Assembly (NCBI GenBank): GCA_947179485.1
Contig: OX359246.1
Span: 49,889,632-49,953,631 of the forward strand
From: Allacma fusca
Lineage: Eukaryota > Arthropoda > Collembola > Symphypleona > Sminthuridae
Direction: 5' to 3'
DNA length: 64,000 nt
Position numbers and translations under genes: made by a program. Every line of letters starts with the position of its first letter. The first letter of the stretch is position 1. Below are positions 1 to 64,000 of this stretch, in pieces. The notes under the pieces are model-generated. The model did not search any database, was not told the DNA's origin, and saw only the letters and a program-made list of their open reading frames with translations.

Positions 1-120
1 AAATTTGCTAATTAGGGCGGGAATGAAACATTTTGAAAATTTCAGTTTTTTAAAAATAATCATCATTTTTGCGGGTATGGAAAATCTTCTAAATTGTCAA
101 CGCACTAAATAATGGTCAGA

Positions 121-1322
121 TTGGCAACTGTGTGACTTATTTCACCTGATTCCAACATGGCAACTATCCCTGTCAAAAAAAGGCAAATATCTCGTCCAAA
201 AATTGGCAACTTTACTCAGTTTGGCACGTGTATGCGCACACAATTTTCAAAAAATGGCAACTATCTCATTCAAAAAGTGTCAACTTAGCCCACTTTGGCA
301 CCTATGTAGGTAATACAATTTTTTTAAATAGTGGCAACTCATCCCAGTTTGGTACGTATATACGTACAAATTGTTTTAACAAATTGGCAAGTCGTCCCAG
401 TTTGGCACGTGTATGGCCATAAAATTTCAAAAAAGTGCCACCAAATTTTTTAAAATGTGGCAACAAATCCCGCTTTGCCATATGTAGGTAAACATTTGTT
501 TTAAAAATTGGCAACTCATCCAAAATTGGCACGTGTATGACCAGTAATTTAAAAAATTATAACTAATATACTAATCGCAGTTTGGCATGTATGTAGGTAT
601 AACTTTTTTTAAAATGGCAAGTAATCTCAGTTTGGCACGTGTATGGGCATAAAATATTTAAAAAGTTGCAACTTCACCCAGTTTGGCACGTGTGTAGTAG
701 GCATGAGTATATCGAGACAGCGAATCGAGATTCTCGATATTCTCGATCTTTTTTTACCATCGAGACTAATCGAGACATCTCGATAATATATCGAGAATCT
801 TGTTAATTTTTCGTCTCGATAAAATGCGCATAGGCGTCAAAAAAGCGGATACTCTGTATAAGAATGCTGAAATCATAGAGTCTGAACAATGATGGAAAAA
901 AATTTACTGAATTCGGATGTGAACTCTTCAATGAAAAAAATATTGCTGCAGTGAATTTAAAAATAATTCGGTGAGAAAATTAATTTCATATCACATCCAA
1001 GAGGATTAGGAGAAAATTATATCGAGAGAACTACATTAATATTATAGTTTTAAATAAGTTGTGGTTTAAATGATTACGGGGACTTGCAAAATTAACCACA
1101 ATGTACATTATTGTCCCTTTATTCAATAATTTTGAGCTGTCTCGATTGTCTCGATATGACTGTGTTCTCGATGTCTCGATTTATAAAATTCTCGATCTCG
1201 ATATTTTGTTCTAAAACAAGAACAAGACTATCGAGAATTTTAAATGATTCGAGACACTCATGCCTAGTGTGTAGGTAATAATTTTTTTAAAAAAATGGCA
1301 ACTCATCCCAGTTTTTAAACTC
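121..1322. repeat. Diverged ~60-bp minisatellite, interrupted at 698-1266
   Basis: About ten degenerate units built on GGCAACTCATCCCAGTTTGG, GCACGTGTATG and a TTTTTAAAA tract, spaced roughly 55-65 bp apart. The array runs 121-697 and resumes at 1267 after an inserted TIR element. Short open frames here are repeat-derived and not coding. Confidence 0.75.
698..1266. mobile_element. hAT-like TIR element, family A (CTCGAT word)
   Basis: The ends are TAGGCATGAGT and ACTCATGCCTA, an exact inverted pair. They are flanked by perfect 8-bp target duplications GTGTGTAG at 690-697 and 1267-1274, the hallmark of hAT transposition. The 569-bp element has no transposase frame, so it is non-autonomous. CTCGAT or its complement ATCGAG occurs at least 16 times, clustered in the outer ~130 bp of each end, so the ends can fold on themselves in many registers. 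The word array probably represents subterminal transposase-binding sites, as known for plant Ac-type hATs; that role is inferred. Confidence 0.9.
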
Positions 1323-1650
1323 TACTGCATTGGCATATGAAGGGGTACTGCTTTGGCCACGCACCAAGTGCGCGGGTGCGCGAAGATTTTCCATACCCGC
1401 GATTTTTGTTCTACTTCCATGACCGCTGTATCCAAAGGTTTTCAGCTCTAACCTAGCGAGATGAAAAGTTTGGAAAAAGATTTACTAGAACTTTGGGGAA
1501 TCGAATATTTTGTACCATTCTTCCTTATACGGGGTTGCGAAAAAGTTTACTTAAATCGATTCTCGACATCCTGTACATACAAGATTAAAGCCTAACGTTC
1601 TTTAGATATCCGGATCGTAATGCATCCCGACCTACGAACATCCTGATCAC

Positions 1651-1800
1651 TAGGCATGAGCGGAACAGTATAACGAGACGAGTTCTATCTTCCATTTTTA
1701 AGCAACGATATGCCAATTTAAAAGCGATATATCGCTGTCATTGAAAACAACTGTCCATAACGGATAAAATTCTGAGCATGTATAAAATATTTTAATCAGC
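1651..1800. mobile_element. Left-end fragment of hAT-like family B
   Basis: Starts TAGGCATGAGCGGAAC and continues with the same order of motifs as the copies at 3311 and 6227 (a CGATAT-word block, then sequence similar to 6460-6510). No right end with CGCTCATGCCTA is present nearby, so the copy is truncated. Confidence 0.7.
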
Positions 1801-1894
1801 CAATATTAAGGTTCCTCACTTCATTGTCCTTGCTTACCTAATTTAATTTGAGCATAAAGAAAAACCATTCATTATCGCTCAGTTAAATTACAAG

Positions 1895-2140
1895 CAGGGA
1901 CGGGATATCGGAAAAATGCGGATTTAAATTCGGATTCGAATAATTTCTAGTTTCGATTTTAATTATTTTTTATAATACTTCAAAATTTGAATTCCGATAC
2001 GGATTCCAATATATTTGAATACTTCCTGAATTTGAATTCCGATACGGATTCCAATATATTTGAATACTTCCTGAATTCGAATTCCGATACGGATTCCAAT
2101 ATATTTGAATACTTCCTGAATTTGAATTCCGATTCAAATA
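1895..2140. mobile_element. End of a GGAATTC-word TIR element (family L) with an internal 45-bp repeat
   Basis: CAGGGACGGGATATCGG at 1895 resembles the hAT-like ends near 11304 and, in reverse complement, at 25136 (CAAGGATGGGAAATCGG). Behind it the sequence is crowded with GAATTC-type words. No matching right end or TSD was found, so the limits are approximate. Confidence 0.5.
1989..2135. repeat. 45-bp tandem repeat, three full units plus a partial
   Basis: GAATTCCGATACGGATTCC recurs at 1989, 2034 and 2079, exactly 45 bp apart, with a truncated fourth unit at 2124. Because 45 is a multiple of three, short open frames appear on both strands (60-76 codons). They are repeat shadows. Confidence 0.9.
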
Positions 2141-2861
2141 CTTTTCGGATATTCGTACAAAATATGGGCATTTATTCAAAAGAACAATTTAATCGCAAAA
2201 AAATAAGCGATACATAGCACATTAAGCGTTTTTGCATCTACAATACCACGCAAATCATTTAATATAAATTTAAGCGCAGAAAACACATACGCTCAACCGA
2301 AATTTCAGTGACTAGAAAAGCATGGACTGATCCCACAATATTTCTAAAACATTCGGAGTAATCTGTTAACCTGTCTAACTACTTCTCCGGTTAGTTCTTT
2401 CTGACAGTATCTATTTGCAAATCGATTTGTTTCATAACACATCGTAACTAAACTGCACTTCTACGAAATTAGTTCCAGGCATCCCCATGATGAGAACAAG
2501 ATGTAAGAAAGGAGAACCTGTAAGACCGCCACCATGCGGCTATCTCATCCTATTTGTAGGAATTTTTGCAAAACAGTAAGCTCATGTGTTAGTGTGCACA
2601 TTGAATTGGTTTTCCCTTTAATAATTCTCAACGTGGAGTTTTTTCAAATCGTATTCTCCGATCATCACCATTATCATAACATTCGGAATCATTTTCAAAT
2701 TTTAAATCATAATTGACAACTTTTTTTTTCAATGTTACTGAAAGAAAGAAATGGAGGCATTGGGGAATTAAATGCATATATAAAAGATTTTGAATACCTC
2801 GCATTTTTGTACACCGGCATTAGAATGTGTTTACTTATATTGTTTTTATTATAATTTGTAT
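2141..2861. other. No gene seen
   Basis: AT-rich sequence with only short chance frames. I see no domain, RNA or element end in it. Confidence 0.6.
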
Positions 2862-3006
2862 CTAGATCATTTTGCTTTTAGGAAAAGCTGCATCTAGATC
2901 ATTTTGCTTTTAAAATTCAATGCAAGTAGATCATTTTGCCTTTAGTGAAACTGCAAGTAGATCATTTTGATTCTAATCGATCATGCACCTAGATCATTTT
3001 GCCTCT
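2862..3006. repeat. Short tandem repeat, five ~31-bp units
   Basis: CTAGATCATTTTGC-type cores (TAGATCATTTTG is constant) occur five times at 30-33 bp spacing, joined by variable linkers often ending TGCA. The array stops just before the TSD of the TIR element at 3024. Confidence 0.85.
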
Positions 3007-3310
3007 TCACCGACGATATGTACTAGGGATGCCAAATACAATAACGCCGAGACAATATTCTCGGAAATATCGCCATTTTACCACCGATAAAACTTGCGAT
3101 AAAAATCGCTAAATGTGCCGAGAATATCGGTGTCTCGCAAATATCAATTTCCATACTTGGGCCTGTTTTCAATGCGCCTTCGCTAGCGCGGTTAAATGAT
3201 CATAATACAAAAGGATTCATACAAATGGCATACACGCATTACTGGCTTAAAAAAACTGCTGTACAGCTCCTTCACTAGAAACATTTCACGTGTACAGTAC
3301 GCACAACTGC

Positions 3311-3942
3311 TAGGCATGAGCGGAACGATATAACGATACGATATATCGTTCCATATCGTACATTTTTAAGCAACGATATGTCACGATATTTCTCGCAATT
3401 TTAAAGCGATATATCGGTTAATTTTAATATCGTACAAAATGCTTATTTGTAGTAAAAAAGCATTTTAAAACTTAGTTTGTTTGAGCTGGCCGATGCCGAT
3501 AGTGCTCGGAAAAATTCAATTCTGAGTCGGAAAATTTCGATTCAATTCAATACGAAACTGAACCGATTGGTTCAGTTTGAATTGAACGGAATCATTTTAC
3601 TTAAATTAAATTATTGAAGTTCAAACCATCCACCGTTTACCAGCTCTCCAGTTCCTAATATGAAAAAATCCAGGGCATGACATAAGTGAAAGTATTACAG
3701 GTCTTAAAGTTCAATCTTTCAAGGAATTTGATTTTACAGGCTGTTTTAAGGAGAATAAATTACAAATATTGAATATTCTGCAAAGATACGTTAAATTTGA
3801 TAGAGTTTCATCAAAATTAGTATATTGTTTTAAATTTAATCAAATACCGATATATCGCTCATGGATATCGGTATCGTGATTTTTCTTGTTAACGATACCG
3901 ATATTAACGATATTTTAAAATTGAACGATACGCTCATGCCTA
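3311..3942. mobile_element. hAT-like TIR element, family B (CGATAT word), nested in family C
   Basis: Ends TAGGCATGAGCGGAACGATA and ...CGATACGCTCATGCCTA, with perfect 8-bp TSDs ACAACTGC at 3303-3310 and 3943-3950. Both ends carry dense CGATAT/ATATCG words. The middle (about 3500-3620) contains TTCAATTC/GAATTGAA words and a GGTTCAGTTT block. The 6227 copy has the same block, so that segment belonged to the family before these insertions. There is no coding sequence. It inserted after the family C element. Confidence 0.9.
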
Positions 3943-4040
3943 ACAACTGCACACATGTATTACCACCGTCAACAATAATTGTGCGTGCAGTCTCCATCTC
4001 ATTTCTATCCGACGCATTTCCGGTTTACTAATGTATTTTA

Positions 4041-4480
4041 ATGAAACAACAATCGTTTATAATAATTAGTGAAAATTAGCGGAATCAATGGAGGGGGTAA
4101 AATACACAGAATTAAAAAACTAGATGCAGATCTCATGAACAAAGGTTATGACTCGAAGGATTACGCCAAATTTAGTGGAAAATATGGAAACAGAGCTCAG
4201 GTTTGGGAATATTTTCTGCTAAGAAAAGATTGTTTTAAGGCTTTGTGTAAACTGTGTGAAACAGATCCAGTATTTATACCAACTACGGAAAATAACACTC
4301 GATATGAAATACTAACTCAAAGCAGTGAGTAGTGTCAAGTTAGGTGAAGAGCCAACGAATTCGGTTGTTTAAGAATTGTACGTGTCAGAAGATGCTGACT
4401 TGGATGACAACGCTAGTTTCGTCACCGCACAATCTGACTTGGAGGATTGCTCGGATCTGTTCTTTGACGAAGAGAATTAA
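4041..4480 (+). pseudogene. BED zinc-finger ORF relic of family C, with an acidic stretch
   Basis: The ATG at 4041 matches the start of the homologous frame in the other family C copy (ATG at 48432, minus). A frameshift follows, then 4069-4332 encodes a lysine-rich stretch and the BED-like core AQVWEYFLLRKDCF followed by ALCKLCE. This gives the aromatic W/Y/F pattern and the CxxC pair of a BED finger; the distal histidines are not clear. Immediately downstream, in the +1 frame, 4334-4480 reads an acidic segment (many D, E and S) with one internal stop. Transposase BED fingers bind element ends. Here the finger appears without a catalytic domain, so it may descend from a stand-alone binding protein. 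This copy is broken by at least two frameshifts. Confidence 0.65.
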
Positions 4481-4774
4481 TTTATTACGTTATATGAAAA
4501 TAGCCTTTCATAAGCTTGCAGTAAGCTTCCTTATAACCTGCAGTTTTCGTGAATTTATTGACAACTGCTTTTTGATATAAATTTAATTGAATCGCTTTGA
4601 AATTATTACGTTATAAATTTCCCCAGCATATCTAATTTCAATGAAGACAGGGTATAATAATTCATATATCGCCGACTGGCGATATATCGTAAAATGTGAT
4701 TTGCCCGAGAACGATAATTGCGATATGAGATGAATGGCGATAACTGGCATCCCTAATATGTACGCAGTGAAAGC

Positions 4775-4960
4775 ATGGACACGAATTTTAAAATAACTGA
4801 TTATTCCGAAAATTCCCCTGTTCGTGCTTCAAAAGTTTGGAAACATTATTTACGCCGAAGTGATGACCTAATGGCTTTTTGTAAGTTATACTAGAGTAGC
4901 GGCCCTCCAAAACTGATCCCCACAAAGGATAATAAAAAATCATTTAGAATGCAAGCATCA
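4775..4960 (+). pseudogene. Second BED zinc-finger relic
   Basis: From ATG 4775 the frame reads a short leader followed by SKVWKHYLRRSDDLMAFCK, the BED pattern with aromatic residues and the first cysteine. The second cysteine is replaced by tyrosine and then a stop. Reading continues in frame after the stop with KLIPTKDN-like sequence. It lies directly beyond the right TSD of the family C element, so family C inserted beside or into an older BED-encoding hAT element. Function as a transposase DNA-binding domain is inferred from the motif only. Confidence 0.55.
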
Positions 4961-5334
4961 AATGTCATTTGGACTGGGAACGCCGAATTCGGCTCTTGCG
5001 GTTGGACCAATCAATAAATCCACCAATATCACATGTAGGTATCTCTTAGTACTAAAAGAAGAATGACCATGGCTCATTTTCAAAACTTGGCGCGAAGGGA
5101 GGAGTTTAGTTCTTAACTATCAAACAGGAGAGCACATAGCTAGGCGTCAGTAGAGAACAATAATTATTGCAAAAGCAACGTAAACGCGCTTTATAGTTTC
5201 GCGAATACAAATTGCCGTAAAGCTAATTGGCTTTTATGCTGTATGTGTGCCGATGTCATGTCATCTAAACATTATATAGTAGCAAGCGCGGTGACATTGT
5301 CACTCCTCCGGAAGACCTTTGGGCTTTCATAATA

Positions 5335-5517
5335 CTACAATTTCGCGTAAGCTTTTCTATGACGATTAACAAATCTCAAGTCCAAAGATTTGATAAAGTT
5401 GGTATTTATTTGCCGAAATATGTTTTTTCACATGATCAATTGGATGCATTTTTTAGAGGCAAGTCAAAAGAAAATGTTAAGATCATTGTAAATGACACTG
5501 AAGACAAGGTGAAATAA
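5335..5517 (+). pseudogene. Helitron helicase C-terminal fragment
   Basis: The frame around 5359-5517 reads MTINKSQVQRFDKVGIYLP, then VFSHDQLDAFFRGKSKENVK. These are the conserved C-terminal motifs of the PIF1-like helicase of Helitron rolling-circle transposons, where the usual forms are MTINKSQGQ and FSHGQLYVAFSR. The upstream codons (FRVSFS) fit the residues that normally precede MTINKSQ. The GQ-to-VQ change, the loss of part of the QLYVA motif, and the absence of the rest of the helicase and Rep show it is dead. A separate Helitron Rep fragment lies at 32745. Confidence 0.8.
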
Positions 5518-5578
5518 TGGGCAACGGTGAGAGAATCTACACAAGAAATTGATTATTTAAAAAAGTTTTGTAATGTTA

Positions 5579-5723
5579 GATTATAATCAATGGTGGACCC
5601 ACCCTGTAAAAAATTTAGGGCTCGGGTAAAAAAAAAGTTAACTAAGGCGTGAAAGCCAAAACTATTTTAAGGGTTAGAGCCAGGGTAAAAATTATTTTAT
5701 TAATTCACCTCTGATTATAATCA
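5579..5723. repeat. Imperfect inverted repeat
   Basis: GATTATAATCAATGGTGG near 5579 pairs with a CACCTCTGATTATAATC-type end near 5723. The pair brackets ~110 bp containing two GGGTAAAAA tracts. It could be a small decayed MITE; no TSD is obvious. Confidence 0.35.
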
Positions 5724-5803
5724 TACGAAAGTGTATTTCAGAAGCAAAGGTCATCATTTACAAAATATTCGATTTAAAAAAATCATTTCGGCAAAATAAT
5801 TGT

Positions 5804-5898
5804 AATACTAGCGGATCAAGTACTAGACGGCGTCGGTGTTGTTATAAGGAAATGACAGTTATCCACCGACGCAGGCGGTGGCTTGATCAGCTAGTATT
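5804..5898. mobile_element. 95-bp hairpin MITE
   Basis: AATACTAGCGGATCAAG at the left pairs with CTTGATCAGCTAGTATT at the right. Inside, CGGCGTCGGTG pairs with CACCGACGC, so almost the whole 95 bp folds into one hairpin. It is more GC-rich than its surroundings. The family is not recognised. Confidence 0.65.
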
Positions 5899-6226
5899 GT
5901 AATATAATTAAATTGCCTAATTAATTATATACGTTGCTATCGGTTTTTGTGTTACTCTTACTGAATGTTTTTACAGCCAGAGCTACAAATTACTTAAGTC
6001 AGTAGTTACTATGGACTCTTTAATTGCGGTGCTTGTTGCGAAAGATGGAATATATCGTTTAGAATAATTGCCAAGTCTAAAGTTTTATACCGGCTTTACA
6101 GAGCCGAATTCGACTTGAATTCTTTGCATTCGCTAAATAATTAATCTTAAATATGGTCTCATTAATGTTACACTGTTACATTTGCATGGTAATTCCTTTG
6201 AGAATTCGAAAGAACTGTAGTACTAC

Positions 6227-7199
6227 TAGGCATGAGCGGAACGATATAACTATACGATATATCGGTCCTTATCCTACATTTTTAAGCAACGATATGTCAC
6301 GATATTTTCCGCTATATTAAAGCGATATATCGGTTAATTTTAATATCGTACATAGGAGGTTCAATTTTCGAAAATGCCACGATGTAATCCTCTTACTACT
6401 TGTTTTGTAAATAAAGCGATCAAGGAATGTGAAACGTTAAAAATGTCACTGGAATGTCTGTGCATAACAGATAAAACTCGAGCATGTTTAAGATACTTTT
6501 CCCAATTCGGAGTTAGGACTGTAGTTATACCTACTAGCAAGCATTTTCAAATTCAGTTTGCTTAAACTAACGGATAGTCAGAAATTTTCGATTCAATTCA
6601 AGATGAAACTGAACCGATTGGTTCAGTTCATAAGTTTGAATTGAACGAAATCATTTTTCTTGAAGATTGAAGTTCAAACGATTTAACTTCATTCTGGAGT
6701 GCGCTTGGAAAATATTACCGTCTTTTCTAGAAAGTGTATTGTTAGATGTATCTGCAGAAACCGCTGGTTTTTGTTTCAGTTCAATTCAATTCAAAATTTT
6801 GAACTGAACTGAATTGAAATAATTCCGCCCTTACAGTGCATAACTTTACTACCGCACTGCAGTTACTACTAAGTTGTAATTGTACGTTTAATTGTATTTG
6901 AAATGCCTACGATGTTCCTATTAAAAAATCAGGGGGAAGTCATAATTGAATTATTACAGGTCTTATAGTTCAATCTTTCAAGGAATTAGATTTTAGAGGC
7001 TATTTTGTCCAAGAATAAATTACAAATATAGAATATACTGCGAAACTATGTTAAATTTGAAAGCATATCATCAAAATTAGTATGTTATTTTAAAAACCAA
7101 ATACGGATATAACGTTCTTGGATATCGGTATCATGAATTTTCTTTTTAACGATACCGATATTAACGATATTTTAAAATTGAACGATACGCTCATGCCTA
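6227..7199. mobile_element. hAT-like TIR element, family B, longer copy
   Basis: Ends TAGGCATGAGCGGAACGATA and CGATACGCTCATGCCTA, with perfect 8-bp TSDs AGTACTAC at 6219-6226 and 7200-7207. Length 973 bp. Outer regions are dense in CGATAT/ATATCG. The interior carries a block rich in TTCAATTC/GAACTGAA words (about 6580-6830) ending near AATTCCGCCC, which looks like a further element with its own word embedded in the family. The 63-codon frame at 6374-6565 has no recognisable domain. Confidence 0.9.
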
Positions 7200-7207
7200 A
7201 GTACTAC

Positions 7208-7834
7208 CTTACTACCTACTAACAATAAAATTAAATAATTTCTCAGCATCGGCATTATGTATTATAAATTCCTTGAGTATTACACAACAATACTTTTCTT
7301 GTATAAACGTAGTTTAAGATATCAGTTAGTTAGCCGTCTAAACACAGTTTGTTAGAGCTGGCTATGAGTAAGTTACTCATTAATCTAGCCCGTTCGGACT
7401 ACTGATCCCACATTTCTTGAACTCGTTAATGTATCCCGTCCCACATTTTATCAATTTACTTCGTTATCCGGCACTGTAAATCCTCATCCCGTTAAACCCA
7501 TAGTTTATTGTGTCAACATGCAATCCGACAAACCAGCATTTTTTGAACAATTCCTGGCATTCAGCACCTGCGGAATCCCATATTTTGTTGAGGCCTATAA
7601 TGAAGATTCACTCTTCATCCTAACTGAAAATCACAGCTGAGATAAAATGAAACAACTGGGTTCGAGTGAAATATAAAAACCGTGAAGATCTGACATACTA
7701 TGAAGTACTATATGCTTAATGCAATAATTTGTTCTAAAAGAACTCAAAGGATTGTGCAAAATTTACGCTAATAAGTATAGAATAAATCAGAAACGAAGAG
7801 TGCATTATTTAAACAGTCAAAAACAAATAATTAC
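7208..7834. other. Intron of kinesin heavy chain, no other exon seen
   Basis: This is the sequence downstream (on the minus strand) of the kinesin donor site. I could not find the next conserved block (KVYLFDKV) here or at lower coordinates, so the first intron appears to run off the window start. Confidence 0.5.
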
Positions 7835-8029
7835 CCCAATAGACACACAGTTTTCATCGGTGAATTTCGCGACGAATTTGGAACCAGCCTTTTCTTCTGC
7901 ATCGTTGAGAGGTCTAAAACGACAAACTACTTTAATACTATCTTCAGCTGCAGGTTCTGCCGGGATCTCTGCCACAGACGAAGTCAATGACATTGTTGAA
8001 GAACTAATGTTGGGCGTTAGATTCGCCAT
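7835..8029 (-). CDS. Khc: Kinesin heavy chain, first coding exon (partial gene)
   Basis: Read on the minus strand from ATG at 8029, the exon encodes 65 residues. These include [20 protein letters not shown], then [10 protein letters not shown] and ENCVSIG, the diagnostic N-terminus of the conventional kinesin-1 motor domain (first beta strand, the RFRPLN motif). Kinesin-1 is the plus-end-directed microtubule motor for cytoplasmic cargo. The exon ends ATTGGG followed by GTAATT at 7834, a splice donor in phase 0 exactly where the family continues with GKVYLFDKV. An N-terminal extension of about 28 residues rich in S, T and A precedes the conserved start; an internal methionine at residue 13 is an alternative start. 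The P-loop and the rest of the motor are not in the window. Confidence 0.9.
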
Positions 8030-11000
8030 AGTTTTTGTTTACATATGGGATGGAACTGATTCAAGTAAGTATATGCACAATGTGTGTGTATATCTTTGTT
8101 GAAATCTTCCCTACTCTTCGCTGGAGTTGGGATCGGGCCACCCGAGCAATGTGTCTAGTCCAAAATTGAAGGCGACTTTCTATCCTGTAATAAAAAACTT
8201 TGTTAACACATAATAGTTTAAACAACAATATTCTTCCACCAATGGGTTTCCTTTCAGAACCAAGGTTTATAAGAAATAACACTTGAAGTAACTCCATGTA
8301 TGCAGCTCATAATCCAGACAGAAGTTAAATGAATAAATACATATGGAATAGAAAAATGTATCACAGGAAATTAGACAGCACCTAAAATAAGTATCCTTAA
8401 AGAACTGTTCACTTATCACACATCTATGTATTAATGACGAATCCTGTAGAACCCTCGGAGTGGCTCTTATTATTGGTCACTGAATATACTTACAATGACG
8501 AATTATAGTTACACATCCGACAATTTCTGAAGGAGGACCTCTTTAAACCACTGAGATGGTATGCTGTCATTAAGTTCCATTGAAATGAATTCAATACTAC
8601 CTTACAACTCTCTGCTACCTTTATTTACATAGTGGCTCCTTAATCAAACTATCATAATGCAAAAAAAACAAAATGACATCTTGCCCTTGTCTATTAACAT
8701 TTATTTCTAAGTACAAACTGTAGATTTATTGAGATGCTTCCAAAATTTCTCCACACCGTGACAACTTTTTGATATCTTTTTGAGGGTGCAAAATGTTATT
8801 GAAAATCCGTCACGTCAATTAATAAAATGATACCACAATTGAAGTACATATATGAATATAACGTATTTGCCATTACTTTACCTTGAATAATCGAAGTTTT
8901 CTAGAATTTCTTCATTTAAATAGCGCGTAAGGAGTCGGTTTGCCTATATTGTTTGATTCAAATCTTGAGAAAATCTGTCCAGAAATTCGATAGACAGGTT
9001 AAAACTAAAACCTATTTGGTGTACAGATGACGAGAGATGAGATCAACCCACAGAAGTTAGGTGTTCCGTTTGGTTAAATGATGTGTCTTTACATACAGGT
9101 AGCAATGGCAATAGGTATGAATGTTAACTTTCGTGCGCTTGGCTTGTATTCAATGGACTCCTTTCTCCCCACATGAACTACATAGGTATACATACATAGC
9201 CATACAGTTTTCCACTAAATGCAAGAGTAACCTCGCTGATTCTTCTGAAACTACACGTAGCGTAAAAGTATGTACTGTGTGAATTTGAAGTTTTTATTGT
9301 TACTTAGTAGACACTACACTAGACACTGACACAACTTTAGTTTTTCGGACGGAGCACGGAGGGCAGAGACACACACACATACATGTCAGGAGTAGGAGTG
9401 TAATGCAGGTTGCAGATATTCCAAAATTACAGAATATGTGGGACGTAACAAGTAGAGGTTTTCCTTTTGCTTGCCCAATGTCCACTATGTCCAGCTTTTC
9501 TACATACTGTAACAGCAGCTTTGCACTCCCACAACGTCTCTTCTCGCAAAGTCTACTATGTGGCACTGCTCACCAACTTCCTGATATTACACCAGCTGTT
9601 AAGATACTGTTTGTACTTCAATATAAACCTACAAATCCTCCTCTGGAATATTTGTTGTGTATATAAAAGGGACAACGGGAACCCTGAGTACTTAGGAAAT
9701 ATTATTATTGTATAACAACACACTCATTAACCTGCCGCCGTAGATTATCAAAGGCGGACAAACCCGGGAGTGTATCTTAATGTTAGCCTTAGCTGCCGCA
9801 ATATAGATGATTCTAAAGCAAAATATCTTAGGGAGTGTGCACATATTACGTTTCATTTTTTCACCATTTTTGGACCCTACCCCACCTATCGTCATCCTAA
9901 CGTCATTATTCCTTGAACCCCCCCTGTAAACGTCATCAAAGCAAAAACAAAGACAAAAAAGCAAGTTTATCCCGTAACATTTTTAGGAGGGCATAGAAGA
10001 GTGTTATCCGTGATGTCCCTCACAATCAGTTTTCCTCCAAAACTACCAGACCGAACCGTTCAAATTTTAGTTATCATTGTTTAGGTCGGAAACTCGTATG
10101 AGTTCGTTATTAATTGAAATCGGTCAGCGTGTTTGAGCGAAAAAAATAGCATCTGTACTTTCCGTAATTTTCTTCCGAAAATGATCGACCAATTTTTTAG
10201 TCCACTTATTCGGATGAGTTTTTTGTTGGTTTAAATCGGTCCACGTGTTAGTACGTATTAAAAATAAACTAAATTTTGAAGGAAGAAAACTAAAATAATA
10301 AAAAAGCCCAACAAATGAATACCGGCTGAGAAACTTGAGATCGCGGCTATTTTATTTTGGTTTCTCGTTCGCGTACAAACGCGAAATTGCAATTCCTGTT
10401 TTTGCAAAGACCCTATTATTATAATAAAATTAACATTTAACGTCAGTATATAATATCGGCAAATTCGATCTCAATCCAGTCGGCCAGATTTCAAATAACG
10501 CAAAACCGCCACAGTCGGCAGATGAATCGGCCGGTCCGCTTAAAGAGCACCGGAACCAGGAGAAACTTCGATATAAAAACATTTTCCAAGTTGCATCGTC
10601 AAGGGCGACAGCAACTGGGATCATGAAAACAAATTATTTGTAAAACACACTGAGATGGACGGACGAAATTTTGTAACTATTCTTGCTTAAGCCAAGAGTT
10701 TCGGAATTAACATGGTTGTCAGACATTTGGACTAATGTACATATGCCTTGCGTATGTTTATAAAATGTTTCAGTGGTCTTTCAGTAACAACATTTGTTAC
10801 TAAAAGAACTGTCTAGTAGTGTATATGGTACGTGTAGGTAACACCCATTTGTAAAGATGTAAAAAATGTTTTTTACATCGATTTTAAATGGTAATGGCAT
10901 GTACATAAGGGTAATAAAAATCGTATGCTTAAGCATTGAAAACGAATGTATGGTATATACATATGGATAAAATCAGGCAGGCGGGCAAACGGATTGAAAT

Positions 11001-11303
11001 CGCTTATTCATGTAAACATTTGGAATTTTATAGTATGAATGGTATTCTTATTACATGTGATAGAATAATGGATAAGAAATGTAAATGAAAGATTTTTTGA
11101 AAACATTCGAATTAATTGTTAATTTTATTTATTATTAAAAGATTTTACATTTATTGCTATTATTATTGTCAATACTTATATATACAATAGTCTTTTAATC
11201 TGGAAATATGGAATTTTGCATACAAAGTTGATCTTTTGATCTTGAGTTAGATCTAGAAATTAAGTAGCTATGGCTATGTTGTGTAGCGTGTTCATATGCA
11301 CAT
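8030..11303. other. Upstream flank of kinesin heavy chain, no gene recognised
   Basis: This should hold the kinesin 5' untranslated region and promoter, but I cannot place a core promoter by eye. Open frames of up to 90 codons (for example 9300-9964) have no recognisable domain, overlap each other on opposite strands and look random. Around 9850-9935 a CCCTACCCCACC and CCCCCCTGTAAACGTCAT stretch looks like a decayed repeat end. No RNA gene was seen. Confidence 0.5.
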
Positions 11304-11480
11304 CAAGAATGGGAATGGAAATCGGTATCGGAATCGGAATTACATTCGAAAATTTGAGGATTTTAATTCATATTGGAATTCCAAATAATTCCCAGGGAGT
11401 ATTTTAATTCAAAATCGCATTCAAAAAATTTTTTGGAATCGGAATTGGTATTCAAATATTTTTTATTGAATTCCGATTAA
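11304..11480. mobile_element. End of a GGAATTC-word TIR element (family L)
   Basis: CAAGAATGGGAATGG followed by ATCGGTATCGGAATCGGAAT and many GGAATTC/GAATTCC words. It resembles the reverse complement of the end at 25136. The next ~190 bp (to about 11665) also resembles 24363-24475 (shared GCGAACGTTTT, CTTCCGCATT, ATTATTAGCACTTGTCA). The two loci are therefore copies of one composite repeat. Confidence 0.5.
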
Positions 11481-11664
11481 AATAAAGTATTGTTTTCAAT
11501 GATATATTTCATCAAGTGTACATACTTAAATATAAATTTAAAATTGTCGCAATATTTTACTTACAACGTAAAGTTAATCAAAGAGCATTGGCGAACGTTT
11601 TTTCATCCGAAATGAACATGCTTCCGCATTCTACGTAAAATAGAGTCAAATTATTAGCACTTGT

Positions 11665-12097
11665 CAGGCGCGTAGCCAAGGGGGGGGGCAAAGGGGACAA
11701 TTGCCCCCCATTCGAAATATAATACTATTTTTTTTATTTATAAACAATAAAATCACTGCAAAATTGTGATTCCTTAGAGGCGTTGGCACATTGTGACGAA
11801 GGACACCGCACAATCCTTACGAGAAAATGCCCTCTGTTCGATTTTAACGAAAAAATTACTGCAGGGTGCGCCTTGATGCGTAGATCATTTTTGATAATTG
11901 CCCCGAAATAATCTGACGACGGGATTCGGAGATATCCCGGGACAAAGTTAGCAAAAAATGAGGGGGGGCTCATGGGGTACCAAAAAATTCAAACAGTGAA
12001 AATTAGCAATATTACCAAAATGGCAAGAATAAAAATTAAATAGCGTGCAAAAAAAAAATTCAGCGAGATATGACCTCAACATTCCAAGATACTGACC
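11665..12097. mobile_element. CAGGCGCGTAGCC element end
   Basis: Begins CAGGCGCGTAGCCAAGG and runs into a G-run and a GACAATTGCCCCCC palindrome. Related starts occur at 25751 (CAGGCACGTAGC, with GGGGGCAATTGCCCCC) and 49764 (CAGGCGCGTAGCCAGG). The sequence after 11710 resembles 25800-25910. No right end is seen before the gap. The 79-codon minus frame at 11734-11973 is not recognised. Confidence 0.55.
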
Positions 12098-12297
12098 NNN
12101 NNNNNNNNNNNNNNNNNNNNNNNNNNNNNNNNNNNNNNNNNNNNNNNNNNNNNNNNNNNNNNNNNNNNNNNNNNNNNNNNNNNNNNNNNNNNNNNNNNNN
12201 NNNNNNNNNNNNNNNNNNNNNNNNNNNNNNNNNNNNNNNNNNNNNNNNNNNNNNNNNNNNNNNNNNNNNNNNNNNNNNNNNNNNNNNNNNNNNNNNN
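12098..12297. other. Assembly gap (200 N)
   Basis: Exactly 200 N, so a placeholder length rather than a measured gap. It cuts the 5' end of the first Penelope-like copy. Confidence 0.99.
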
Positions 12298-14469
12298 GCC
12301 ACTTTCTAAAGCAGAGATGAAACTTTTACAAAAGGGTTTACAATTTTCTCCAACACCAAACGTGGACATATTCGTAGTAAACCAAGACTTTGAAGCATTT
12401 TTTAGAAGAATTAATATTAAATCGCATTTTCACAACAACCAATACGCAAATCCAGAACCTAAAGATGGCGTTGCGGGTATACTGGAAAACATTGTCCGTG
12501 AAAAAAGTTCTTGGAATCCACCTAAAACGGAGTACCCATCACTTGCACATTATATCGAAGAAGTTAAAACACTTGTTAATACAAAAGTGAGTTCAAAACT
12601 TAGAGTAAAATCAAATATCAGTATTGAAGAATCCAACGCTATCAAAGAACTGAAATCACGTGATGATATTGTCATTAAACATGCCGACAAAGGTGGGGCC
12701 ACGGTTGTTTGGCGAAAGGATCTGTATATTGAAGAATGTATGCGTCAGTTATCTGACCAATCGTATTACATTCCATTGACAGAAGAACCGACAATCGAAA
12801 GCCAAGACATCGTAACGGAAACAATTTCTGAAATGATTCGTAATGGACACCTTCCAAGGGAAGCAATCAATCTGAAGTACTAAGCCAAGGTGTCCGAAAT
12901 TTTACTGTCTCCCAAAAATCCATAAACCAAATAATCCAGGTAGACCAATCATCTCATCAGTAAATAGTACAACAGAATTAATTTCTTCATTTCTTGATAC
13001 TAGTTTACAACCTATACTGAAATCAACGCCGACTTATCTCAAAGATACTAATGATTTACTCAAGAAACTGGCTCAATTTAAATTTCAAGGACATGGACGA
13101 TATATTGTAATAATGGATGTAGTCGCACTATATACAAACATACCACATCAAGATATACTTACTTCCATTAAATATTTTTTGGATCAAACTCCTAATACTG
13201 ACATTCAAACTTCAGTAATAATAGTCTCACAGAACTTGTCCTTGACCTCACTGAATTTGAATTCAAATCGATGTATTTCAAACAGACCAAGGGTGTTCCA
13301 ATGGGCACTAAGATGGGCCCAGTTGTTGCTTGCTTATTCATGGCATATTTGGAGGCACAATTCAATCAGACGTATCATGGAGACCGGACTTGGATTTAAT
13401 ATATATTGATGATTTGCTCAAATTATTTTGATGCTCCAAAGACGAACTTCTTTTGTATATTCAAGAGTTTACAACTTCACATGATTCTATAAAATTTGAA
13501 TTTAAAATATATGAGACATCAGCCCCATTTCTCGATGTATTGATTATTCCGGACCAATTAAGTGACACTATTCAAACAACCATCTATACGAAGCCCACAG
13601 ATTCACACACGTATGTGTCATACTATTCATATCATCCAAAATCTACTTTGAATGCAATTCCTTATTCACAGTTTCTACGTTTAAGAAGAATATGTAGCCG
13701 AATTGATGAGTTTGAAAACCAAGCTAAAATAATGTCAACACACTTTCTTAATCGGCATTATCCCGAAAACCTTATTAAAGAAGCTATAAACAAATGCAGA
13801 TCAATTTCGAGAGAAGAATTAATTAACAAAACCAACCCACGACAAAATGTAACAACAGAACGAATTCCTTCAGTACTTAACTATTCTCCACTTGCACATG
13901 TGTTAGCCTATGATGCTATTATGCTATATAAGTCAACAATCCCTAATTCTACCGGTTCTCAAATTATTCCACTGCCACCTATGAAATATTTTCGCCGGGC
14001 CCCGAACTTAAAGCAATTACTTGTCCGCACATCAATTACCAAAACACCTATACCAACAACACCAGGCACATTTCCATGCAAAAGAGGTAAACGATGCGTC
14101 ACCTGCAAACATACTTTGAAACTATCTACGGTGACAAACTTGAAGAGGACAATACATCTCAAACAAGAATTTACATGTGAATCAAAGTCGTTGATATACG
14201 CTATTAAATGCAACAAATGCCCTGATGTAATATATATAGGGCAAACGGAAAGACATCTTGGGGATAGATTTGCGGAACACAGGAGGGATGTGTTGAATAA
14301 ACAGTATAAAAATGTTTCCCAACATTTTAATCTAACTGGACATAGTGTGGATGATATACTAGTTACTGGATTGAAGTACGCTTCAAGAGATGAAAAAGTC
14401 AGAATTGAAACCGAAAACCGAATGATCCATTTCTTCAATTCTAATGCATTACCTGGACTAAACATCTAA
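12298..14469 (+). pseudogene. Penelope-like element copy 1 (RT plus GIY-YIG), broken
   Basis: Penelope-like elements are retrotransposons with a telomerase-related reverse transcriptase and a GIY-YIG endonuclease. Here 12317-12883 encodes the N-terminal part, including the HADKGGATVVW block. The frame ends at a stop created by a local rewrite (12874-12884) just before PKFYCLPKIHKP. It resumes with DVVALYTNIPHQDI (13113-), then frameshifts where KGVPMGTKMGP should be read, and the YIDD active site near 13405 is in yet another frame. 13453-14469 reads through a cysteine motif (CKRGKRCVTC) to a GIY-YIG domain (YIGQTERHLGDRFAEHRRD). The 5' end is lost in the gap. Confidence 0.9.
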
Positions 14470-14963
14470 TTTGCATATTAAGGAAACATCGAAACCTCAG
14501 GACGAAAGTTCGACGGGTGTGGCAATCCCGGGGTTATCTTAGCCAAATTTTTTTAAATAGCTTAACTAATTCATATTTTTAAAAAAATAGTTTATTATGA
14601 TTATTTTAAATAATCGAAAAATCAATAATTTCAATTTTTCAATTTTTATTGATTGTAGTATGCATTATATTGAATGTTACTACTAGTATATCATTTGCCT
14701 GCAAAGAGTAAAAGCTCGAAACGTTGCTGCGAATAAAATATAAGCCTTGTGTTAAAAAGTGAACTTCTACCCTTATTTAATATATTATATATATTTCACT
14801 TCGCGTCTTTAACTAAGTAAAACTGTTTCAATAGCCTCCCTGATAGCTCGTTTTCTGTGTTGCGTCTTCTAAAAACATATTTAAGATCAACCATGACAGA
14901 GAAGACTGGCGTACGTCTACAAGTACGGGTTATCAATGATTGAAAAAATCATTGAGGATTTTG
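14470..14963. other. Penelope 3' untranslated region and tail
   Basis: AT-rich 3' region of the Penelope-like copy. Apart from the hammerhead-like motif it holds a GGACGAAAGTTC hairpin soon after the stop codon and a short palindrome TCAATGATT/AATCATTGA near 14932-14955. The end of the element is not sharply defined. Confidence 0.5.
14697..14740 (+). ncRNA. Degenerate hammerhead-ribozyme-like motif, Penelope 3' region, copy 1
   Basis: CCTGCAAAGAG, a TAAAAG loop, then CTCGAAACGTTGCTGCG. GAG pairs with CTC as stem II and GAAAC gives the invariant GAAA, but the CUGANGA core reads CTGCAAA with two changes. Penelope-like elements are known to carry hammerhead motifs in their terminal repeats, which makes the assignment plausible. 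Catalysis is doubtful with these substitutions. Confidence 0.45.
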
Positions 14964-15566
14964 CAGGGGTCGGAGTTTTGTAGGAAGACTTGAAGCTTCT
15001 TTTCATGGAACTAATTTTTTGGGCAGGGAACAAAGGGAACGGATTTGTTTGTACGTACAGGGATTTTTAAATTCGTTGACCTTTTCTTGGCAGGAATTTT
15101 CAAATATTTTGGCGTGGTTCAGTGAAATTGTTTATTCAAACGGGATTTTTAGATTCGTTGACCTAATTTGGCAATGAATTTGAAGTCTTGTACAGAAATT
15201 ATTTTTGCCAACAGGGAAACTCCAAAACAACAGGAAGATATAGAAAAATCCGATTCCTGGGATTTTGCAAGGAGCAAATCCATTTTTGGAAATCTCCCTG
15301 AAGATCATTTCAAAAATCCCTGCTGAAAAAAGGTCAAAAATTTCTAGTCTAGGAAGACGTCAACTTAGGTCAACTTATATAAAAATCCCTGTTTGCGTAA
15401 CAAATTTCCCTGAAACAACGCAACAATTTTGAAAATTGCTGCCAAAAAAGGTCAGTGATTTTTAAAATCCCTGTTAAAAATAAATCTCTCCCCGTTGATA
15501 TTTCCCTGCCAGAAATATTTTTCCCTGGGAAGAATGTTCCCGTCTTCCAAAAAAATACGACCCCTG
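14964..15566. mobile_element. hAT-like TIR element, family G (AGGGATTTTT word), copy 1
   Basis: Ends CAGGGGTCGGAGTTTTGTAG and, reversed, CAGGGGTCGTATTTTTTTGG, with GAAGAC/GTCTTCC just inside both. The interior is crowded with CAGGGATTTTT/AAAAATCCCTG and TTCGTTGACC words. No TSD is visible, because the non-LTR element starts within a few bases of its right end. Confidence 0.75.
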
Positions 15567-15568
15567 TA

Positions 15569-17160
15569 ATTCATTCTACTCCTGGACAAGGTCCAGGCAG
15601 GTTCTCTATTGAGCCTACTTGTACCCCTCTGTCCAGTGCAGTGCTTTTTTCTCCTTCCCCGTCCTTATACTCCCTATCCTCACAGTGTAAGTGTTTGACG
15701 TTCTCACTTATTATTGCTTAGCCATTGTTTTGGCTTCTCATACATGTGCCCTTTGTCAAACAAAAATTAGAACTAGGGCTTTGTTTCTGAAATGTTATGG
15801 CTGCAAACTATTATATCACCGTACCTGTGTGAAACTAAGCCTAAAAACATACAGATTTATAAATCTGGACCTGTGGTCTTGTGTTTCCTGTGTGAGTACA
15901 ACAGAAACAGTCGCTGACAGTATTCTACCAAATGAGGCTTTTACGGAATGTTGTTTGCCCTCACATGTTCCTACTACACAGGATTCACTCTCACCAGGGC
16001 AAACTGGTAAATTTTTTCTACCTAAATATCAACAATTTTGCAGTACATAAATTTGAAGAGCTAAAAACTCTTGTCTGTAACCAAAGGCTTGATTTTATTG
16101 CCCTTAACGAAACTATCTTTAATGATGACACAAACGTTGGTATTTATAATATTCCCGGATATAGTATTGTCACTAAAAAACGTAGCCACAAGAAGGGAGG
16201 TGGCTTACTATTTTATCTACATAACCGACTTAGATATAAAGTTATAGAACTAAATGTTGATATTTTTAATTCGGATGTGGAACTTCTAGCTTGTAAAGTT
16301 GGCCTAACAGAATTTCAGTCTTTAGTTAGTGATACTAATCTATAAACCTCCAAAAAGTTCTATTGCGAATTTTTTATTATTTATTGGCGGTTTGCTACAA
16401 TAAACACGTAAATATAAACAAAGATGTATAATTTTTGGGGATGTAAACATTGACTTGTCTAATATGTCAGGTGATGCTATTAAGTTATTAACATGTCTAC
16501 GTATGTATGAATATAAGCAAACAGTGAATTTTCAAACTAGAAGGGTATTTGGCAAGCGACATTCTAGTTCGCTAATTGATCATTTGTATATCCCTATAAA
16601 TTTGACAATTGAATGGAACTGCAATGTCTCTGGTCTGTCCGACCACGATGCTGTTGCATTTAAATATAGTTTTAAAAAACCAGATGCACATAGTGGCAAA
16701 GAAGTATTGTCACGAAATATTGACGGTATGGATTGGGAGGGTTTTAACGCAGAATTATGCAAAATTAATTAGGACTTCCTTGTTAGTTCTAAGTACAATA
16801 TTGATTTTGTTTATAATGTGATAAGTACAACGGTACAAGTGTTACTTGACCAGTATGCTCCAATTCGTAGAAAACGTGTCAAGAACTCAACTCAATCTTG
16901 GGTTAACTCTAACATACGCAGTCTCATTCTAATGAGAGATACATTTAAAAAGCAGGCAGGTTTAGAAAGGTCATCTACATTGTGGACTACGTATAAGTAT
17001 TACCGTGCCAGAGTTAAACATGAAATCGATGAAGCTAAAAGAGTGTATTTTAATAATGAACTGTTCCTAAACAACACGAGCCAGGGTATTTGGAAGGTGA
17101 TTGATAAGCTACGTGGTAAAGAGAGGAACCCTGGGATGCAAATTGACGCACTGAATGTTA
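15569..17160 (+). pseudogene. Non-LTR retrotransposon, 5' half only (copy 1)
   Basis: The 5' region (15569-15690) resembles the start of the copy at 54163. 15691-16050 encodes a PHD-like zinc finger: CALC, then CYGC, HRTC and CVSC spacing. 16000-16345 gives the start of an APE-type endonuclease (FYLNINNF, ALNET, KKGGGLLFYL), then a frame break. 16455-16772 carries the endonuclease C-terminus with RRVFGKRHSSSLIDHLYIP and GLSDHD. 16818-17160 begins the region before the RT. The copy stops at the duplication breakpoint, so the RT is missing. The architecture resembles the CR1/L2/Rex group, but the clade is not certain. Confidence 0.85.
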
Positions 17161-17548
17161 GGATTTGTTTCATTAATTTCAAGGAGCAACACCGTAGGTT
17201 TCTTAAAATGGCCTCATGATCTGATTCAACGCATGTTGATGTAAATTTAAGTCGAAATCCTTTAGGTATTATAATTTAATTTTTTGATAAAATTTTTCTA
17301 AAATAGTGTGACTATAGAAGGAAGAAGTGCCATCTTACCGAAGAAATCTCTTATTTCAAATCATCTCTGCGCCAATCAACTCCATTGTCATCGTTCAACT
17401 TGATCGTATCTTTTGTTCAAAAATTGAACAATCATGTTTATAGTTTATACAAACAAAACAAAATAAAGAAGATGCCCATGGAAACAACTTCCAAAATGAC
17501 TGCCGACAATAAAAATGAGAAATCAGTTGTAACCATTCCTGAGGATCT
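17161..17548. other. Junction and 5' part of Penelope copy 2
   Basis: 17161 onward is unrelated to the non-LTR element that precedes it. It runs into the Penelope coding start (frame open from 17385, with MPMETTSK-like sequence at 17471). In copy 1 the matching sequence would fall in the 200-N gap. No second hammerhead-like motif is convincing here. Confidence 0.6.
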
Positions 17549-19722
17549 GCCACTTTCTAAAGCAGAGATGAAACTTTTACAAAAGGGTTTACAATTTTCT
17601 CCAACACCAAACGTGGACATATTCGTAGTAAACCAAGACTTTGAAGCATTTTTTAGAAGAATTAATATTAAATCGCATTTTCACAACAACCAATACGCAA
17701 ATCCAGAACCTAAAGATGGCGTTGCGGGTATACTGGAAAACATTGTCCGTGAAAAAAGTTCTTGGAATCCACCTAAAACGGAGTACCCATCACTTGCACA
17801 TTATATCGAAGAAGTTAAAACACTTGTTAATACAAAAGTGAGTTCAAAACTTAGAGTAAAATCAAATATCAGTATTGAAGAATCCAACGCTATCAAAGAA
17901 CTGAAATCACGTGATGATATTGTCATTAAACATGCCGACAAAGGTGGGGCCACGGTTGTTTGGCGAAAGGATCTGTATATTGAAGAATGTATGCGTCAGT
18001 TATCTGACCAATCGTATTACATTCCATTGACAGAAGAACCGACAATCGAAAGCCAAGACATCGTAACGGAAACAATTTCTGAAATGATTCGTAATGGACA
18101 CCTTCCAAGGGAAGCAATCAATCTGATTAGCAAGAAGCCAAGGTGTCCGAAATTTTACTGTCTCCCAAAAATCCATAAACCAAATAATCCAGGTAGACCA
18201 ATCATCTCATCAGTAAATAGTACAACAGAATTAATTTCTTCATTTCTTGATACTAGTTTACAACCTATACTGAAATCAACGCCGACTTATCTCAAAGATA
18301 CTAATGATTTACTCAAGAAACTGGCTCAATTTAAATTTCAAGGACATGGACGATATATTGTAATAATGGATGTAGTCGCACTATATACAAACATACCACA
18401 TCAAGATATACTTACTTCCATTAAATATTTTTTGGATCAAACTCCTAATACTGACATTCAAACTTCAGTAATAATAGTCTCACAGAACTTGTCCTTGACC
18501 TCACTGAATTTGAATTCAAATCGATGTATTTCAAACAGACCAAGGGTGTTCCAATGGGCACTAAGATGGGCCCAGTTGTTGCTTGCTTATTCATGGCATA
18601 TTTGGAGGCACAATTCAATCAGACGTATCATGGAGACCGGACTTGGATTTAATATATATTGATGATTTGCTCAAATTATTTTGATGCTCCAAAGACGAAC
18701 TTCTTTTGTATATTCAAGAGTTTACAACTTCACATGATTCTATAAAATTTGAATTTAAAATATATGAGACATCAGCCCCATTTCTCGATGTATTGATTAT
18801 TCCGGACCAATTAAGTGACACTATTCAAACAACCATCTATACGAAGCCCACAGATTCACACACGTATGTGTCATACTATTCATATCATCCAAAATCTACT
18901 TTGAATGCAATTCCTTATTCACAGTTTCTACGTTTAAGAAGAATATGTAGCCGAATTGATGAGTTTGAAAACCAAGCTAAAATAATGTCAACACACTTTC
19001 TTAATCGGCATTATCCCGAAAACCTTATTAAAGAAGCTATAAACAAATGCAGATCAATTTCGAGAGAAGAATTAATTAACAAAACCAACCCACGACAAAA
19101 TGTAACAACAGAACGAATTCCTTCAGTACTTAACTATTCTCCACTTGCACATGTGTTAGCCTATGATGCTATTATGCTATATAAGTCAACAATCCCTAAT
19201 TCTACCGGTTCTCAAATTATTCCACTGCCACCTATGAAATATTTTCGCCGGGCCCCGAACTTAAAGCAATTACTTGTCCGCACATCAATTACCAAAACAC
19301 CTATACCAACAACACCAGGCACATTTCCATGCAAAAGAGGTAAACGATGCGTCACCTGCAAACATACTTTGAAACTATCTACGGTGACAAACTTGAAGAG
19401 GACAATACATCTCAAACAAGAATTTACATGTGAATCAAAGTCGTTGATATACGCTATTAAATGCAACAAATGCCCTGATGTAATATATATAGGGCAAACG
19501 GAAAGACATCTTGGGGATAGATTTGCGGAACACAGGAGGGATGTGTTGAATAAACAGTATAAAAATGTTTCCCAACATTTTAATCTAACTGGACATAGTG
19601 TGGATGATATACTAGTTACTGGATTGAAGTACGCTTCAAGAGATGAAAAAGTCAGAATTGAAACCGAAAACCGAATGATCCATTTCTTCAATTCTAATGC
19701 ATTACCTGGACTAAACATCTAA
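17385..19722 (+). pseudogene. Penelope-like element copy 2 (RT plus GIY-YIG), frameshifted
   Basis: The first frame, 17385-18662 (425 codons), runs through HADKGGATVVW, PKFYCLPKIHKPNNPGRPI and DVVALYTNIPHQDI, then leaves the RT frame near 18470. In the next frame KGVPMGTKMGPVVACLFMAY can be read, up to a stop near the catalytic site. YIDDLLKLF then lies in the third frame near 18655. The second long frame, 18706-19722 (338 codons), carries the linker, a cysteine motif and the GIY-YIG nuclease (IYAIKCNKCPDVIYIGQT, EHRRD, and a distal ENRMI that may supply the glutamate). At least two frameshifts make it inactive, but it preserves the upstream part that copy 1 loses. Confidence 0.92.
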
Positions 19723-19949
19723 TTTGCATATTAAGGAAACATCGAAACCTCAGGACGAAAGTTCGACGGGTGTGGCAATCCCGGGGTTATCTTAGCCAAA
19801 TTTTTTTAAATAGCTTAACTAATTCATATTTTTAAAAAAATAGTTTATTATGATTATTTTAAATAATCGAAAAATCAATAATTTCAATTTTTCAATTTTT
19901 ATTGATTGTAGTATGCATTATATTGAATGTTACTACTAGTATATCATTT

Positions 19950-19993
19950 GCCTGCAAAGAGTAAAAGCTCGAAACGTTGCTGCGAATAAAATA
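19950..19993 (+). ncRNA. Degenerate hammerhead-like motif, copy 2
   Basis: Identical to the motif in copy 1 (offset 5253): CTGCAAA core, GAG/CTC stem, GAAAC. The same caveats apply. Confidence 0.45.
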
Positions 19994-20216
19994 TAAGCCT
20001 TGTGTTAAAAAGTGAACTTCTACCCTTATTTAATATATTATATATATTTCACTTCGCGTCTTTAACTAAGTAAAACTGTTTCAATAGCCTCCCTGATAGC
20101 TCGTTTTCTGTGTTGCGTCTTCTAAAAACATATTTAAGATCAACCATGACAGAGAAGACTGGCGTACGTCTACAAGTACGGGTTATCAATGATTGAAAAA
20201 ATCATTGAGGATTTTG

Positions 20217-20819
20217 CAGGGGTCGGAGTTTTGTAGGAAGACTTGAAGCTTCTTTTCATGGAACTAATTTTTTGGGCAGGGAACAAAGGGAACGGATTTG
20301 TTTGTACGTACAGGGATTTTTAAATTCGTTGACCTTTTCTTGGCAGGAATTTTCAAATATTTTGGCGTGGTTCAGTGAAATTGTTTATTCAAACGGGATT
20401 TTTAGATTCGTTGACCTAATTTGGCAATGAATTTGAAGTCTTGTACAGAAATTATTTTTGCCAACAGGGAAACTCCAAAACAACAGGAAGATATAGAAAA
20501 ATCCGATTCCTGGGATTTTGCAAGGAGCAAATCCATTTTTGGAAATCTCCCTGAAGATCATTTCAAAAATCCCTGCTGAAAAAAGGTCAAAAATTTCTAG
20601 TCTAGGAAGACGTCAACTTAGGTCAACTTATATAAAAATCCCTGTTTGCGTAACAAATTTCCCTGAAACAACGCAACAATTTTGAAAATTGCTGCCAAAA
20701 AAGGTCAGTGATTTTTAAAATCCCTGTTAAAAATAAATCTCTCCCCGTTGATATTTCCCTGCCAGAAATATTTTTCCCTGGGAAGAATGTTCCCGTCTTC
20801 CAAAAAAATACGACCCCTG
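20217..20819. mobile_element. hAT-like TIR element, family G, copy 2
   Basis: Duplicate of 14964-15566 at the constant 5253-bp offset. It was copied by the segmental duplication, not inserted independently. Confidence 0.75.
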
Positions 20820-20821
20820 TA

Positions 20822-23800
20822 ATTCATTCTACTCCTGGACAAGGTCCAGGCAGGTTCTCTATTGAGCCTACTTGTACCCCTCTGTCCAGTGCAGTGCTTT
20901 TTTCTCCTTCCCCGTCCTTATACTCCCTATCCTCACAGTGTAAGTGTTTGACGTTCTCACTTATTATTGCTTAGCCATTGTTTTGGCTTCTCATACATGT
21001 GCCCTTTGTCAAACAAAAATTAGAACTAGGGCTTTGTTTCTGAAATGTTATGGCTGCAAACTATTATATCACCGTACCTGTGTGAAACTAAGCCTAAAAA
21101 CATACAGATTTATAAATCTGGACCTGTGGTCTTGTGTTTCCTGTGTGAGTACAACAGAAACAGTCGCTGACAGTATTCTACCAAATGAGGCTTTTACGGA
21201 ATGTTGTTTGCCCTCACATGTTCCTACTACACAGGATTCACTCTCACCAGGGCAAACTGGTAAATTTTTTCTACCTAAATATCAACAATTTTGCAGTACA
21301 TAAATTTGAAGAGCTAAAAACTCTTGTCTGTAACCAAAGGCTTGATTTTATTGCCCTTAACGAAACTATCTTTAATGATGACACAAACGTTGGTATTTAT
21401 AATATTCCCGGATATAGTATTGTCACTAAAAAACGTAGCCACAAGAAGGGAGGTGGCTTACTATTTTATCTACATAACCGACTTAGATATAAAGTTATAG
21501 AACTAAATGTTGATATTTTTAATTCGGATGTGGAACTTCTAGCTTGTAAAGTTGGCCTAACAGAATTTCAGTCTTTAGTTAGTGATACTAATCTATAAAC
21601 CTCCAAAAAGTTCTATTGCGAATTTTTTATTATTTATTGGCGGTTTGCTACAATAAACACGTAAATATAAACAAAGATGTATAATTTTTGGGGATGTAAA
21701 CATTGACTTGTCTAATATGTCAGGTGATGCTATTAAGTTATTAACATGTCTACGTATGTATGAATATAAGCAAACAGTGAATTTTCAAACTAGAAGGGTA
21801 TTTGGCAAGCGACATTCTAGTTCGCTAATTGATCATTTGTATATCCCTATAAATTTGACAATTGAATGGAACTGCAATGTCTCTGGTCTGTCCGACCACG
21901 ATGCTGTTGCATTTAAATATAGTTTTAAAAAACCAGATGCACATAGTGGCAAAGAAGTATTGTCACGAAATATTGACGGTATGGATTGGGAGGGTTTTAA
22001 CGCAGAATTATGCAAAATTAATTAGGACTTCCTTGTTAGTTCTAAGTACAATATTGATTTTGTTTATAATGTGATAAGTACAACGGTACAAGTGTTACTT
22101 GACCAGTATGCTCCAATTCGTAGAAAACGTGTCAAGAACTCAACTCAATCTTGGGTTAACTCTAACATACGCAGTCTCATTCTAATGAGAGATACATTTA
22201 AAAAGCAGGCAGGTTTAGAAAGGTCATCTACATTGTGGACTACGTATAAGTATTACCGTGCCAGAGTTAAACATGAAATCGATGAAGCTAAAAGAGTGTA
22301 TTTTAATAATGAACTGTTCCTAAACAACACGAGCCAGGGTATTTGGAAGGTGATTGATAAGCTACGTGGTAAAGAGAGGAACCCTGGGATGCAAATTGAC
22401 GCACTGAATGTTAATGATAATATTGTAAGTAACTTTAAAGGAATCTGTGATAGCCTAGCCGACTCATTTATAGTTCAGTGCAATTATACGGATGAGGATA
22501 TACATTCTTTCAAAACGACGCTTTCAGTGGTACACGAGTGTTTGCCTATAACTGGTAAAGAGATATGGACCGCTGTCCATAAGCTAAAGTGCAAGTCAAA
22601 TTCAAATGAGCGAATCAATCGCAAGTTATTTTGTAAGGCTTCGCTTGTGACTCCAGTTTTGCTTCTCTTTAACCTGATGCTTACAACGAGTACCATACCA
22701 ATGCAGTTCAAGTCAGCTATAATTACTCCAATATACAAGGGAAAAGGTGATAAAACTTGCCCTGACTCTTATCGCCCCATTTACTCTCCCTTTCTTGAAC
22801 AAGCTGTTTGAGAAAATAGTATACAGCCGCCTAGAATACGAGTGTAGGGATAGCCTGGGTGAGCACCAACATGGTTTTCGACGTGGACGCTCCTGCTTTA
22901 CAGCCATATTTTGCTTCGTGCATAAGTCATGCTCATACCTGGGTATACCCTCAGTGAAAGTGCTTGCTGTTTTTATAGATTTGAAAAAAGCATTCAACTC
23001 AGTGTCAAGACTTATGTTACTTGAGAAAATCAAACGGAATTTCAAATGCAATCTGATGCTGTTGAAAGTGCTCTCTGACTATCTTTATAATCGTACATTT
23101 AGAATTTATGTTAACAATAATCTGTCTTCGGAATACTCTGACTTGAATGGAGTCCCTCAGGGGTCCATACTAGGACCGTTCTTGTTCATTATTTTCCTGA
23201 ATTACATTGATAGCCTTCTGTCTATTGACTACATTGCGTATGCAGATGATCTTGTCTTATTTATCTCAGATATATGTTTGACTAGTATGTTTGAAAAAAT
23301 GCAACTGTATCTTGACAAGCTCCAAATGTGGATGCAGAGTAACTCTCTAGTCATAACTACGCAAAAAACTAAATATGTAATTTTCAACAAGTCAGTAAAA
23401 TCTGTGGAAACTAGCTGTAATCGTCTAATTAATAACGAACCAATAGAGAGAATGTGGTCTTTCAAATACCTGGGAGTTATAATTGATGACAAGTTAAGCT
23501 TTAAGTAACATTGTAATCATGTACTTAAAAAGGCTACAAAGTCAATGGGTGCCATTACTAGAGTACGTAGGCACCTAAACTTGAATACTCAATGTATGCT
23601 TATTAATGCATTTGTTCTTTCCCATATCAACTATTACCTCCTTGTTTGGTGTAATACGTGCAAGTCTAGCTTAGACCTACTTCAAGCCAAAATAGATAGA
23701 TTTTTGCTAACAATGTACTGCGTCAAAGGGAGACTTAAAGGCCGGCTCCCACTTGATACCTTATATGAAACCTTTAATGTTCTCACTATTCATGAACGTA

Positions 23801-24254
23801 TTGTCTTTCTAAGTAATAAGTTTACTTTTTCTCTTATACACTATGGACATATGGTAAGCTACCTAAATAGCATTCTTCTAGCCAAGCTAAATCCAACAAG
23901 GCTGAGATCTGCAAATTTTATAACGCTATACCATCCTCTAAATAAACTTTGCATTGTGCAAAAAAATGTGATGTACAGTTGTGTATCGTTATGGAATAAT
24001 CTACCCTGTGAACTCAGGCTTCACAAATGTCTGTCTAGCGTACTCCAGAATATGTTATTAAAATACATTCTTGTAAAGCGTAATTCAAATAACATATATT
24101 CTTGACCAGAATACTCCTTTAAATTGTAATCTGACCCTGTACCCCATATAACTATTGTTTACTTTACTTCTATGCATTTTGTAGTGTCTGGAATGAAAAC
24201 CAATAATTGTATTGATCTCTTTAACACTGAAATAAAGACTAATAATAATAATAA
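20822..24254 (+). pseudogene. Non-LTR retrotransposon with PHD finger, APE endonuclease and RT (copy 2)
   Basis: PHD-like finger at 20944-21303; endonuclease in two frames at 21185-21598 and 21708-22025; pre-RT and RT start at 22071-22811 (TPIYKGKGDKTCPDSYRPI). A frame change follows, then RT motifs at 22747-23508: QHGFRRGRSC, VFIDLKKAFNSV, GVPQGSILGPFLF, YADDLVLF. A single in-frame stop at 23506 separates the last part (23545-24105). The catalytic YADD is intact, but several frameshifts and stops disable the element. The 3' end has GAAATAAAG and then an (AAT)n tail, the usual simple-repeat tail of such elements. At protein level it is clearly related to, but not the same family as, the copy at 54163. 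Confidence 0.92.
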
Positions 24255-24759
24255 GACACATAGAACTGACCGACTGGTCAAAAGATTAGCAACCAAAGCA
24301 TTCAAATTTGATGGAATCGTGAAACTTGAAAAATACAAATTTACGGAAATTTAGTTTTCAAAATTTTATGCGAACGTTTTCGTCGTCCGACATAAACATT
24401 CTTCCGCATTTTACATAAAGTATCTACTTTATGTAAAATGTATCTACTCTAAGTCGAATTATTAGCACTTGTCATAGGCATTTAACGGTTGTGCTCAAAA
24501 CTATTGTTTGTCCTACAAGTTAATTACTAAAGTAATTTTTAAAAAATTATATTTATAATATATTTTTTATATACATTTGCAATTTAAATTTTTTATAGGT
24601 AACTAAAAATGGACCAAAAGAAAATTAGTAATGTTGGAGTTCAAATATCAGTTGAACCTGTTTTTCAGCTCTTAAATTTATACCTAATGACCTGCGGGGG
24701 AAAATAGCTTCCTAAAACATTGATTTCATGTTTCTACTTCTACGGTTGAACATTTTCTT
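24255..24759. other. No gene; contains a perfect palindrome
   Basis: 24409-24438 is a perfect inverted repeat, TTTTACATAAAGTA, two bases, then TACTTTATGTAAAA. The surrounding 24363-24475 resembles 11590-11665. No coding sequence was recognised. Confidence 0.6.
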
Positions 24760-25136
24760 TAATTGAATTATTGGTATTTTCAGTATACTAGCAGTATTCA
24801 AATAAATATTCAAATCGGAATTCCGGCGTTGAATATAATTATTCGAATTAAAATTAATATTTTTCCTTTTTCCCACGTGTTTTCCTACTTTATCGTAACG
24901 GTAATAATTACGGTTGAACGTTTTCCATAGTTAAATTCTTTATATTTCCAGTATACTAGGTGTATTTAAATAAATATTTAAATTGGAATTCACAATGATC
25001 GAATACTCGAGGATATTTAAATCCGTATTAGAATTCATATTTTTCAGTATTGCTATAAGTATTTTAAATCGGAATTCTTCGCCTTGAATATTTTTATTCG
25101 AATTAGAATTCATATTTTCCCGATTTCCCATCCTTG
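24760..25136. mobile_element. Family L (GGAATTC word) TIR element, right end
   Basis: The right end, read in reverse, is CAAGGATGGGAAATCGG at 25136. Inside, two diverged tandem blocks (24780-24870 and 24945-25110) both begin CAGTATACTAG and contain ATTCGAATTA, GGAATTC and TATTTAAAT words. The left end and TSD are not identified. Confidence 0.5.
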
Positions 25137-25990
25137 ATGACATTCTAGTAAATCATATTTCCTGTTTTTATTTAGTTGTCTGCCGATATAAGATATTCCA
25201 GTTGAATCTTTAGGAAACAAAAATACACAAGTAAGACGTTTGCAGCGTTATAGTTCTAAGAGGTTTATAGAAAAATGATTGCACACTTATTATGACAGAA
25301 ATTCTACAATGGTGTTCCACTCTAGTTACTAACTCTTCTACAAGTTTTAAACTACTATCTTATCATGTCATTGAGTCGTTTAGAATTAGTAAATAATTAA
25401 CTCTATTGCCTTGGGATATAAACTCAAAGTTCAGACCCCGTTTAAATTGTATAGGTATATTAACATTGTGTTTTAAAAATTTAAATAGTTCAGGTTAAAG
25501 TTCAAAGTAATTATTCTTTCAATACGCGGAACAAAAATCTCATCTTGCCTGATAATTATGTTGGTAATTAATGTTGATTCATTAATGCAATTACAGGCAC
25601 CTAAGCTAACAAATATATTATTAATAATGATACTGAATGTAAATATTATATAATTAACATATTTTATTACCTGAAATAATTGTTGCTGTGTACTTAAATG
25701 TAGTCAAAATCTTAATGCTCAAAAGTGGACATATTAATGTCGAGTGTATCCAGGCACGTAGCAAGGGGGCAATTGCCCCCCCCCCATTCGAAATAAAATA
25801 CTCTCAAATCACTCAAAATGTTAAAAATAAATCAGTCCATACCGAGACCTTTTTAGTGATTTGACAGTGCAATTTTTTTTATTTGTAAAAAAAATCACTT
25901 CGAAACTCAACATATGCAGTATTCCATGTAAATATCTGTGTATAAACAGCATAACTCTAGAATCACCCATGAAATTTGCATGTTTCGTGT
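25137..25990. other. No gene; CAGGCACGTAGC repeat end at 25751
   Basis: AT-rich sequence. At 25751 a CAGGCACGTAGCAAGGGGG start with a GGGGGCAATTGCCCCC palindrome matches the repeat ends at 11665 and 49764. Confidence 0.55.
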
Positions 25991-26197
25991 GAATGATTTA
26001 TTACCCACGGCTCCTCCCGTTATTAATTGACCCATCCATACGCGCGAAAATCGTATCGCAATGTTTGTCCATTGCGAGAGCAAAAGATTTCTAGATCAAT
26101 AAATTTCTATGGAAATGGAAAAGCATTTCGATACGATTTTCGCTAGTATGGATGGGTCAACTTTTGAAGGGAAGAAGCCGTGGGTAATAAACCATTC
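25991..26197. mobile_element. Foldback MITE with ~70-bp terminal inverted repeats
   Basis: The left arm contains TTTATTACCCACGGCT, TTGACCCATCCATAC and GCGAAAATCGTATCG. The right arm has the reverse complement of all three blocks in mirrored order. The arms cover roughly two thirds of the ~207 bp and differ at a few positions. No coding sequence, and no TSD that I can confirm. Confidence 0.8.
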
Positions 26198-28485
26198 AAT
26201 AAAATAAAGAGACGTTTTGGGTGATTCCAGAGTATATTTTTATTGTTTTCATCCTTGCTTAGCGGGTGATTTGAATGCATTGCGAAATCCCGATTTCACT
26301 TTGACCAATCAAAGTATTTCTTCGATTGTAATTCCCCCAAATTTTTCTTTTACTTTTCAACATCCAATATCATCTCATTCAATACCTGGTAGTGGTACCC
26401 ATAGAAATAGAATTAGTGCATGAATCAGGTTTGGTATCATTATTTTATGCATACTGGGTTTGTTAAATGAAGATGGTGGTATGTACACACATATATAGTA
26501 GGACTTCGCCCTTAAAGAAATGTGTGTTCTTTAAAGGCAGTATACAATTTAGCTTCCGTTGCTGGTTCTAAACTTCTTTTTTAGGACAATCTTAGTTTTA
26601 CTACGGTATGTTTTACTGTACAGAGGTATTGTCTGTTGCCTGAACATGTTCTACCAACATAATAAATAAAGAATAAGAATTATTCTGGAAGCGTATCTCT
26701 TGAAGTTATGACATTGACAGGCCTGTATGGTTTCAACATGCCTTGTTATTACAAAAGGATGCTATTCCGTTATTATCGTCTCACGCGTGGAAACTGAAAA
26801 CTAATCTCGAAAGGGAGTGTATTTGTTGCTTAAATATTGAGGTACGGCAAATCCCTACAATAAAATCTTATAAGAAATTTGTAAGGGACAGGAGCGTCTT
26901 GTTTCTTATTGACAGGACATTGCGTAAACTGGCGACGGGACCGATGATTAAATGCGCATGTTCAAATGTGTAGTATGTTTCGAGGTAATGCCATGTATTT
27001 AAAGTTTGCCGCAGCAGCTTGGTTATGCCACCGTATTTTCATGATGCTTCACTGATCATGTCATGACAAAGTCACTATAAAATGTTCTGGACGAGGTGTC
27101 AAGCCACAGTTACTATAAAATTCTATGTAAGAGGTGTCATGCCACAGTTCGGTTACAAATGATCATAGTAAGTAGGGGCGGATTAATCATATAATTTTTA
27201 CACTGGCCCGAAGCATCAAAATGGATTTGTGCGCCTTTGCACTTATAATCTGACAAGGTAAGATTTTGGGATGGTACAAGCCGATTCAAACAAAGCACAG
27301 CACATGTTTTAGTACTCACCTAGTATGTTTCAAAACTCATGTAACTCGAGTGCATTTTGCCCCGTTCTCCTAGGACATGTCACCAAAGTTTCAAAATTTA
27401 AAACGATACCACAGGTGGGGACCTGTCTTTTAAAAAAAGTTAATGTTAAATCCCATAAGGATTTTGAGTTTTTGAAAGTCGATGAAATTTTGATTTTCGC
27501 TATTTCAATGAAATTCAAGTTTTTACGTACACATTTATATATCATTCAACAAAATTCCCCAAAAAGTAATCCCTCCATCATGGCGCATCTGTATGTATGT
27601 TGTCAATACTCAATATATTCACTCCATATTTAATCCCTTATACATACGCATAAATTGGACTATTGAGATTTGCCCTATGATATACACATATATGTACAAC
27701 ATTAATAATTAGACCCCCACGCAAATGTCGTCATTTTATTGAAAAGTAATCCCTCTAACATGTGCACTAATGATTTCTTCAATGAATCCCTCCAGCATAG
27801 TTTGCTTATCTCTGTTGTACATATGTGCAGCCTGTATAGATAGCCTCCCACACAAATATCGTCAAATTTTCCCGACAGGTAATCCCTCTAAATTTATATT
27901 TGTGTTTCCCTCACCAATGAATCGTTGATGGAATTAAATTTGATGATATTTTTATGGGGGGCAAATTATGGAGGTTGTACATATGCACGCTAGAAAAATT
28001 AAAAATGCCTTGACATTTTCGGCTTTATCCCTGTCCAAGTTGCCGTGGCATTTTCGACATTTTTATATATTTGATGGTATTTTGGGCATCTATGGCACGT
28101 TGGGTAGTTGGGTATATTCAGCCCAAGGCAGGCATTTTTGATATGTTTGCGAAAATTGTTTCAATATGCAACTTAAGCTATGGATCTACTAACTTTTCAT
28201 ACTAAATCACAAAGCAGTATGTTATTACAAGTTGAAATAGACAACTTTATGGAAAATATAATAATTATTTTTTATTTATTTTGGTGTAAGAATTCGTATG
28301 CACTTAATCATTTAGCGTGCAAACACATTTTTGCAAAAATGTAACAAGCATTAAATAACTGTTATCTATATGCAATAATTTTTGCATTGTCACTTTTTTG
28401 ACTCCTAGGTTTACTTGGGCTGCTAAAATTCAATTTTCAAAGTCGACCCAAAAATTGCTACAAACGCTCTAAGTTTTGTATTATT
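26198..28485. other. No gene recognised
   Basis: Several open frames of 60-100 codons (26217, 26743, 27325) have no recognisable domain. Between about 27555 and 27920 the phrase GTAATCCCTC or a close variant recurs at irregular spacing (27567, 27747, 27888), suggesting a decayed repeat. Confidence 0.45.
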
Positions 28486-29290
28486 TTATTCTCCTTTTCT
28501 TTTACTTTCTATTTTCTTTAGAAAATTTTCCTGGAGCGTTGCTCTGACTTCAGGAGTGGTTAAGATCTTCGAAATCTGGCTTAAACGTTTACTTGATGAA
28601 GATATACCGGTGGTAGCAAGAGAATGGAGTGAATGTGGAGTAATCTGCGAAAATTTTAAAATCATATTTATGCTGAAAACGAGTTCGAATATGATTCTAT
28701 TTCCCACTTTATCTGTAATTCGTGAAGATTACTAAAAACGTGAGGTTTTGTATGTGGTGCAAATTGTTCAGGTTTACGATTCAATGCCCGAAGCGATTGA
28801 GCACGTGATTCCACGTCAACTGTTTTGGGTTGTTGTGGTCTATTTCTTTGTAGAAGGGCATTCTCTCTTTCCAAAATTTGCACTTCAAGATCCAGCAACT
28901 TTTTTTCTTTCACAAACAGTGCCTTGCTTCTCGTCAGCAAATACTTTTCTCTTTCCAAGATTATTATCTACACTAAGGATTATTGAAACATCGACTATAT
29001 CATCACCCCACCGCCTGAAACATCCTTGGGTATCTTCGTGTGTTGTGCTTTATGGACACAATGATTCAGCATTGTCACCTGCTTCTGAGTGTTGTAGCAG
29101 TGGTGAATCGTGCACATCCCGCTCAGTTTCTTGCTAGTGATTTTCGCCATTCGTCCACTGATTGTTTGTTGCAGCTGTTGAAGGATTCTCTAAACTACTA
29201 TTCGGAACAACATTTTGAAATATTTCTGCTGCAATAAAATCTTCCGGATTAAAAATGTTGCAATTGAATAGGAAAATGCCTGTCCACCTA
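28486..29290 (-). pseudogene. Unidentified decayed coding region with a charged coiled-coil stretch
   Basis: On the minus strand, reading from about 29290: a frame with FNPEDFIAAEIFQNVVPNSS and a Q/N/S/T-rich linker, with two in-frame stops. After a frameshift comes a stretch rich in K, E and L (EKKLLDLEVQILERENALL) that looks like a coiled coil, then a further frame ending in a lysine-rich tail (28486). The pattern of charged coiled coil after an acidic, serine-rich linker is common in transposon-associated or MADF/SANT-type regulatory proteins. I cannot name the family. The stops and frameshifts indicate a dead copy. Confidence 0.45.
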
Positions 29291-30256
29291 ATGCCTGAAA
29301 TTGCATTTTCTTGAATGGCAGAAGATTCATAAGCTTGTTTAAACAGCTGTTGCTAGATGTTTGCACATAGTTCTTTACCACTGTAATAACGAAAAGTCAC
29401 AGTTCCTTTCAAAAATCTGCCGCCAAAAAATACTTGAATGCCTACTGGAAAACGTAGCTTGCTGTTGTCAACACAATTTCCAGGTTATAAGTTCGCTCAG
29501 CGGAGAATCAATAGTTCCGATCGGCTCTGAAAACATGAAAAATTCTACTGTGGTGCTTGAATACTACCCGGGAATCATCAGTTCCGATTGAGAACGGAAA
29601 ACTTGATAAACTGTGACAGGTCTCCAGGATTCATCAGTTATAACCGGGCTTCGAATCCTTGACAATTTTTTCTGGTCTACTTTGAAAGGTATTACTGGGA
29701 AGAAAACTTTCTGGTAATCGAAGTTGTGTCGATAGATCGAGACATTGTACAAGCAGGAATAAAAACGGACTGATGTGTTGATGAATCGGACGACGGATAG
29801 CCAACAAGGATAGGTAGGGACTGAATACGTTCAAGGAATAAAGGATCATAAATGCGTTTGCAGTAGTAACAGCGTAATCACTGTTAAAGGTTACTTGTGT
29901 GTTCATAAATCATTACAATTATGCATCATTTGCAACTTGTTACGCTAATATGATACAAGGCTGTGATGAATCCGAATAATACTCTAATGATTAAATACAT
30001 ATGCCTGCCGAAGACACAAACCGTGTTCATTTCCAATGCGTCGGCCTATAGCTGACGGTAACAACGAGCTATGCTTTATAATTACTTACCTGGAACGAAG
30101 TCCATTACACGAGTACTGGTTGTGCGCATAATATGTTTTGCCTTCATCTTTTCACTGCCAGCATACATTCAATTAAATACTTGCGTACATTCCCGCATTA
30201 TCAATTCGGTATGTTTGAACAAACATGAATACAATTACAAGGAATTTCATTAAAAT
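29291..30256. other. No gene recognised
   Basis: Only short overlapping frames on both strands. No element ends or RNA genes were recognised. Confidence 0.45.
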
Positions 30257-30340
30257 AGTTGCACGCACAGAATTTGACCAAAATACTTGCACGCACAGAA
30301 TTTGACCAAAATACTTGCACGCACAGAATTTGACCAAAAT
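30257..30340. repeat. 28-bp tandem repeat, three units
   Basis: TTGCACGCACAGAATTTGAC followed by CAAAATAC, repeated three times almost without change. Confidence 0.9.
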
Positions 30341-30487
30341 ACTTAATTCCTCCCATTTTATATTATTTGTAGTGTAGCTATGTTTCGTTAAGCAGCGTTG
30401 CTGGTACTTATCGTTCAAGAATTTCAAGAACGGTGTTTATCCGGTATTTTCTATTTTTGTATTTAACAATAGTTCGTAGGCTTATTT

Positions 30488-30833
30488 TTAATTCAAATAA
30501 TTTTCGATACATTTTTTAAACCAAGGTTCTATTGTAGTCACAAGATGATTGTTAATATCATTTAACAGCAGAATCTCCTGGGTTTTCTCTTTGTGGTCAA
30601 ACTTTTCAATTTGGTGCAAACCGGTTCCAATGCCAGCGGCGAAAGTTTTCACAGTTCTGACTACGAAGGATCCACGAGTACTGGAGATGTTCAACGTCGA
30701 GTTACTGTTTGATCCGATGGATTTTAACTACACCTTTACCGAAGATGATTCTGATGATGAATATTTTGACGTAGAAGAATTTCAATTTATATTGTTGTAT
30801 GAAAGTTTTGAGTTTTTTAGAAGGAATCGTTGA
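30488..30833. other. Two opposed open frames, identity unknown
   Basis: The minus frame 30488-30694 reads a plausible soluble sequence (FVVRTVKTFAAGIGTGLHQI, then charged residues to a stop). The plus frame 30549-30833 has an acidic part (FTEDDSDDEYFDVEEFQF). They overlap antisense, so at most one is real. Neither is recognised. Either could be a decayed fragment. Confidence 0.2.
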
Positions 30834-32744
30834 TTTACATAAATCATTTAAATACCTCTCATTATAATTATCTATTCGGTGTAAATGTGCTCATGAACGG
30901 GTCACGCAGCTGCTAACTACATATGATTATTTTCAAGAATACGTCATTCCTTACTATTCGTAAGTTTAAGCATCCGTTTATTTAAATAATTTGTTAATTC
31001 TAACAGATTAAGTTTTTGGAAATAATGGCTTTATAGACACAAAATTATAATTCAAAAAGATATTCATTTTGGAGAGAGAAACATTCAAGGTCCTTCAGAA
31101 ATTCTTAGTTCCGCCATTAAGCCATTCTGTTATCCACTGGTATGTTTGCCTGCATTTTGTAATTCTTTTAAGATAAACTTGTTTTCATTTTTCAAATTTT
31201 GAGTATACCCAAACACTCAGTACTGATTAACATAACTCGAAGTGCTCAGGAAGACACGACTTAAGTTTACTAAACATTGTTTTTTATGTTGGGACCTAAT
31301 TTTATTATTAAATTTAAAAAAACGCTTCGATTTATAATTTAAAAAAATTTCATGTTCAGATTTCAAATGAGCATGGAAGTGCATGATAAACAATCACTAA
31401 TTTTTAATGAATTTTGTGGGTTGACACTCTTTATGTGGCAGCTAATTGTTACTGTGGCATACAGCAGCATTCTTGGAATGCTCCCTGAATTGAGGCAATT
31501 TGAATTTTATATGGCTTATTTCCTCATACGAGGACCAATATCTTGACCGTGGCATAATACCTCGTACAGTGGGGGAAACAAACAATATAGAGTGTAGCCT
31601 CTCTCGAGCAATTTTCGTGTAACGTGGCAACGCATGCATGTGAGGCATAACCGCGGTACTATATCGTATGTAATATCTATGTTAATATATAATAGTAATA
31701 TCATGCAAAAAAAATGTTCACGTATTTATTTGAACACTGAAATCAAATGAATTCAATGGACATAATTCGTAATATAATCAAAGTTGTTTTTAAGATGAAT
31801 TAAATGGAATTTTAAATGCATCTACAAAATTGAAAAACTGAGTTTGAGCCCAGCAAAATCCTTGTGTTATCAGTACTGTCGGCATACTAGATCATGTTCC
31901 GATAAGGGATAAAATACGTATAGCATAATATTATTGATAGACAGGATTATAAAATCATTAAAAGCTACACACAAAATAATGTTAATATAAATGTACTAAA
32001 ATAAATAAATACTGTTAAAAAGCATTTAAAATTTGTCACAAACTAAACAAATATATGGAAAACGTATCGGCGACCAAATAAAATTATAAAACATTCAAAC
32101 CAATTAAAATTATAATGGTTACAACAATGAGTGAATAACTACGCAGTAAGATAAAATATGTGATTTATTTTTCGAGAAATTTGCTTAAACAGGACATAAC
32201 GACCAAAATAAAATAACTTTTATTGCACCAAACTCAAATTTCTGCTTTTAAAGCAACTAAATCTGATATAATACATAAACAAGAAATCCTATTACGATTT
32301 TTGTGAACTCATAGAATGTATTCTAATCATACACGTATACATATGACACGACTATACCGAACGACTGAATTATCTGGAAATATACCTGTTTTAGCTTAAA
32401 AGAGCATAGACCATTTAGAATAGAATTGAAAAGCTCAAAAATCATCGCTCCGCGATTCTTCAGGGCTGTTGAGTAGGACGGCATCAGGGATGGTCCTCTC
32501 CTTACTAACTTATTGTATTAATGTTCATTTTAAAATTTCCCGTCGCAATTTTTTAAGCAACAACATGCCGACTGACAATCAACAATAATCTTGAACGAGT
32601 TATCTACCTAAACAATAATTTAAAAAATTCTGGGCAAAATCCGCCAAGTAGTTTTGGAGGAAAGCTGCGGGATATACAGAACCACACAATACATATTATA
32701 CATTAATATTATTACTAAATACAACCACACAACACTATTGTATC
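30834..32744. other. No gene recognised
   Basis: AT-rich, with short chance frames (31352-31704 on both strands). The block about 32560-32690 (ACAATAATCTTGAACGAG, GTAGTTTTGGAGGAAAGC) looks like a decayed repeat leading into the Helitron fragment. Confidence 0.4.
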
Positions 32745-32930
32745 AGGAGACTGATGAGTAGCTTCACGGGGAGTCCAAGGAATACGCAGCAGTTATACCA
32801 GGACGCAATAGGAATAGTCAGAAAATATGGTAAACCAGACATTTCAAACGATGACTACAAGCCCGTAGGGGACAGAAATAATTGAATGCTTACTTCCTGA
32901 ACAGTTATCCAGTGATCATCGACCAGGCAG
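32745..32930 (+). pseudogene. Helitron Rep (Helitron-like N domain) fragment
   Basis: The frame from 32745 reads SSFTGSPRNTQQLYQDAIGI followed by VRKYGKPD, the well-known N-domain signature of Helitron Rep/helicase proteins (usual form: GSPRNMQQNYQDAMAIVRKFGKPD). After a short break, another frame near 32880-32925 reads IECLLPEQLSSDHRPG, matching the usual continuation (ENLLPGQ...DRPD). The rolling-circle nuclease motifs are absent. The fragment is 27 kb from, and on the same strand as, the helicase fragment at 5335. They are probably separate insertions. Confidence 0.8.
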
Positions 32931-33216
32931 AAATAAAACATTTACAACAAATGTTGTTATAAGGAAGTTTTTAATCGATAACGTAACTCATTTATTTATA
33001 TATACATGCGAGAGTTACTCGCAGCCGCGATCTACTGGTCAAACATGAAGCATGGGCAGTGCCTTCGTGGGAAGTTCGTAATCCTGAAACTTTACAGGCT
33101 GTATTTGGTGGTGTGTAAATAAAATTCATCAAACAGCACACATGTTTCAAAAAGCATTGTTTTGTTGTCTGGATACGGCATTCCGCTAGAGCAATTCTCC
33201 ATTCAGAGCAGGGCTT

Positions 33217-33852
33217 TCAACAAGGTGTCCTCAACTTGAAATATCAATTGCAACTTCAACAGAGCTTTAATTTATTGAAAAAAAATAACTTTTTTCTATT
33301 AAATTATAAAAAATATTTAAAAATAATAATGAAGTAAACTTCAATTTTAACCATACTTTTTAGTTGAACAATAAACTTCAATTCGACTACCAAATAAAGC
33401 TCAATAATTGGTAGTTCAAGTGGGTACTAGACATTTTATGAATTCAACATGCGTGTTGGAAAATACATTTTTTATTGTTATTATTACCACGCTGTTGGCA
33501 ACAAAGTTTCAGAAATCTCATTCATATACAATGTATAATTTACTTTAAAATTCAACGTTTTAACGTTTTATTCAAAGAGTTTATTCAGCGTTATTATTAT
33601 GAGGCAGGAAAGGAGTTATATTATTGGCTTAGTTGTTAATGGAGGATCAGAAGATGGTTCAAGCAGTCAAGGTTCAGCAACTAAAAACAACAACGAAATC
33701 CTTTGACATAAACAATCATATTTCAATCCGTATTTAGCGACGGAGTTTAGAGTTGTCTGAAATTTGAAAACAAAAATCACTTGACGTATATTCAATTTCA
33801 TATGCACAACTTCAAGTTCAAATAACATGATAACTCGAGTTGTGAGGAACAC
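33217..33852. mobile_element. Probable decayed TIR element with a TTCAA word
   Basis: GTGTCCTCAACTTGAA at the left resembles the reverse complement of the right edge (TAGTGTTCCTCACAACTCGAG), and both resemble the family F ends (TAGGGCTCCTCACAACTC). Words of the type AACTTCAA/TTGAACTT are frequent. No TSD found. Confidence 0.4.
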
Positions 33853-34457
33853 TACTTTCTGGTAGTTTAATAAAGCAGTATTCTTGATAATAATCAACAT
33901 GGTTACGTAAAAGATCGCGCTTGCACTAATGCTACAACCATATTTACTGTGCGAATCGCCATCACGTGCTCAATTTCATTAACGATTACAATATTACTCT
34001 GCGTGAACTCGAACCAAGCCATGTATGAAAAGGAAGATGCAGCAATGACTCTTCGTCGTTAGAAGGGTCCGGAGCGTTCTGAGTATATGCAGTATTATAT
34101 ATATTAGTATTCGTATTATGATTATTGTTATATGATATATTATTGTTATATTATTGTATTAATATTCAATGGTTTCACTAATATGTACATTGTATTAACA
34201 TTCAATGATTACAGAAATACGTATATTCTATTAATATTCAATGGTTACACTGATATATTGTATTAGTATTGAATATGAATGGTTAAATAAAGTTGTTGAT
34301 TACGAATCTCATTTGGGATTTATTGTGTTGCAAAATTGATTATATATGGACTTTATTAATTGGGGTTTAAAGATTTACTTTTGGGTTAAAATTACGTATG
34401 TAAATTGGGATTTGAATGATTTATTTGATATTTGGTATGTTGATTGGAGTTGAATTT
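33853..34457. other. AT-rich sequence with TATTAATATTCAATGGTTAC repeats
   Basis: Between about 34160 and 34290, TATTAATATTCAATGGTTAC or a variant recurs about four times at ~50-bp spacing. It precedes the Gypsy relic and could include a decayed 5' LTR, but no LTR pair could be demonstrated. Confidence 0.4.
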
Positions 34458-34625
34458 GAGTATGGAATTTGATTTTTAATTTGAGTATGGCATTTGATTT
34501 TTAATTTGAGTATGGCATTTGATTTTTAATTTGAGTATGGCATTTGACTTTTAATTTGAGTATGGCATTTGATTTTTAATTTGAGTATGGCATTTGATTT
34601 TTAATTTGAGTATTGCAATTGAATT
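34458..34625. repeat. 25-bp tandem repeat, six units plus a partial
   Basis: GAGTATGGCATTTGATTTTT followed by AATTT, repeated six times with only single-base changes. Confidence 0.92.
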
Positions 34626-36879
34626 ATAGTATTGATTTTCGTCTTTATAGTAATAATTAAGTGATTATAATTAAGTGATTATAATATAAGAGTGATTTTG
34701 TCATATGATTATTGAACGTGGATTAGTTTCTAGAATTGAGCGAATACGATTTTATACATGCTTTTGGTTTTAGTTGGTTCTGAAAATTTGGGAATTGTAA
34801 TTTGTTTCTGTAATTGGAATTTACTTTAGGAATTTAGACTTGTGCTTGAAAATTTGAGTTAATCTTGGTATTGAGAATTGCAGTTGGAGTGTGCATTTTT
34901 TTAGTAATTTGAAATTGTTCAATTTGATAATTATTAGAATTTATTTCAAAAATTTCCTTTGACTCTCTAATTGCTCTACATTACAGATTGGATGACTTTG
35001 GGCATTACATAATGTAAACAAGGTACTATTTAGATACTGCTCAAAGCTGGTGGACATGTTATTCCTACTTGTACACTGCAACCTTATAGTATACCCCTTT
35101 AAGTGCTCCATCCTCCAAAGCTCTATATAGCAAATTCAGGAGAGATCTTTGTGCATATTTTCCTGAAGAAGATGATTCCCGACTTGCAGAGAATCTGAAT
35201 AAGTTCCGTCATTTCAGATTCGGTATTGACGACACTATTGACTATATTACTGACACGTTAAGTCTCTTTCATGGGATGAGCCCTGATATGAGTGATGATG
35301 AGCAGTTGCGTTATCTGCTCAAGGGTCTCCCTACCCAGCTATCCCATACTATTCGTAGGACCATTGGGTCTACTGGTTCCTGACTTCCTCAGGGAATTAA
35401 AGTACAACAGTGAGTATCCCATCTCTGTACCCTACAGATTATATTCCAGCCTCCAATTCCTTTACTCATGCAGAATTGTATAATCCTCATATTTCACTTC
35501 CACCCCTTCCCGCATCACAAGTATCTTAGGTGCTCTGTAGTTACTGTAATCGTGAGGGTGACCAAGCTTCCAAGCCCAGAATTTTGTGCAACGTCATGAG
35601 CTCCGCAGTCTTGGGAGCAATAATCAAGGTAGGTCACAGGTTTGGCGAAATCAGTCGGACAGGCTTCAGTCAAATAGAGCTCAAAATAATCAGCCTATAC
35701 CCTCCCTCATGTCCCAAAATAATAATTCCCGTCAGCAATAGTTAAACCAATAGACCTGGAATTACGGGTTAACCAGGCCGATGGTACTGCTCCTCATTTT
35801 GTCACCCCGCTCTATTTTAATTCTGTTGACTCCTTTATATATGATAGATCTCATTATTCTGATTTAAAAGGAATTTACAATTTAGCGAATACTTTAATTA
35901 ATCCTGTTATTGTGTTTACCTATCACTGTAGCCTTTTTAGAGAGGGAAGCTATGATAGATTCCGGGGCTGCTGGGTATGTCAAGATATCTTCAAATCCCT
36001 TCCTTTAACTGCTCAAAATACAGCGTCCACATTAGAGGTTCCCATCCATCTCTGCCTAGCAGTAAAATCTGAACAGAAGTTAGTAATTCCACATGAATGT
36101 GAACTCCCGGTCTTAATAAATAATTATTTTACGTTTTGGAAATTCTCAATTGTCCCCAACTCTTCCTATCCCCCAATTATAGAATATGAATTCTTACATT
36201 TAAATAAATCTACGATTAATTTTGGTAGCAATTTATTGACTTTTCCTTCCTCTGTAGATATTTTAAATACTCCTTGTAGCTGTTCTTTAAATGTAAATAC
36301 GGGGGTTATTAAATCTCCTATAATAATAATACCCTTGATTCTTTTATGCAGGTGGAATCCATTATTTTAAATTCCCAACCATATACTCATTTACGTAATG
36401 CTTATCTTCAAACAATTTATCCTATAGAGATCTCTCCATCCTCTACAGTTAAAATCCCAGCTTTTTCAAATTATTCCAGTTGCGATAACGCTCTGTTTCT
36501 TCCTTTTCAACAAGTTCAATTTAAAAATAATATTTTAATTCCTCATTGTTTATAATAAAATAATTTAACATATTTAACTATCTCTAACCACTCTAATAAT
36601 TATGTGAATCTCCCTTTAAAAACTTACCTTGGTAAACTAGATATAAATTCGGCAATACTAGGTCCCCTTAATGAAAATCTTCATAACATTCCAATGAACA
36701 GTTTAAATATCCAGGAAGCCTCCAGCACCGTTATCCGTGAAGTTCATTTGAATTTTCCTATTGATCCTCAGATAGATTCACTGTCCCTAGGCAATCATTT
36801 AAATTTAGGGTAAGTTAGTTCCCTCAAGCGTCTCCTTTCCTTTTACCGAAAATCCTTTGCATTTCTGATGATGAGCTCG

Positions 36880-37510
36880 GATGTACTCATTTACTTGAGC
36901 TCGACTTCGAGCTGGAGGATAAGACCCCTTTCCAATCCAGACCTTATAATGTCTCTGCCTTAGCGCGTAAGGAATTCGATAAACAAGTCAAAACGTTAAT
37001 TGAGCAAGGTGCGGTTGAACCTACCACATCCCCTTTTACTAGTCCTTCCTTATTAGTTAAGAAAAGTGGTGGCGCATGGTGATGGATTTCCGTAAGTTAA
37101 ATTCTCGATGTAAAAAGTCCTGCTTTGTCCTAGATCTGCAAAATACCATCTTTGATGCCCTTTCCGGGTTCCAAGTTATTTCTAAATTACATTTTGTATC
37201 AGCGTTCCACCAAATTAAAAATTCGGATAAAGTGAAAGAATATTCTGGATTTTTAACTCCCAGTTGTACATTTACTTTTAATTGTATGCCTTTTGGTCAG
37301 GCCTCAGATCCCCAAACATTCCAAAACTTTATGAACAAAATGCTAGGATCCCTTAAGTTGTCTTTACCTATTTGTTTCTTGGAAGCCATTTGCTTTTATT
37401 CTAAATCCTTTGCAGATCATTTGTCCCGCATTGCACAAGTTCTCCGCCGTATTGTAGAATCAAGGTTAACTCTGAAACCTTCCAGTGTGAATTTATTATT
37501 GCCAAAGTGA
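36880..37510 (+). pseudogene. Gypsy reverse transcriptase, catalytically dead
   Basis: Reads RKEFDKQVKTLIEQGAVEPT, SPSLLVKKSGG, then MVMDFRKLNSRC, FVSAFHQI, FTFNCMPFGQ and FQNFMNKML, the standard order of Gypsy RT motifs. The first catalytic aspartate (usual SKLDFLSAFHQI) is histidine here. The YVDD box is replaced by FLEAICFYS, so the active site is destroyed. A frame break lies at about 37076. Confidence 0.88.
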
Positions 37511-37739
37511 AATACTTACGTCATGTGATTTCATGCCAAGGGATTAAAACTGATCCTGATAAAATGTCGTGCTCCCAAAGATATCCATTCAGTTCGTAGA
37601 TTGGATTGCTTACGCTCCTACGATCGTAAGTTTGTCTGCCAATTTAGTAACATTATTGCTCCTATACGTGCCCTGACCTGTAAAAACGTTAGGTTTGTCT
37701 GGAATGATAAATGTCAGGAGTCTATCGAAGAATAAAAGT

Positions 37740-38010
37740 CTAGATTAGTATCTGCCCCAATCCATGCACATTTGGATGAAAATTTTTCCGTAATTCTAAG
37801 TTGTGTTGCTAGCTATGAAGGTGTAGCTAGTTGTCTTTCTCGAGTCCAAAATTATGCTGAACACCCCATCGCTTACTATTCCAGTTCCCTAAACAAACAT
37901 AAAGCGAATTATCACGTTACTAAAATAGAAGCCCTGGCTGTAGTAGAATCTGTGAAGCATTTTCACTCGTATCGTTATGGTCGTGAGTTTACTGTAATTC
38001 ACTCATAATG
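37740..38010 (+). pseudogene. Gypsy RNase H fragment
   Basis: EHPIAYYSSSLNKHKANYHV, then TKIEALAVVESVKHF and YRYGREFTV match the RNase H domain of Gypsy elements. The N-terminal TDAS aspartate motif reads SCVAS, and a stop replaces the TDH motif. Confidence 0.85.
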
Positions 38011-38117
38011 CATGTCACTTTGAGAAACCCACTATCCTGAATTATTGACCTCCCTCTGTACTATTAATTTGGAAGACAAATATCTTTCTCCTCTTAGTGA
38101 CTTAATATATAAGCAAC

Positions 38118-38689
38118 GTGAAGACCCTTTTATTTTCCGTTTTAATTCACAAAGATAGAAACCCTTCTGCTTTAGATGATAATTATCCTGATTTTAATAT
38201 TACTGACGGATTAGTGTATAAAGCTAACAATAAAGTAGGCGATAGGTTATTGCAATTATGTACCCCTAAAGTTTCCGAAATGAATCAACAAAATGTATTC
38301 TTGATTCTCCTTCAGGTAGTCACTTTGGAGTAAATAAAACACTTAATACAATTGAGTCTCGTTATTTGTGGCAGCGAATGACAAAAGATGTCCATCAATA
38401 TATGGATTCCTTTTATACCTGTCAGATTTATAATAATCGAAACTTCCCCACTCATGGCCCTTTAATACCGTTTCCTTCTACTAAAACTTGATACTTGTGG
38501 AATAGATTTCATGGGTCCCTTTTCCGAAAGCCCCAGTGGTAATTATATTTCCTAATCTGCGTCGATCATTTAACTAGATTTGTAGATGCTAAGGCTTTTC
38601 CTCACCAGAATAGTTATGAAGCAATTAAAGCCCTCCTAGAAATTCTTATTTGTCGCCACTGAATCCCTAATTTATTAATTTCTGACTCT
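38118..38689 (+). pseudogene. Gypsy integrase fragment, truncated
   Basis: HFGVNKTLNTIESRYLW and the degraded zinc-binding YTCQIY, then VDHLTRFVDAKAFP and LLISDSSASF, give the HHCC region and the first two acidic-motif areas of the integrase core. The region spans at least three frames. The third catalytic region is absent because the sequence changes at the junction with the neighbouring minus-strand gene. Confidence 0.82.
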
Positions 38690-41243
38690 TCAGCAAGTTT
38701 TACTTCCATAGCCTTGCAAATATTCTGTTCGGATTTCCACATTATTTTCATGTGACTCCACCACAAGCCCATTTTGGAAGCCATAGGACTCCATAATAAT
38801 TTCCCTTGGAGCTGGTGGTGGAGGAATTTCATTTGGAGCTGGAGATACATAGTCTTCGTTAGGGCTCCTTACAATTTCAACTAGTAATTGCAACTATCAA
38901 TTTCAAATATAATTTCAATTCAATTTCAATTGATGATAATTTGCAAGTTGTAAATTGAAATCAATTTCAAATAAAACTTTTTAGTTGTTGATTCAATTTC
39001 AATTACAAATCAACTATCAATTTAGGCATTATAATTGGGAACTTTCACAATTTCAATTTCAAATAGCTGCGTTGCCAAAAATTGATAGTTGAAGTTGATA
39101 ATTGACAACTAGTAAATGTTAAGGCAAGCATGCGCGCAAAGGCAGAAATGTGTAATCAAAGCGCGGAGATTACTCAACTTCCCAAAGAAAATGACACATT
39201 AATGTGCTGCTCATTTCTTCTAATACAAAAGCAACGAAACACTGAAAAAGTAACTCCAATCCAAACCTAATGGGGAACCACCAAATACCGAATCTGAAAA
39301 TCTGTTTGATATTCAAATGAACAGATGTAAATACGATTCCAGGGACAAATTCGATCGATATCATTCAGAGCACCATACAAAATTTACAGACCTGAAAATG
39401 GAGTTCTTAGTTTGCAGTTGGAAGGTTTTTAATTTGAAAACATGGGCAATGGTTTTTATTTTCATAACCGCGTTATGAAAAAATGCATTACATGTTTTAA
39501 TTAAACTGCTTCTCCTATTTTTTCCAGGATGGCATGAGATGTTCGGTGAGCTACTGCTACTTGAATCCTGTAAAATGCTTGTTTTTCACTGCTAATGACC
39601 TATTTGATCTCAAACAGGATTTCCGTGCTTGCTGTGACTACTAAAAATTTTGTCTTTGCCAAAAATGCTACTTCAAGTTGAGAATGTTTGAAGCAAAAAT
39701 CTGTTGTTGTCAACAGGATAGTTGTTGGGGATGGTTAAAATTGTTAATTATAATTTTACAACCTGAATGAGTTTAGTATAATTTCATAGCAAACAAAATG
39801 ACCAGATGTAGCTAACACTATTTTAGTCGAATTTATTTTCATAACCAGTTTTTCTTTTGGTACACACGGGTAAGAATGTAAACCAAAAAACCAATTTCAT
39901 TTCAATTTCAATTCAATTTAATTCCAATTACAAATCAATTTCAACTTGCGCAAGTTTTAAAAGTTGTAATTCACAAATCAACTATTTACGTTGCTGCTTG
40001 ATTAACATAAATTGATTATTTTTCTAGTATTTGATTGACAAATAATCAACTACAAATTACCACTACAAATTGAATTGAAAATTCAATTTCAATTAAAAAT
40101 ACAATTTCAACTAGCTCAATAAATTGAGTTGTGAGGAGCCCTAGTCTTCGTCAGGAGTCGAAGGATTGGTCGAGTCTGGAGACCAGGTAGAAGATAGAGA
40201 GTAGTCCGGTTCCACAGATCGGAAGTCGTCAAAGGATTCCATCTGCAAGTAAGTGAAACAAAACAAATTAATTTTTGGAATAGGCTTACGACTACTACGT
40301 CTAGGAGTAAAGTAAAAGATGAGGTTATGGAGTATTTACAAGATACTCTTTACAAGATAGGATTTTAGTGGTTCAGGAGAAGCAAAAGATTCCGAAAAAT
40401 CTAACGTAGGATCCGAAGGAGGATATGGTTGATTAGTTTTTAGCAAGGGAAATTTGGGTTCTCGCTTCTTAAAGAAGATAATTTTATAGGAACTTGGTGG
40501 TGGAGCTAAATCGCGTTGAATGAACTGTTTTAAATGTTAGTTAAATCTAACCTGAAGTGTACTTATGAGAACCTTTTTCCCCGCACGTATTTTCTCCTCA
40601 ACTACGAGTCTCTTTACCATGCCACAAGCAACGACACTGAAAATATGCATGAGGATTATATATTAGCTTTCTAAAGAGAACAAACACAAAAAATCAGGCT
40701 TGATTCTATGAAAAGCATGCGAATATATAGATGGAATGGATTCTCGAAGTAAATCATCTTTGAAGATAAAAGTTCCAGCTTCAACAAATTTATTGAAAAT
40801 TGGAATTTGTGTCAAATAGAGGTTTTCAATAGAATCCATTAAATTAATAACGTGATTTTTGTCCCAACGCCTAATCTTCTACAGCCTCATTTCAGGAATT
40901 CCGTAGGTCTGCCTTGAATTACCGTCAATAGTCTCACCATCTTGGATGGTAGTATGCACGCAGTGCTGTAGAGCATTAATTTTGTCTAGCATTATTTTAT
41001 GATCTTTTTTTTGTGTATAGGAGTTTTGCAAGATAATTTCAGTAAAAGGTTGCCAATTGGTTGTACATTAAAAAGTATAGGATTTGGTGGGTTTTGTGAC
41101 GATTCGTAAATCATTATGCTCACGAGGAATATTAGATAACACTTACTTCCACTTTGACTCCCGGAAGGTTTGTCTGAACACTCATCTTTTACTTGACAAA
41201 TACTCGTTCTCAGGCCAATTGAGATTGAATATTCGTTAGTCAT
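38690..41243 (-). pseudogene. Unidentified decayed minus-strand gene, split by a TIR element
   Basis: ATG at 41243 opens a short exon ending in GTAAGT near 41140. An acceptor near 41003 would join in frame to sequence starting HKIMLDKINALQHCVHTTIQ, continuing with KIRRWDKNHVINLMDSIENL and FIFKDDLLRESIPSIYSHAF. The same frame carries stops at 40879, 40663, 40537 and 40336. Some could lie in small introns, but 40879 interrupts good coding sequence. Further on it reads DLAPPPSSYKIIFFKKREP, MESFDDFRSVEPDYSLSST, then the inserted element (38860-40143), and finally YVSPAPNEIPPPPAPREI to a stop at 38690. Proline-rich and acidic segments are obvious. I do not recognise the family. Confidence 0.55.
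38860..40143. mobile_element. hAT-like TIR element, family F (CAATTTC word), inserted in a coding exon
   Basis: Ends TAGGGCTCCTTACAATTTC and, reversed, TAGGGCTCCTCACAACTC. Perfect 8-bp TSDs GTCTTCGT lie at 38852-38859 and 40144-40151. Both ends (about 250 bp each) are saturated with CAATTTCAA/TTGAAATTG and related words. The 1284-bp element has no transposase; the short minus frame at 39170-39364 is unrecognised. Removing the element and one TSD restores an uninterrupted minus-strand reading frame across the site. Confidence 0.92.
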
Positions 41244-41630
41244 AATAATTAAAATGTGTATCGTAAATGTGTAGGCTGGAATTGTAAATTGAAGTCTATT
41301 TTAAGCAGATTATTTCTGGTTCCACTCCATCCATAATAATTTACTGTATACTGATGTGTTTGAATAAATGGAACCAACCTTGTAATTTTAACCAACTATT
41401 AGGATATTCACGTCATCGCATAATCAAAATCTGAATTACTGAATTTCTGGCGGCCAAAAGCGCAAACCATTTAAGTATATATTAACAAATGTTGACCCGT
41501 TAATCCGACTTATGTAAGAATTAAAATGGTGCTAATCCATCATTAAATTCTTGGTTTTTTTCATAAATCCTTAATATCTACATCTTTAATCGAAATCCAA
41601 TGTAAATCTGCGAGCTTTTATTCATCAACA
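41244..41630. other. No gene seen
   Basis: AT-rich spacer between the decayed gene and the satellite; nothing recognised. Confidence 0.5.
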
Positions 41631-44600
41631 ATTTCCCCGTCAATCCCTTAATCCAATTCAAGTTGTCAGAATTTCCCCCTTAATCCCATAATCTAATTCA
41701 AGTTGTCAGAACTTCAAAATAATCCCTTAATCCAATTCAAGTTGTCAGAATTTCCCCCTCAATCCCTTAATCCGATCCAAGTTGTCAGAATTTCCCCCAC
41801 AATCCCTTAATCCAATTCAAGTTGTCAGAATTTCAAAATAATCCCTTCATCCAATTCAAGTTGTCCGAATTTCCCCCTCAATCCCTTAATCCGATCCAAG
41901 TTGTCAGAATTTCCCCCACAATCCCTTAATCCAATTCAAGTTGTCAGACTTTCAAAATAATCCCTTCATCCAATTCAAGTTGTCCGAATTTCCCCCTCAA
42001 TCCCTTAATTGAATTCAAGTTGTCCGAATTTCCCGCTCAATACCTTAATCCAATTCAAGTTGTCCGAATTTCCCCTTCAAACCCTTAATTCAATTCAAGT
42101 TGTCAGAATTTCCCCCGCAATCCCTTAATCCAATTCAAGTTGTCAGAATTTCCCGCTCAATACCTTAATCCGATTCAAGTTGTCAGAATTTCCCCCTAAA
42201 TCCCTTAATCCGATTCAAGTTGTCGGAAGTTTGTCATTTAATCCGTTAATCTGAGCCAAGTGATCTCAATTTTGTCATTGAATCCGTTATTCCAATCCAA
42301 GTGCTCGGAATTTTATCATTTAATCCGATAATCCAAGCCAAGTAATCGTAGTTTTGTCATTTAATTCGTTAATCCAAGCCAAGTAATCGTAGTTTTGTCA
42401 TTTAATCCGTTAATCCGAGCCAATTGATCGGAATTTTGTCATTTAATCCGTTAATCTAAGCCAAGTGATCGGAATATTGTCATTTAATCCGTTAAGCCAA
42501 GCCTAAGCATGAGATCGGTTCGGTTCAACGCGGTTATCCGACCATCGGTTAACCGAATCCGACGGTTCGGATCGAAGATTCGTAACCGAATTTAAATAAC
42601 CGAACGGTTCGGATACGTCAATGTCTAACCGGATATCGGTTTCGGATCGGTTCGGTTTTAAGTATGAATTTATCTGTTCGGTTAAACCGACGGATAACCG
42701 ATTTTTAATTTTTTTCTAAACTTTTTAGCAAATCGTAATCGAGAACGACTGTAGCATGAATTTCTCGAGACAGACGGTTGTTTCATTATGTATCTGCAAT
42801 ATATTTAGAAAGCACATCGCATGGACCACGGGCAATCATACATTTGTTCATCTCATCGCAATTATTTCTCACACCACTATTTAATTTTTAGCTTAAATTA
42901 AATAAGTGCCTTATTCAGATTCAGATTTAAGATTCAGATTTTATTTTAATACGGATTCTTTTCGGGCGGCGCCCACATGATCCAAACACAGCATAGTATT
43001 ACTAATGAGAAAGAACAATTAGCCTAAAGATTTGCAAGGAAATTATTCCTGGCAATAAAATTATGAATAAACTTAAATATATCACATTTGAGATCCTTGG
43101 AGGGGTTTCTAAGAAGTGATAGAAGAGATATCTCTGAGTGACATCATGTAATGTGGTATTTCTGCAGAAGTGAATAAGTGCCTTCATTACTACAACTAAT
43201 ATGTCATCAATGGAAACCTCCGACTCCATAATAAAAGCAGAAACTACACGGCAAAATGGGCCTTCAAAAAAACGATGAGAAGCGAGTTCTGGAAACATTT
43301 TGGTCTTACTAGAGGTTTAGTCCTTAGATTTTTAGTTGTCATTTGAAATCAAATAATGGGTAGAATTTGATAAAAATTAGTTTAATACATAATTGCTTTA
43401 AGTTTAAACAACATCTTTATTAAAACAAAGATTTTTAAAAAAAATTAATAAATATATCTGTTTCGAAAGAAGTTTTTATTGGTAAAATGTGCAACATTGT
43501 TTCGGTTATTCGGATAACCGACAAACGGTTCGGTTATAAAAATCATCCGAACCGATTTTTGGCGGTTCGGTTTCGGATACGAATATTTTTTTATCCGAAC
43601 AAAACGGTTCGGTTCGGATTTGAATAAAAAAATAACCGATAACTTCGGTTCGGTTCGGTTACGGTTCGGATTTATGTTTTATCCGAACCGATCTCATTCT
43701 TAGCCAAGCCAAGTGATCGGAATTTTGTCATTTGGTTCGTTAATCCAATCCAAGTGATTGGAATTTTGTCATTTAATCCGTTAATCCAAGCCAAGTGATC
43801 GGAATTTTGTCATTTAATCCGTTAATCCAAGCCAAGTGATCGTAATTTTGTCATTTTATCCGTTAATCCAAGCCAAGTGATCGGAATTTTGTCATTTGGT
43901 TCGTTAATCCAAGCCAAGTGATTGGAATTTTGTCATTTAATTCGTTAATCCGAGCCAAGTGATCAAAATTTTGTCATTCAATCCGTTATTCCAATCGAAG
44001 TGATCGGAATTTTGTCATTTAATCCGTTATTCCAATCCAAGTGATCGGAATTTTGTCATTGAATCCGTTAATCCAAGCCAAATGATCGGTATTTAGTCAT
44101 TTAATCCGTTAATCCAAGCCAAGTGATCGGAATATTGTCATTTAATCCGTTAAACCAAGCCAAGTGATCGGAATTTTGTCATTTGGTTCGTTAATCCAAG
44201 CCAAGTGATCGGAATTCTGTCTTTAATCCGTTAATCCAAGCCAAGTGATCGGAATTTTGTCATTTAATCCGGTAATCCAAGCCAAGTGATCGTAATTTTG
44301 TCATTTAATCCGTTAATCCAAGCCAAGTGATCGGAATTTTGTCATTTAATCCGTTAATCCAAGCCAAGTGATCGTAATGTTGTCATTTTATCCGTTAATC
44401 CAAGCCAAGTGATCGGAATTTTGTCATTTGGTTCGTTAATACAAGCCAAGTGATTGCAATTTTGTCATTTAATTCGTCAATCCGAGCCAAGTGATCAAAA
44501 TTTTGTCATTCAATCCGTTATTCCAATCCAAGTGATCGGAATTTTGTCATTTAATCCGTTAATCCAATCCAGGTGATCGGAATTTTGTCATTTGGTTCGT

Positions 44601-47420
44601 TAATCCAAGCCAAGTGATTGGAATTTTGTCATTTAATTCGTTAATCCGAGCCAAGTGATCAAAATTTTGTCATTCAATCCGTTATTCCAATCGAAGTGAT
44701 CGGAATTTTGTCATTTAATCCGTTAATCCAATCCAGGTGATCGGAATTTTGTCATTGAATCCGTTAATCCAAGCCAAATGATCGGTATTTAGTCATTTAA
44801 TCCGTTAATCCAAGCCAAGTGATCGGAATATTGTCATTTAATCCGTTAAACCAAGCCAAGTGATCGGAATTTTGTCATTTGGTTCGTTAATCCAAGCCAA
44901 GTGATCGGAATTCTGTCTTTAATCCGTTAATCCAAGCCAAGTGATCGGAATTTTGTCATTTAATCCGGTAATCCAAGCCAAGTGATCGGAATTTTGTCAT
45001 TTAATCCGTTAATCCAAGCCAAGTGATCGGAATTTTGTCATTTAATCCGTTAATCCAAGCCAAGTGATCGTAATGTTGTCATTTTATCCGTTAATCCAAG
45101 CCAAGTGATCGGAATTTTGTCATTTGGTTCGTTAATACAAGCCAAGTGATTGCAATTTTGTCATTTAATTCGTCAATCCGAGCCAAGTGATCAAAATTTT
45201 GTCATTCAATCCGTTATTCCAATCCAAGTGATCGGAATTTTGTCATTTAATCCGTTAATCCAATCCAGGTGATCGGAATTTTGTCATTTGGTTCGTTAAT
45301 CCAAGCCAAGTGATTGGAATTTTGTCATTTAGTTCGTTAATCCGAGCCAAGTGATCAAAATTTTGTCATTTAATCCGTTATTCCAATCCAAGTGATCGGA
45401 ATTTTGTCATTGAATCCGTTAATCCAAGCCAAATGATCGGTATTTAGTCATTTAATCCGTTAATCCAAGCCAAGTGATCGGAATATTGTCATTTAATCCG
45501 TTAAACCAAGCCAAGTGATCGGAATTTTGTCATTTGGTTCGTTAATCCAAGCCAAGTGATCGGAATTCTGTCTTTAATCCGTTAATCCAAGCCAAGTGAT
45601 CGGAATTTTGTCAATTAATCCGGTAATCCAAGCCAAGTGATCGGAATTTTGTCATTTAATCCGTTAATCCAAGCCAAGTGATCGGAATTTTGTCATTTAA
45701 TCCGTTAATCCAAGCCAAGTGATCGTAATTTTGTCATTTAATCCGGTAATCCAAGCCAAGTGATCGGAATATTGTCATTTAATCCGTTAATCCAAGCCAA
45801 GTGATCGGAATTTTGTCATTTGGTTCGTTAATCCAAGCCAAGTGATCAGAATTCTGTCTTTAATCCGTTAATCCAAGCCAAGTGATCGGAATTTTGTCAT
45901 TTAATCCGGTAATCCAAGCCAAGTGATCGGAATTTTGTCATTTAATCCGTTAATCCAAGCCAAGTGATCGGAATTTTGTCATTTAATCCGTTAATCCAAG
46001 CCAAGTGATCGTAATTTTGTCATTTTATCCGTTAATCCAAGCCAAGTGATCGGAATTTTGTCATTTAAACCGTTATTTCAATCCAAGTGATCAAAATTTT
46101 GTCATTCAATCCGTTAATAAGGGTCAAGTGATCGGAATTTTGTCATTTAATCCGTTATTCCAATCCAAGTGATCGGAAATTTGCCATTTAAACCGTTATT
46201 TCAATCCAAGTGATCGGAATTTTGTCATTTAATCCGTTAATCCAAGCCAAGTGATCGGTATTTAGTCATTTAATCCGTAAATCCAATCCAAGTGATCGGA
46301 ATTTTGTAATTTAATCCGTTAATCCAAGCCAAGTGATCGGTATTTAGTCATTTAATCCGGTAATCCAAGCCAAGTGATCGGAATTTTGTCATTTAATCCG
46401 TTAATACAAGTCAAGTGATCGGAATTTTGTCATTTAATCCGTTAATCTAAGCCAAATGATCGGAATATTGTCATTTAATCCGTTATTTCAATCCAAGTGA
46501 TCGGAATTTTGTCATTTAATCCGTTAATCCAAGCCAAGTGATCGGTATTTAGTCATTTAATCCGTAAATCCAATCCAAGTGATCGGAATTTTGTAATTTA
46601 ATCCGTTAATCCAAGCCAAGTGATCGGTATTTAGTCATTTAATCCGGTAATCCAAGCCAAGTGATCGGAAATTTGCCATTTAAACCGTTATTTCAATCCA
46701 AGTGATCGGAATATTGTCATTTAATCCGTTAATCCAAGCCAAGTGATCGGAATGTTGTCATTTGGTTCGTTAATCCAAGCCAAGTGATCGGAATTCTGTC
46801 TTTTAATCCGTTAATCCAAGCCAAGTGATCGGAATTTTGTCATTTGGTTCGTTAATCCAAGCCAAGTGATCGGAATTCTGTCTTTTAATCCGTTAATCCA
46901 AGCCAAGTGATCGGAAGTTTGTCATTTAATCCGTTAATCCAATCCAGGTGCTCTGAGTTTTGTCTCTGAATGCGTTATTAAAATCCAAGTGATCGGAATT
47001 TTGTTATTTAATCCGATAATCCAAGCCAAGTTTTCGTAATTTTGTCATTTAATCCCTTAATCTAATTCAAGTTGTCAGAATTTTCCCCTCAATCCCTTAA
47101 TCCAATTCAAGTTGTCAGAATTTCCCCCTCAATCCCTTAATCCAATTGAAGTTGTCAGAAATTCCCTGTCAATCCCTTAATCCAATTCAAGTTGTCCGAA
47201 TTTCCCCCTCAAGCCCTTAATCCAATTCAAGTTGTCAGAATTTCCCGCTCAATACCTTAATCCGATTCAAGTTGTCAGAATTTCCCCCTAAATCCCTTAA
47301 TCCAATTCAAGTTGTCGGAAGTTTGTCATTTAATCCGTTAATCCGAGCCAAGTGATCTGAATTTTTTCATTAATCTAAGTGATCGAAATTTTTTTCCTCA
47401 ATAACTTAATCCATTCCTGC
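41631..47420. repeat. Satellite array of 40-41-bp units with a 696-bp higher-order period
   Basis: The core (about 42231-47045) is built from 41-bp units typified by AATCCGTTAATCCAAGCC and AAGTGATCGGAATTTTGTC, roughly 85-90 units by length. The edges (about 41631-42230 and 47046-47330) use a related 40-bp unit with AATCCCTTAATCCAATTC and AAGTTGTCAGAATTTCCCC. Variant landmarks repeat exactly 696 bp apart (TTGGTTCG at 43898, 44594 and 45290; a second landmark at 44430, 45126 and 45822). This shows a higher-order repeat of about 17 units. The array is interrupted by a TIR element at 42504-43702. Confidence 0.95.
42504..43702. mobile_element. hAT-like TIR element, family D (CGGTTCGG word), inserted in the satellite
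   Basis: Ends TAAGCATGAGATCGGTTCGG and ...CCGAACCGATCTCATTCTTA, with 8-bp TSDs GCCAAGCC at 42496-42503 and 43703-43710, a phrase taken from the satellite unit. CGGTT/AACCG words occur more than twenty times within ~170 bp of each end. Length 1199 bp. A 98-codon minus frame (43002-43298) is open but has no recognisable domain. The terminal TAAGCATGAG matches families A and B. Confidence 0.9.
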
Positions 47421-48008
47421 AGGTCGTATGTGTAATATTCCCATCCCTGGTTCCACCTTTGACCGGGTTCACAAAATCAGGAAAAACAAATAAACCGTGG
47501 ATTGTCCAAATACAAAATTCTCAAGTCCTCTTGAATGATTATTAGAGTAAAATAATTACAAACCGATACACAAAAGGCGAGAGGGGCGAATAATCTCTCA
47601 ATGTTTTTGTCCCATAATATACCCAGCAAAATTTTCTTAACAAATAAGATAATGAAAGGATAAGAAAATGAAGATTAAGCATAATAGAATTGGAACGCGA
47701 GTGAAGCAGACGTGTTATGTTAATAAAGCACTTTACTATTTTCTTTTACGATTAATCCTGATTTTCATCTCGCCTTTGGCTAGCAAAGGCTGGCACTTCG
47801 ACAGGATTCGTTGATAGAAAAGAATAATAGAAAATAGGAGACTTAGTCTCTGGTCCTTCGAAACAATATAAAGAAGAAATTACGGCTAGAAGAAAATTAT
47901 CGTTGTTGTCAATAGTTAAGGCAATAACAAAACCTGTAGGTCGAAGAGAGAGCCACATACTACACTAGATGCCTCGTAAGATGGATTTCTGTGTGTAAAA
48001 GTACCCAG
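47421..48008. other. No gene recognised; left remnant of family J at its end
   Basis: A 68-codon minus frame (47752-47958) shows no known domain. The last bases, GTACCCAG (48001-48008), are the left TSD of the family C element and also match the GTACCC word of family J, which resumes at 48828. Confidence 0.45.
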
Positions 48009-48827
48009 TGGGGATTCCAGTTATCTCCAATCATCTCATAACGCAATTATCGTTCTCGGATAAATCACATTTTATTATATCGACTATCGGTGATATATCG
48101 GACCTTATCTTCAGTGAAATTAGATATGCTGGGAAAATGTATAACGCATTAATTTCAATGCGGTTTAATTAAATTGATATCAAAACAATGCAGTTAGCAG
48201 TAAATAAATAGCATAAATAGCTACTTTCATATAAATCATCAAATAAATTTGCTGCGTCATAGAAGAAATATTCCCAAACTTGAGCTCCTTTTCCATGTTT
48301 TACACGATATTTGGCGTAATCCTTCGATTCATAAAATTTGTTCATTAGATCTGGATCTAGCTTTTTAATTATATGCATCCATCCATTCCGGTAATTTTTA
48401 CCACAAATTATTATAAACGATTGTTGTTTCAATAAAATATATTATTAAACCGGAAATGTTTGGAAAGAAATGAGGCGAGGACTGCACGCACAATTATTGT
48501 TGATGACGGTAATACATGTATGCAGTTGAGCATCTGTTTACATGACATGCAAGTACATAAAAGTATATCTCTAGTGAAGGAGCTTGTTCAGGAACGCTGT
48601 TTAAGCCAGTAACGCTTATATCTAATTTAGATGAATCCCGTTGTATTATCTCATTTAACAGGGCAACCGAATTCACATTAGAAACAGGTCCAATGTATGG
48701 TAAGTCATATTTACGAGACACCGGTATTCTCGACACATTTGGCGATTTTTATCGCAAGTTATATCGGTGGTAAAATGACGATATTTCCTAAAATATCGTC
48801 TCGGCATTATCGTATTTGGCATCCCTA
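48009..48827. mobile_element. hAT-like TIR element, family C, second copy (reverse orientation)
   Basis: Ends TGGGGATTCCAG and TTTGGCATCCCTA match the two ends of 3024-4755 in inverted orientation, with shared blocks such as CGCAATTATCGTTCTCGG. Flanks are GTACCCAG (48001-48008) and GTACCCAC (48828-48835), a 7/8 target duplication. Length 819 bp. It retains the BED-finger start but has lost the downstream acidic part. Confidence 0.88.
48169..48432 (-). pseudogene. BED zinc-finger ORF of family C, second copy
   Basis: Starts ATG at 48432 and reads through KLDPDLMNKFYESKDYAKYR and GKGAQVWEYFFYDAANLF, aligned residue by residue with 4041-4260 (KLDADLMNKGYDSKDYAKFS, AQVWEYFLLRKD). The CxxC pair that follows in the other copy has been lost and the frame runs into unrelated sequence. 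The start is chosen because both copies share it. Confidence 0.65.
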
Positions 48828-49071
48828 GTACCCACATTTGCAGGTATTAGTTTGTCAGGTCCAGGTATATTGAAAGCTTGTACCTGTCTCTGTAGGGTAC
48901 AACCCAAAAAATCAAAATTTGTACCTGTACCCAAAATTTGGGTACATATAGCTAGTACCCATAAAGTACCCATTCAGTTTGGGTACTTAAACAGAGTACC
49001 CATTTCGGACCTGGACCTGTACCTGTGCCCAAATACTCAGGTACTACCCGTACCCATGCGATGCACTACTG
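48828..49071. mobile_element. hAT-like TIR element end, family J (GTACCC word)
   Basis: The right end, read in reverse, is CAGTAGTGCATCGCATGGGT, a typical hAT-style terminus. GTACCC/GGGTAC or GTACCTG/CAGGTAC words occur about fifteen times in 240 bp. The left part is missing. The family C element at 48009 inserted into one of the GTACCC words. Confidence 0.7.
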
Positions 49072-49078
49072 TCACGTG

Positions 49079-49710
49079 ATGAACTTGATGACACAACAAT
49101 AACTGAGCCAAATGGTAAAACTAAGAGATCAAATATTGTTACATAATACAATTCAATCACTACTCACGGTCATACGGTTTAAATTCTCCCCGTCGACGTG
49201 AGTGTAGGTGGCTACGGATGTGAAGCATTTCAAAGCTTTGAAAACCAAATAAGAACTGGTTTACTAGAAGCATACAAAAACTTCGATGTTAGAGTTGAGG
49301 ATCTCAGAAGCATCCATTCAGATATAATGCAACATTTGGATCTCAGCAATGTTAAGTTATGTCCACACGATTTGTCGCAGCGCTTATTTATTTCGGTCCT
49401 TCAAGTGCTTCAACTGCCTGAAACACACGTCTCCAAACATGATAAACAAAATTTAGAAGCCATGCGAGATTAGCTCAAACATTTACTACCTCTCAATGCG
49501 GACGAAGTCTACGCAACAGATCACTTTCCTGAAGCCTATGTCCAATTCCACAGTCTCAAATTCAATTTTGTTAAAGAGTGTCAGATTATCGTGGAAGCTA
49601 AGAAACGAACCGACATAAAGCTAGCATGGTTTGCCAATGCATCCGCACTTTCAACCACAGACGAAGAGGCAAACACGACGTCAGAACAAGTGGTTAATCC
49701 TGACACTGTG
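49079..49710 (+). pseudogene. Unidentified decayed ORF
   Basis: One plus-strand frame runs from about 49085 to the TAA ending at 49710, with three in-frame stops (two before 49198, one after EAMRD at 49471). It reads VSVGGYGCEAFQSFENQIRT, VEDLRSIHSDIMQHLDLSN, DLSQRLFISVLQVLQLPE and ends with an acidic T/E/N-rich tail. It looks like a helical soluble protein, and the preserved frame over 600 bp shows former coding. I do not recognise it. It is flanked by family J (left) and a CAGGCGCGTAGCC repeat end (49764). Confidence 0.45.
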
Positions 49711-49763
49711 TAAGAACTCTTGCATAAATTCTAGTTCTTTGTTAGCTCATTATTAGATACACT

Positions 49764-51469
49764 CAGGCGCGTAGCCAGGAATTGGCCAAGGGGGGCAACA
49801 TTAATTAGAACGTACATATGTAAACTGACACATTCTATGGGAAATCCAATTCACGAATTTAAAACACTTCAAATTTTGCAAACTGAATTTCAGATTTTAA
49901 AATTCTCCACGTTTTACGATTCCATCAAATTTGAATAATTTTGGACCAGATTTTTAATTGGGCTTGATCCGATTTCGGAGAATTTCGAGACCTGGGTTCG
50001 CTTCTATCGTTTCAGCTGGTGCTTAACCTACTGTTCCTGTGACACAAGTCTTTGCTTCGAAAAGAAACTGCGGATATCAGGCGTGCTTGACCTTTTCATA
50101 ATGAAGAATTAAATACAATTCACTAATTTAATAATTCTATCCAGCTTAAAAATTCCCTCGAATTGAAGCGTGTAAGTTACAGAAGCTAAAAGCTTTTAAT
50201 ATGAAAATATTTAAAGCCGCTGTTACCATACTTTTGTTGCCGTTGAAGGTTGAAGTCAAATCGACGAGGCAAAGGTCAAATGCTGCCCTAGTCTAGTCAG
50301 ACTTGACTAGGAAAGTTTACACTTGATTAGACTAGGAGCCAAAATGCATGTAAAAGAATAGACTTGACTGGACTACGCATGCTGTTAATATTTTGAGACT
50401 TGACTAGAATAGACTACGGAAACTTTCGAAAACACAGGATTTGACTAGACTTGACTTGCATGACTTCATGGAAAAGCTAGTCAAGTTACAATTACTTGAG
50501 GCTCCCTCATTTACTGAAAATCAAAAGAAATCCAGCGTGAAATTCCGGTGTACACCAAACGCTCATCGTAAGGGACGGTTAGTGTGCTTAAGTATAAAAT
50601 TTCGTTTTGAAGATCAAAACAAGATATTGTCCCCTGAGTCATTTGTCTAGAAAAATCTAATCTTTTCAGTTACAATTTATTCTTACATTCCAGTAAAACA
50701 ATCATTTCAAGTAGTTTACATTACAACACATTAAAAGACCGTGATTAAGCGCTGTTGGCAAACGTCCTACCAATGCCCTGCCCATGACCAACGTTTGATC
50801 CGTAGATGGCGGCTGGGATTTAGTCCTGCATGAAGTTAATTCATTTAACTATTGAAAATCTCCTTAAATTAATGTAGGTAGTAAATATTGAGTTTGTAGG
50901 CACTACAAACCGCAAATTTGATGCCGTCTCCTCTGGGTTCGGGCAGTCGGACATCTGAAAGTTTGATTTTTTTTGAAAGTTTCACAGGGGGACCCTTCCT
51001 CGCTTGAATTTTTTCATGTTAAATCCCATAAGAAAAATCCATTTTCGCAACTTGTTCGCAAGAGACATCAAGTTTTCGATTTGTGTGAACACTATTAGTA
51101 GTGCCTACAATTCCACCAATTTTCATTTAATTCTGAAGTTCACATCGGAAGACTTTGCTTGTCAGTGGAATCACCGTCTCCTCTTTCTTTTTCTCGCAAT
51201 ACAAACCCGCTCTCTCTGTCTCGCCCTTTGTCGCAAAACAAACCCGATCTCGGTTTCTCAATGAAATCTCGCTCTCTCGCACGGTCTTTCTCGCTAATAC
51301 AAACCCGGTTTCCTACTCGTTTAAGCAGAACTGCCAAAAATCCTATGAGAACCACAGAATGGTATCCTAATTGGCTGGCACCGTGTGATAACCTGTCCCT
51401 TCGTGGCTTAACACGTATTGCTGATCCAAAAAGATTTTGTGTATTTTACGTTTCAAGTAATTATGCATT
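49764..51469. other. No intact gene; repeat ends and the TTGACTAG-word element
   Basis: CAGGCGCGTAGCCAGGAATT at 49764 is the same repeat end as at 11665. 50282-50470 is the TTGACTAG-word element listed separately. Between 51170 and 51310, CTCGC and AATACAAACCCG phrases recur. Open frames at 50441, 51004 and 51159 have no recognisable domain. Confidence 0.45.
50282..50470. mobile_element. TIR-like element with TTGACTAG word (family K)
   Basis: GCTGCCCTAGTCTAGTCAGA at the left, then TTGACTAG, TAGACTAG, TTGACTGGACTA and related words about ten times, ending TTGACTAGACTTGACTTGC. Termini and TSD are not defined. The word saturation matches the other hAT-like families in the window. Confidence 0.5.
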
Positions 51470-52345
51470 TTGTAGTGTGTATTCTCGTCATCTGAAGAAT
51501 GTATTGTGTAGTTTTTATTTTCGACGCCTGAAGAATGTATTGTGTAGTTTTTATTTTCGACGCCTGAAGAATGTATTGTGTAGTTTTTATTTTCGACGCC
51601 TGAAGAATGTATTGTGTAGTTTGTATTTTCGACGCCTGGAATGCATTTTGTAGTTTGTATTTTCGACGCCTGAAGAATGCATTTTGTAGTTTGTATTTTC
51701 GACGCCTGAAGAATATATTTTGTAGCTTGTATTTTCGATGCCTGAAGAATGTATTTTGTAGCTTGTATTTTCGACGCCTGAAGAATGCATTTTGTAGTTT
51801 GTATTTTCGTCATCTGAAGAATGTATTGTGTAGTTTTTATTTTCGACGCCTGAAGAATGTATTGTGTAGTTTTTATTTTCGACGCCTGAAGAATGTATTG
51901 TGTAGTTTTTATTTTCGACGCCTGAAGAATGTATTGTGTAGTTTGTATTTTCGACGCCTGGAATGCATTTTGTAGTTTGTATTTTCGACGCCTGAAGAAT
52001 GCATTTTGTAGTTTGTATTTTCGACGCCTGAAGAATATATTTTGTAGCTTGTATTTTCGATGCCTGAAGAATGTATTTTGTAGCTTGTATTTTCGACGCC
52101 TGAAGAATGCATTTTGTAGTTTGTATTTTCGACGCCTGAAGAATATATTTTGTAGCTTGTATTTTCGACGCCTGAAGAATGTATTTTGTAGCTTGTATTT
52201 TCGACGCCTGAAGAATGTATTTTGTAGTTTGTATTTTCGACGCCTGAAGAATGTATTTTGTATTTTGTAGTTTGTATTTGCGACGCCTGAAGAATGTATT
52301 TTGTAGTTTGTATTTTCGACGCCTGAAGAATGTATTTTGTATTTT
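51470..52345. repeat. 36-bp minisatellite, about 24 units, with a 322-bp higher-order period
   Basis: The unit contains TGAAGAATGTATTTTGTAG and TTTGTATTTTCGACGCC. The rare variant CGTCATCTGAAG recurs at 51486 and 51808, 322 bp apart. This equals nine units, one of them shortened by 2 bp (CCTGGAATGC instead of CCTGAAGAATGC). A long minus frame (51587-52543) and plus frames are open only because 36 is divisible by three. Confidence 0.92.
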
Positions 52346-52371
52346 GTAATTTGTATTTGGGGAGCATGTAT

Positions 52372-52529
52372 TTTGAACAGCTAACTTGAACGTCAAGTTG
52401 TTATCAAGTTGAACACTCAAGTCCCTTGAAAAATTTGATTCAACAAGTTCAAGTGTGGAAACTTTGTTTAGACAATTTTTCAAGTTCAAGTCAAGTTGTC
52501 TAATATAATTTGACTTGAACGCAGCTCTG
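52372..52529. mobile_element. hAT-like TIR element end, family I (TTCAAG word)
   Basis: Read in reverse from 52529 the end is CAGAGCTGCGTTCAAGTCAA, a hAT-type CAGAGCTG terminus. AACTTGAA, TTCAAG and CAAGTT words recur about fifteen times. The 36-bp minisatellite lies directly inside it, so it may be part of the element. The left end is not found. Confidence 0.6.
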
Positions 52530-53619
52530 ATCGCAAGCCCCAAGTTTTAAATATTTGGCAATATTCATTATGTAATGGTGATTTAGAGTAGAACCACAGC
52601 TGTGATAAATGGAAGACCTTTTGTTAGCAACATTTTAATTGTATCTTACGCTCGAGTTTCGAATTTACACGCGTAGAAAACAACTAGAGGCCACTGGAAT
52701 TCAAACCGGGATTCTTACTCGAATTTAACGGTGTTATTCCATGATCGCGACAGACTGAAGCTGGAGTGCTTAATTGCTCAATTGAAAGCTCAATTGCGTC
52801 CTCGAACTGGAATAAAGTTTGGATGATTGACAAACTTTCAAAATTATTTCATTTACTCTAGTTGTATACAAACTAGCCCTAGCCTAACAAGCATTTTATT
52901 TTGATATGCAGAAATCCTGTTATTGGACGGCTTTTCAGAACGCATGTTCAATGTGCTTCAATATGAAAGTCAAAAATAAAAATTTCTTTTGGGAAATAAC
53001 ACGAAAAATTCAACGGCAACGGAAATAACAGAACCTGCTTGAGTGAGTGTAGCTCTGAGAAAAAAGTAGTCGTAGCACCAACAGAATAAATTAGTTAGCG
53101 GGCACTAATCAATATATATTTCAAAAAAACATCTTTAAGTCAGGTGTGAAATCTATCTTGAGTACAGTACCACTGTACCAATAATCAACATTTCTTCGGT
53201 TTCTGCACCCAAACCCAAACGTGCATCCGAAATCCGAAACCACAACACAGTTGTAACACATTTCTGCACCTGGTGCGAAACCCATTAAACCCGAACCCGT
53301 TCCCAAATTGAACCATTGGTCAAATTAGCAAATTCATCCAATCTGAACGAACTTTTATGTACTGCTCAAGAGGTTTCTAAGCTAATTCAAATTTAGCTGA
53401 TTACCAAAAATCTTCATTTATTCAGTAACACTGCAGCCTAACTGCGTTCATTCCACGCCTTTACAACGAAAGCTAAAATAATCACAAACTTGATTTTCGT
53501 TTATCGCGTTACAATTACATGAGAGAATCCGCTAACTATGGTGGATGACCTTGACATTTTTGAATCAGAATATTTATGAATTGCTAGCTAACCTCCATAA
53601 TAGCTGTGTATCCCTGAAG
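52530..53619. other. No gene recognised
   Basis: AT-rich. At about 53190-53310 GGTTTC/GAAACC and CCCAAACCC words are dense (CGAAATCCGAAACC, ACCCGAACCCG), perhaps the remnant of another word-saturated element. Confidence 0.4.
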
Positions 53620-53790
53620 TAGTGCTGTCCATGGGAACATGTGACCCCCAGGTTTTTGGGAATGGGAGCAGGAATGAGTGCGTACGGGAATACAAATTTT
53701 GTTCACAAAACACTTTGGAAACGTTTGGCAACATTGAAATTGTTCCCGAAATATGGGAACAAAAGCTGGTTTGGGATCAGGAACAAAACG
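53620..53790. mobile_element. Left end of a GGGAAC-word TIR element (family M)
   Basis: TAGTGCTGTCCATGGGAACA at 53620, then GGGAATGGGAGC, ACGGGAATAC, TTGTTCCCG and ATGGGAACA. No matching right end lies before the non-LTR element at 54163. Confidence 0.5.
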
Positions 53791-54323
53791 TAATTAATTG
53801 GCTATTAACATGAGGTTTGATGAAATAACAATACCTCACACATAAAATAACATTTTAAATGTACGTCACAACATATCATAATAGTCACTCTTTGGCATGC
53901 CATTATTTAAAATGCAGTTTGAGTCAGTTGATCAAAGTCCATTTGATATTTGATTCTCTAAAGGGATGCATTGATTTACCGGGGCCATAATTCTGTAAGA
54001 TGTACTTTCATTTCACCACTAGTCTTTAAGTACATGGTTACGGCTTCGAGAAACTCGCACTCTTAAAACTACAATATTCCTGTATGCAAAAATATTTTTA
54101 ATTAGACCCAGACGGGAGTAAAATCAAACATTACACAAGTTTAAAAATGTTTAGTGTCGTAGGTTCATTCCAACACTGGACGAGCTCCAAGCTGGTCTTA
54201 AAGTGGACCTACTCCCAGCCACTTGTCCAGTTCTGTTGTACTTTTTCTCTCTAACTCTGTCATACTCCCAGTGGTTTTTCCTCACTCTCTACTCCCTTGC
54301 ATTGTTTTCAACCTGTGAGAATT

Positions 54324-55307
54324 ATGGTTGTGTCAGTTGATATATGTGGAATTTGTAAGGATAAAATCCGCAGACGTGTACTGAAGCTCACATGTAATCA
54401 GTGTAAGATTCTCTGCCATCGCACTTGTGCAAATATGAGTCTCTCAACATACAGATCAGTTCTACTAGATCTTTGGCTTTGCTTGTCTTGTGTGAGTATC
54501 AACCAGTGTGATACAAGTTTATTGCAAATATCCTCGACTGCCTGTCATGACAATGTTGATGAGCCTTACCCTTCTAAGCTTAAAATTCACACGAGTAACA
54601 GTAAGCTACTAAACTTCTTCTACCTAAACATTAACAATTATGCTCCTTATAAACTTGATGATATTAAGGTTTTGTTATGTGATAAGTTGCTAGATATTGT
54701 TGCTCTTGTTGAAACCTTTTTTGACGACGGTACTAATTTAAATCTATATAATGTTAATGGTTACAATATGATATTAAAAAATCGATGCAAAAGGAAAGGT
54801 GGAGCAATTCTTCTGTATTTACACAATAGAATAAGATATAAGGTCATTGATATTAATGTTGAGTTTTTCAATTCTGGTGTGGAACTTTTGGCATGTAAAT
54901 TAGGCCTCAATGAATTTCAATCTGTTATATTGATAGTCCTCTATAGGCCACCCTCAGGTTCTGTTGATAAATTTTTGTTATTTATGAATGCCCTGTTCCA
55001 ATGTATCTCAAATCTAAAAAGTATATGTATAATAACAGGTGAATTTAATATTGATGTATCAATTGCCTCTAACGAGACAGTTAAACTTTTGTCATGTACA
55101 ACTATGTTTGGGTTCAAACAACTTGTGAATGTTCAAACCCGTAGATGTTTTGGTAAACGTCATTCTAGCTCACTCATAGAACACATATACGTCCCTACTA
55201 ATGTATGCATTGAATGCGATAGTGGAATGACAGGTATTTCAGACCACGATTTTCTCTCTTTTAAGTACAGCTTAAAAAACCTGCGTCGAACTTCTCAAGT
55301 ACTTTAA
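54324..55307 (+). pseudogene. Zinc finger plus APE-type endonuclease ORF
   Basis: The open frame extends from 54297. ATG 54324 is the more likely start because it opens MVVSVDICGICKDKIRRRVL, directly before the finger. The PHD-like finger follows the C-x2-C ... C-x2-C ... HRTC ... CLSC pattern. The endonuclease then reads NFFYLNINNYAPYKLDD, VETFFDDG, KRKGGAILLYLHNR, LYRPPSGS, ITGEFNIDVS, RRCFGKRHSSSLIEHIYVP and GISDHDFLSFKY. The usual catalytic GDFN reads GEFN and the terminal SDH is present. The frame ends at a stop caused by a shift in an A-run near 55275. The following bases in the +1 frame continue the protein (KEIDWVAFNTE). Confidence 0.88.
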
Positions 55308-55438
55308 CTCATCGTAACCTAAAAGAAATAGACTGGGTTGCATTCAATACAGAAATATGTAAGATTAATTGGGAATTTCTTTTAAATCCTAAATATGACA
55401 TAGATTTTGTATTCAATGTTATATCTACTACAATTCGT

Positions 55439-57454
55439 GTGTTGCTTGACAGCTACGCTCCTATTAAGACAAAACGTGTTAAATACTCGACGCAATGCTG
55501 GGTTAATACTAACATAGGGAATCTTATCGCAAGTAGGGACAAATGTAAAAATCTAGCATGTAAATTAAATTCTACTGATATGTGGAACGAATACAGGCGT
55601 TTAAAGACTGCAGTTCGGAGTGCTATCTATAAGGAAAAACGGCTCTATTTTAATAACAAACTAGACTCTAATTTGAATAGTGGTGGAGTTTGGAGAGTTG
55701 TTGACGAAGTAATGGGAATAGCTAGAAAGACACATACTGATTTGCAAGAACTTAATATAAATGGTTCTGTTATCACTAACTTTACTGATATATGTAACGA
55801 ACTAGCCTCCTCATTCACAGTTACTCCAAGCTATAATAATGATGACATTCTTTCTTTCAAACAATCTCTGCCTTGTGACGAGAGTATTATTGCAATATCC
55901 GAGAAAGAAGTATGGTCAGCTGTACATAGGTTAAAATGCAAGAATAATGGTAATGACATCATTAATCTAAACTTGTTTTGTAAAGCCTCAATTATGACCC
56001 CTATGTTACTACTGTTTAATACAATGTTATCTACGTATACATTTCCTAAGTACTTTAAGACTGCTATAGTTACACCACTGTATAAGGGTAAGGGTAGTAA
56101 AACATGCCCTGACTCGTATCGTCCTATACATTATCTGCCCTTTCTAAATAAAGTCTTTGAAAACATTCTGTACCCCAGACTACTTATAGCCTGTGACAAA
56201 GACTTAGACGACAATCAACATGGTTTTAGACGTGGTAGGTCCTGTTTCACGGCTGTATTCGTGTTTTTACATAAAATGTGTTTGTACTTGGGTATTACAA
56301 ATGTGAAGGTTCTAGCTGTTTTTATTGACTTGAGAAAGGCATTTAATTCCGTATCTCGTTTGCTTCTTCTTGAGAAAATCAAGCGTAAATACAAATGCAG
56401 CCCTTACCTGCTAAAGATACTCTGTGAATATTTATACGACCGAAAATTCAAGCTTTATGTAAATAACAAATTATCACATGAAATATCAGATTTGAATGGT
56501 GTACCCCAGGGTTCTATTCTTGGGCCTCTTCTTTTTATTTTGTTTTTCTCAGATATAACTGAGGTTTTAACTATTGACTACATTGCTTATGCGGATAATT
56601 TAGTTATATTTTTATATGATACATGTCTGTCAAACCTTTATTTAAACATGCAAAGTTGGCTTGATAAATTACAGCAATGGATGCAGAATAACTCCCTTAT
56701 AATAAACGCGTCAAAGACTATGTATGTTCTCTTTAACAAGTCCACTCGACCTATCGAGTCCGATTTCAATTTGTACTTGTATAATGAACCTTTGGAACGT
56801 GTATGGAAGTTTAAGTACCTGGGCATAATTATGGATGATAAGCTTACGTTTAGGGACCATTTTGATTATGTGCTAAAAAAGGTATCCAAATCAATGAGTG
56901 CTCTTTTAAAAGTTAAACGCTATCTAAATCTAAATACACAGCGTATGCTCATAAACTCGTTTGTTTTTTCACACATCGACTTTTGCCTTCTTTCCTGGAG
57001 TAGTGTATGCAAGTCCAGGTTGGACCTTTTACAATGTAAACTGGATAATTTTCTTGTGGTTTTACATACCCGCAATAGACATATGAGAAGACCACCTCTA
57101 AATATGCTGTATGAACTGTATAATGTATTTACAATATCTGAACGAATATTTTTCTACAGTAACAAATTCATGTTCACCCTTATACATTATGGACACAAGA
57201 TTAATTATTTGAATGGAGTCCTACTGCTTAAATACACTCCTGCTAGACTTCGCTCCAGTTTGTCGATCTCCCTTTTCCATCCAATGACTAAATTAGCTAT
57301 TGCCCAGAAGAATGTAATGTACATATGCGTTAAATTCTGGAATATGCTACCCTGTGAACTACGGTTGCGGGAGTGTGTTTACAGCGTTTTTCAAAAAGAA
57401 CTAATTAAACATATATTATTAAAGAGGGATGATACTGTTGGTCACCTAAAATGA
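55439..57454 (+). pseudogene. Reverse transcriptase ORF with altered YADN active site
   Basis: 671 codons with the full RT order: TPLYKGKGSKTCPDSYRPI, QHGFRRGRSCFTAV, VFIDLRKAFNSV, GVPQGSILGPLLF, YADNLVIF, then FKYLGIIMDDKL and the C-terminal helical region. The second catalytic aspartate of YADD is asparagine here (AAT at 56597-56599; the related copy at 20822 has GAT). This is expected to abolish polymerisation. Without the change and the upstream frameshift the element would look recently active. The clade is probably near CR1/L2. Confidence 0.9.
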
Positions 57455-57837
57455 TTATATAAGAATGGCTCTGACCAATGATTTGTGATCTTAATTTATT
57501 TACTGTACTAAATTCTTACGAAAATTATTCTGACCCGGCTTGTGAAATATGTTTGTATTCATAAACTAACTTGGACCTGTAATGTCTGGGGTGAAAACCA
57601 ATACTTGTATTGACTCCTTTGACATTGAAATAAAGCACATTATTATTATTATTATTATTAGGTTTTAGTCAAAACGTCTAGAAATCGTTTGCATTGCAGC
57701 AGGACATCAAAAATGCGAATACACCAATAGACAGATCATGCCAAGAAAATACAGATGGAGCTCGCTGAACATACACGGTGCATACATACCTAAATCTCCC
57801 GGCCTTTTATACGTACTCGTACACACAGTATTCACAG

Positions 57838-58870
57838 CAATTTTGATATAAATCAATGATTTATATCGAAAAAATCAATGATTTATATCGAAAAAATCAA
57901 TGATTTATATCGAAAAAATCAATGATTTATATCGAAAAAATCAATGATTTATATCGAAAACATCAAGTGATTTAAATCCAGCTACCGTGGCTCTAATTAT
58001 TGTAAGTATTTTAAAACTAAATAGCTGATTTTTTAAAGTTTACAGCCGTTCGCTTCAAAATTCGATATTATATTTGTATTGTTTTTTAATAAAGACTGAC
58101 AAATCGTAGAAGACCCGCCCAGCATTTTAATATTCTTCAGGTATGTATACTTACTGTATGCGTATGTATAACCAGGGTCGCCAGGGTGCTCAGGTCCCTT
58201 TTAGCGAGTTTCGAAAGCGGGGCCTCCGCGCTACTTGGGTTGATCTTTAAGTGCTGGTTTTTTAACCTTCAACATTCTGCTCCGTTAGTCCAAGTGTAGC
58301 ATAAATGCTCGATTTACTCCTATTCCAAATATGAATTAATTTAAAGCAGGGATTTACACGTGATTCGCTTTAAAAATAATTAGCGCTCAAAAAAATGAGC
58401 ACGATGATGGAGAATATATTTATCACCTTCAGTTTAGATCTTACTGGATGAAAATATCATATGTTAATGAAAATTTAACTTGTTGGGACACCTCATTGAA
58501 GACCTATTAACACGATTTGAGCGAATGTTGAGGGGTGTACATTGTATGTACAGGCTGGGACGTTGTTTTTACTTACTTTGTTTCTCTGAAACATCACGTT
58601 ACATTTTTCTCCTGTAAGAAGACATTTTCGGAGAATACAAATGTTCAGTCATGGCAACTTATTTTTTCCGAGTTATTTGACCTCAAGGTTGTCACTTTTG
58701 TATTCGAAAAGTTTTCAAAATGACAACTCAAGTCCTAAATACTTGTTTGGATTGAAAATAGTTTTGTTTCATATCTTTATTTAGTGAATTGTAATTGTAC
58801 CCCGAATAATGTAAATACACATCGGTTAGGCTTCGTCCTCATAGATTGTCAATGATTTGCATCTAGATCA
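57838..58870. repeat. Left arm of a ~1.03-kb inverted repeat
   Basis: Nearly identical to the reverse complement of 62854-63885; only two substitutions were noticed (near 57961 and 58040), with at most a 1-bp length difference. The outer edge consists of a palindromic stretch (57845-57867) and five 22-bp tandem units of ATCAATGATTTATATCG plus AAAAA. The inner edge coincides with the start of a CAGAGCTGC element at 58870. The 62-codon open frame (58535-58723) appears in both arms and is not recognised. Confidence 0.95.
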
Positions 58871-59106
58871 GAGCTGCTTGCAGGTATCAGGTAATACCTG
58901 AAAAATACCCGTCGGGTCGGGTTCGGGTCGGGTTCGGGTCAGCTACAAAAAAAGTACCTGAGATTCGGGTCAAGTGCGGGTACATCCAGGATCCGCACCT
59001 GATATTACAGGTCGGGTTAGGATCAAGTTCGGGTTTAAAAAATATACCTGAGCTCAATGTCAGGTACAGGTTCGGTACGACGAATTCAAAATACCTGAAC
59101 CCGAAC
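58870..59106. mobile_element. hAT-like TIR element, family H (GGGTTCGGGT/ACCTG words), cut by the gap
   Basis: Begins CAGAGCTGCTTGCAGGTATC right after ATCTAGAT (58862-58869), which would be its left target duplication. TCGGGT, GGGTTCGGGT, TACCTGA and CAGGT words fill the 237 bp. The right end is not seen; sequence after the gap is unrelated. The start CAGAGCTGC is shared with family I. Confidence 0.65.
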
Positions 59107-59306
59107 NNNNNNNNNNNNNNNNNNNNNNNNNNNNNNNNNNNNNNNNNNNNNNNNNNNNNNNNNNNNNNNNNNNNNNNNNNNNNNNNNNNNNNNNNNNNNN
59201 NNNNNNNNNNNNNNNNNNNNNNNNNNNNNNNNNNNNNNNNNNNNNNNNNNNNNNNNNNNNNNNNNNNNNNNNNNNNNNNNNNNNNNNNNNNNNNNNNNNN
59301 NNNNNN
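59107..59306. other. Assembly gap (200 N)
   Basis: Exactly 200 N, a nominal gap, lying between the two inverted arms and inside the family H element. Confidence 0.99.
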
Positions 59307-59627
59307 GAAACATTCAAAGAAAATCAAAGTTGGGAAAACTGGCACGACCGCTGCAGAATAATCTATATTTACTGAAGAACGGGGTATATAAGTTTATAAT
59401 CGAAGTAACCAAAACTATGGTGTACCACATCTGCAGCACTACAACATTCATCAGTGAAAACAATATGATTCAATACATCAGCATATTTTGTAGCTTATAT
59501 ACAAATGACTTCACATAGTGTATATTGCGGGGCAGTTTGGGGAATGTTTTACCAAATCTGAAGACCTGGTTTAGCGTATATGGTGTAAGAAACCTTGGCA
59601 TATGAAGCTAACAATAGAGGAGAAATA
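59307..59627. other. No gene seen
   Basis: Short spacer after the gap; nothing recognised. Confidence 0.5.
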
Positions 59628-60690
59628 TCAACAACGTCCAACAACAATGTCATGAAAATGACATGTTTCGCATTCACACATTATGTGAAAGCAATCTTCT
59701 GGTTCTTTGAGGCAAGAGCAGGCGACGTCGTTTGGATCGCATATAGGCTTCCATCTGTAAATTATTGCCTTTAGGTTTATGCTTCTGCATTGTACATTTA
59801 CCCTTGGTTTATCGAGTCTCAAGTTCTGGATGAATTTTATAAGTGCCCAGCTATACTCCTTTCTATAAAAGTTTTCCATCCCTACATGCGATTTCAAGTT
59901 TATATAGTATAGACTCTGTTCTGAGCATATCTTCAACATCCTTATTTATAGCGTGAAGATCGATTATTTTCCATAGCTTGATGCTGTTTGTTTAGAGATA
60001 TTCTTTAGTCAGATTCTTAAATTCATCTTATTTATTGATTTGAAGAGATTTTTCCATTGTGGTGAATTATGTTCTTCATTTTCTGAATCCAGCTGTAGTT
60101 TGTAGCACTCCTTTGCTGTTGTCGTTGCATACTCTGAGATGATTGAATTATACATTGTTGTAATTACCGCTTTGGCGATTAGTGCTCGTATTGATGGGCT
60201 TCCAGTTTCCAGTCTTAGAACATGCCCTGGTGTAAGGTTGCATGCTCCGGTGATTCTCCGAAGGAATTTTGTTGGGATCCTCTCAGTTTCTTCTACGAAG
60301 TTCATGCCCCATATGGGGAAACCATATAACGGAATCGTAATTACTAAAGCATTGAAGAGTGTAATGATAATTTCTATCTTGTTTAGTCTTGTTGCCTTGA
60401 TGGTTTTTAGCAGAGTCTCCACGGCGGCGTTAGTTTTCACAAGGGTTTGTCGATAGTATCGAAAACATTTGCCATTTCTATGGAACTCAATTCCCAGGTA
60501 TGTGTATGAGTTAAGGATTTCTATTTTCTTTCCGTTGTAGTAGAATTCCATTGGCATAACTTTGTTTCGTTTTGACGTCACTTTGCCTTTACCGAATATT
60601 ACCACCTTAGTTTTGTCTAGGTTGATGGTTAGATCGTTTTTGTGAAATAATTAAATTTCATCCACTTCATTGGGGTCCATGTTTACCATT
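59628..60690 (-). pseudogene. Non-LTR reverse transcriptase C-terminal fragment
   Basis: On the minus strand from about 60690: LFHKNDLTINLDKTKVVIFG after a stop, then 60605-60009 with YYNGKKIEILNSYTYLGIEF and IKATRLNKIEIIITLFNALV, PLYGFPIWG. This is the thumb and connection region that follows the YxDD box in non-LTR RTs. After a frame break, 59939-59628 ends with a zinc-knuckle-like CDPNDVACSC ... CFHIMCECETC. The palm with the active site is missing. It is a different lineage from the PHD-type elements in this window. It sits between the inverted arms and may be cargo or a later insertion. Confidence 0.8.
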
Positions 60691-61470
60691 ACCCTACTTA
60701 CTAGTTTGGGTTGAAAAGGGCATATTTATTGATGTTAACAATATTCGTGAAGCTTTTAACACGGGACACGTATTGAAATGTGGATATTATTTATATACGC
60801 TAGGGAATTAAATGCATATTTTCTATTTGTGGCAGTGGTTGGTGTCAACTATTCTCAATACAAAGCGTAAAAATAAAACTAGGTGGTATCCAAATGCCAC
60901 ACCCACCAAAAGTTTGAAAATAAATTGCTTTGCATTTAATTCTGCAGGAATTTACAGATAAATATCCTTTACTGTAAAAATTTAAGTAAAACAGGTTAGC
61001 TCAAAAACAGAGAATGTCGCCAAAAGAACATTATTTATAACGTATAATAATAAAACCGTGACTCAGGGTAGGAAGAACTCTAAAAACAAGTACAATATCA
61101 AAACAATCAGACCGTGCTGAGAGATGTATGCTTGAGCTACATTTTATCCTTATGATTTAGCAGAATACGGATGAAAATATAGTTGATCCAAATGCGTTTA
61201 TATTACATAGTCAATTAGCCTTCACTCGAACTATTATTTGCACCAAAATTCAATAGTTGTTTAATAATCCGGTTCAAAAAAACATGCAACACTTATGTAA
61301 AAATAATTTGCGTGTTTGCCTTCAATGAAACTGTAGAGATGTATTTAGAACGATGTGTTGAAATATGTGCACTGAAGATGAGTTTCACTTACGACCAAAA
61401 ACGCCTCCATTTCATTTATTTCTTCTAATTTTACTATCCAAGCTCATTTTATATTTACTTGGGTTATGAA
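60691..61470. other. No gene seen
   Basis: AT-rich sequence between the RT fragment and the T-rich tract; nothing recognised. Confidence 0.5.
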
Positions 61471-61810
61471 CCCAAAATAATTCCTTAAGTTATTTATATT
61501 TTATTTTCACTTACTTTTTATTATGTATTTGTGTTTTATTTACACTTACTTTTTATTATGTATTTGCGTTTTATTTTCACTTACTTTTTATTATTTATTT
61601 GTGTTTCATTTTCACTTAATTTTTTTTACCCAAATTTTCATTCTGTATTTTTATTTTATTCGTTAACATTTTTTTTATTTCGTGTTTATATTTTATTCTT
61701 TAACTAAAATTTTATTAATGCTTTATTTATTTTATTCTGTTTATTTGTTGTATCTTTTTAGTTTTTATTTATGCGTTATTTCTTTGTTATAATTTTGTAT
61801 GTTTTTAAGA
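61471..61810. repeat. T-rich tract with ~35-bp repeats
   Basis: CTTACTTTTTATTATGTATT and TTTTATTTTCAC recur about four times between 61500 and 61625, followed by degenerate TTTTATT-rich sequence. Confidence 0.7.
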
Positions 61811-62081
61811 ATCAATCAAATTTGAAACAATTTGGATGAAAAATTGTATAAAAAAATTAAATTTAAAAAAGAGCATGAACATAACACGTTAATTGTTTGT
61901 TTACAAAAATAAAATTTTAAAACTTAAATTTAAAGTTTATTAATAAAATAAAAAAATTATTGACAATTGTGTTAAGTTAATGTGCTGCTAACAGACATTG
62001 GACAAACCGTGAAAGGGATTACCTATATTTGTAAGGGATTACCCAAAGTGTACCGGATTATTTCTATTTTTAAACAGTAGT

Positions 62082-62460
62082 GAAAGGCCCTAGTCACTTC
62101 AGGCCCCTTCACCATTGTATTGGACTGGGTCGGTCAAATAAAAAGTGAAGGGCACCCCTATGCTTTAAGCATGTGGAAATGCCCACGAGTAAAAAGTGAA
62201 GGGTGTCCCTATTCTTCAGGCATGTGGAAATGTCTACTGGGAAAAGTGAAGGGCGCCACTATGCCTTAAGCATGTGGGAAATTTCCACTGGAAAAGTGAA
62301 AGGTGCTCTTATGCCTTAAGCATTTGGGAAATGTCCACTGGAAAGGTGAAGGGCGCCCCTATGCTTTATGCATGTGGAAATGTCCAGTGGGAAAAAGTGA
62401 AGGGCGCCCTTATGCCTTATACATAGGGAAATGTCCACTGGACATTTCAGGCCGTCTCAC
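62082..62460. repeat. ~50-bp minisatellite, six units
   Basis: The unit reads AAGTGAAGGGCGCCCCTATG, then CCTTAAGCATGTGG and GAAATGTCCACTGG. Six units run from about 62142 to 62445. They are more GC-rich than the surroundings. The flanks contain TCAGGCC and TCACCACC phrases. Confidence 0.85.
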
Positions 62461-62853
62461 CACCGATAAGACGGTATGGTCAATTCAGGCCAAGTCACCA
62501 CCTATAAATACTCTACTTCCGATCGAGAAATATTTTACTTACTCGCACAGAACGTTCGAAAAGTCTCCACTACTTATATTTATAGGGTCGAAAAAAATTT
62601 AATTCGCCCCAAACGAACATCAAGATCTAAGAAACGACAAATTAGGGGATTGTGTGCCAACTAATAATGAGCTAGTGTCAGGATAATTGCCCGAAATCCA
62701 AAATCGGTATTTAAATATGCCGGATAACCCAGACATTTCCTCCCAGAAATCATCTGTGGTCCCACTATACTAAATTCGTGAACTATAATGGCAACTTGAA
62801 GGACGTAAACGTTGTTAGAACCAAATTTAAGATTGATGCGAATTCGAATCGAG
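62461..62853. other. No gene seen
   Basis: Spacer between the minisatellite and the right inverted arm. Open frames at 62303-62664 are repeat-derived or random. Confidence 0.5.
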
Positions 62854-63885
62854 GATCTAGATGCAAATCATTGACAATCTATGAGGACGAAGCCTAACCG
62901 ATGTGTATTTACATTATTCGGGGTACAATTACAATTCACTAAATAAAGATATGAAACAAAACTATTTTCAATCCAAACAAGTATTTAGGACTTGAGTTGT
63001 CATTTTGAAAACTTTTCGAATACAAAAGTGACAACCTTGAGGTCAAATAACTCGGAAAAAATAAGTTGCCATGACTGAACATTTGTATTCTCCGAAAATG
63101 TCTTCTTACAGGAGAAAAATGTAACGTGATGTTTCAGAGAAACAAAGTAAGTAAAAACAACGTCCCAGCCTGTACATACAATGTACACCCCTCAACATTC
63201 GCTCAAATCGTGTTAATAGGTCTTCAATGAGGTGTCCCAACAAGTTAAATTTTCATTAACATATGATATTTTCATCCAGTAAGATCTAAACTGAAGGTGA
63301 TAAATATATTCTCCATCATCGTGCTCATTTTTTTGAGCGCTAATTATTTTTAAAGCGAATCACGTGTAAATCCCTGCTTTAAATTAATTCATATTTGGAA
63401 TAGGAGTAAATCGAGCATTTATGCTACACTTGGACTAACGGAGCAGAATGTTGAAGGTTAAAAAACCAGCACTTAAAGATCAACCCAAGTAGCGCGGAGG
63501 CCCCGCTTTCGAAACTCGCTAAAAGGGACCTGAGCACCCTGGCGACCCTGGTTATACATACGCATACAGTAAGTATACATACCTGAAGAATATTAAAATG
63601 CTGGGCGGGTCTTCTACGATTTGTCAGTCTTTATTAAAAAACAATACAAATATAATATCGAATTTTGAAGCGAACGGCTGTTAACTTTAAAAAATCAGCT
63701 ATTTAGTTTTAAAATACTTACAATAATTAGAGCCACGGTAGCTGGATTTAAATCACTTGATTTTTTCGATATAAATCATTGATTTTTTCGATATAAATCA
63801 TTGATTTTTTCGATATAAATCATTGATTTTTTCGATATAAATCATTGATTTTTTCGATATAAATCATTGATTTATATCAAAATTG
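62854..63885. repeat. Right arm of the ~1.03-kb inverted repeat
   Basis: Reverse complement of 57838-58870, ending in the same five 22-bp units and outer palindrome. The flank 63886-63893 (ACTCTTCA) does not match the left flank (ATTCACAG), so no target duplication is seen at these limits. Confidence 0.95.
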
Positions 63886-64000
63886 ACTCTTCACCTTTCA
63901 CGATTAGGTATAACGTAATTTGGCGTCTCAAAACGTTGTAAAATGGACATTTGCGCTTTTTTATGAATTTTGGACATGAGACCAAATTACATTTGGTCAT
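63886..64000. other. No gene; small inverted repeat
   Basis: GTAATTTGGCGTCTC near 63915 pairs with GAGACCAAATTAC near 63980, a possible hairpin of unknown nature at the window edge. Confidence 0.4.

Follow-up and report, generated by a model that had tools for sequence, protein, structure and literature searches.

Subterminal repeats define the hAT transposons, and family-specific end words are therefore a known kind of feature, found in Allacma fusca in about ten variants that follow their transposases. The fish element Tgf2 carries such repeats in both ends, placed haphazardly, in 17 and 18 copies (PMC4890040, excerpt), and the palindrome AAGTACTT follows the terminal repeat (TIR) of Tol2 (PMC10368747, excerpt). 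Ac/Ds of maize combines an 11-bp TIR and an 8-bp target duplication (TSD) with AAACGG repeats that the transposase binds and that occupy ∼200 bp at either end, and its non-autonomous copies contain deletions or filler (PMC3260210, excerpt). The BED domain of Hermes from the housefly binds AAGT repeats, with AAGT/AAGC present in both orientations (PMC10368747, excerpt), and Hermes target sites are biased to T2/A7 (PMC8721813, excerpt). The elements in the 64,000-nucleotide stretch analyzed here (the window) resemble Tol2 and Tgf2 in the subterminal repeats of both ends, but they use other words, many word families share one genome, and the window copies mostly lack a transposase. They resemble Ac/Ds in their short TIRs, 8-bp TSDs, and end repeats, whereas their words and hosts differ and word binding is here a prediction. 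The repeats in both orientations, the BED finger of some transposases in this genome, and the proportion of T2/A7 bases recall Hermes, but the words and the residues at the contact positions are different.

The hAT content of the window is mostly non-autonomous. Family A is a 569-bp hAT MITE (698–1266, plus strand) with the TIR TAGGCATGAG, the perfect TSD GTGTGTAG, and the word ATCGAGA/TCTCGAT. Family B is represented by B1 (3311–3942, plus strand, 632 bp; TIR TAGGCATGAG, perfect TSD ACAACTGC, word CGATAT/ATATCG), by B2 (6227–7199, plus strand, 973 bp; perfect TSD AGTACTAC), and by the left end of a degraded copy (1651–1730, plus strand, end approximate) recognized by its tip and by BLAST to B1 and B2. 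B1 is nested in C1, a family C copy (3024–4755, plus strand) with the TIR TAGGGATGCC and the perfect TSD ATATGTAC. The second family C copy, C2 (48,009–48,827, minus strand), is flanked by GTACCCAG/GTACCCAC, a 7/8 match, and is inserted in family J. C2 provides the uninterrupted form of the B1 insertion site, with a single CAACTGC, and the empty site of C2 itself is visible by eye in locus L008. Family F (38,860–40,143, plus strand, 1284 bp) has the TIR TAGGGCTCCT, the perfect TSD GTCTTCGT, and the one-stranded word CAATTTC. Family D (42,504–43,702, plus strand, 1199 bp) has the TIR TAAGCATGAG, matching at 9/10 positions, and the words CGGTTCGG/AACCGA with some CGGATA; its TSD, GCCAAGCC, flanks both sides within a 41-bp satellite. 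Three families are present as single ends: the right end of J (48,828–49,068, minus strand; tip TAGTGCATCGC, word GTACCC/GGGTAC), the right end of I (52,361–52,529, minus strand; tip CAGAGCTGC, word ACTTGAA/TTCAAG), and the left end of H (58,869–59,106, plus strand), where the tip CAGAGCTGC follows ATCTAGAT and the words are TACCTGA on both strands and CGGGT on one. The right end of H is lost in an N gap, and no left end was found in the window for either I or J. Short TIRs are thus seen in families A, B, C, D, and F, and 8-bp TSDs flank A, B1, B2, C1, F, and D perfectly and C2 at 7/8. This bears out the initial annotation, which had reported five perfect TSDs, one 7/8 TSD, and a match in the satellite for D. 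The tips it gave for H and J, 58,870 and 49,071, are corrected to 58,869 and 49,068.

A control scan for a perfect 8-bp TSD with a 12-bp TIR and at most one mismatch returned seven matches in the window, whereas 30 Markov copies averaged 0.03. These seven are five elements, one cross-pair of B copies, and one match within an inverted repeat. Scans of the same type gave no window matches for TSD lengths of 5, 7, 9, and 10; the 10 matches at length 6 all lie within the 58–63 kb inverted repeat, and the 18–206 matches at lengths 2–4 are uninformative. The T2/A7 bases occupy 29/52 positions of 26 TSDs, as in Hermes; together with transposase phylogeny, such a target preference separates the Ac and Buster groups of hAT elements.

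In most window families the words occupy both strands and are more frequent than in shuffled sequence. With 500 dinucleotide shuffles per segment, the named-word count was never reached in A, both ends of B1, the left end of B2, the degraded B copy, both ends of D, the left end of F, both words of H, I, J, K, or tandem array L. Shuffles did reach it in the right ends of B2 and F (4/500 each) and in G (9/500 and 15/500), and for the family C words 0 to 42/500 were as good, depending on the word and the end. A blind search for the best of all 6-mers against 200 shuffles found no equally good shuffle in 15/23 segments; it was weak for B1-right (6/200), B2-right (11), C1-left (16), C2-right (21), F-right (3), and G-left (44), and it detected no word in the degraded B copy or C2-left. 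The matrix of words against families is almost diagonal, with the B word additionally present in A and C. Almost every A, B, or C word is found no more than 150 bp from a tip; the limit is 200 bp for D and 300 bp for F. Subterminal repeats in both ends are clear in A, B, D, and F and weak in C. The claim that family-specific words fill the outer ends holds for most families, but it is weak for C, fails for G, K, L, and M, and applies in part to F and H. Likewise, the claimed strand symmetry extends to most families but not to CAATTTC of F (8:0) or ACCCGA of H (0:8; binomial p 0.008 each); TACCTGA of H is 3:2. Words were conserved between copies no better than their surroundings (19/182 versus 34/326, p 1.0).

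The one-stranded words of F and H, together with tandem repeat calls at the F ends, at the H ends, and in L, are what would be expected if the words were functionless by-products of local slippage, that is, minisatellite growth. This already disfavoured reading is highly improbable, as orientation is mixed in most families, one word occupies both ends of an element although the sequence beyond the tip does not align, and word density drops abruptly at 250 bp. A second possibility is that a hairpin or cruciform matters rather than the word itself. All 10 folded ends are stabler than the shuffle average (z −2.45 to −4.96), with 0–4/200 shuffles as good, but words on both strands form hairpins anyway and the two ends of one element have no common word arrangement, which makes a structural role hardly likely at all.

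In another reading, a CGATA-binding host protein of the BEAF or DREF type would recognize the A, B, and C words, and the elements would act as insulator- or promoter-like sites. The CGATA clusters of these host regulatory proteins resemble the B words and in part the A and C words, and the two clusters and spacer of B are like the BEAF dual-cores (PMC2605929, excerpt). The name BED itself derives from BEAF and DREF (PMC3606216, excerpt). In the window, 11/13 CGATA clusters (at least three in 200 bp) are at A, B, or C ends, one of these 11 (1706–2208) being mixed with tandem array L. However, the window contains no DREF site TATCGATA and the main words of the other families are not CGATA, and we consider binding of these words by such a host protein very unlikely.

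Four further candidates, named as element families in the initial annotation, did not hold up. Family G (14,964–15,566, plus strand) is a 603-bp imperfect palindrome with the TIR CAGGGGTCG; it is a foldback, and no TSD was found at either side, leaving it a candidate hAT only. Its second copy (20,217–20,819, plus strand, by an offset of 5253) was rejected as an independent insertion because it is part of a 4.87-kb, 99.9% identical duplication adjoining an N gap. K is a cluster of CTAGTCAAG-type words (50,282–50,506, plus strand) above shuffles, for which no TIR, TSD, or element ends were found in the window. L was rejected as an element end and is a 45-bp tandem repeat at 1984–2133, and the M word forms no cluster of four or more in the window.

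The search was extended beyond the window to the 393-Mb genome. Of 860 candidates for the hAT dimerization domain (PF05699), 150 were scored and all 150 exceeded the cut-off. Among 32 hand-picked 5-kb stretches around PF05699 matches, 17 contain a bounded transposase-bearing element, and in 17/17 an end word exceeds 100 shuffles, giving 11 words in total. No element was accepted in the other 15 stretches; L065, with an AT-rich TIR and no word, was rejected. Pooled word density, in words per kb, is 52, 47, 36, 30, and 31 over the outermost 250 bp and 2.9, 0.6, and 0.3 further inward. The element detector gave 5/350 false positives on Markov copies of 14 loci, and a score of 15 was reached by 0/1426 interior segment pairs but by 9/760 flank pairs. 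Neither of the outcomes that the initial annotation named as refuting its reading was observed: many copies have more words than their controls, and no single autonomous element accounts for all families.

These data suggest that the ends consist of a TIR and a family-specific word array, that the words are probably sites for the BED finger of the matching transposase, and that many lineages exist side by side, with words inherited together with the transposase. An element end comprises a TIR of ∼10–16 bp and a word array up to ∼250 bp deep, usually in mixed orientation. Most likely the words are bound by the BED finger at the N terminus of the transposase; many such sites may gather a transposase oligomer and determine the choice of ends, with the catalytic part acting on the tip. 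Many element and transposase lineages coexist in one genome, and words pass down with the transposase, at times unchanged despite protein divergence and at times shifted by at least one letter, in an inferred order.

Word similarity correlates with transposase identity (Mantel r 0.83, p 0.0002, n 13; r 0.71, p 0.0006, n 10), and such a correlation also follows from plain descent. Joint inheritance may be all there is: the families would be old and unrelated and the words transposase sites, with no co-adaptive rewriting. We regard this as possible but doubtful. The transposases of L044 and L049 are 57% identical, both carry CGGATA, and their ends are still partly alignable, as joint inheritance predicts. 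On the other side, L062 and L066, at 60% identity, do not share a word (CGATTC and GTTTCA; cosine 0.07), the D-type ends hold two word pools (CGGAT 14 and CGGTT 31), and the L044 and L055 ends are not alignable. The initial annotation had proposed diversifying transposase/word pairs in which each new specificity rewrites the ends. The pairs are present, with hAT ends and 11 words in 17/32 stretches, and L062/L066 fits rewriting, but L044/L049 indicates that a new transposase does not always bring a new word. Some word differences resemble single-letter shifts (CGGAT to CGGTT; CAATTC, CAGTTC, and CGATTC). The L040 word is weak, with strands 6:1. We tentatively entertain, at somewhat less than even confidence, a graded series of recognition changes in one genome, in which related transposases differ by single letters in their words, the ends are rewritten word by word in the 250-bp domain, and the mixed D ends mark an intermediate state as a single BED finger moves between two specificities.

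How a transposase and dozens of sites change jointly is difficult to picture, as a single change in the protein would weaken every site simultaneously. Since words follow transposases, one can test how DNA recognition evolves in a genome with 11 end words, for several of which full-length copies with a transposase are present. Related transposases keep their word (57%), differ in it (60%), or carry two pools, and a BED recognition code can therefore be sought by direct comparison and domain swaps. Since animals use hAT-derived BED proteins as host regulators, such a code would matter beyond transposons. By Pfam, BED is above the cut-off in L039 and L041, is split in L044 (first half above, second half below), and is a half below the cut-off in L049; L055 has BED by similarity, and Pfam found none in the main frames of L059, L062, L066, and L068. 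BED residues were compared, in a visual alignment, with Hermes residues 63–67 and 70, which contact bases. Just before the first zinc histidine, L044 and L049 (CGGATA) have Y and L055 (CGGTTC) has N. A simple residue-to-word rule was rejected because N is also found in L048, which keeps CGGAT, and no BED-to-word rule was found among the compared loci, several of which have BED matches below the Pfam cut-off.

Two window families could be linked to transposase-bearing copies. The D ends match L050 at 94% over 206 and 180 bp and L055 at 78–84%, and both loci encode a hAT transposase; judged by TIR, word, and 78–94% end identity, D appears to be a short relative of such an element. Family I is apparently tied to the transposase-bearing L060 through its tip and word. 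For families A, B, C, F, H, and J the search yielded no transposase, and Pfam detected no hAT transposase in 30 window frames (of 199 frames of at least 60 amino acids outside the arrays and the duplicate). Single tip matches were noted among the first 30 transposase loci. Searches of family A against a phage collection and of the B, A, and H tip patterns and a LINE protein against viral contigs gave no result, and six TIR strings searched in the literature gave no transposon-related title among the matches listed. Relatives of J and of the H left end are present in L008 (78%) and L042 (92% over 239 bp). Family D has 446 candidate places in the genome and family A has 224, of which 40 were scored at 93–100%; identical 8-bp flanks were found in 7/8 fetched family A copies.

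The candidate hAT families of the window were delimited by searching for short inverted repeats between 8-bp direct repeats. Perfect 8-bp target site duplications (TSDs) flank A, C1, B1, B2, and F, and the C2 TSD is a 7/8 match, as claimed in the initial annotation; the 8-bp match it had placed within the satellite for family D was also recovered, with GCCAAGCC at either side. A strict search for terminal inverted repeats (TIRs) with TSDs gave 7 matches in the window, whereas 30 Markov copies averaged 0.03. B1 is nested in C1, and the corresponding site in C2 lacks B1. L008, a stretch fetched from the genome (392.7 Mb, 91 contigs), has the J sequence uninterrupted by C2, a comparison made by eye because the BLAST alignment covered the right-hand side only. 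Given such nesting and target duplication, there is little doubt that these elements are transposons. Families with different words have common tips: A and B have TAGGCATGAG, D has TAAGCATGAG, and H and I have CAGAGCTGC. The window also contains LINE-type reverse transcriptase frames, two N gaps, several tandem arrays, and a GIY-YIG frame scoring below cut-off. A 4.87-kb tandem duplication (12298–17160 and 17549–22413, 99.9%) starts at an N gap, contains a GIY-YIG/reverse-transcriptase-like frame pair, and may be an assembly duplication. The 1032-nt arms of an inverted repeat (57838–58869 and 62854–63885) are 99.8–100% identical, with 22-bp ATATCG-containing tandem repeats at their outer ends, and the left arm gives way directly to H at ATCTAGAT. 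An imperfect, MITE-like palindrome of 280 bp (25954–26233) is 75% self-complementary.

Word counts per end were judged against 500 dinucleotide shuffles, and a word-by-family matrix was also computed. A blind scan of the window identified 21 regions of clustered 6-mers. Clusters at element ends carry words on both strands and most tandem arrays on one strand; both strands also carry words in the array of 45-bp units at 2.0 kb and in those of 22-bp units at 57.8 and 63.7 kb. The overall observation that a word and its reverse complement fill the ends was mostly right; F and H depart from it with one-sided strand ratios (CAATTTC 8:0 and ACCCGA 0:8, respectively). For the 7 elements whose two ends are both known, 9–10 of the first 10 bp are equal between left and right, and identity past 50 bp is 21–39%, position by position. 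Local left/right alignment beyond 20 bp was above all 200 shuffles for A, slightly above for D, and strongly above for G, and did not exceed 200 shuffles for B1, B2, C1, and F. Thus one word occupies both ends without long shared sequence, G excepted. Each of the 10 ends folded is more stable than the mean of its shuffles (z −2.45 to −4.96), a stability that both-strand words produce in any case. Between copies (B1/B2 and C1/C2) the words were no better conserved than their surroundings (19/182 versus 34/326 changed). Of 13 CGATA clusters in the window, 11 fall at the ends of family A, B, or C elements, and they recall BEAF dual-core sites. Words of the TTCAGTTCAATT type occur on both strands inside B1 and B2 (3515–3710 and 6576–6822) and may be left over from another family. 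Subterminal repeats placed haphazardly in the two ends are described as a defining hAT feature (PMC4890040), with precedents in Ac (PMC3260210), Hermes (PMC10368747), and Tol2 (as described in PMC10368747); therefore the kind of element is already known and the members are new.

The dimerization domain profile (PF05699) has 860 candidate matches in the genome, and all 150 scored were above cut-off. We fetched 32 stretches of ~5 kb around such matches (L039–L070), hand-chosen for long frames or profile range rather than at random. The element detector found a bounded element around the match in 16 of 30 stretches; its false positives numbered 5 among 350 Markov copies made from 14 loci. L065 was dropped for its AT-rich tip and lack of a word, and L043 (TSD TACTCCGC, one degraded tip) and L069 were added, giving 17 of 32. 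A separate 1349-bp element in L065 (3644–4992; TIR CAGTGCTCGGCACGGGTA, TSD GTACTAAC) carries CGGGTA 11 and 12 times per end, resembling the H and J words. The end words are CGGATA in L044, L043, and L049; AACCGA/CGGTTC in L050, L055, and L045; CGAGTA in L058 and L063; GATTCA in L059; CGATTC in L062; CAATTC in L068; CAAGTC in L060; CAGTTC in L064; GTTTCA in L066; GGACCA in L067 and, second to CTGTTC, in L069; and a weak CACTAC in L040 (6:1 by strand). L059, L062, and L068 have parts of one word pool in common. The end word exceeded all 100 shuffles in 17 of 17 bounded elements, and word and transposase are paired in every one. A score of 15 was reached by 0 of 1426 interior segment pairs and 9 of 760 flank pairs; flanks can hold other such ends. 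Pooled word density in 50-bp bins to 250 bp was 52, 47, 36, 30, and 31 per kb, then 2.9, 0.6, and 0.3 per kb, and 0.53 beyond 600 bp; the words were chosen from the outer 200 bp, which biases density there upwards, and the 200–250 bp bin and the later fall are unbiased.

The initial annotation suggested, as a check, linking each family to an autonomous copy by a shared TIR; transposase-bearing relatives were identified for D and likely for I. L050 (1839 bp, TSD GATCCTGG) has a 356-residue frame containing the PF05699 match, and it shares 94% identity with the D ends over 206 and 180 bp. L055 (3569 bp, TSD ATCTTGTT) aligns with the D ends over 439 columns (84%) and 402 columns (78%). A stop interrupts its frame, and over 351 residues the L055 and L050 proteins share 96% identity. 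The word/transposase pairing for D is well supported. L060 (3845 bp, TSD TGTATGAT, word CAAGTC) has the tip CAGAGCTGTTTTCAAGTC compared to CAGAGCTGCGTTCAAGTC in family I, with no longer blastn match between the two, and family I has a 51-bp match (80%) to L070; the pairing for I is likely. The F tip agrees with the L058 and L063 tips at 10 of 12 positions, but the word differs. No transposase-bearing copy of A, B, C, F, H, or J was found among the fetched loci. Three hAT transposase loci (L024, L026, and L031) have a common tip, one mismatch from the H/I tip and adjoining TTGAACTT, ~800 bp from the dimerization domain.

Ends were compared by the cosine of their 5-mer spectra and correlated with protein identity using 5000 permutations. 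Among 13 proteins, a set that includes the near-duplicates L043/L044, L050/L055, and L067/L069, r was 0.83 (p 0.0002); among 10 representatives it was 0.71 (p 0.0006). A positive correlation is predicted by descent alone. What favors a function of the words is that one dense word occupies the two ends of an element and that its density drops sharply at 250 bp. The idea that each new DNA-binding specificity rewrites the ends is an inference, allowed by some lineages and contradicted by others. The L062 and L066 proteins are 60% identical and their words differ (cosine 0.07), whereas L044 and L049 are 57% identical and keep the word (cosine 0.91). L044 and L055 (54% identical) have CGGAT:CGGTT counts of 26:1 versus 12:24; the ratio is 14:31 in window D, and 17:0 and 18:0 in one end each of L048 and L053. 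Ends were alignable beyond block-permuted controls for L044/L049, L062/L068, and one end of L059/L062, barely or not for L062/L066, and not for L044/L055. Our literature search, which did not extend to the likely relevant Arensburger 2011 and Atkinson 2015, found no genome-wide comparison of word families with transposase identity.

The N-terminal BED zinc finger was detected by Pfam in L039 (2e-06) and L041 (1.9e-07), and in L044 in two pieces (0.0002, above cut-off, and 0.033, below) with an apparent intron between them. For L049 the second half was matched (0.0029, below cut-off), and L055 has both halves by similarity. Pfam found no zf-BED in the main frames of L059, L062, L066, and L068, whose starts resemble the second half of the finger by eye. 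Hermes residues 63–67 and 70, directly before the zinc histidine, are described as contacting bases (PMC10368747). The matching residues vary among these fingers, and no residue-to-word rule emerges from them.

Family A has 224 candidate places genome-wide, and the 40 scored are 93–100% identical. In eight fetched copies the 8-bp flanks are identical in seven and different in L002; L007 has a tip with a mismatch, and L005 and L006, which have a common flank and nearly all sequence equal, may be one insertion. Family D has 446 candidates, and the matched pieces of the 40 scored are 82–100% identical. The pieces listed stop at ~412 of the query or begin at ~670 or later, except in the window copy and one other, and thus most D copies among these matches are without that stretch. 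In 26 TSDs, position 2 was T or position 7 was A in 29 of 52 cases (p 0.0003 against 0.32), a set that leaves out 7/8 cases, one-sided ends, and L007; this bias resembles the T2/A7 target bias described for Hermes (PMC8721813). In L004 (1176–2750), two ATCCGA clusters flank a family A copy and a remnant of a hAT transposase adjoins it; the copy is probably nested in an older hAT element.
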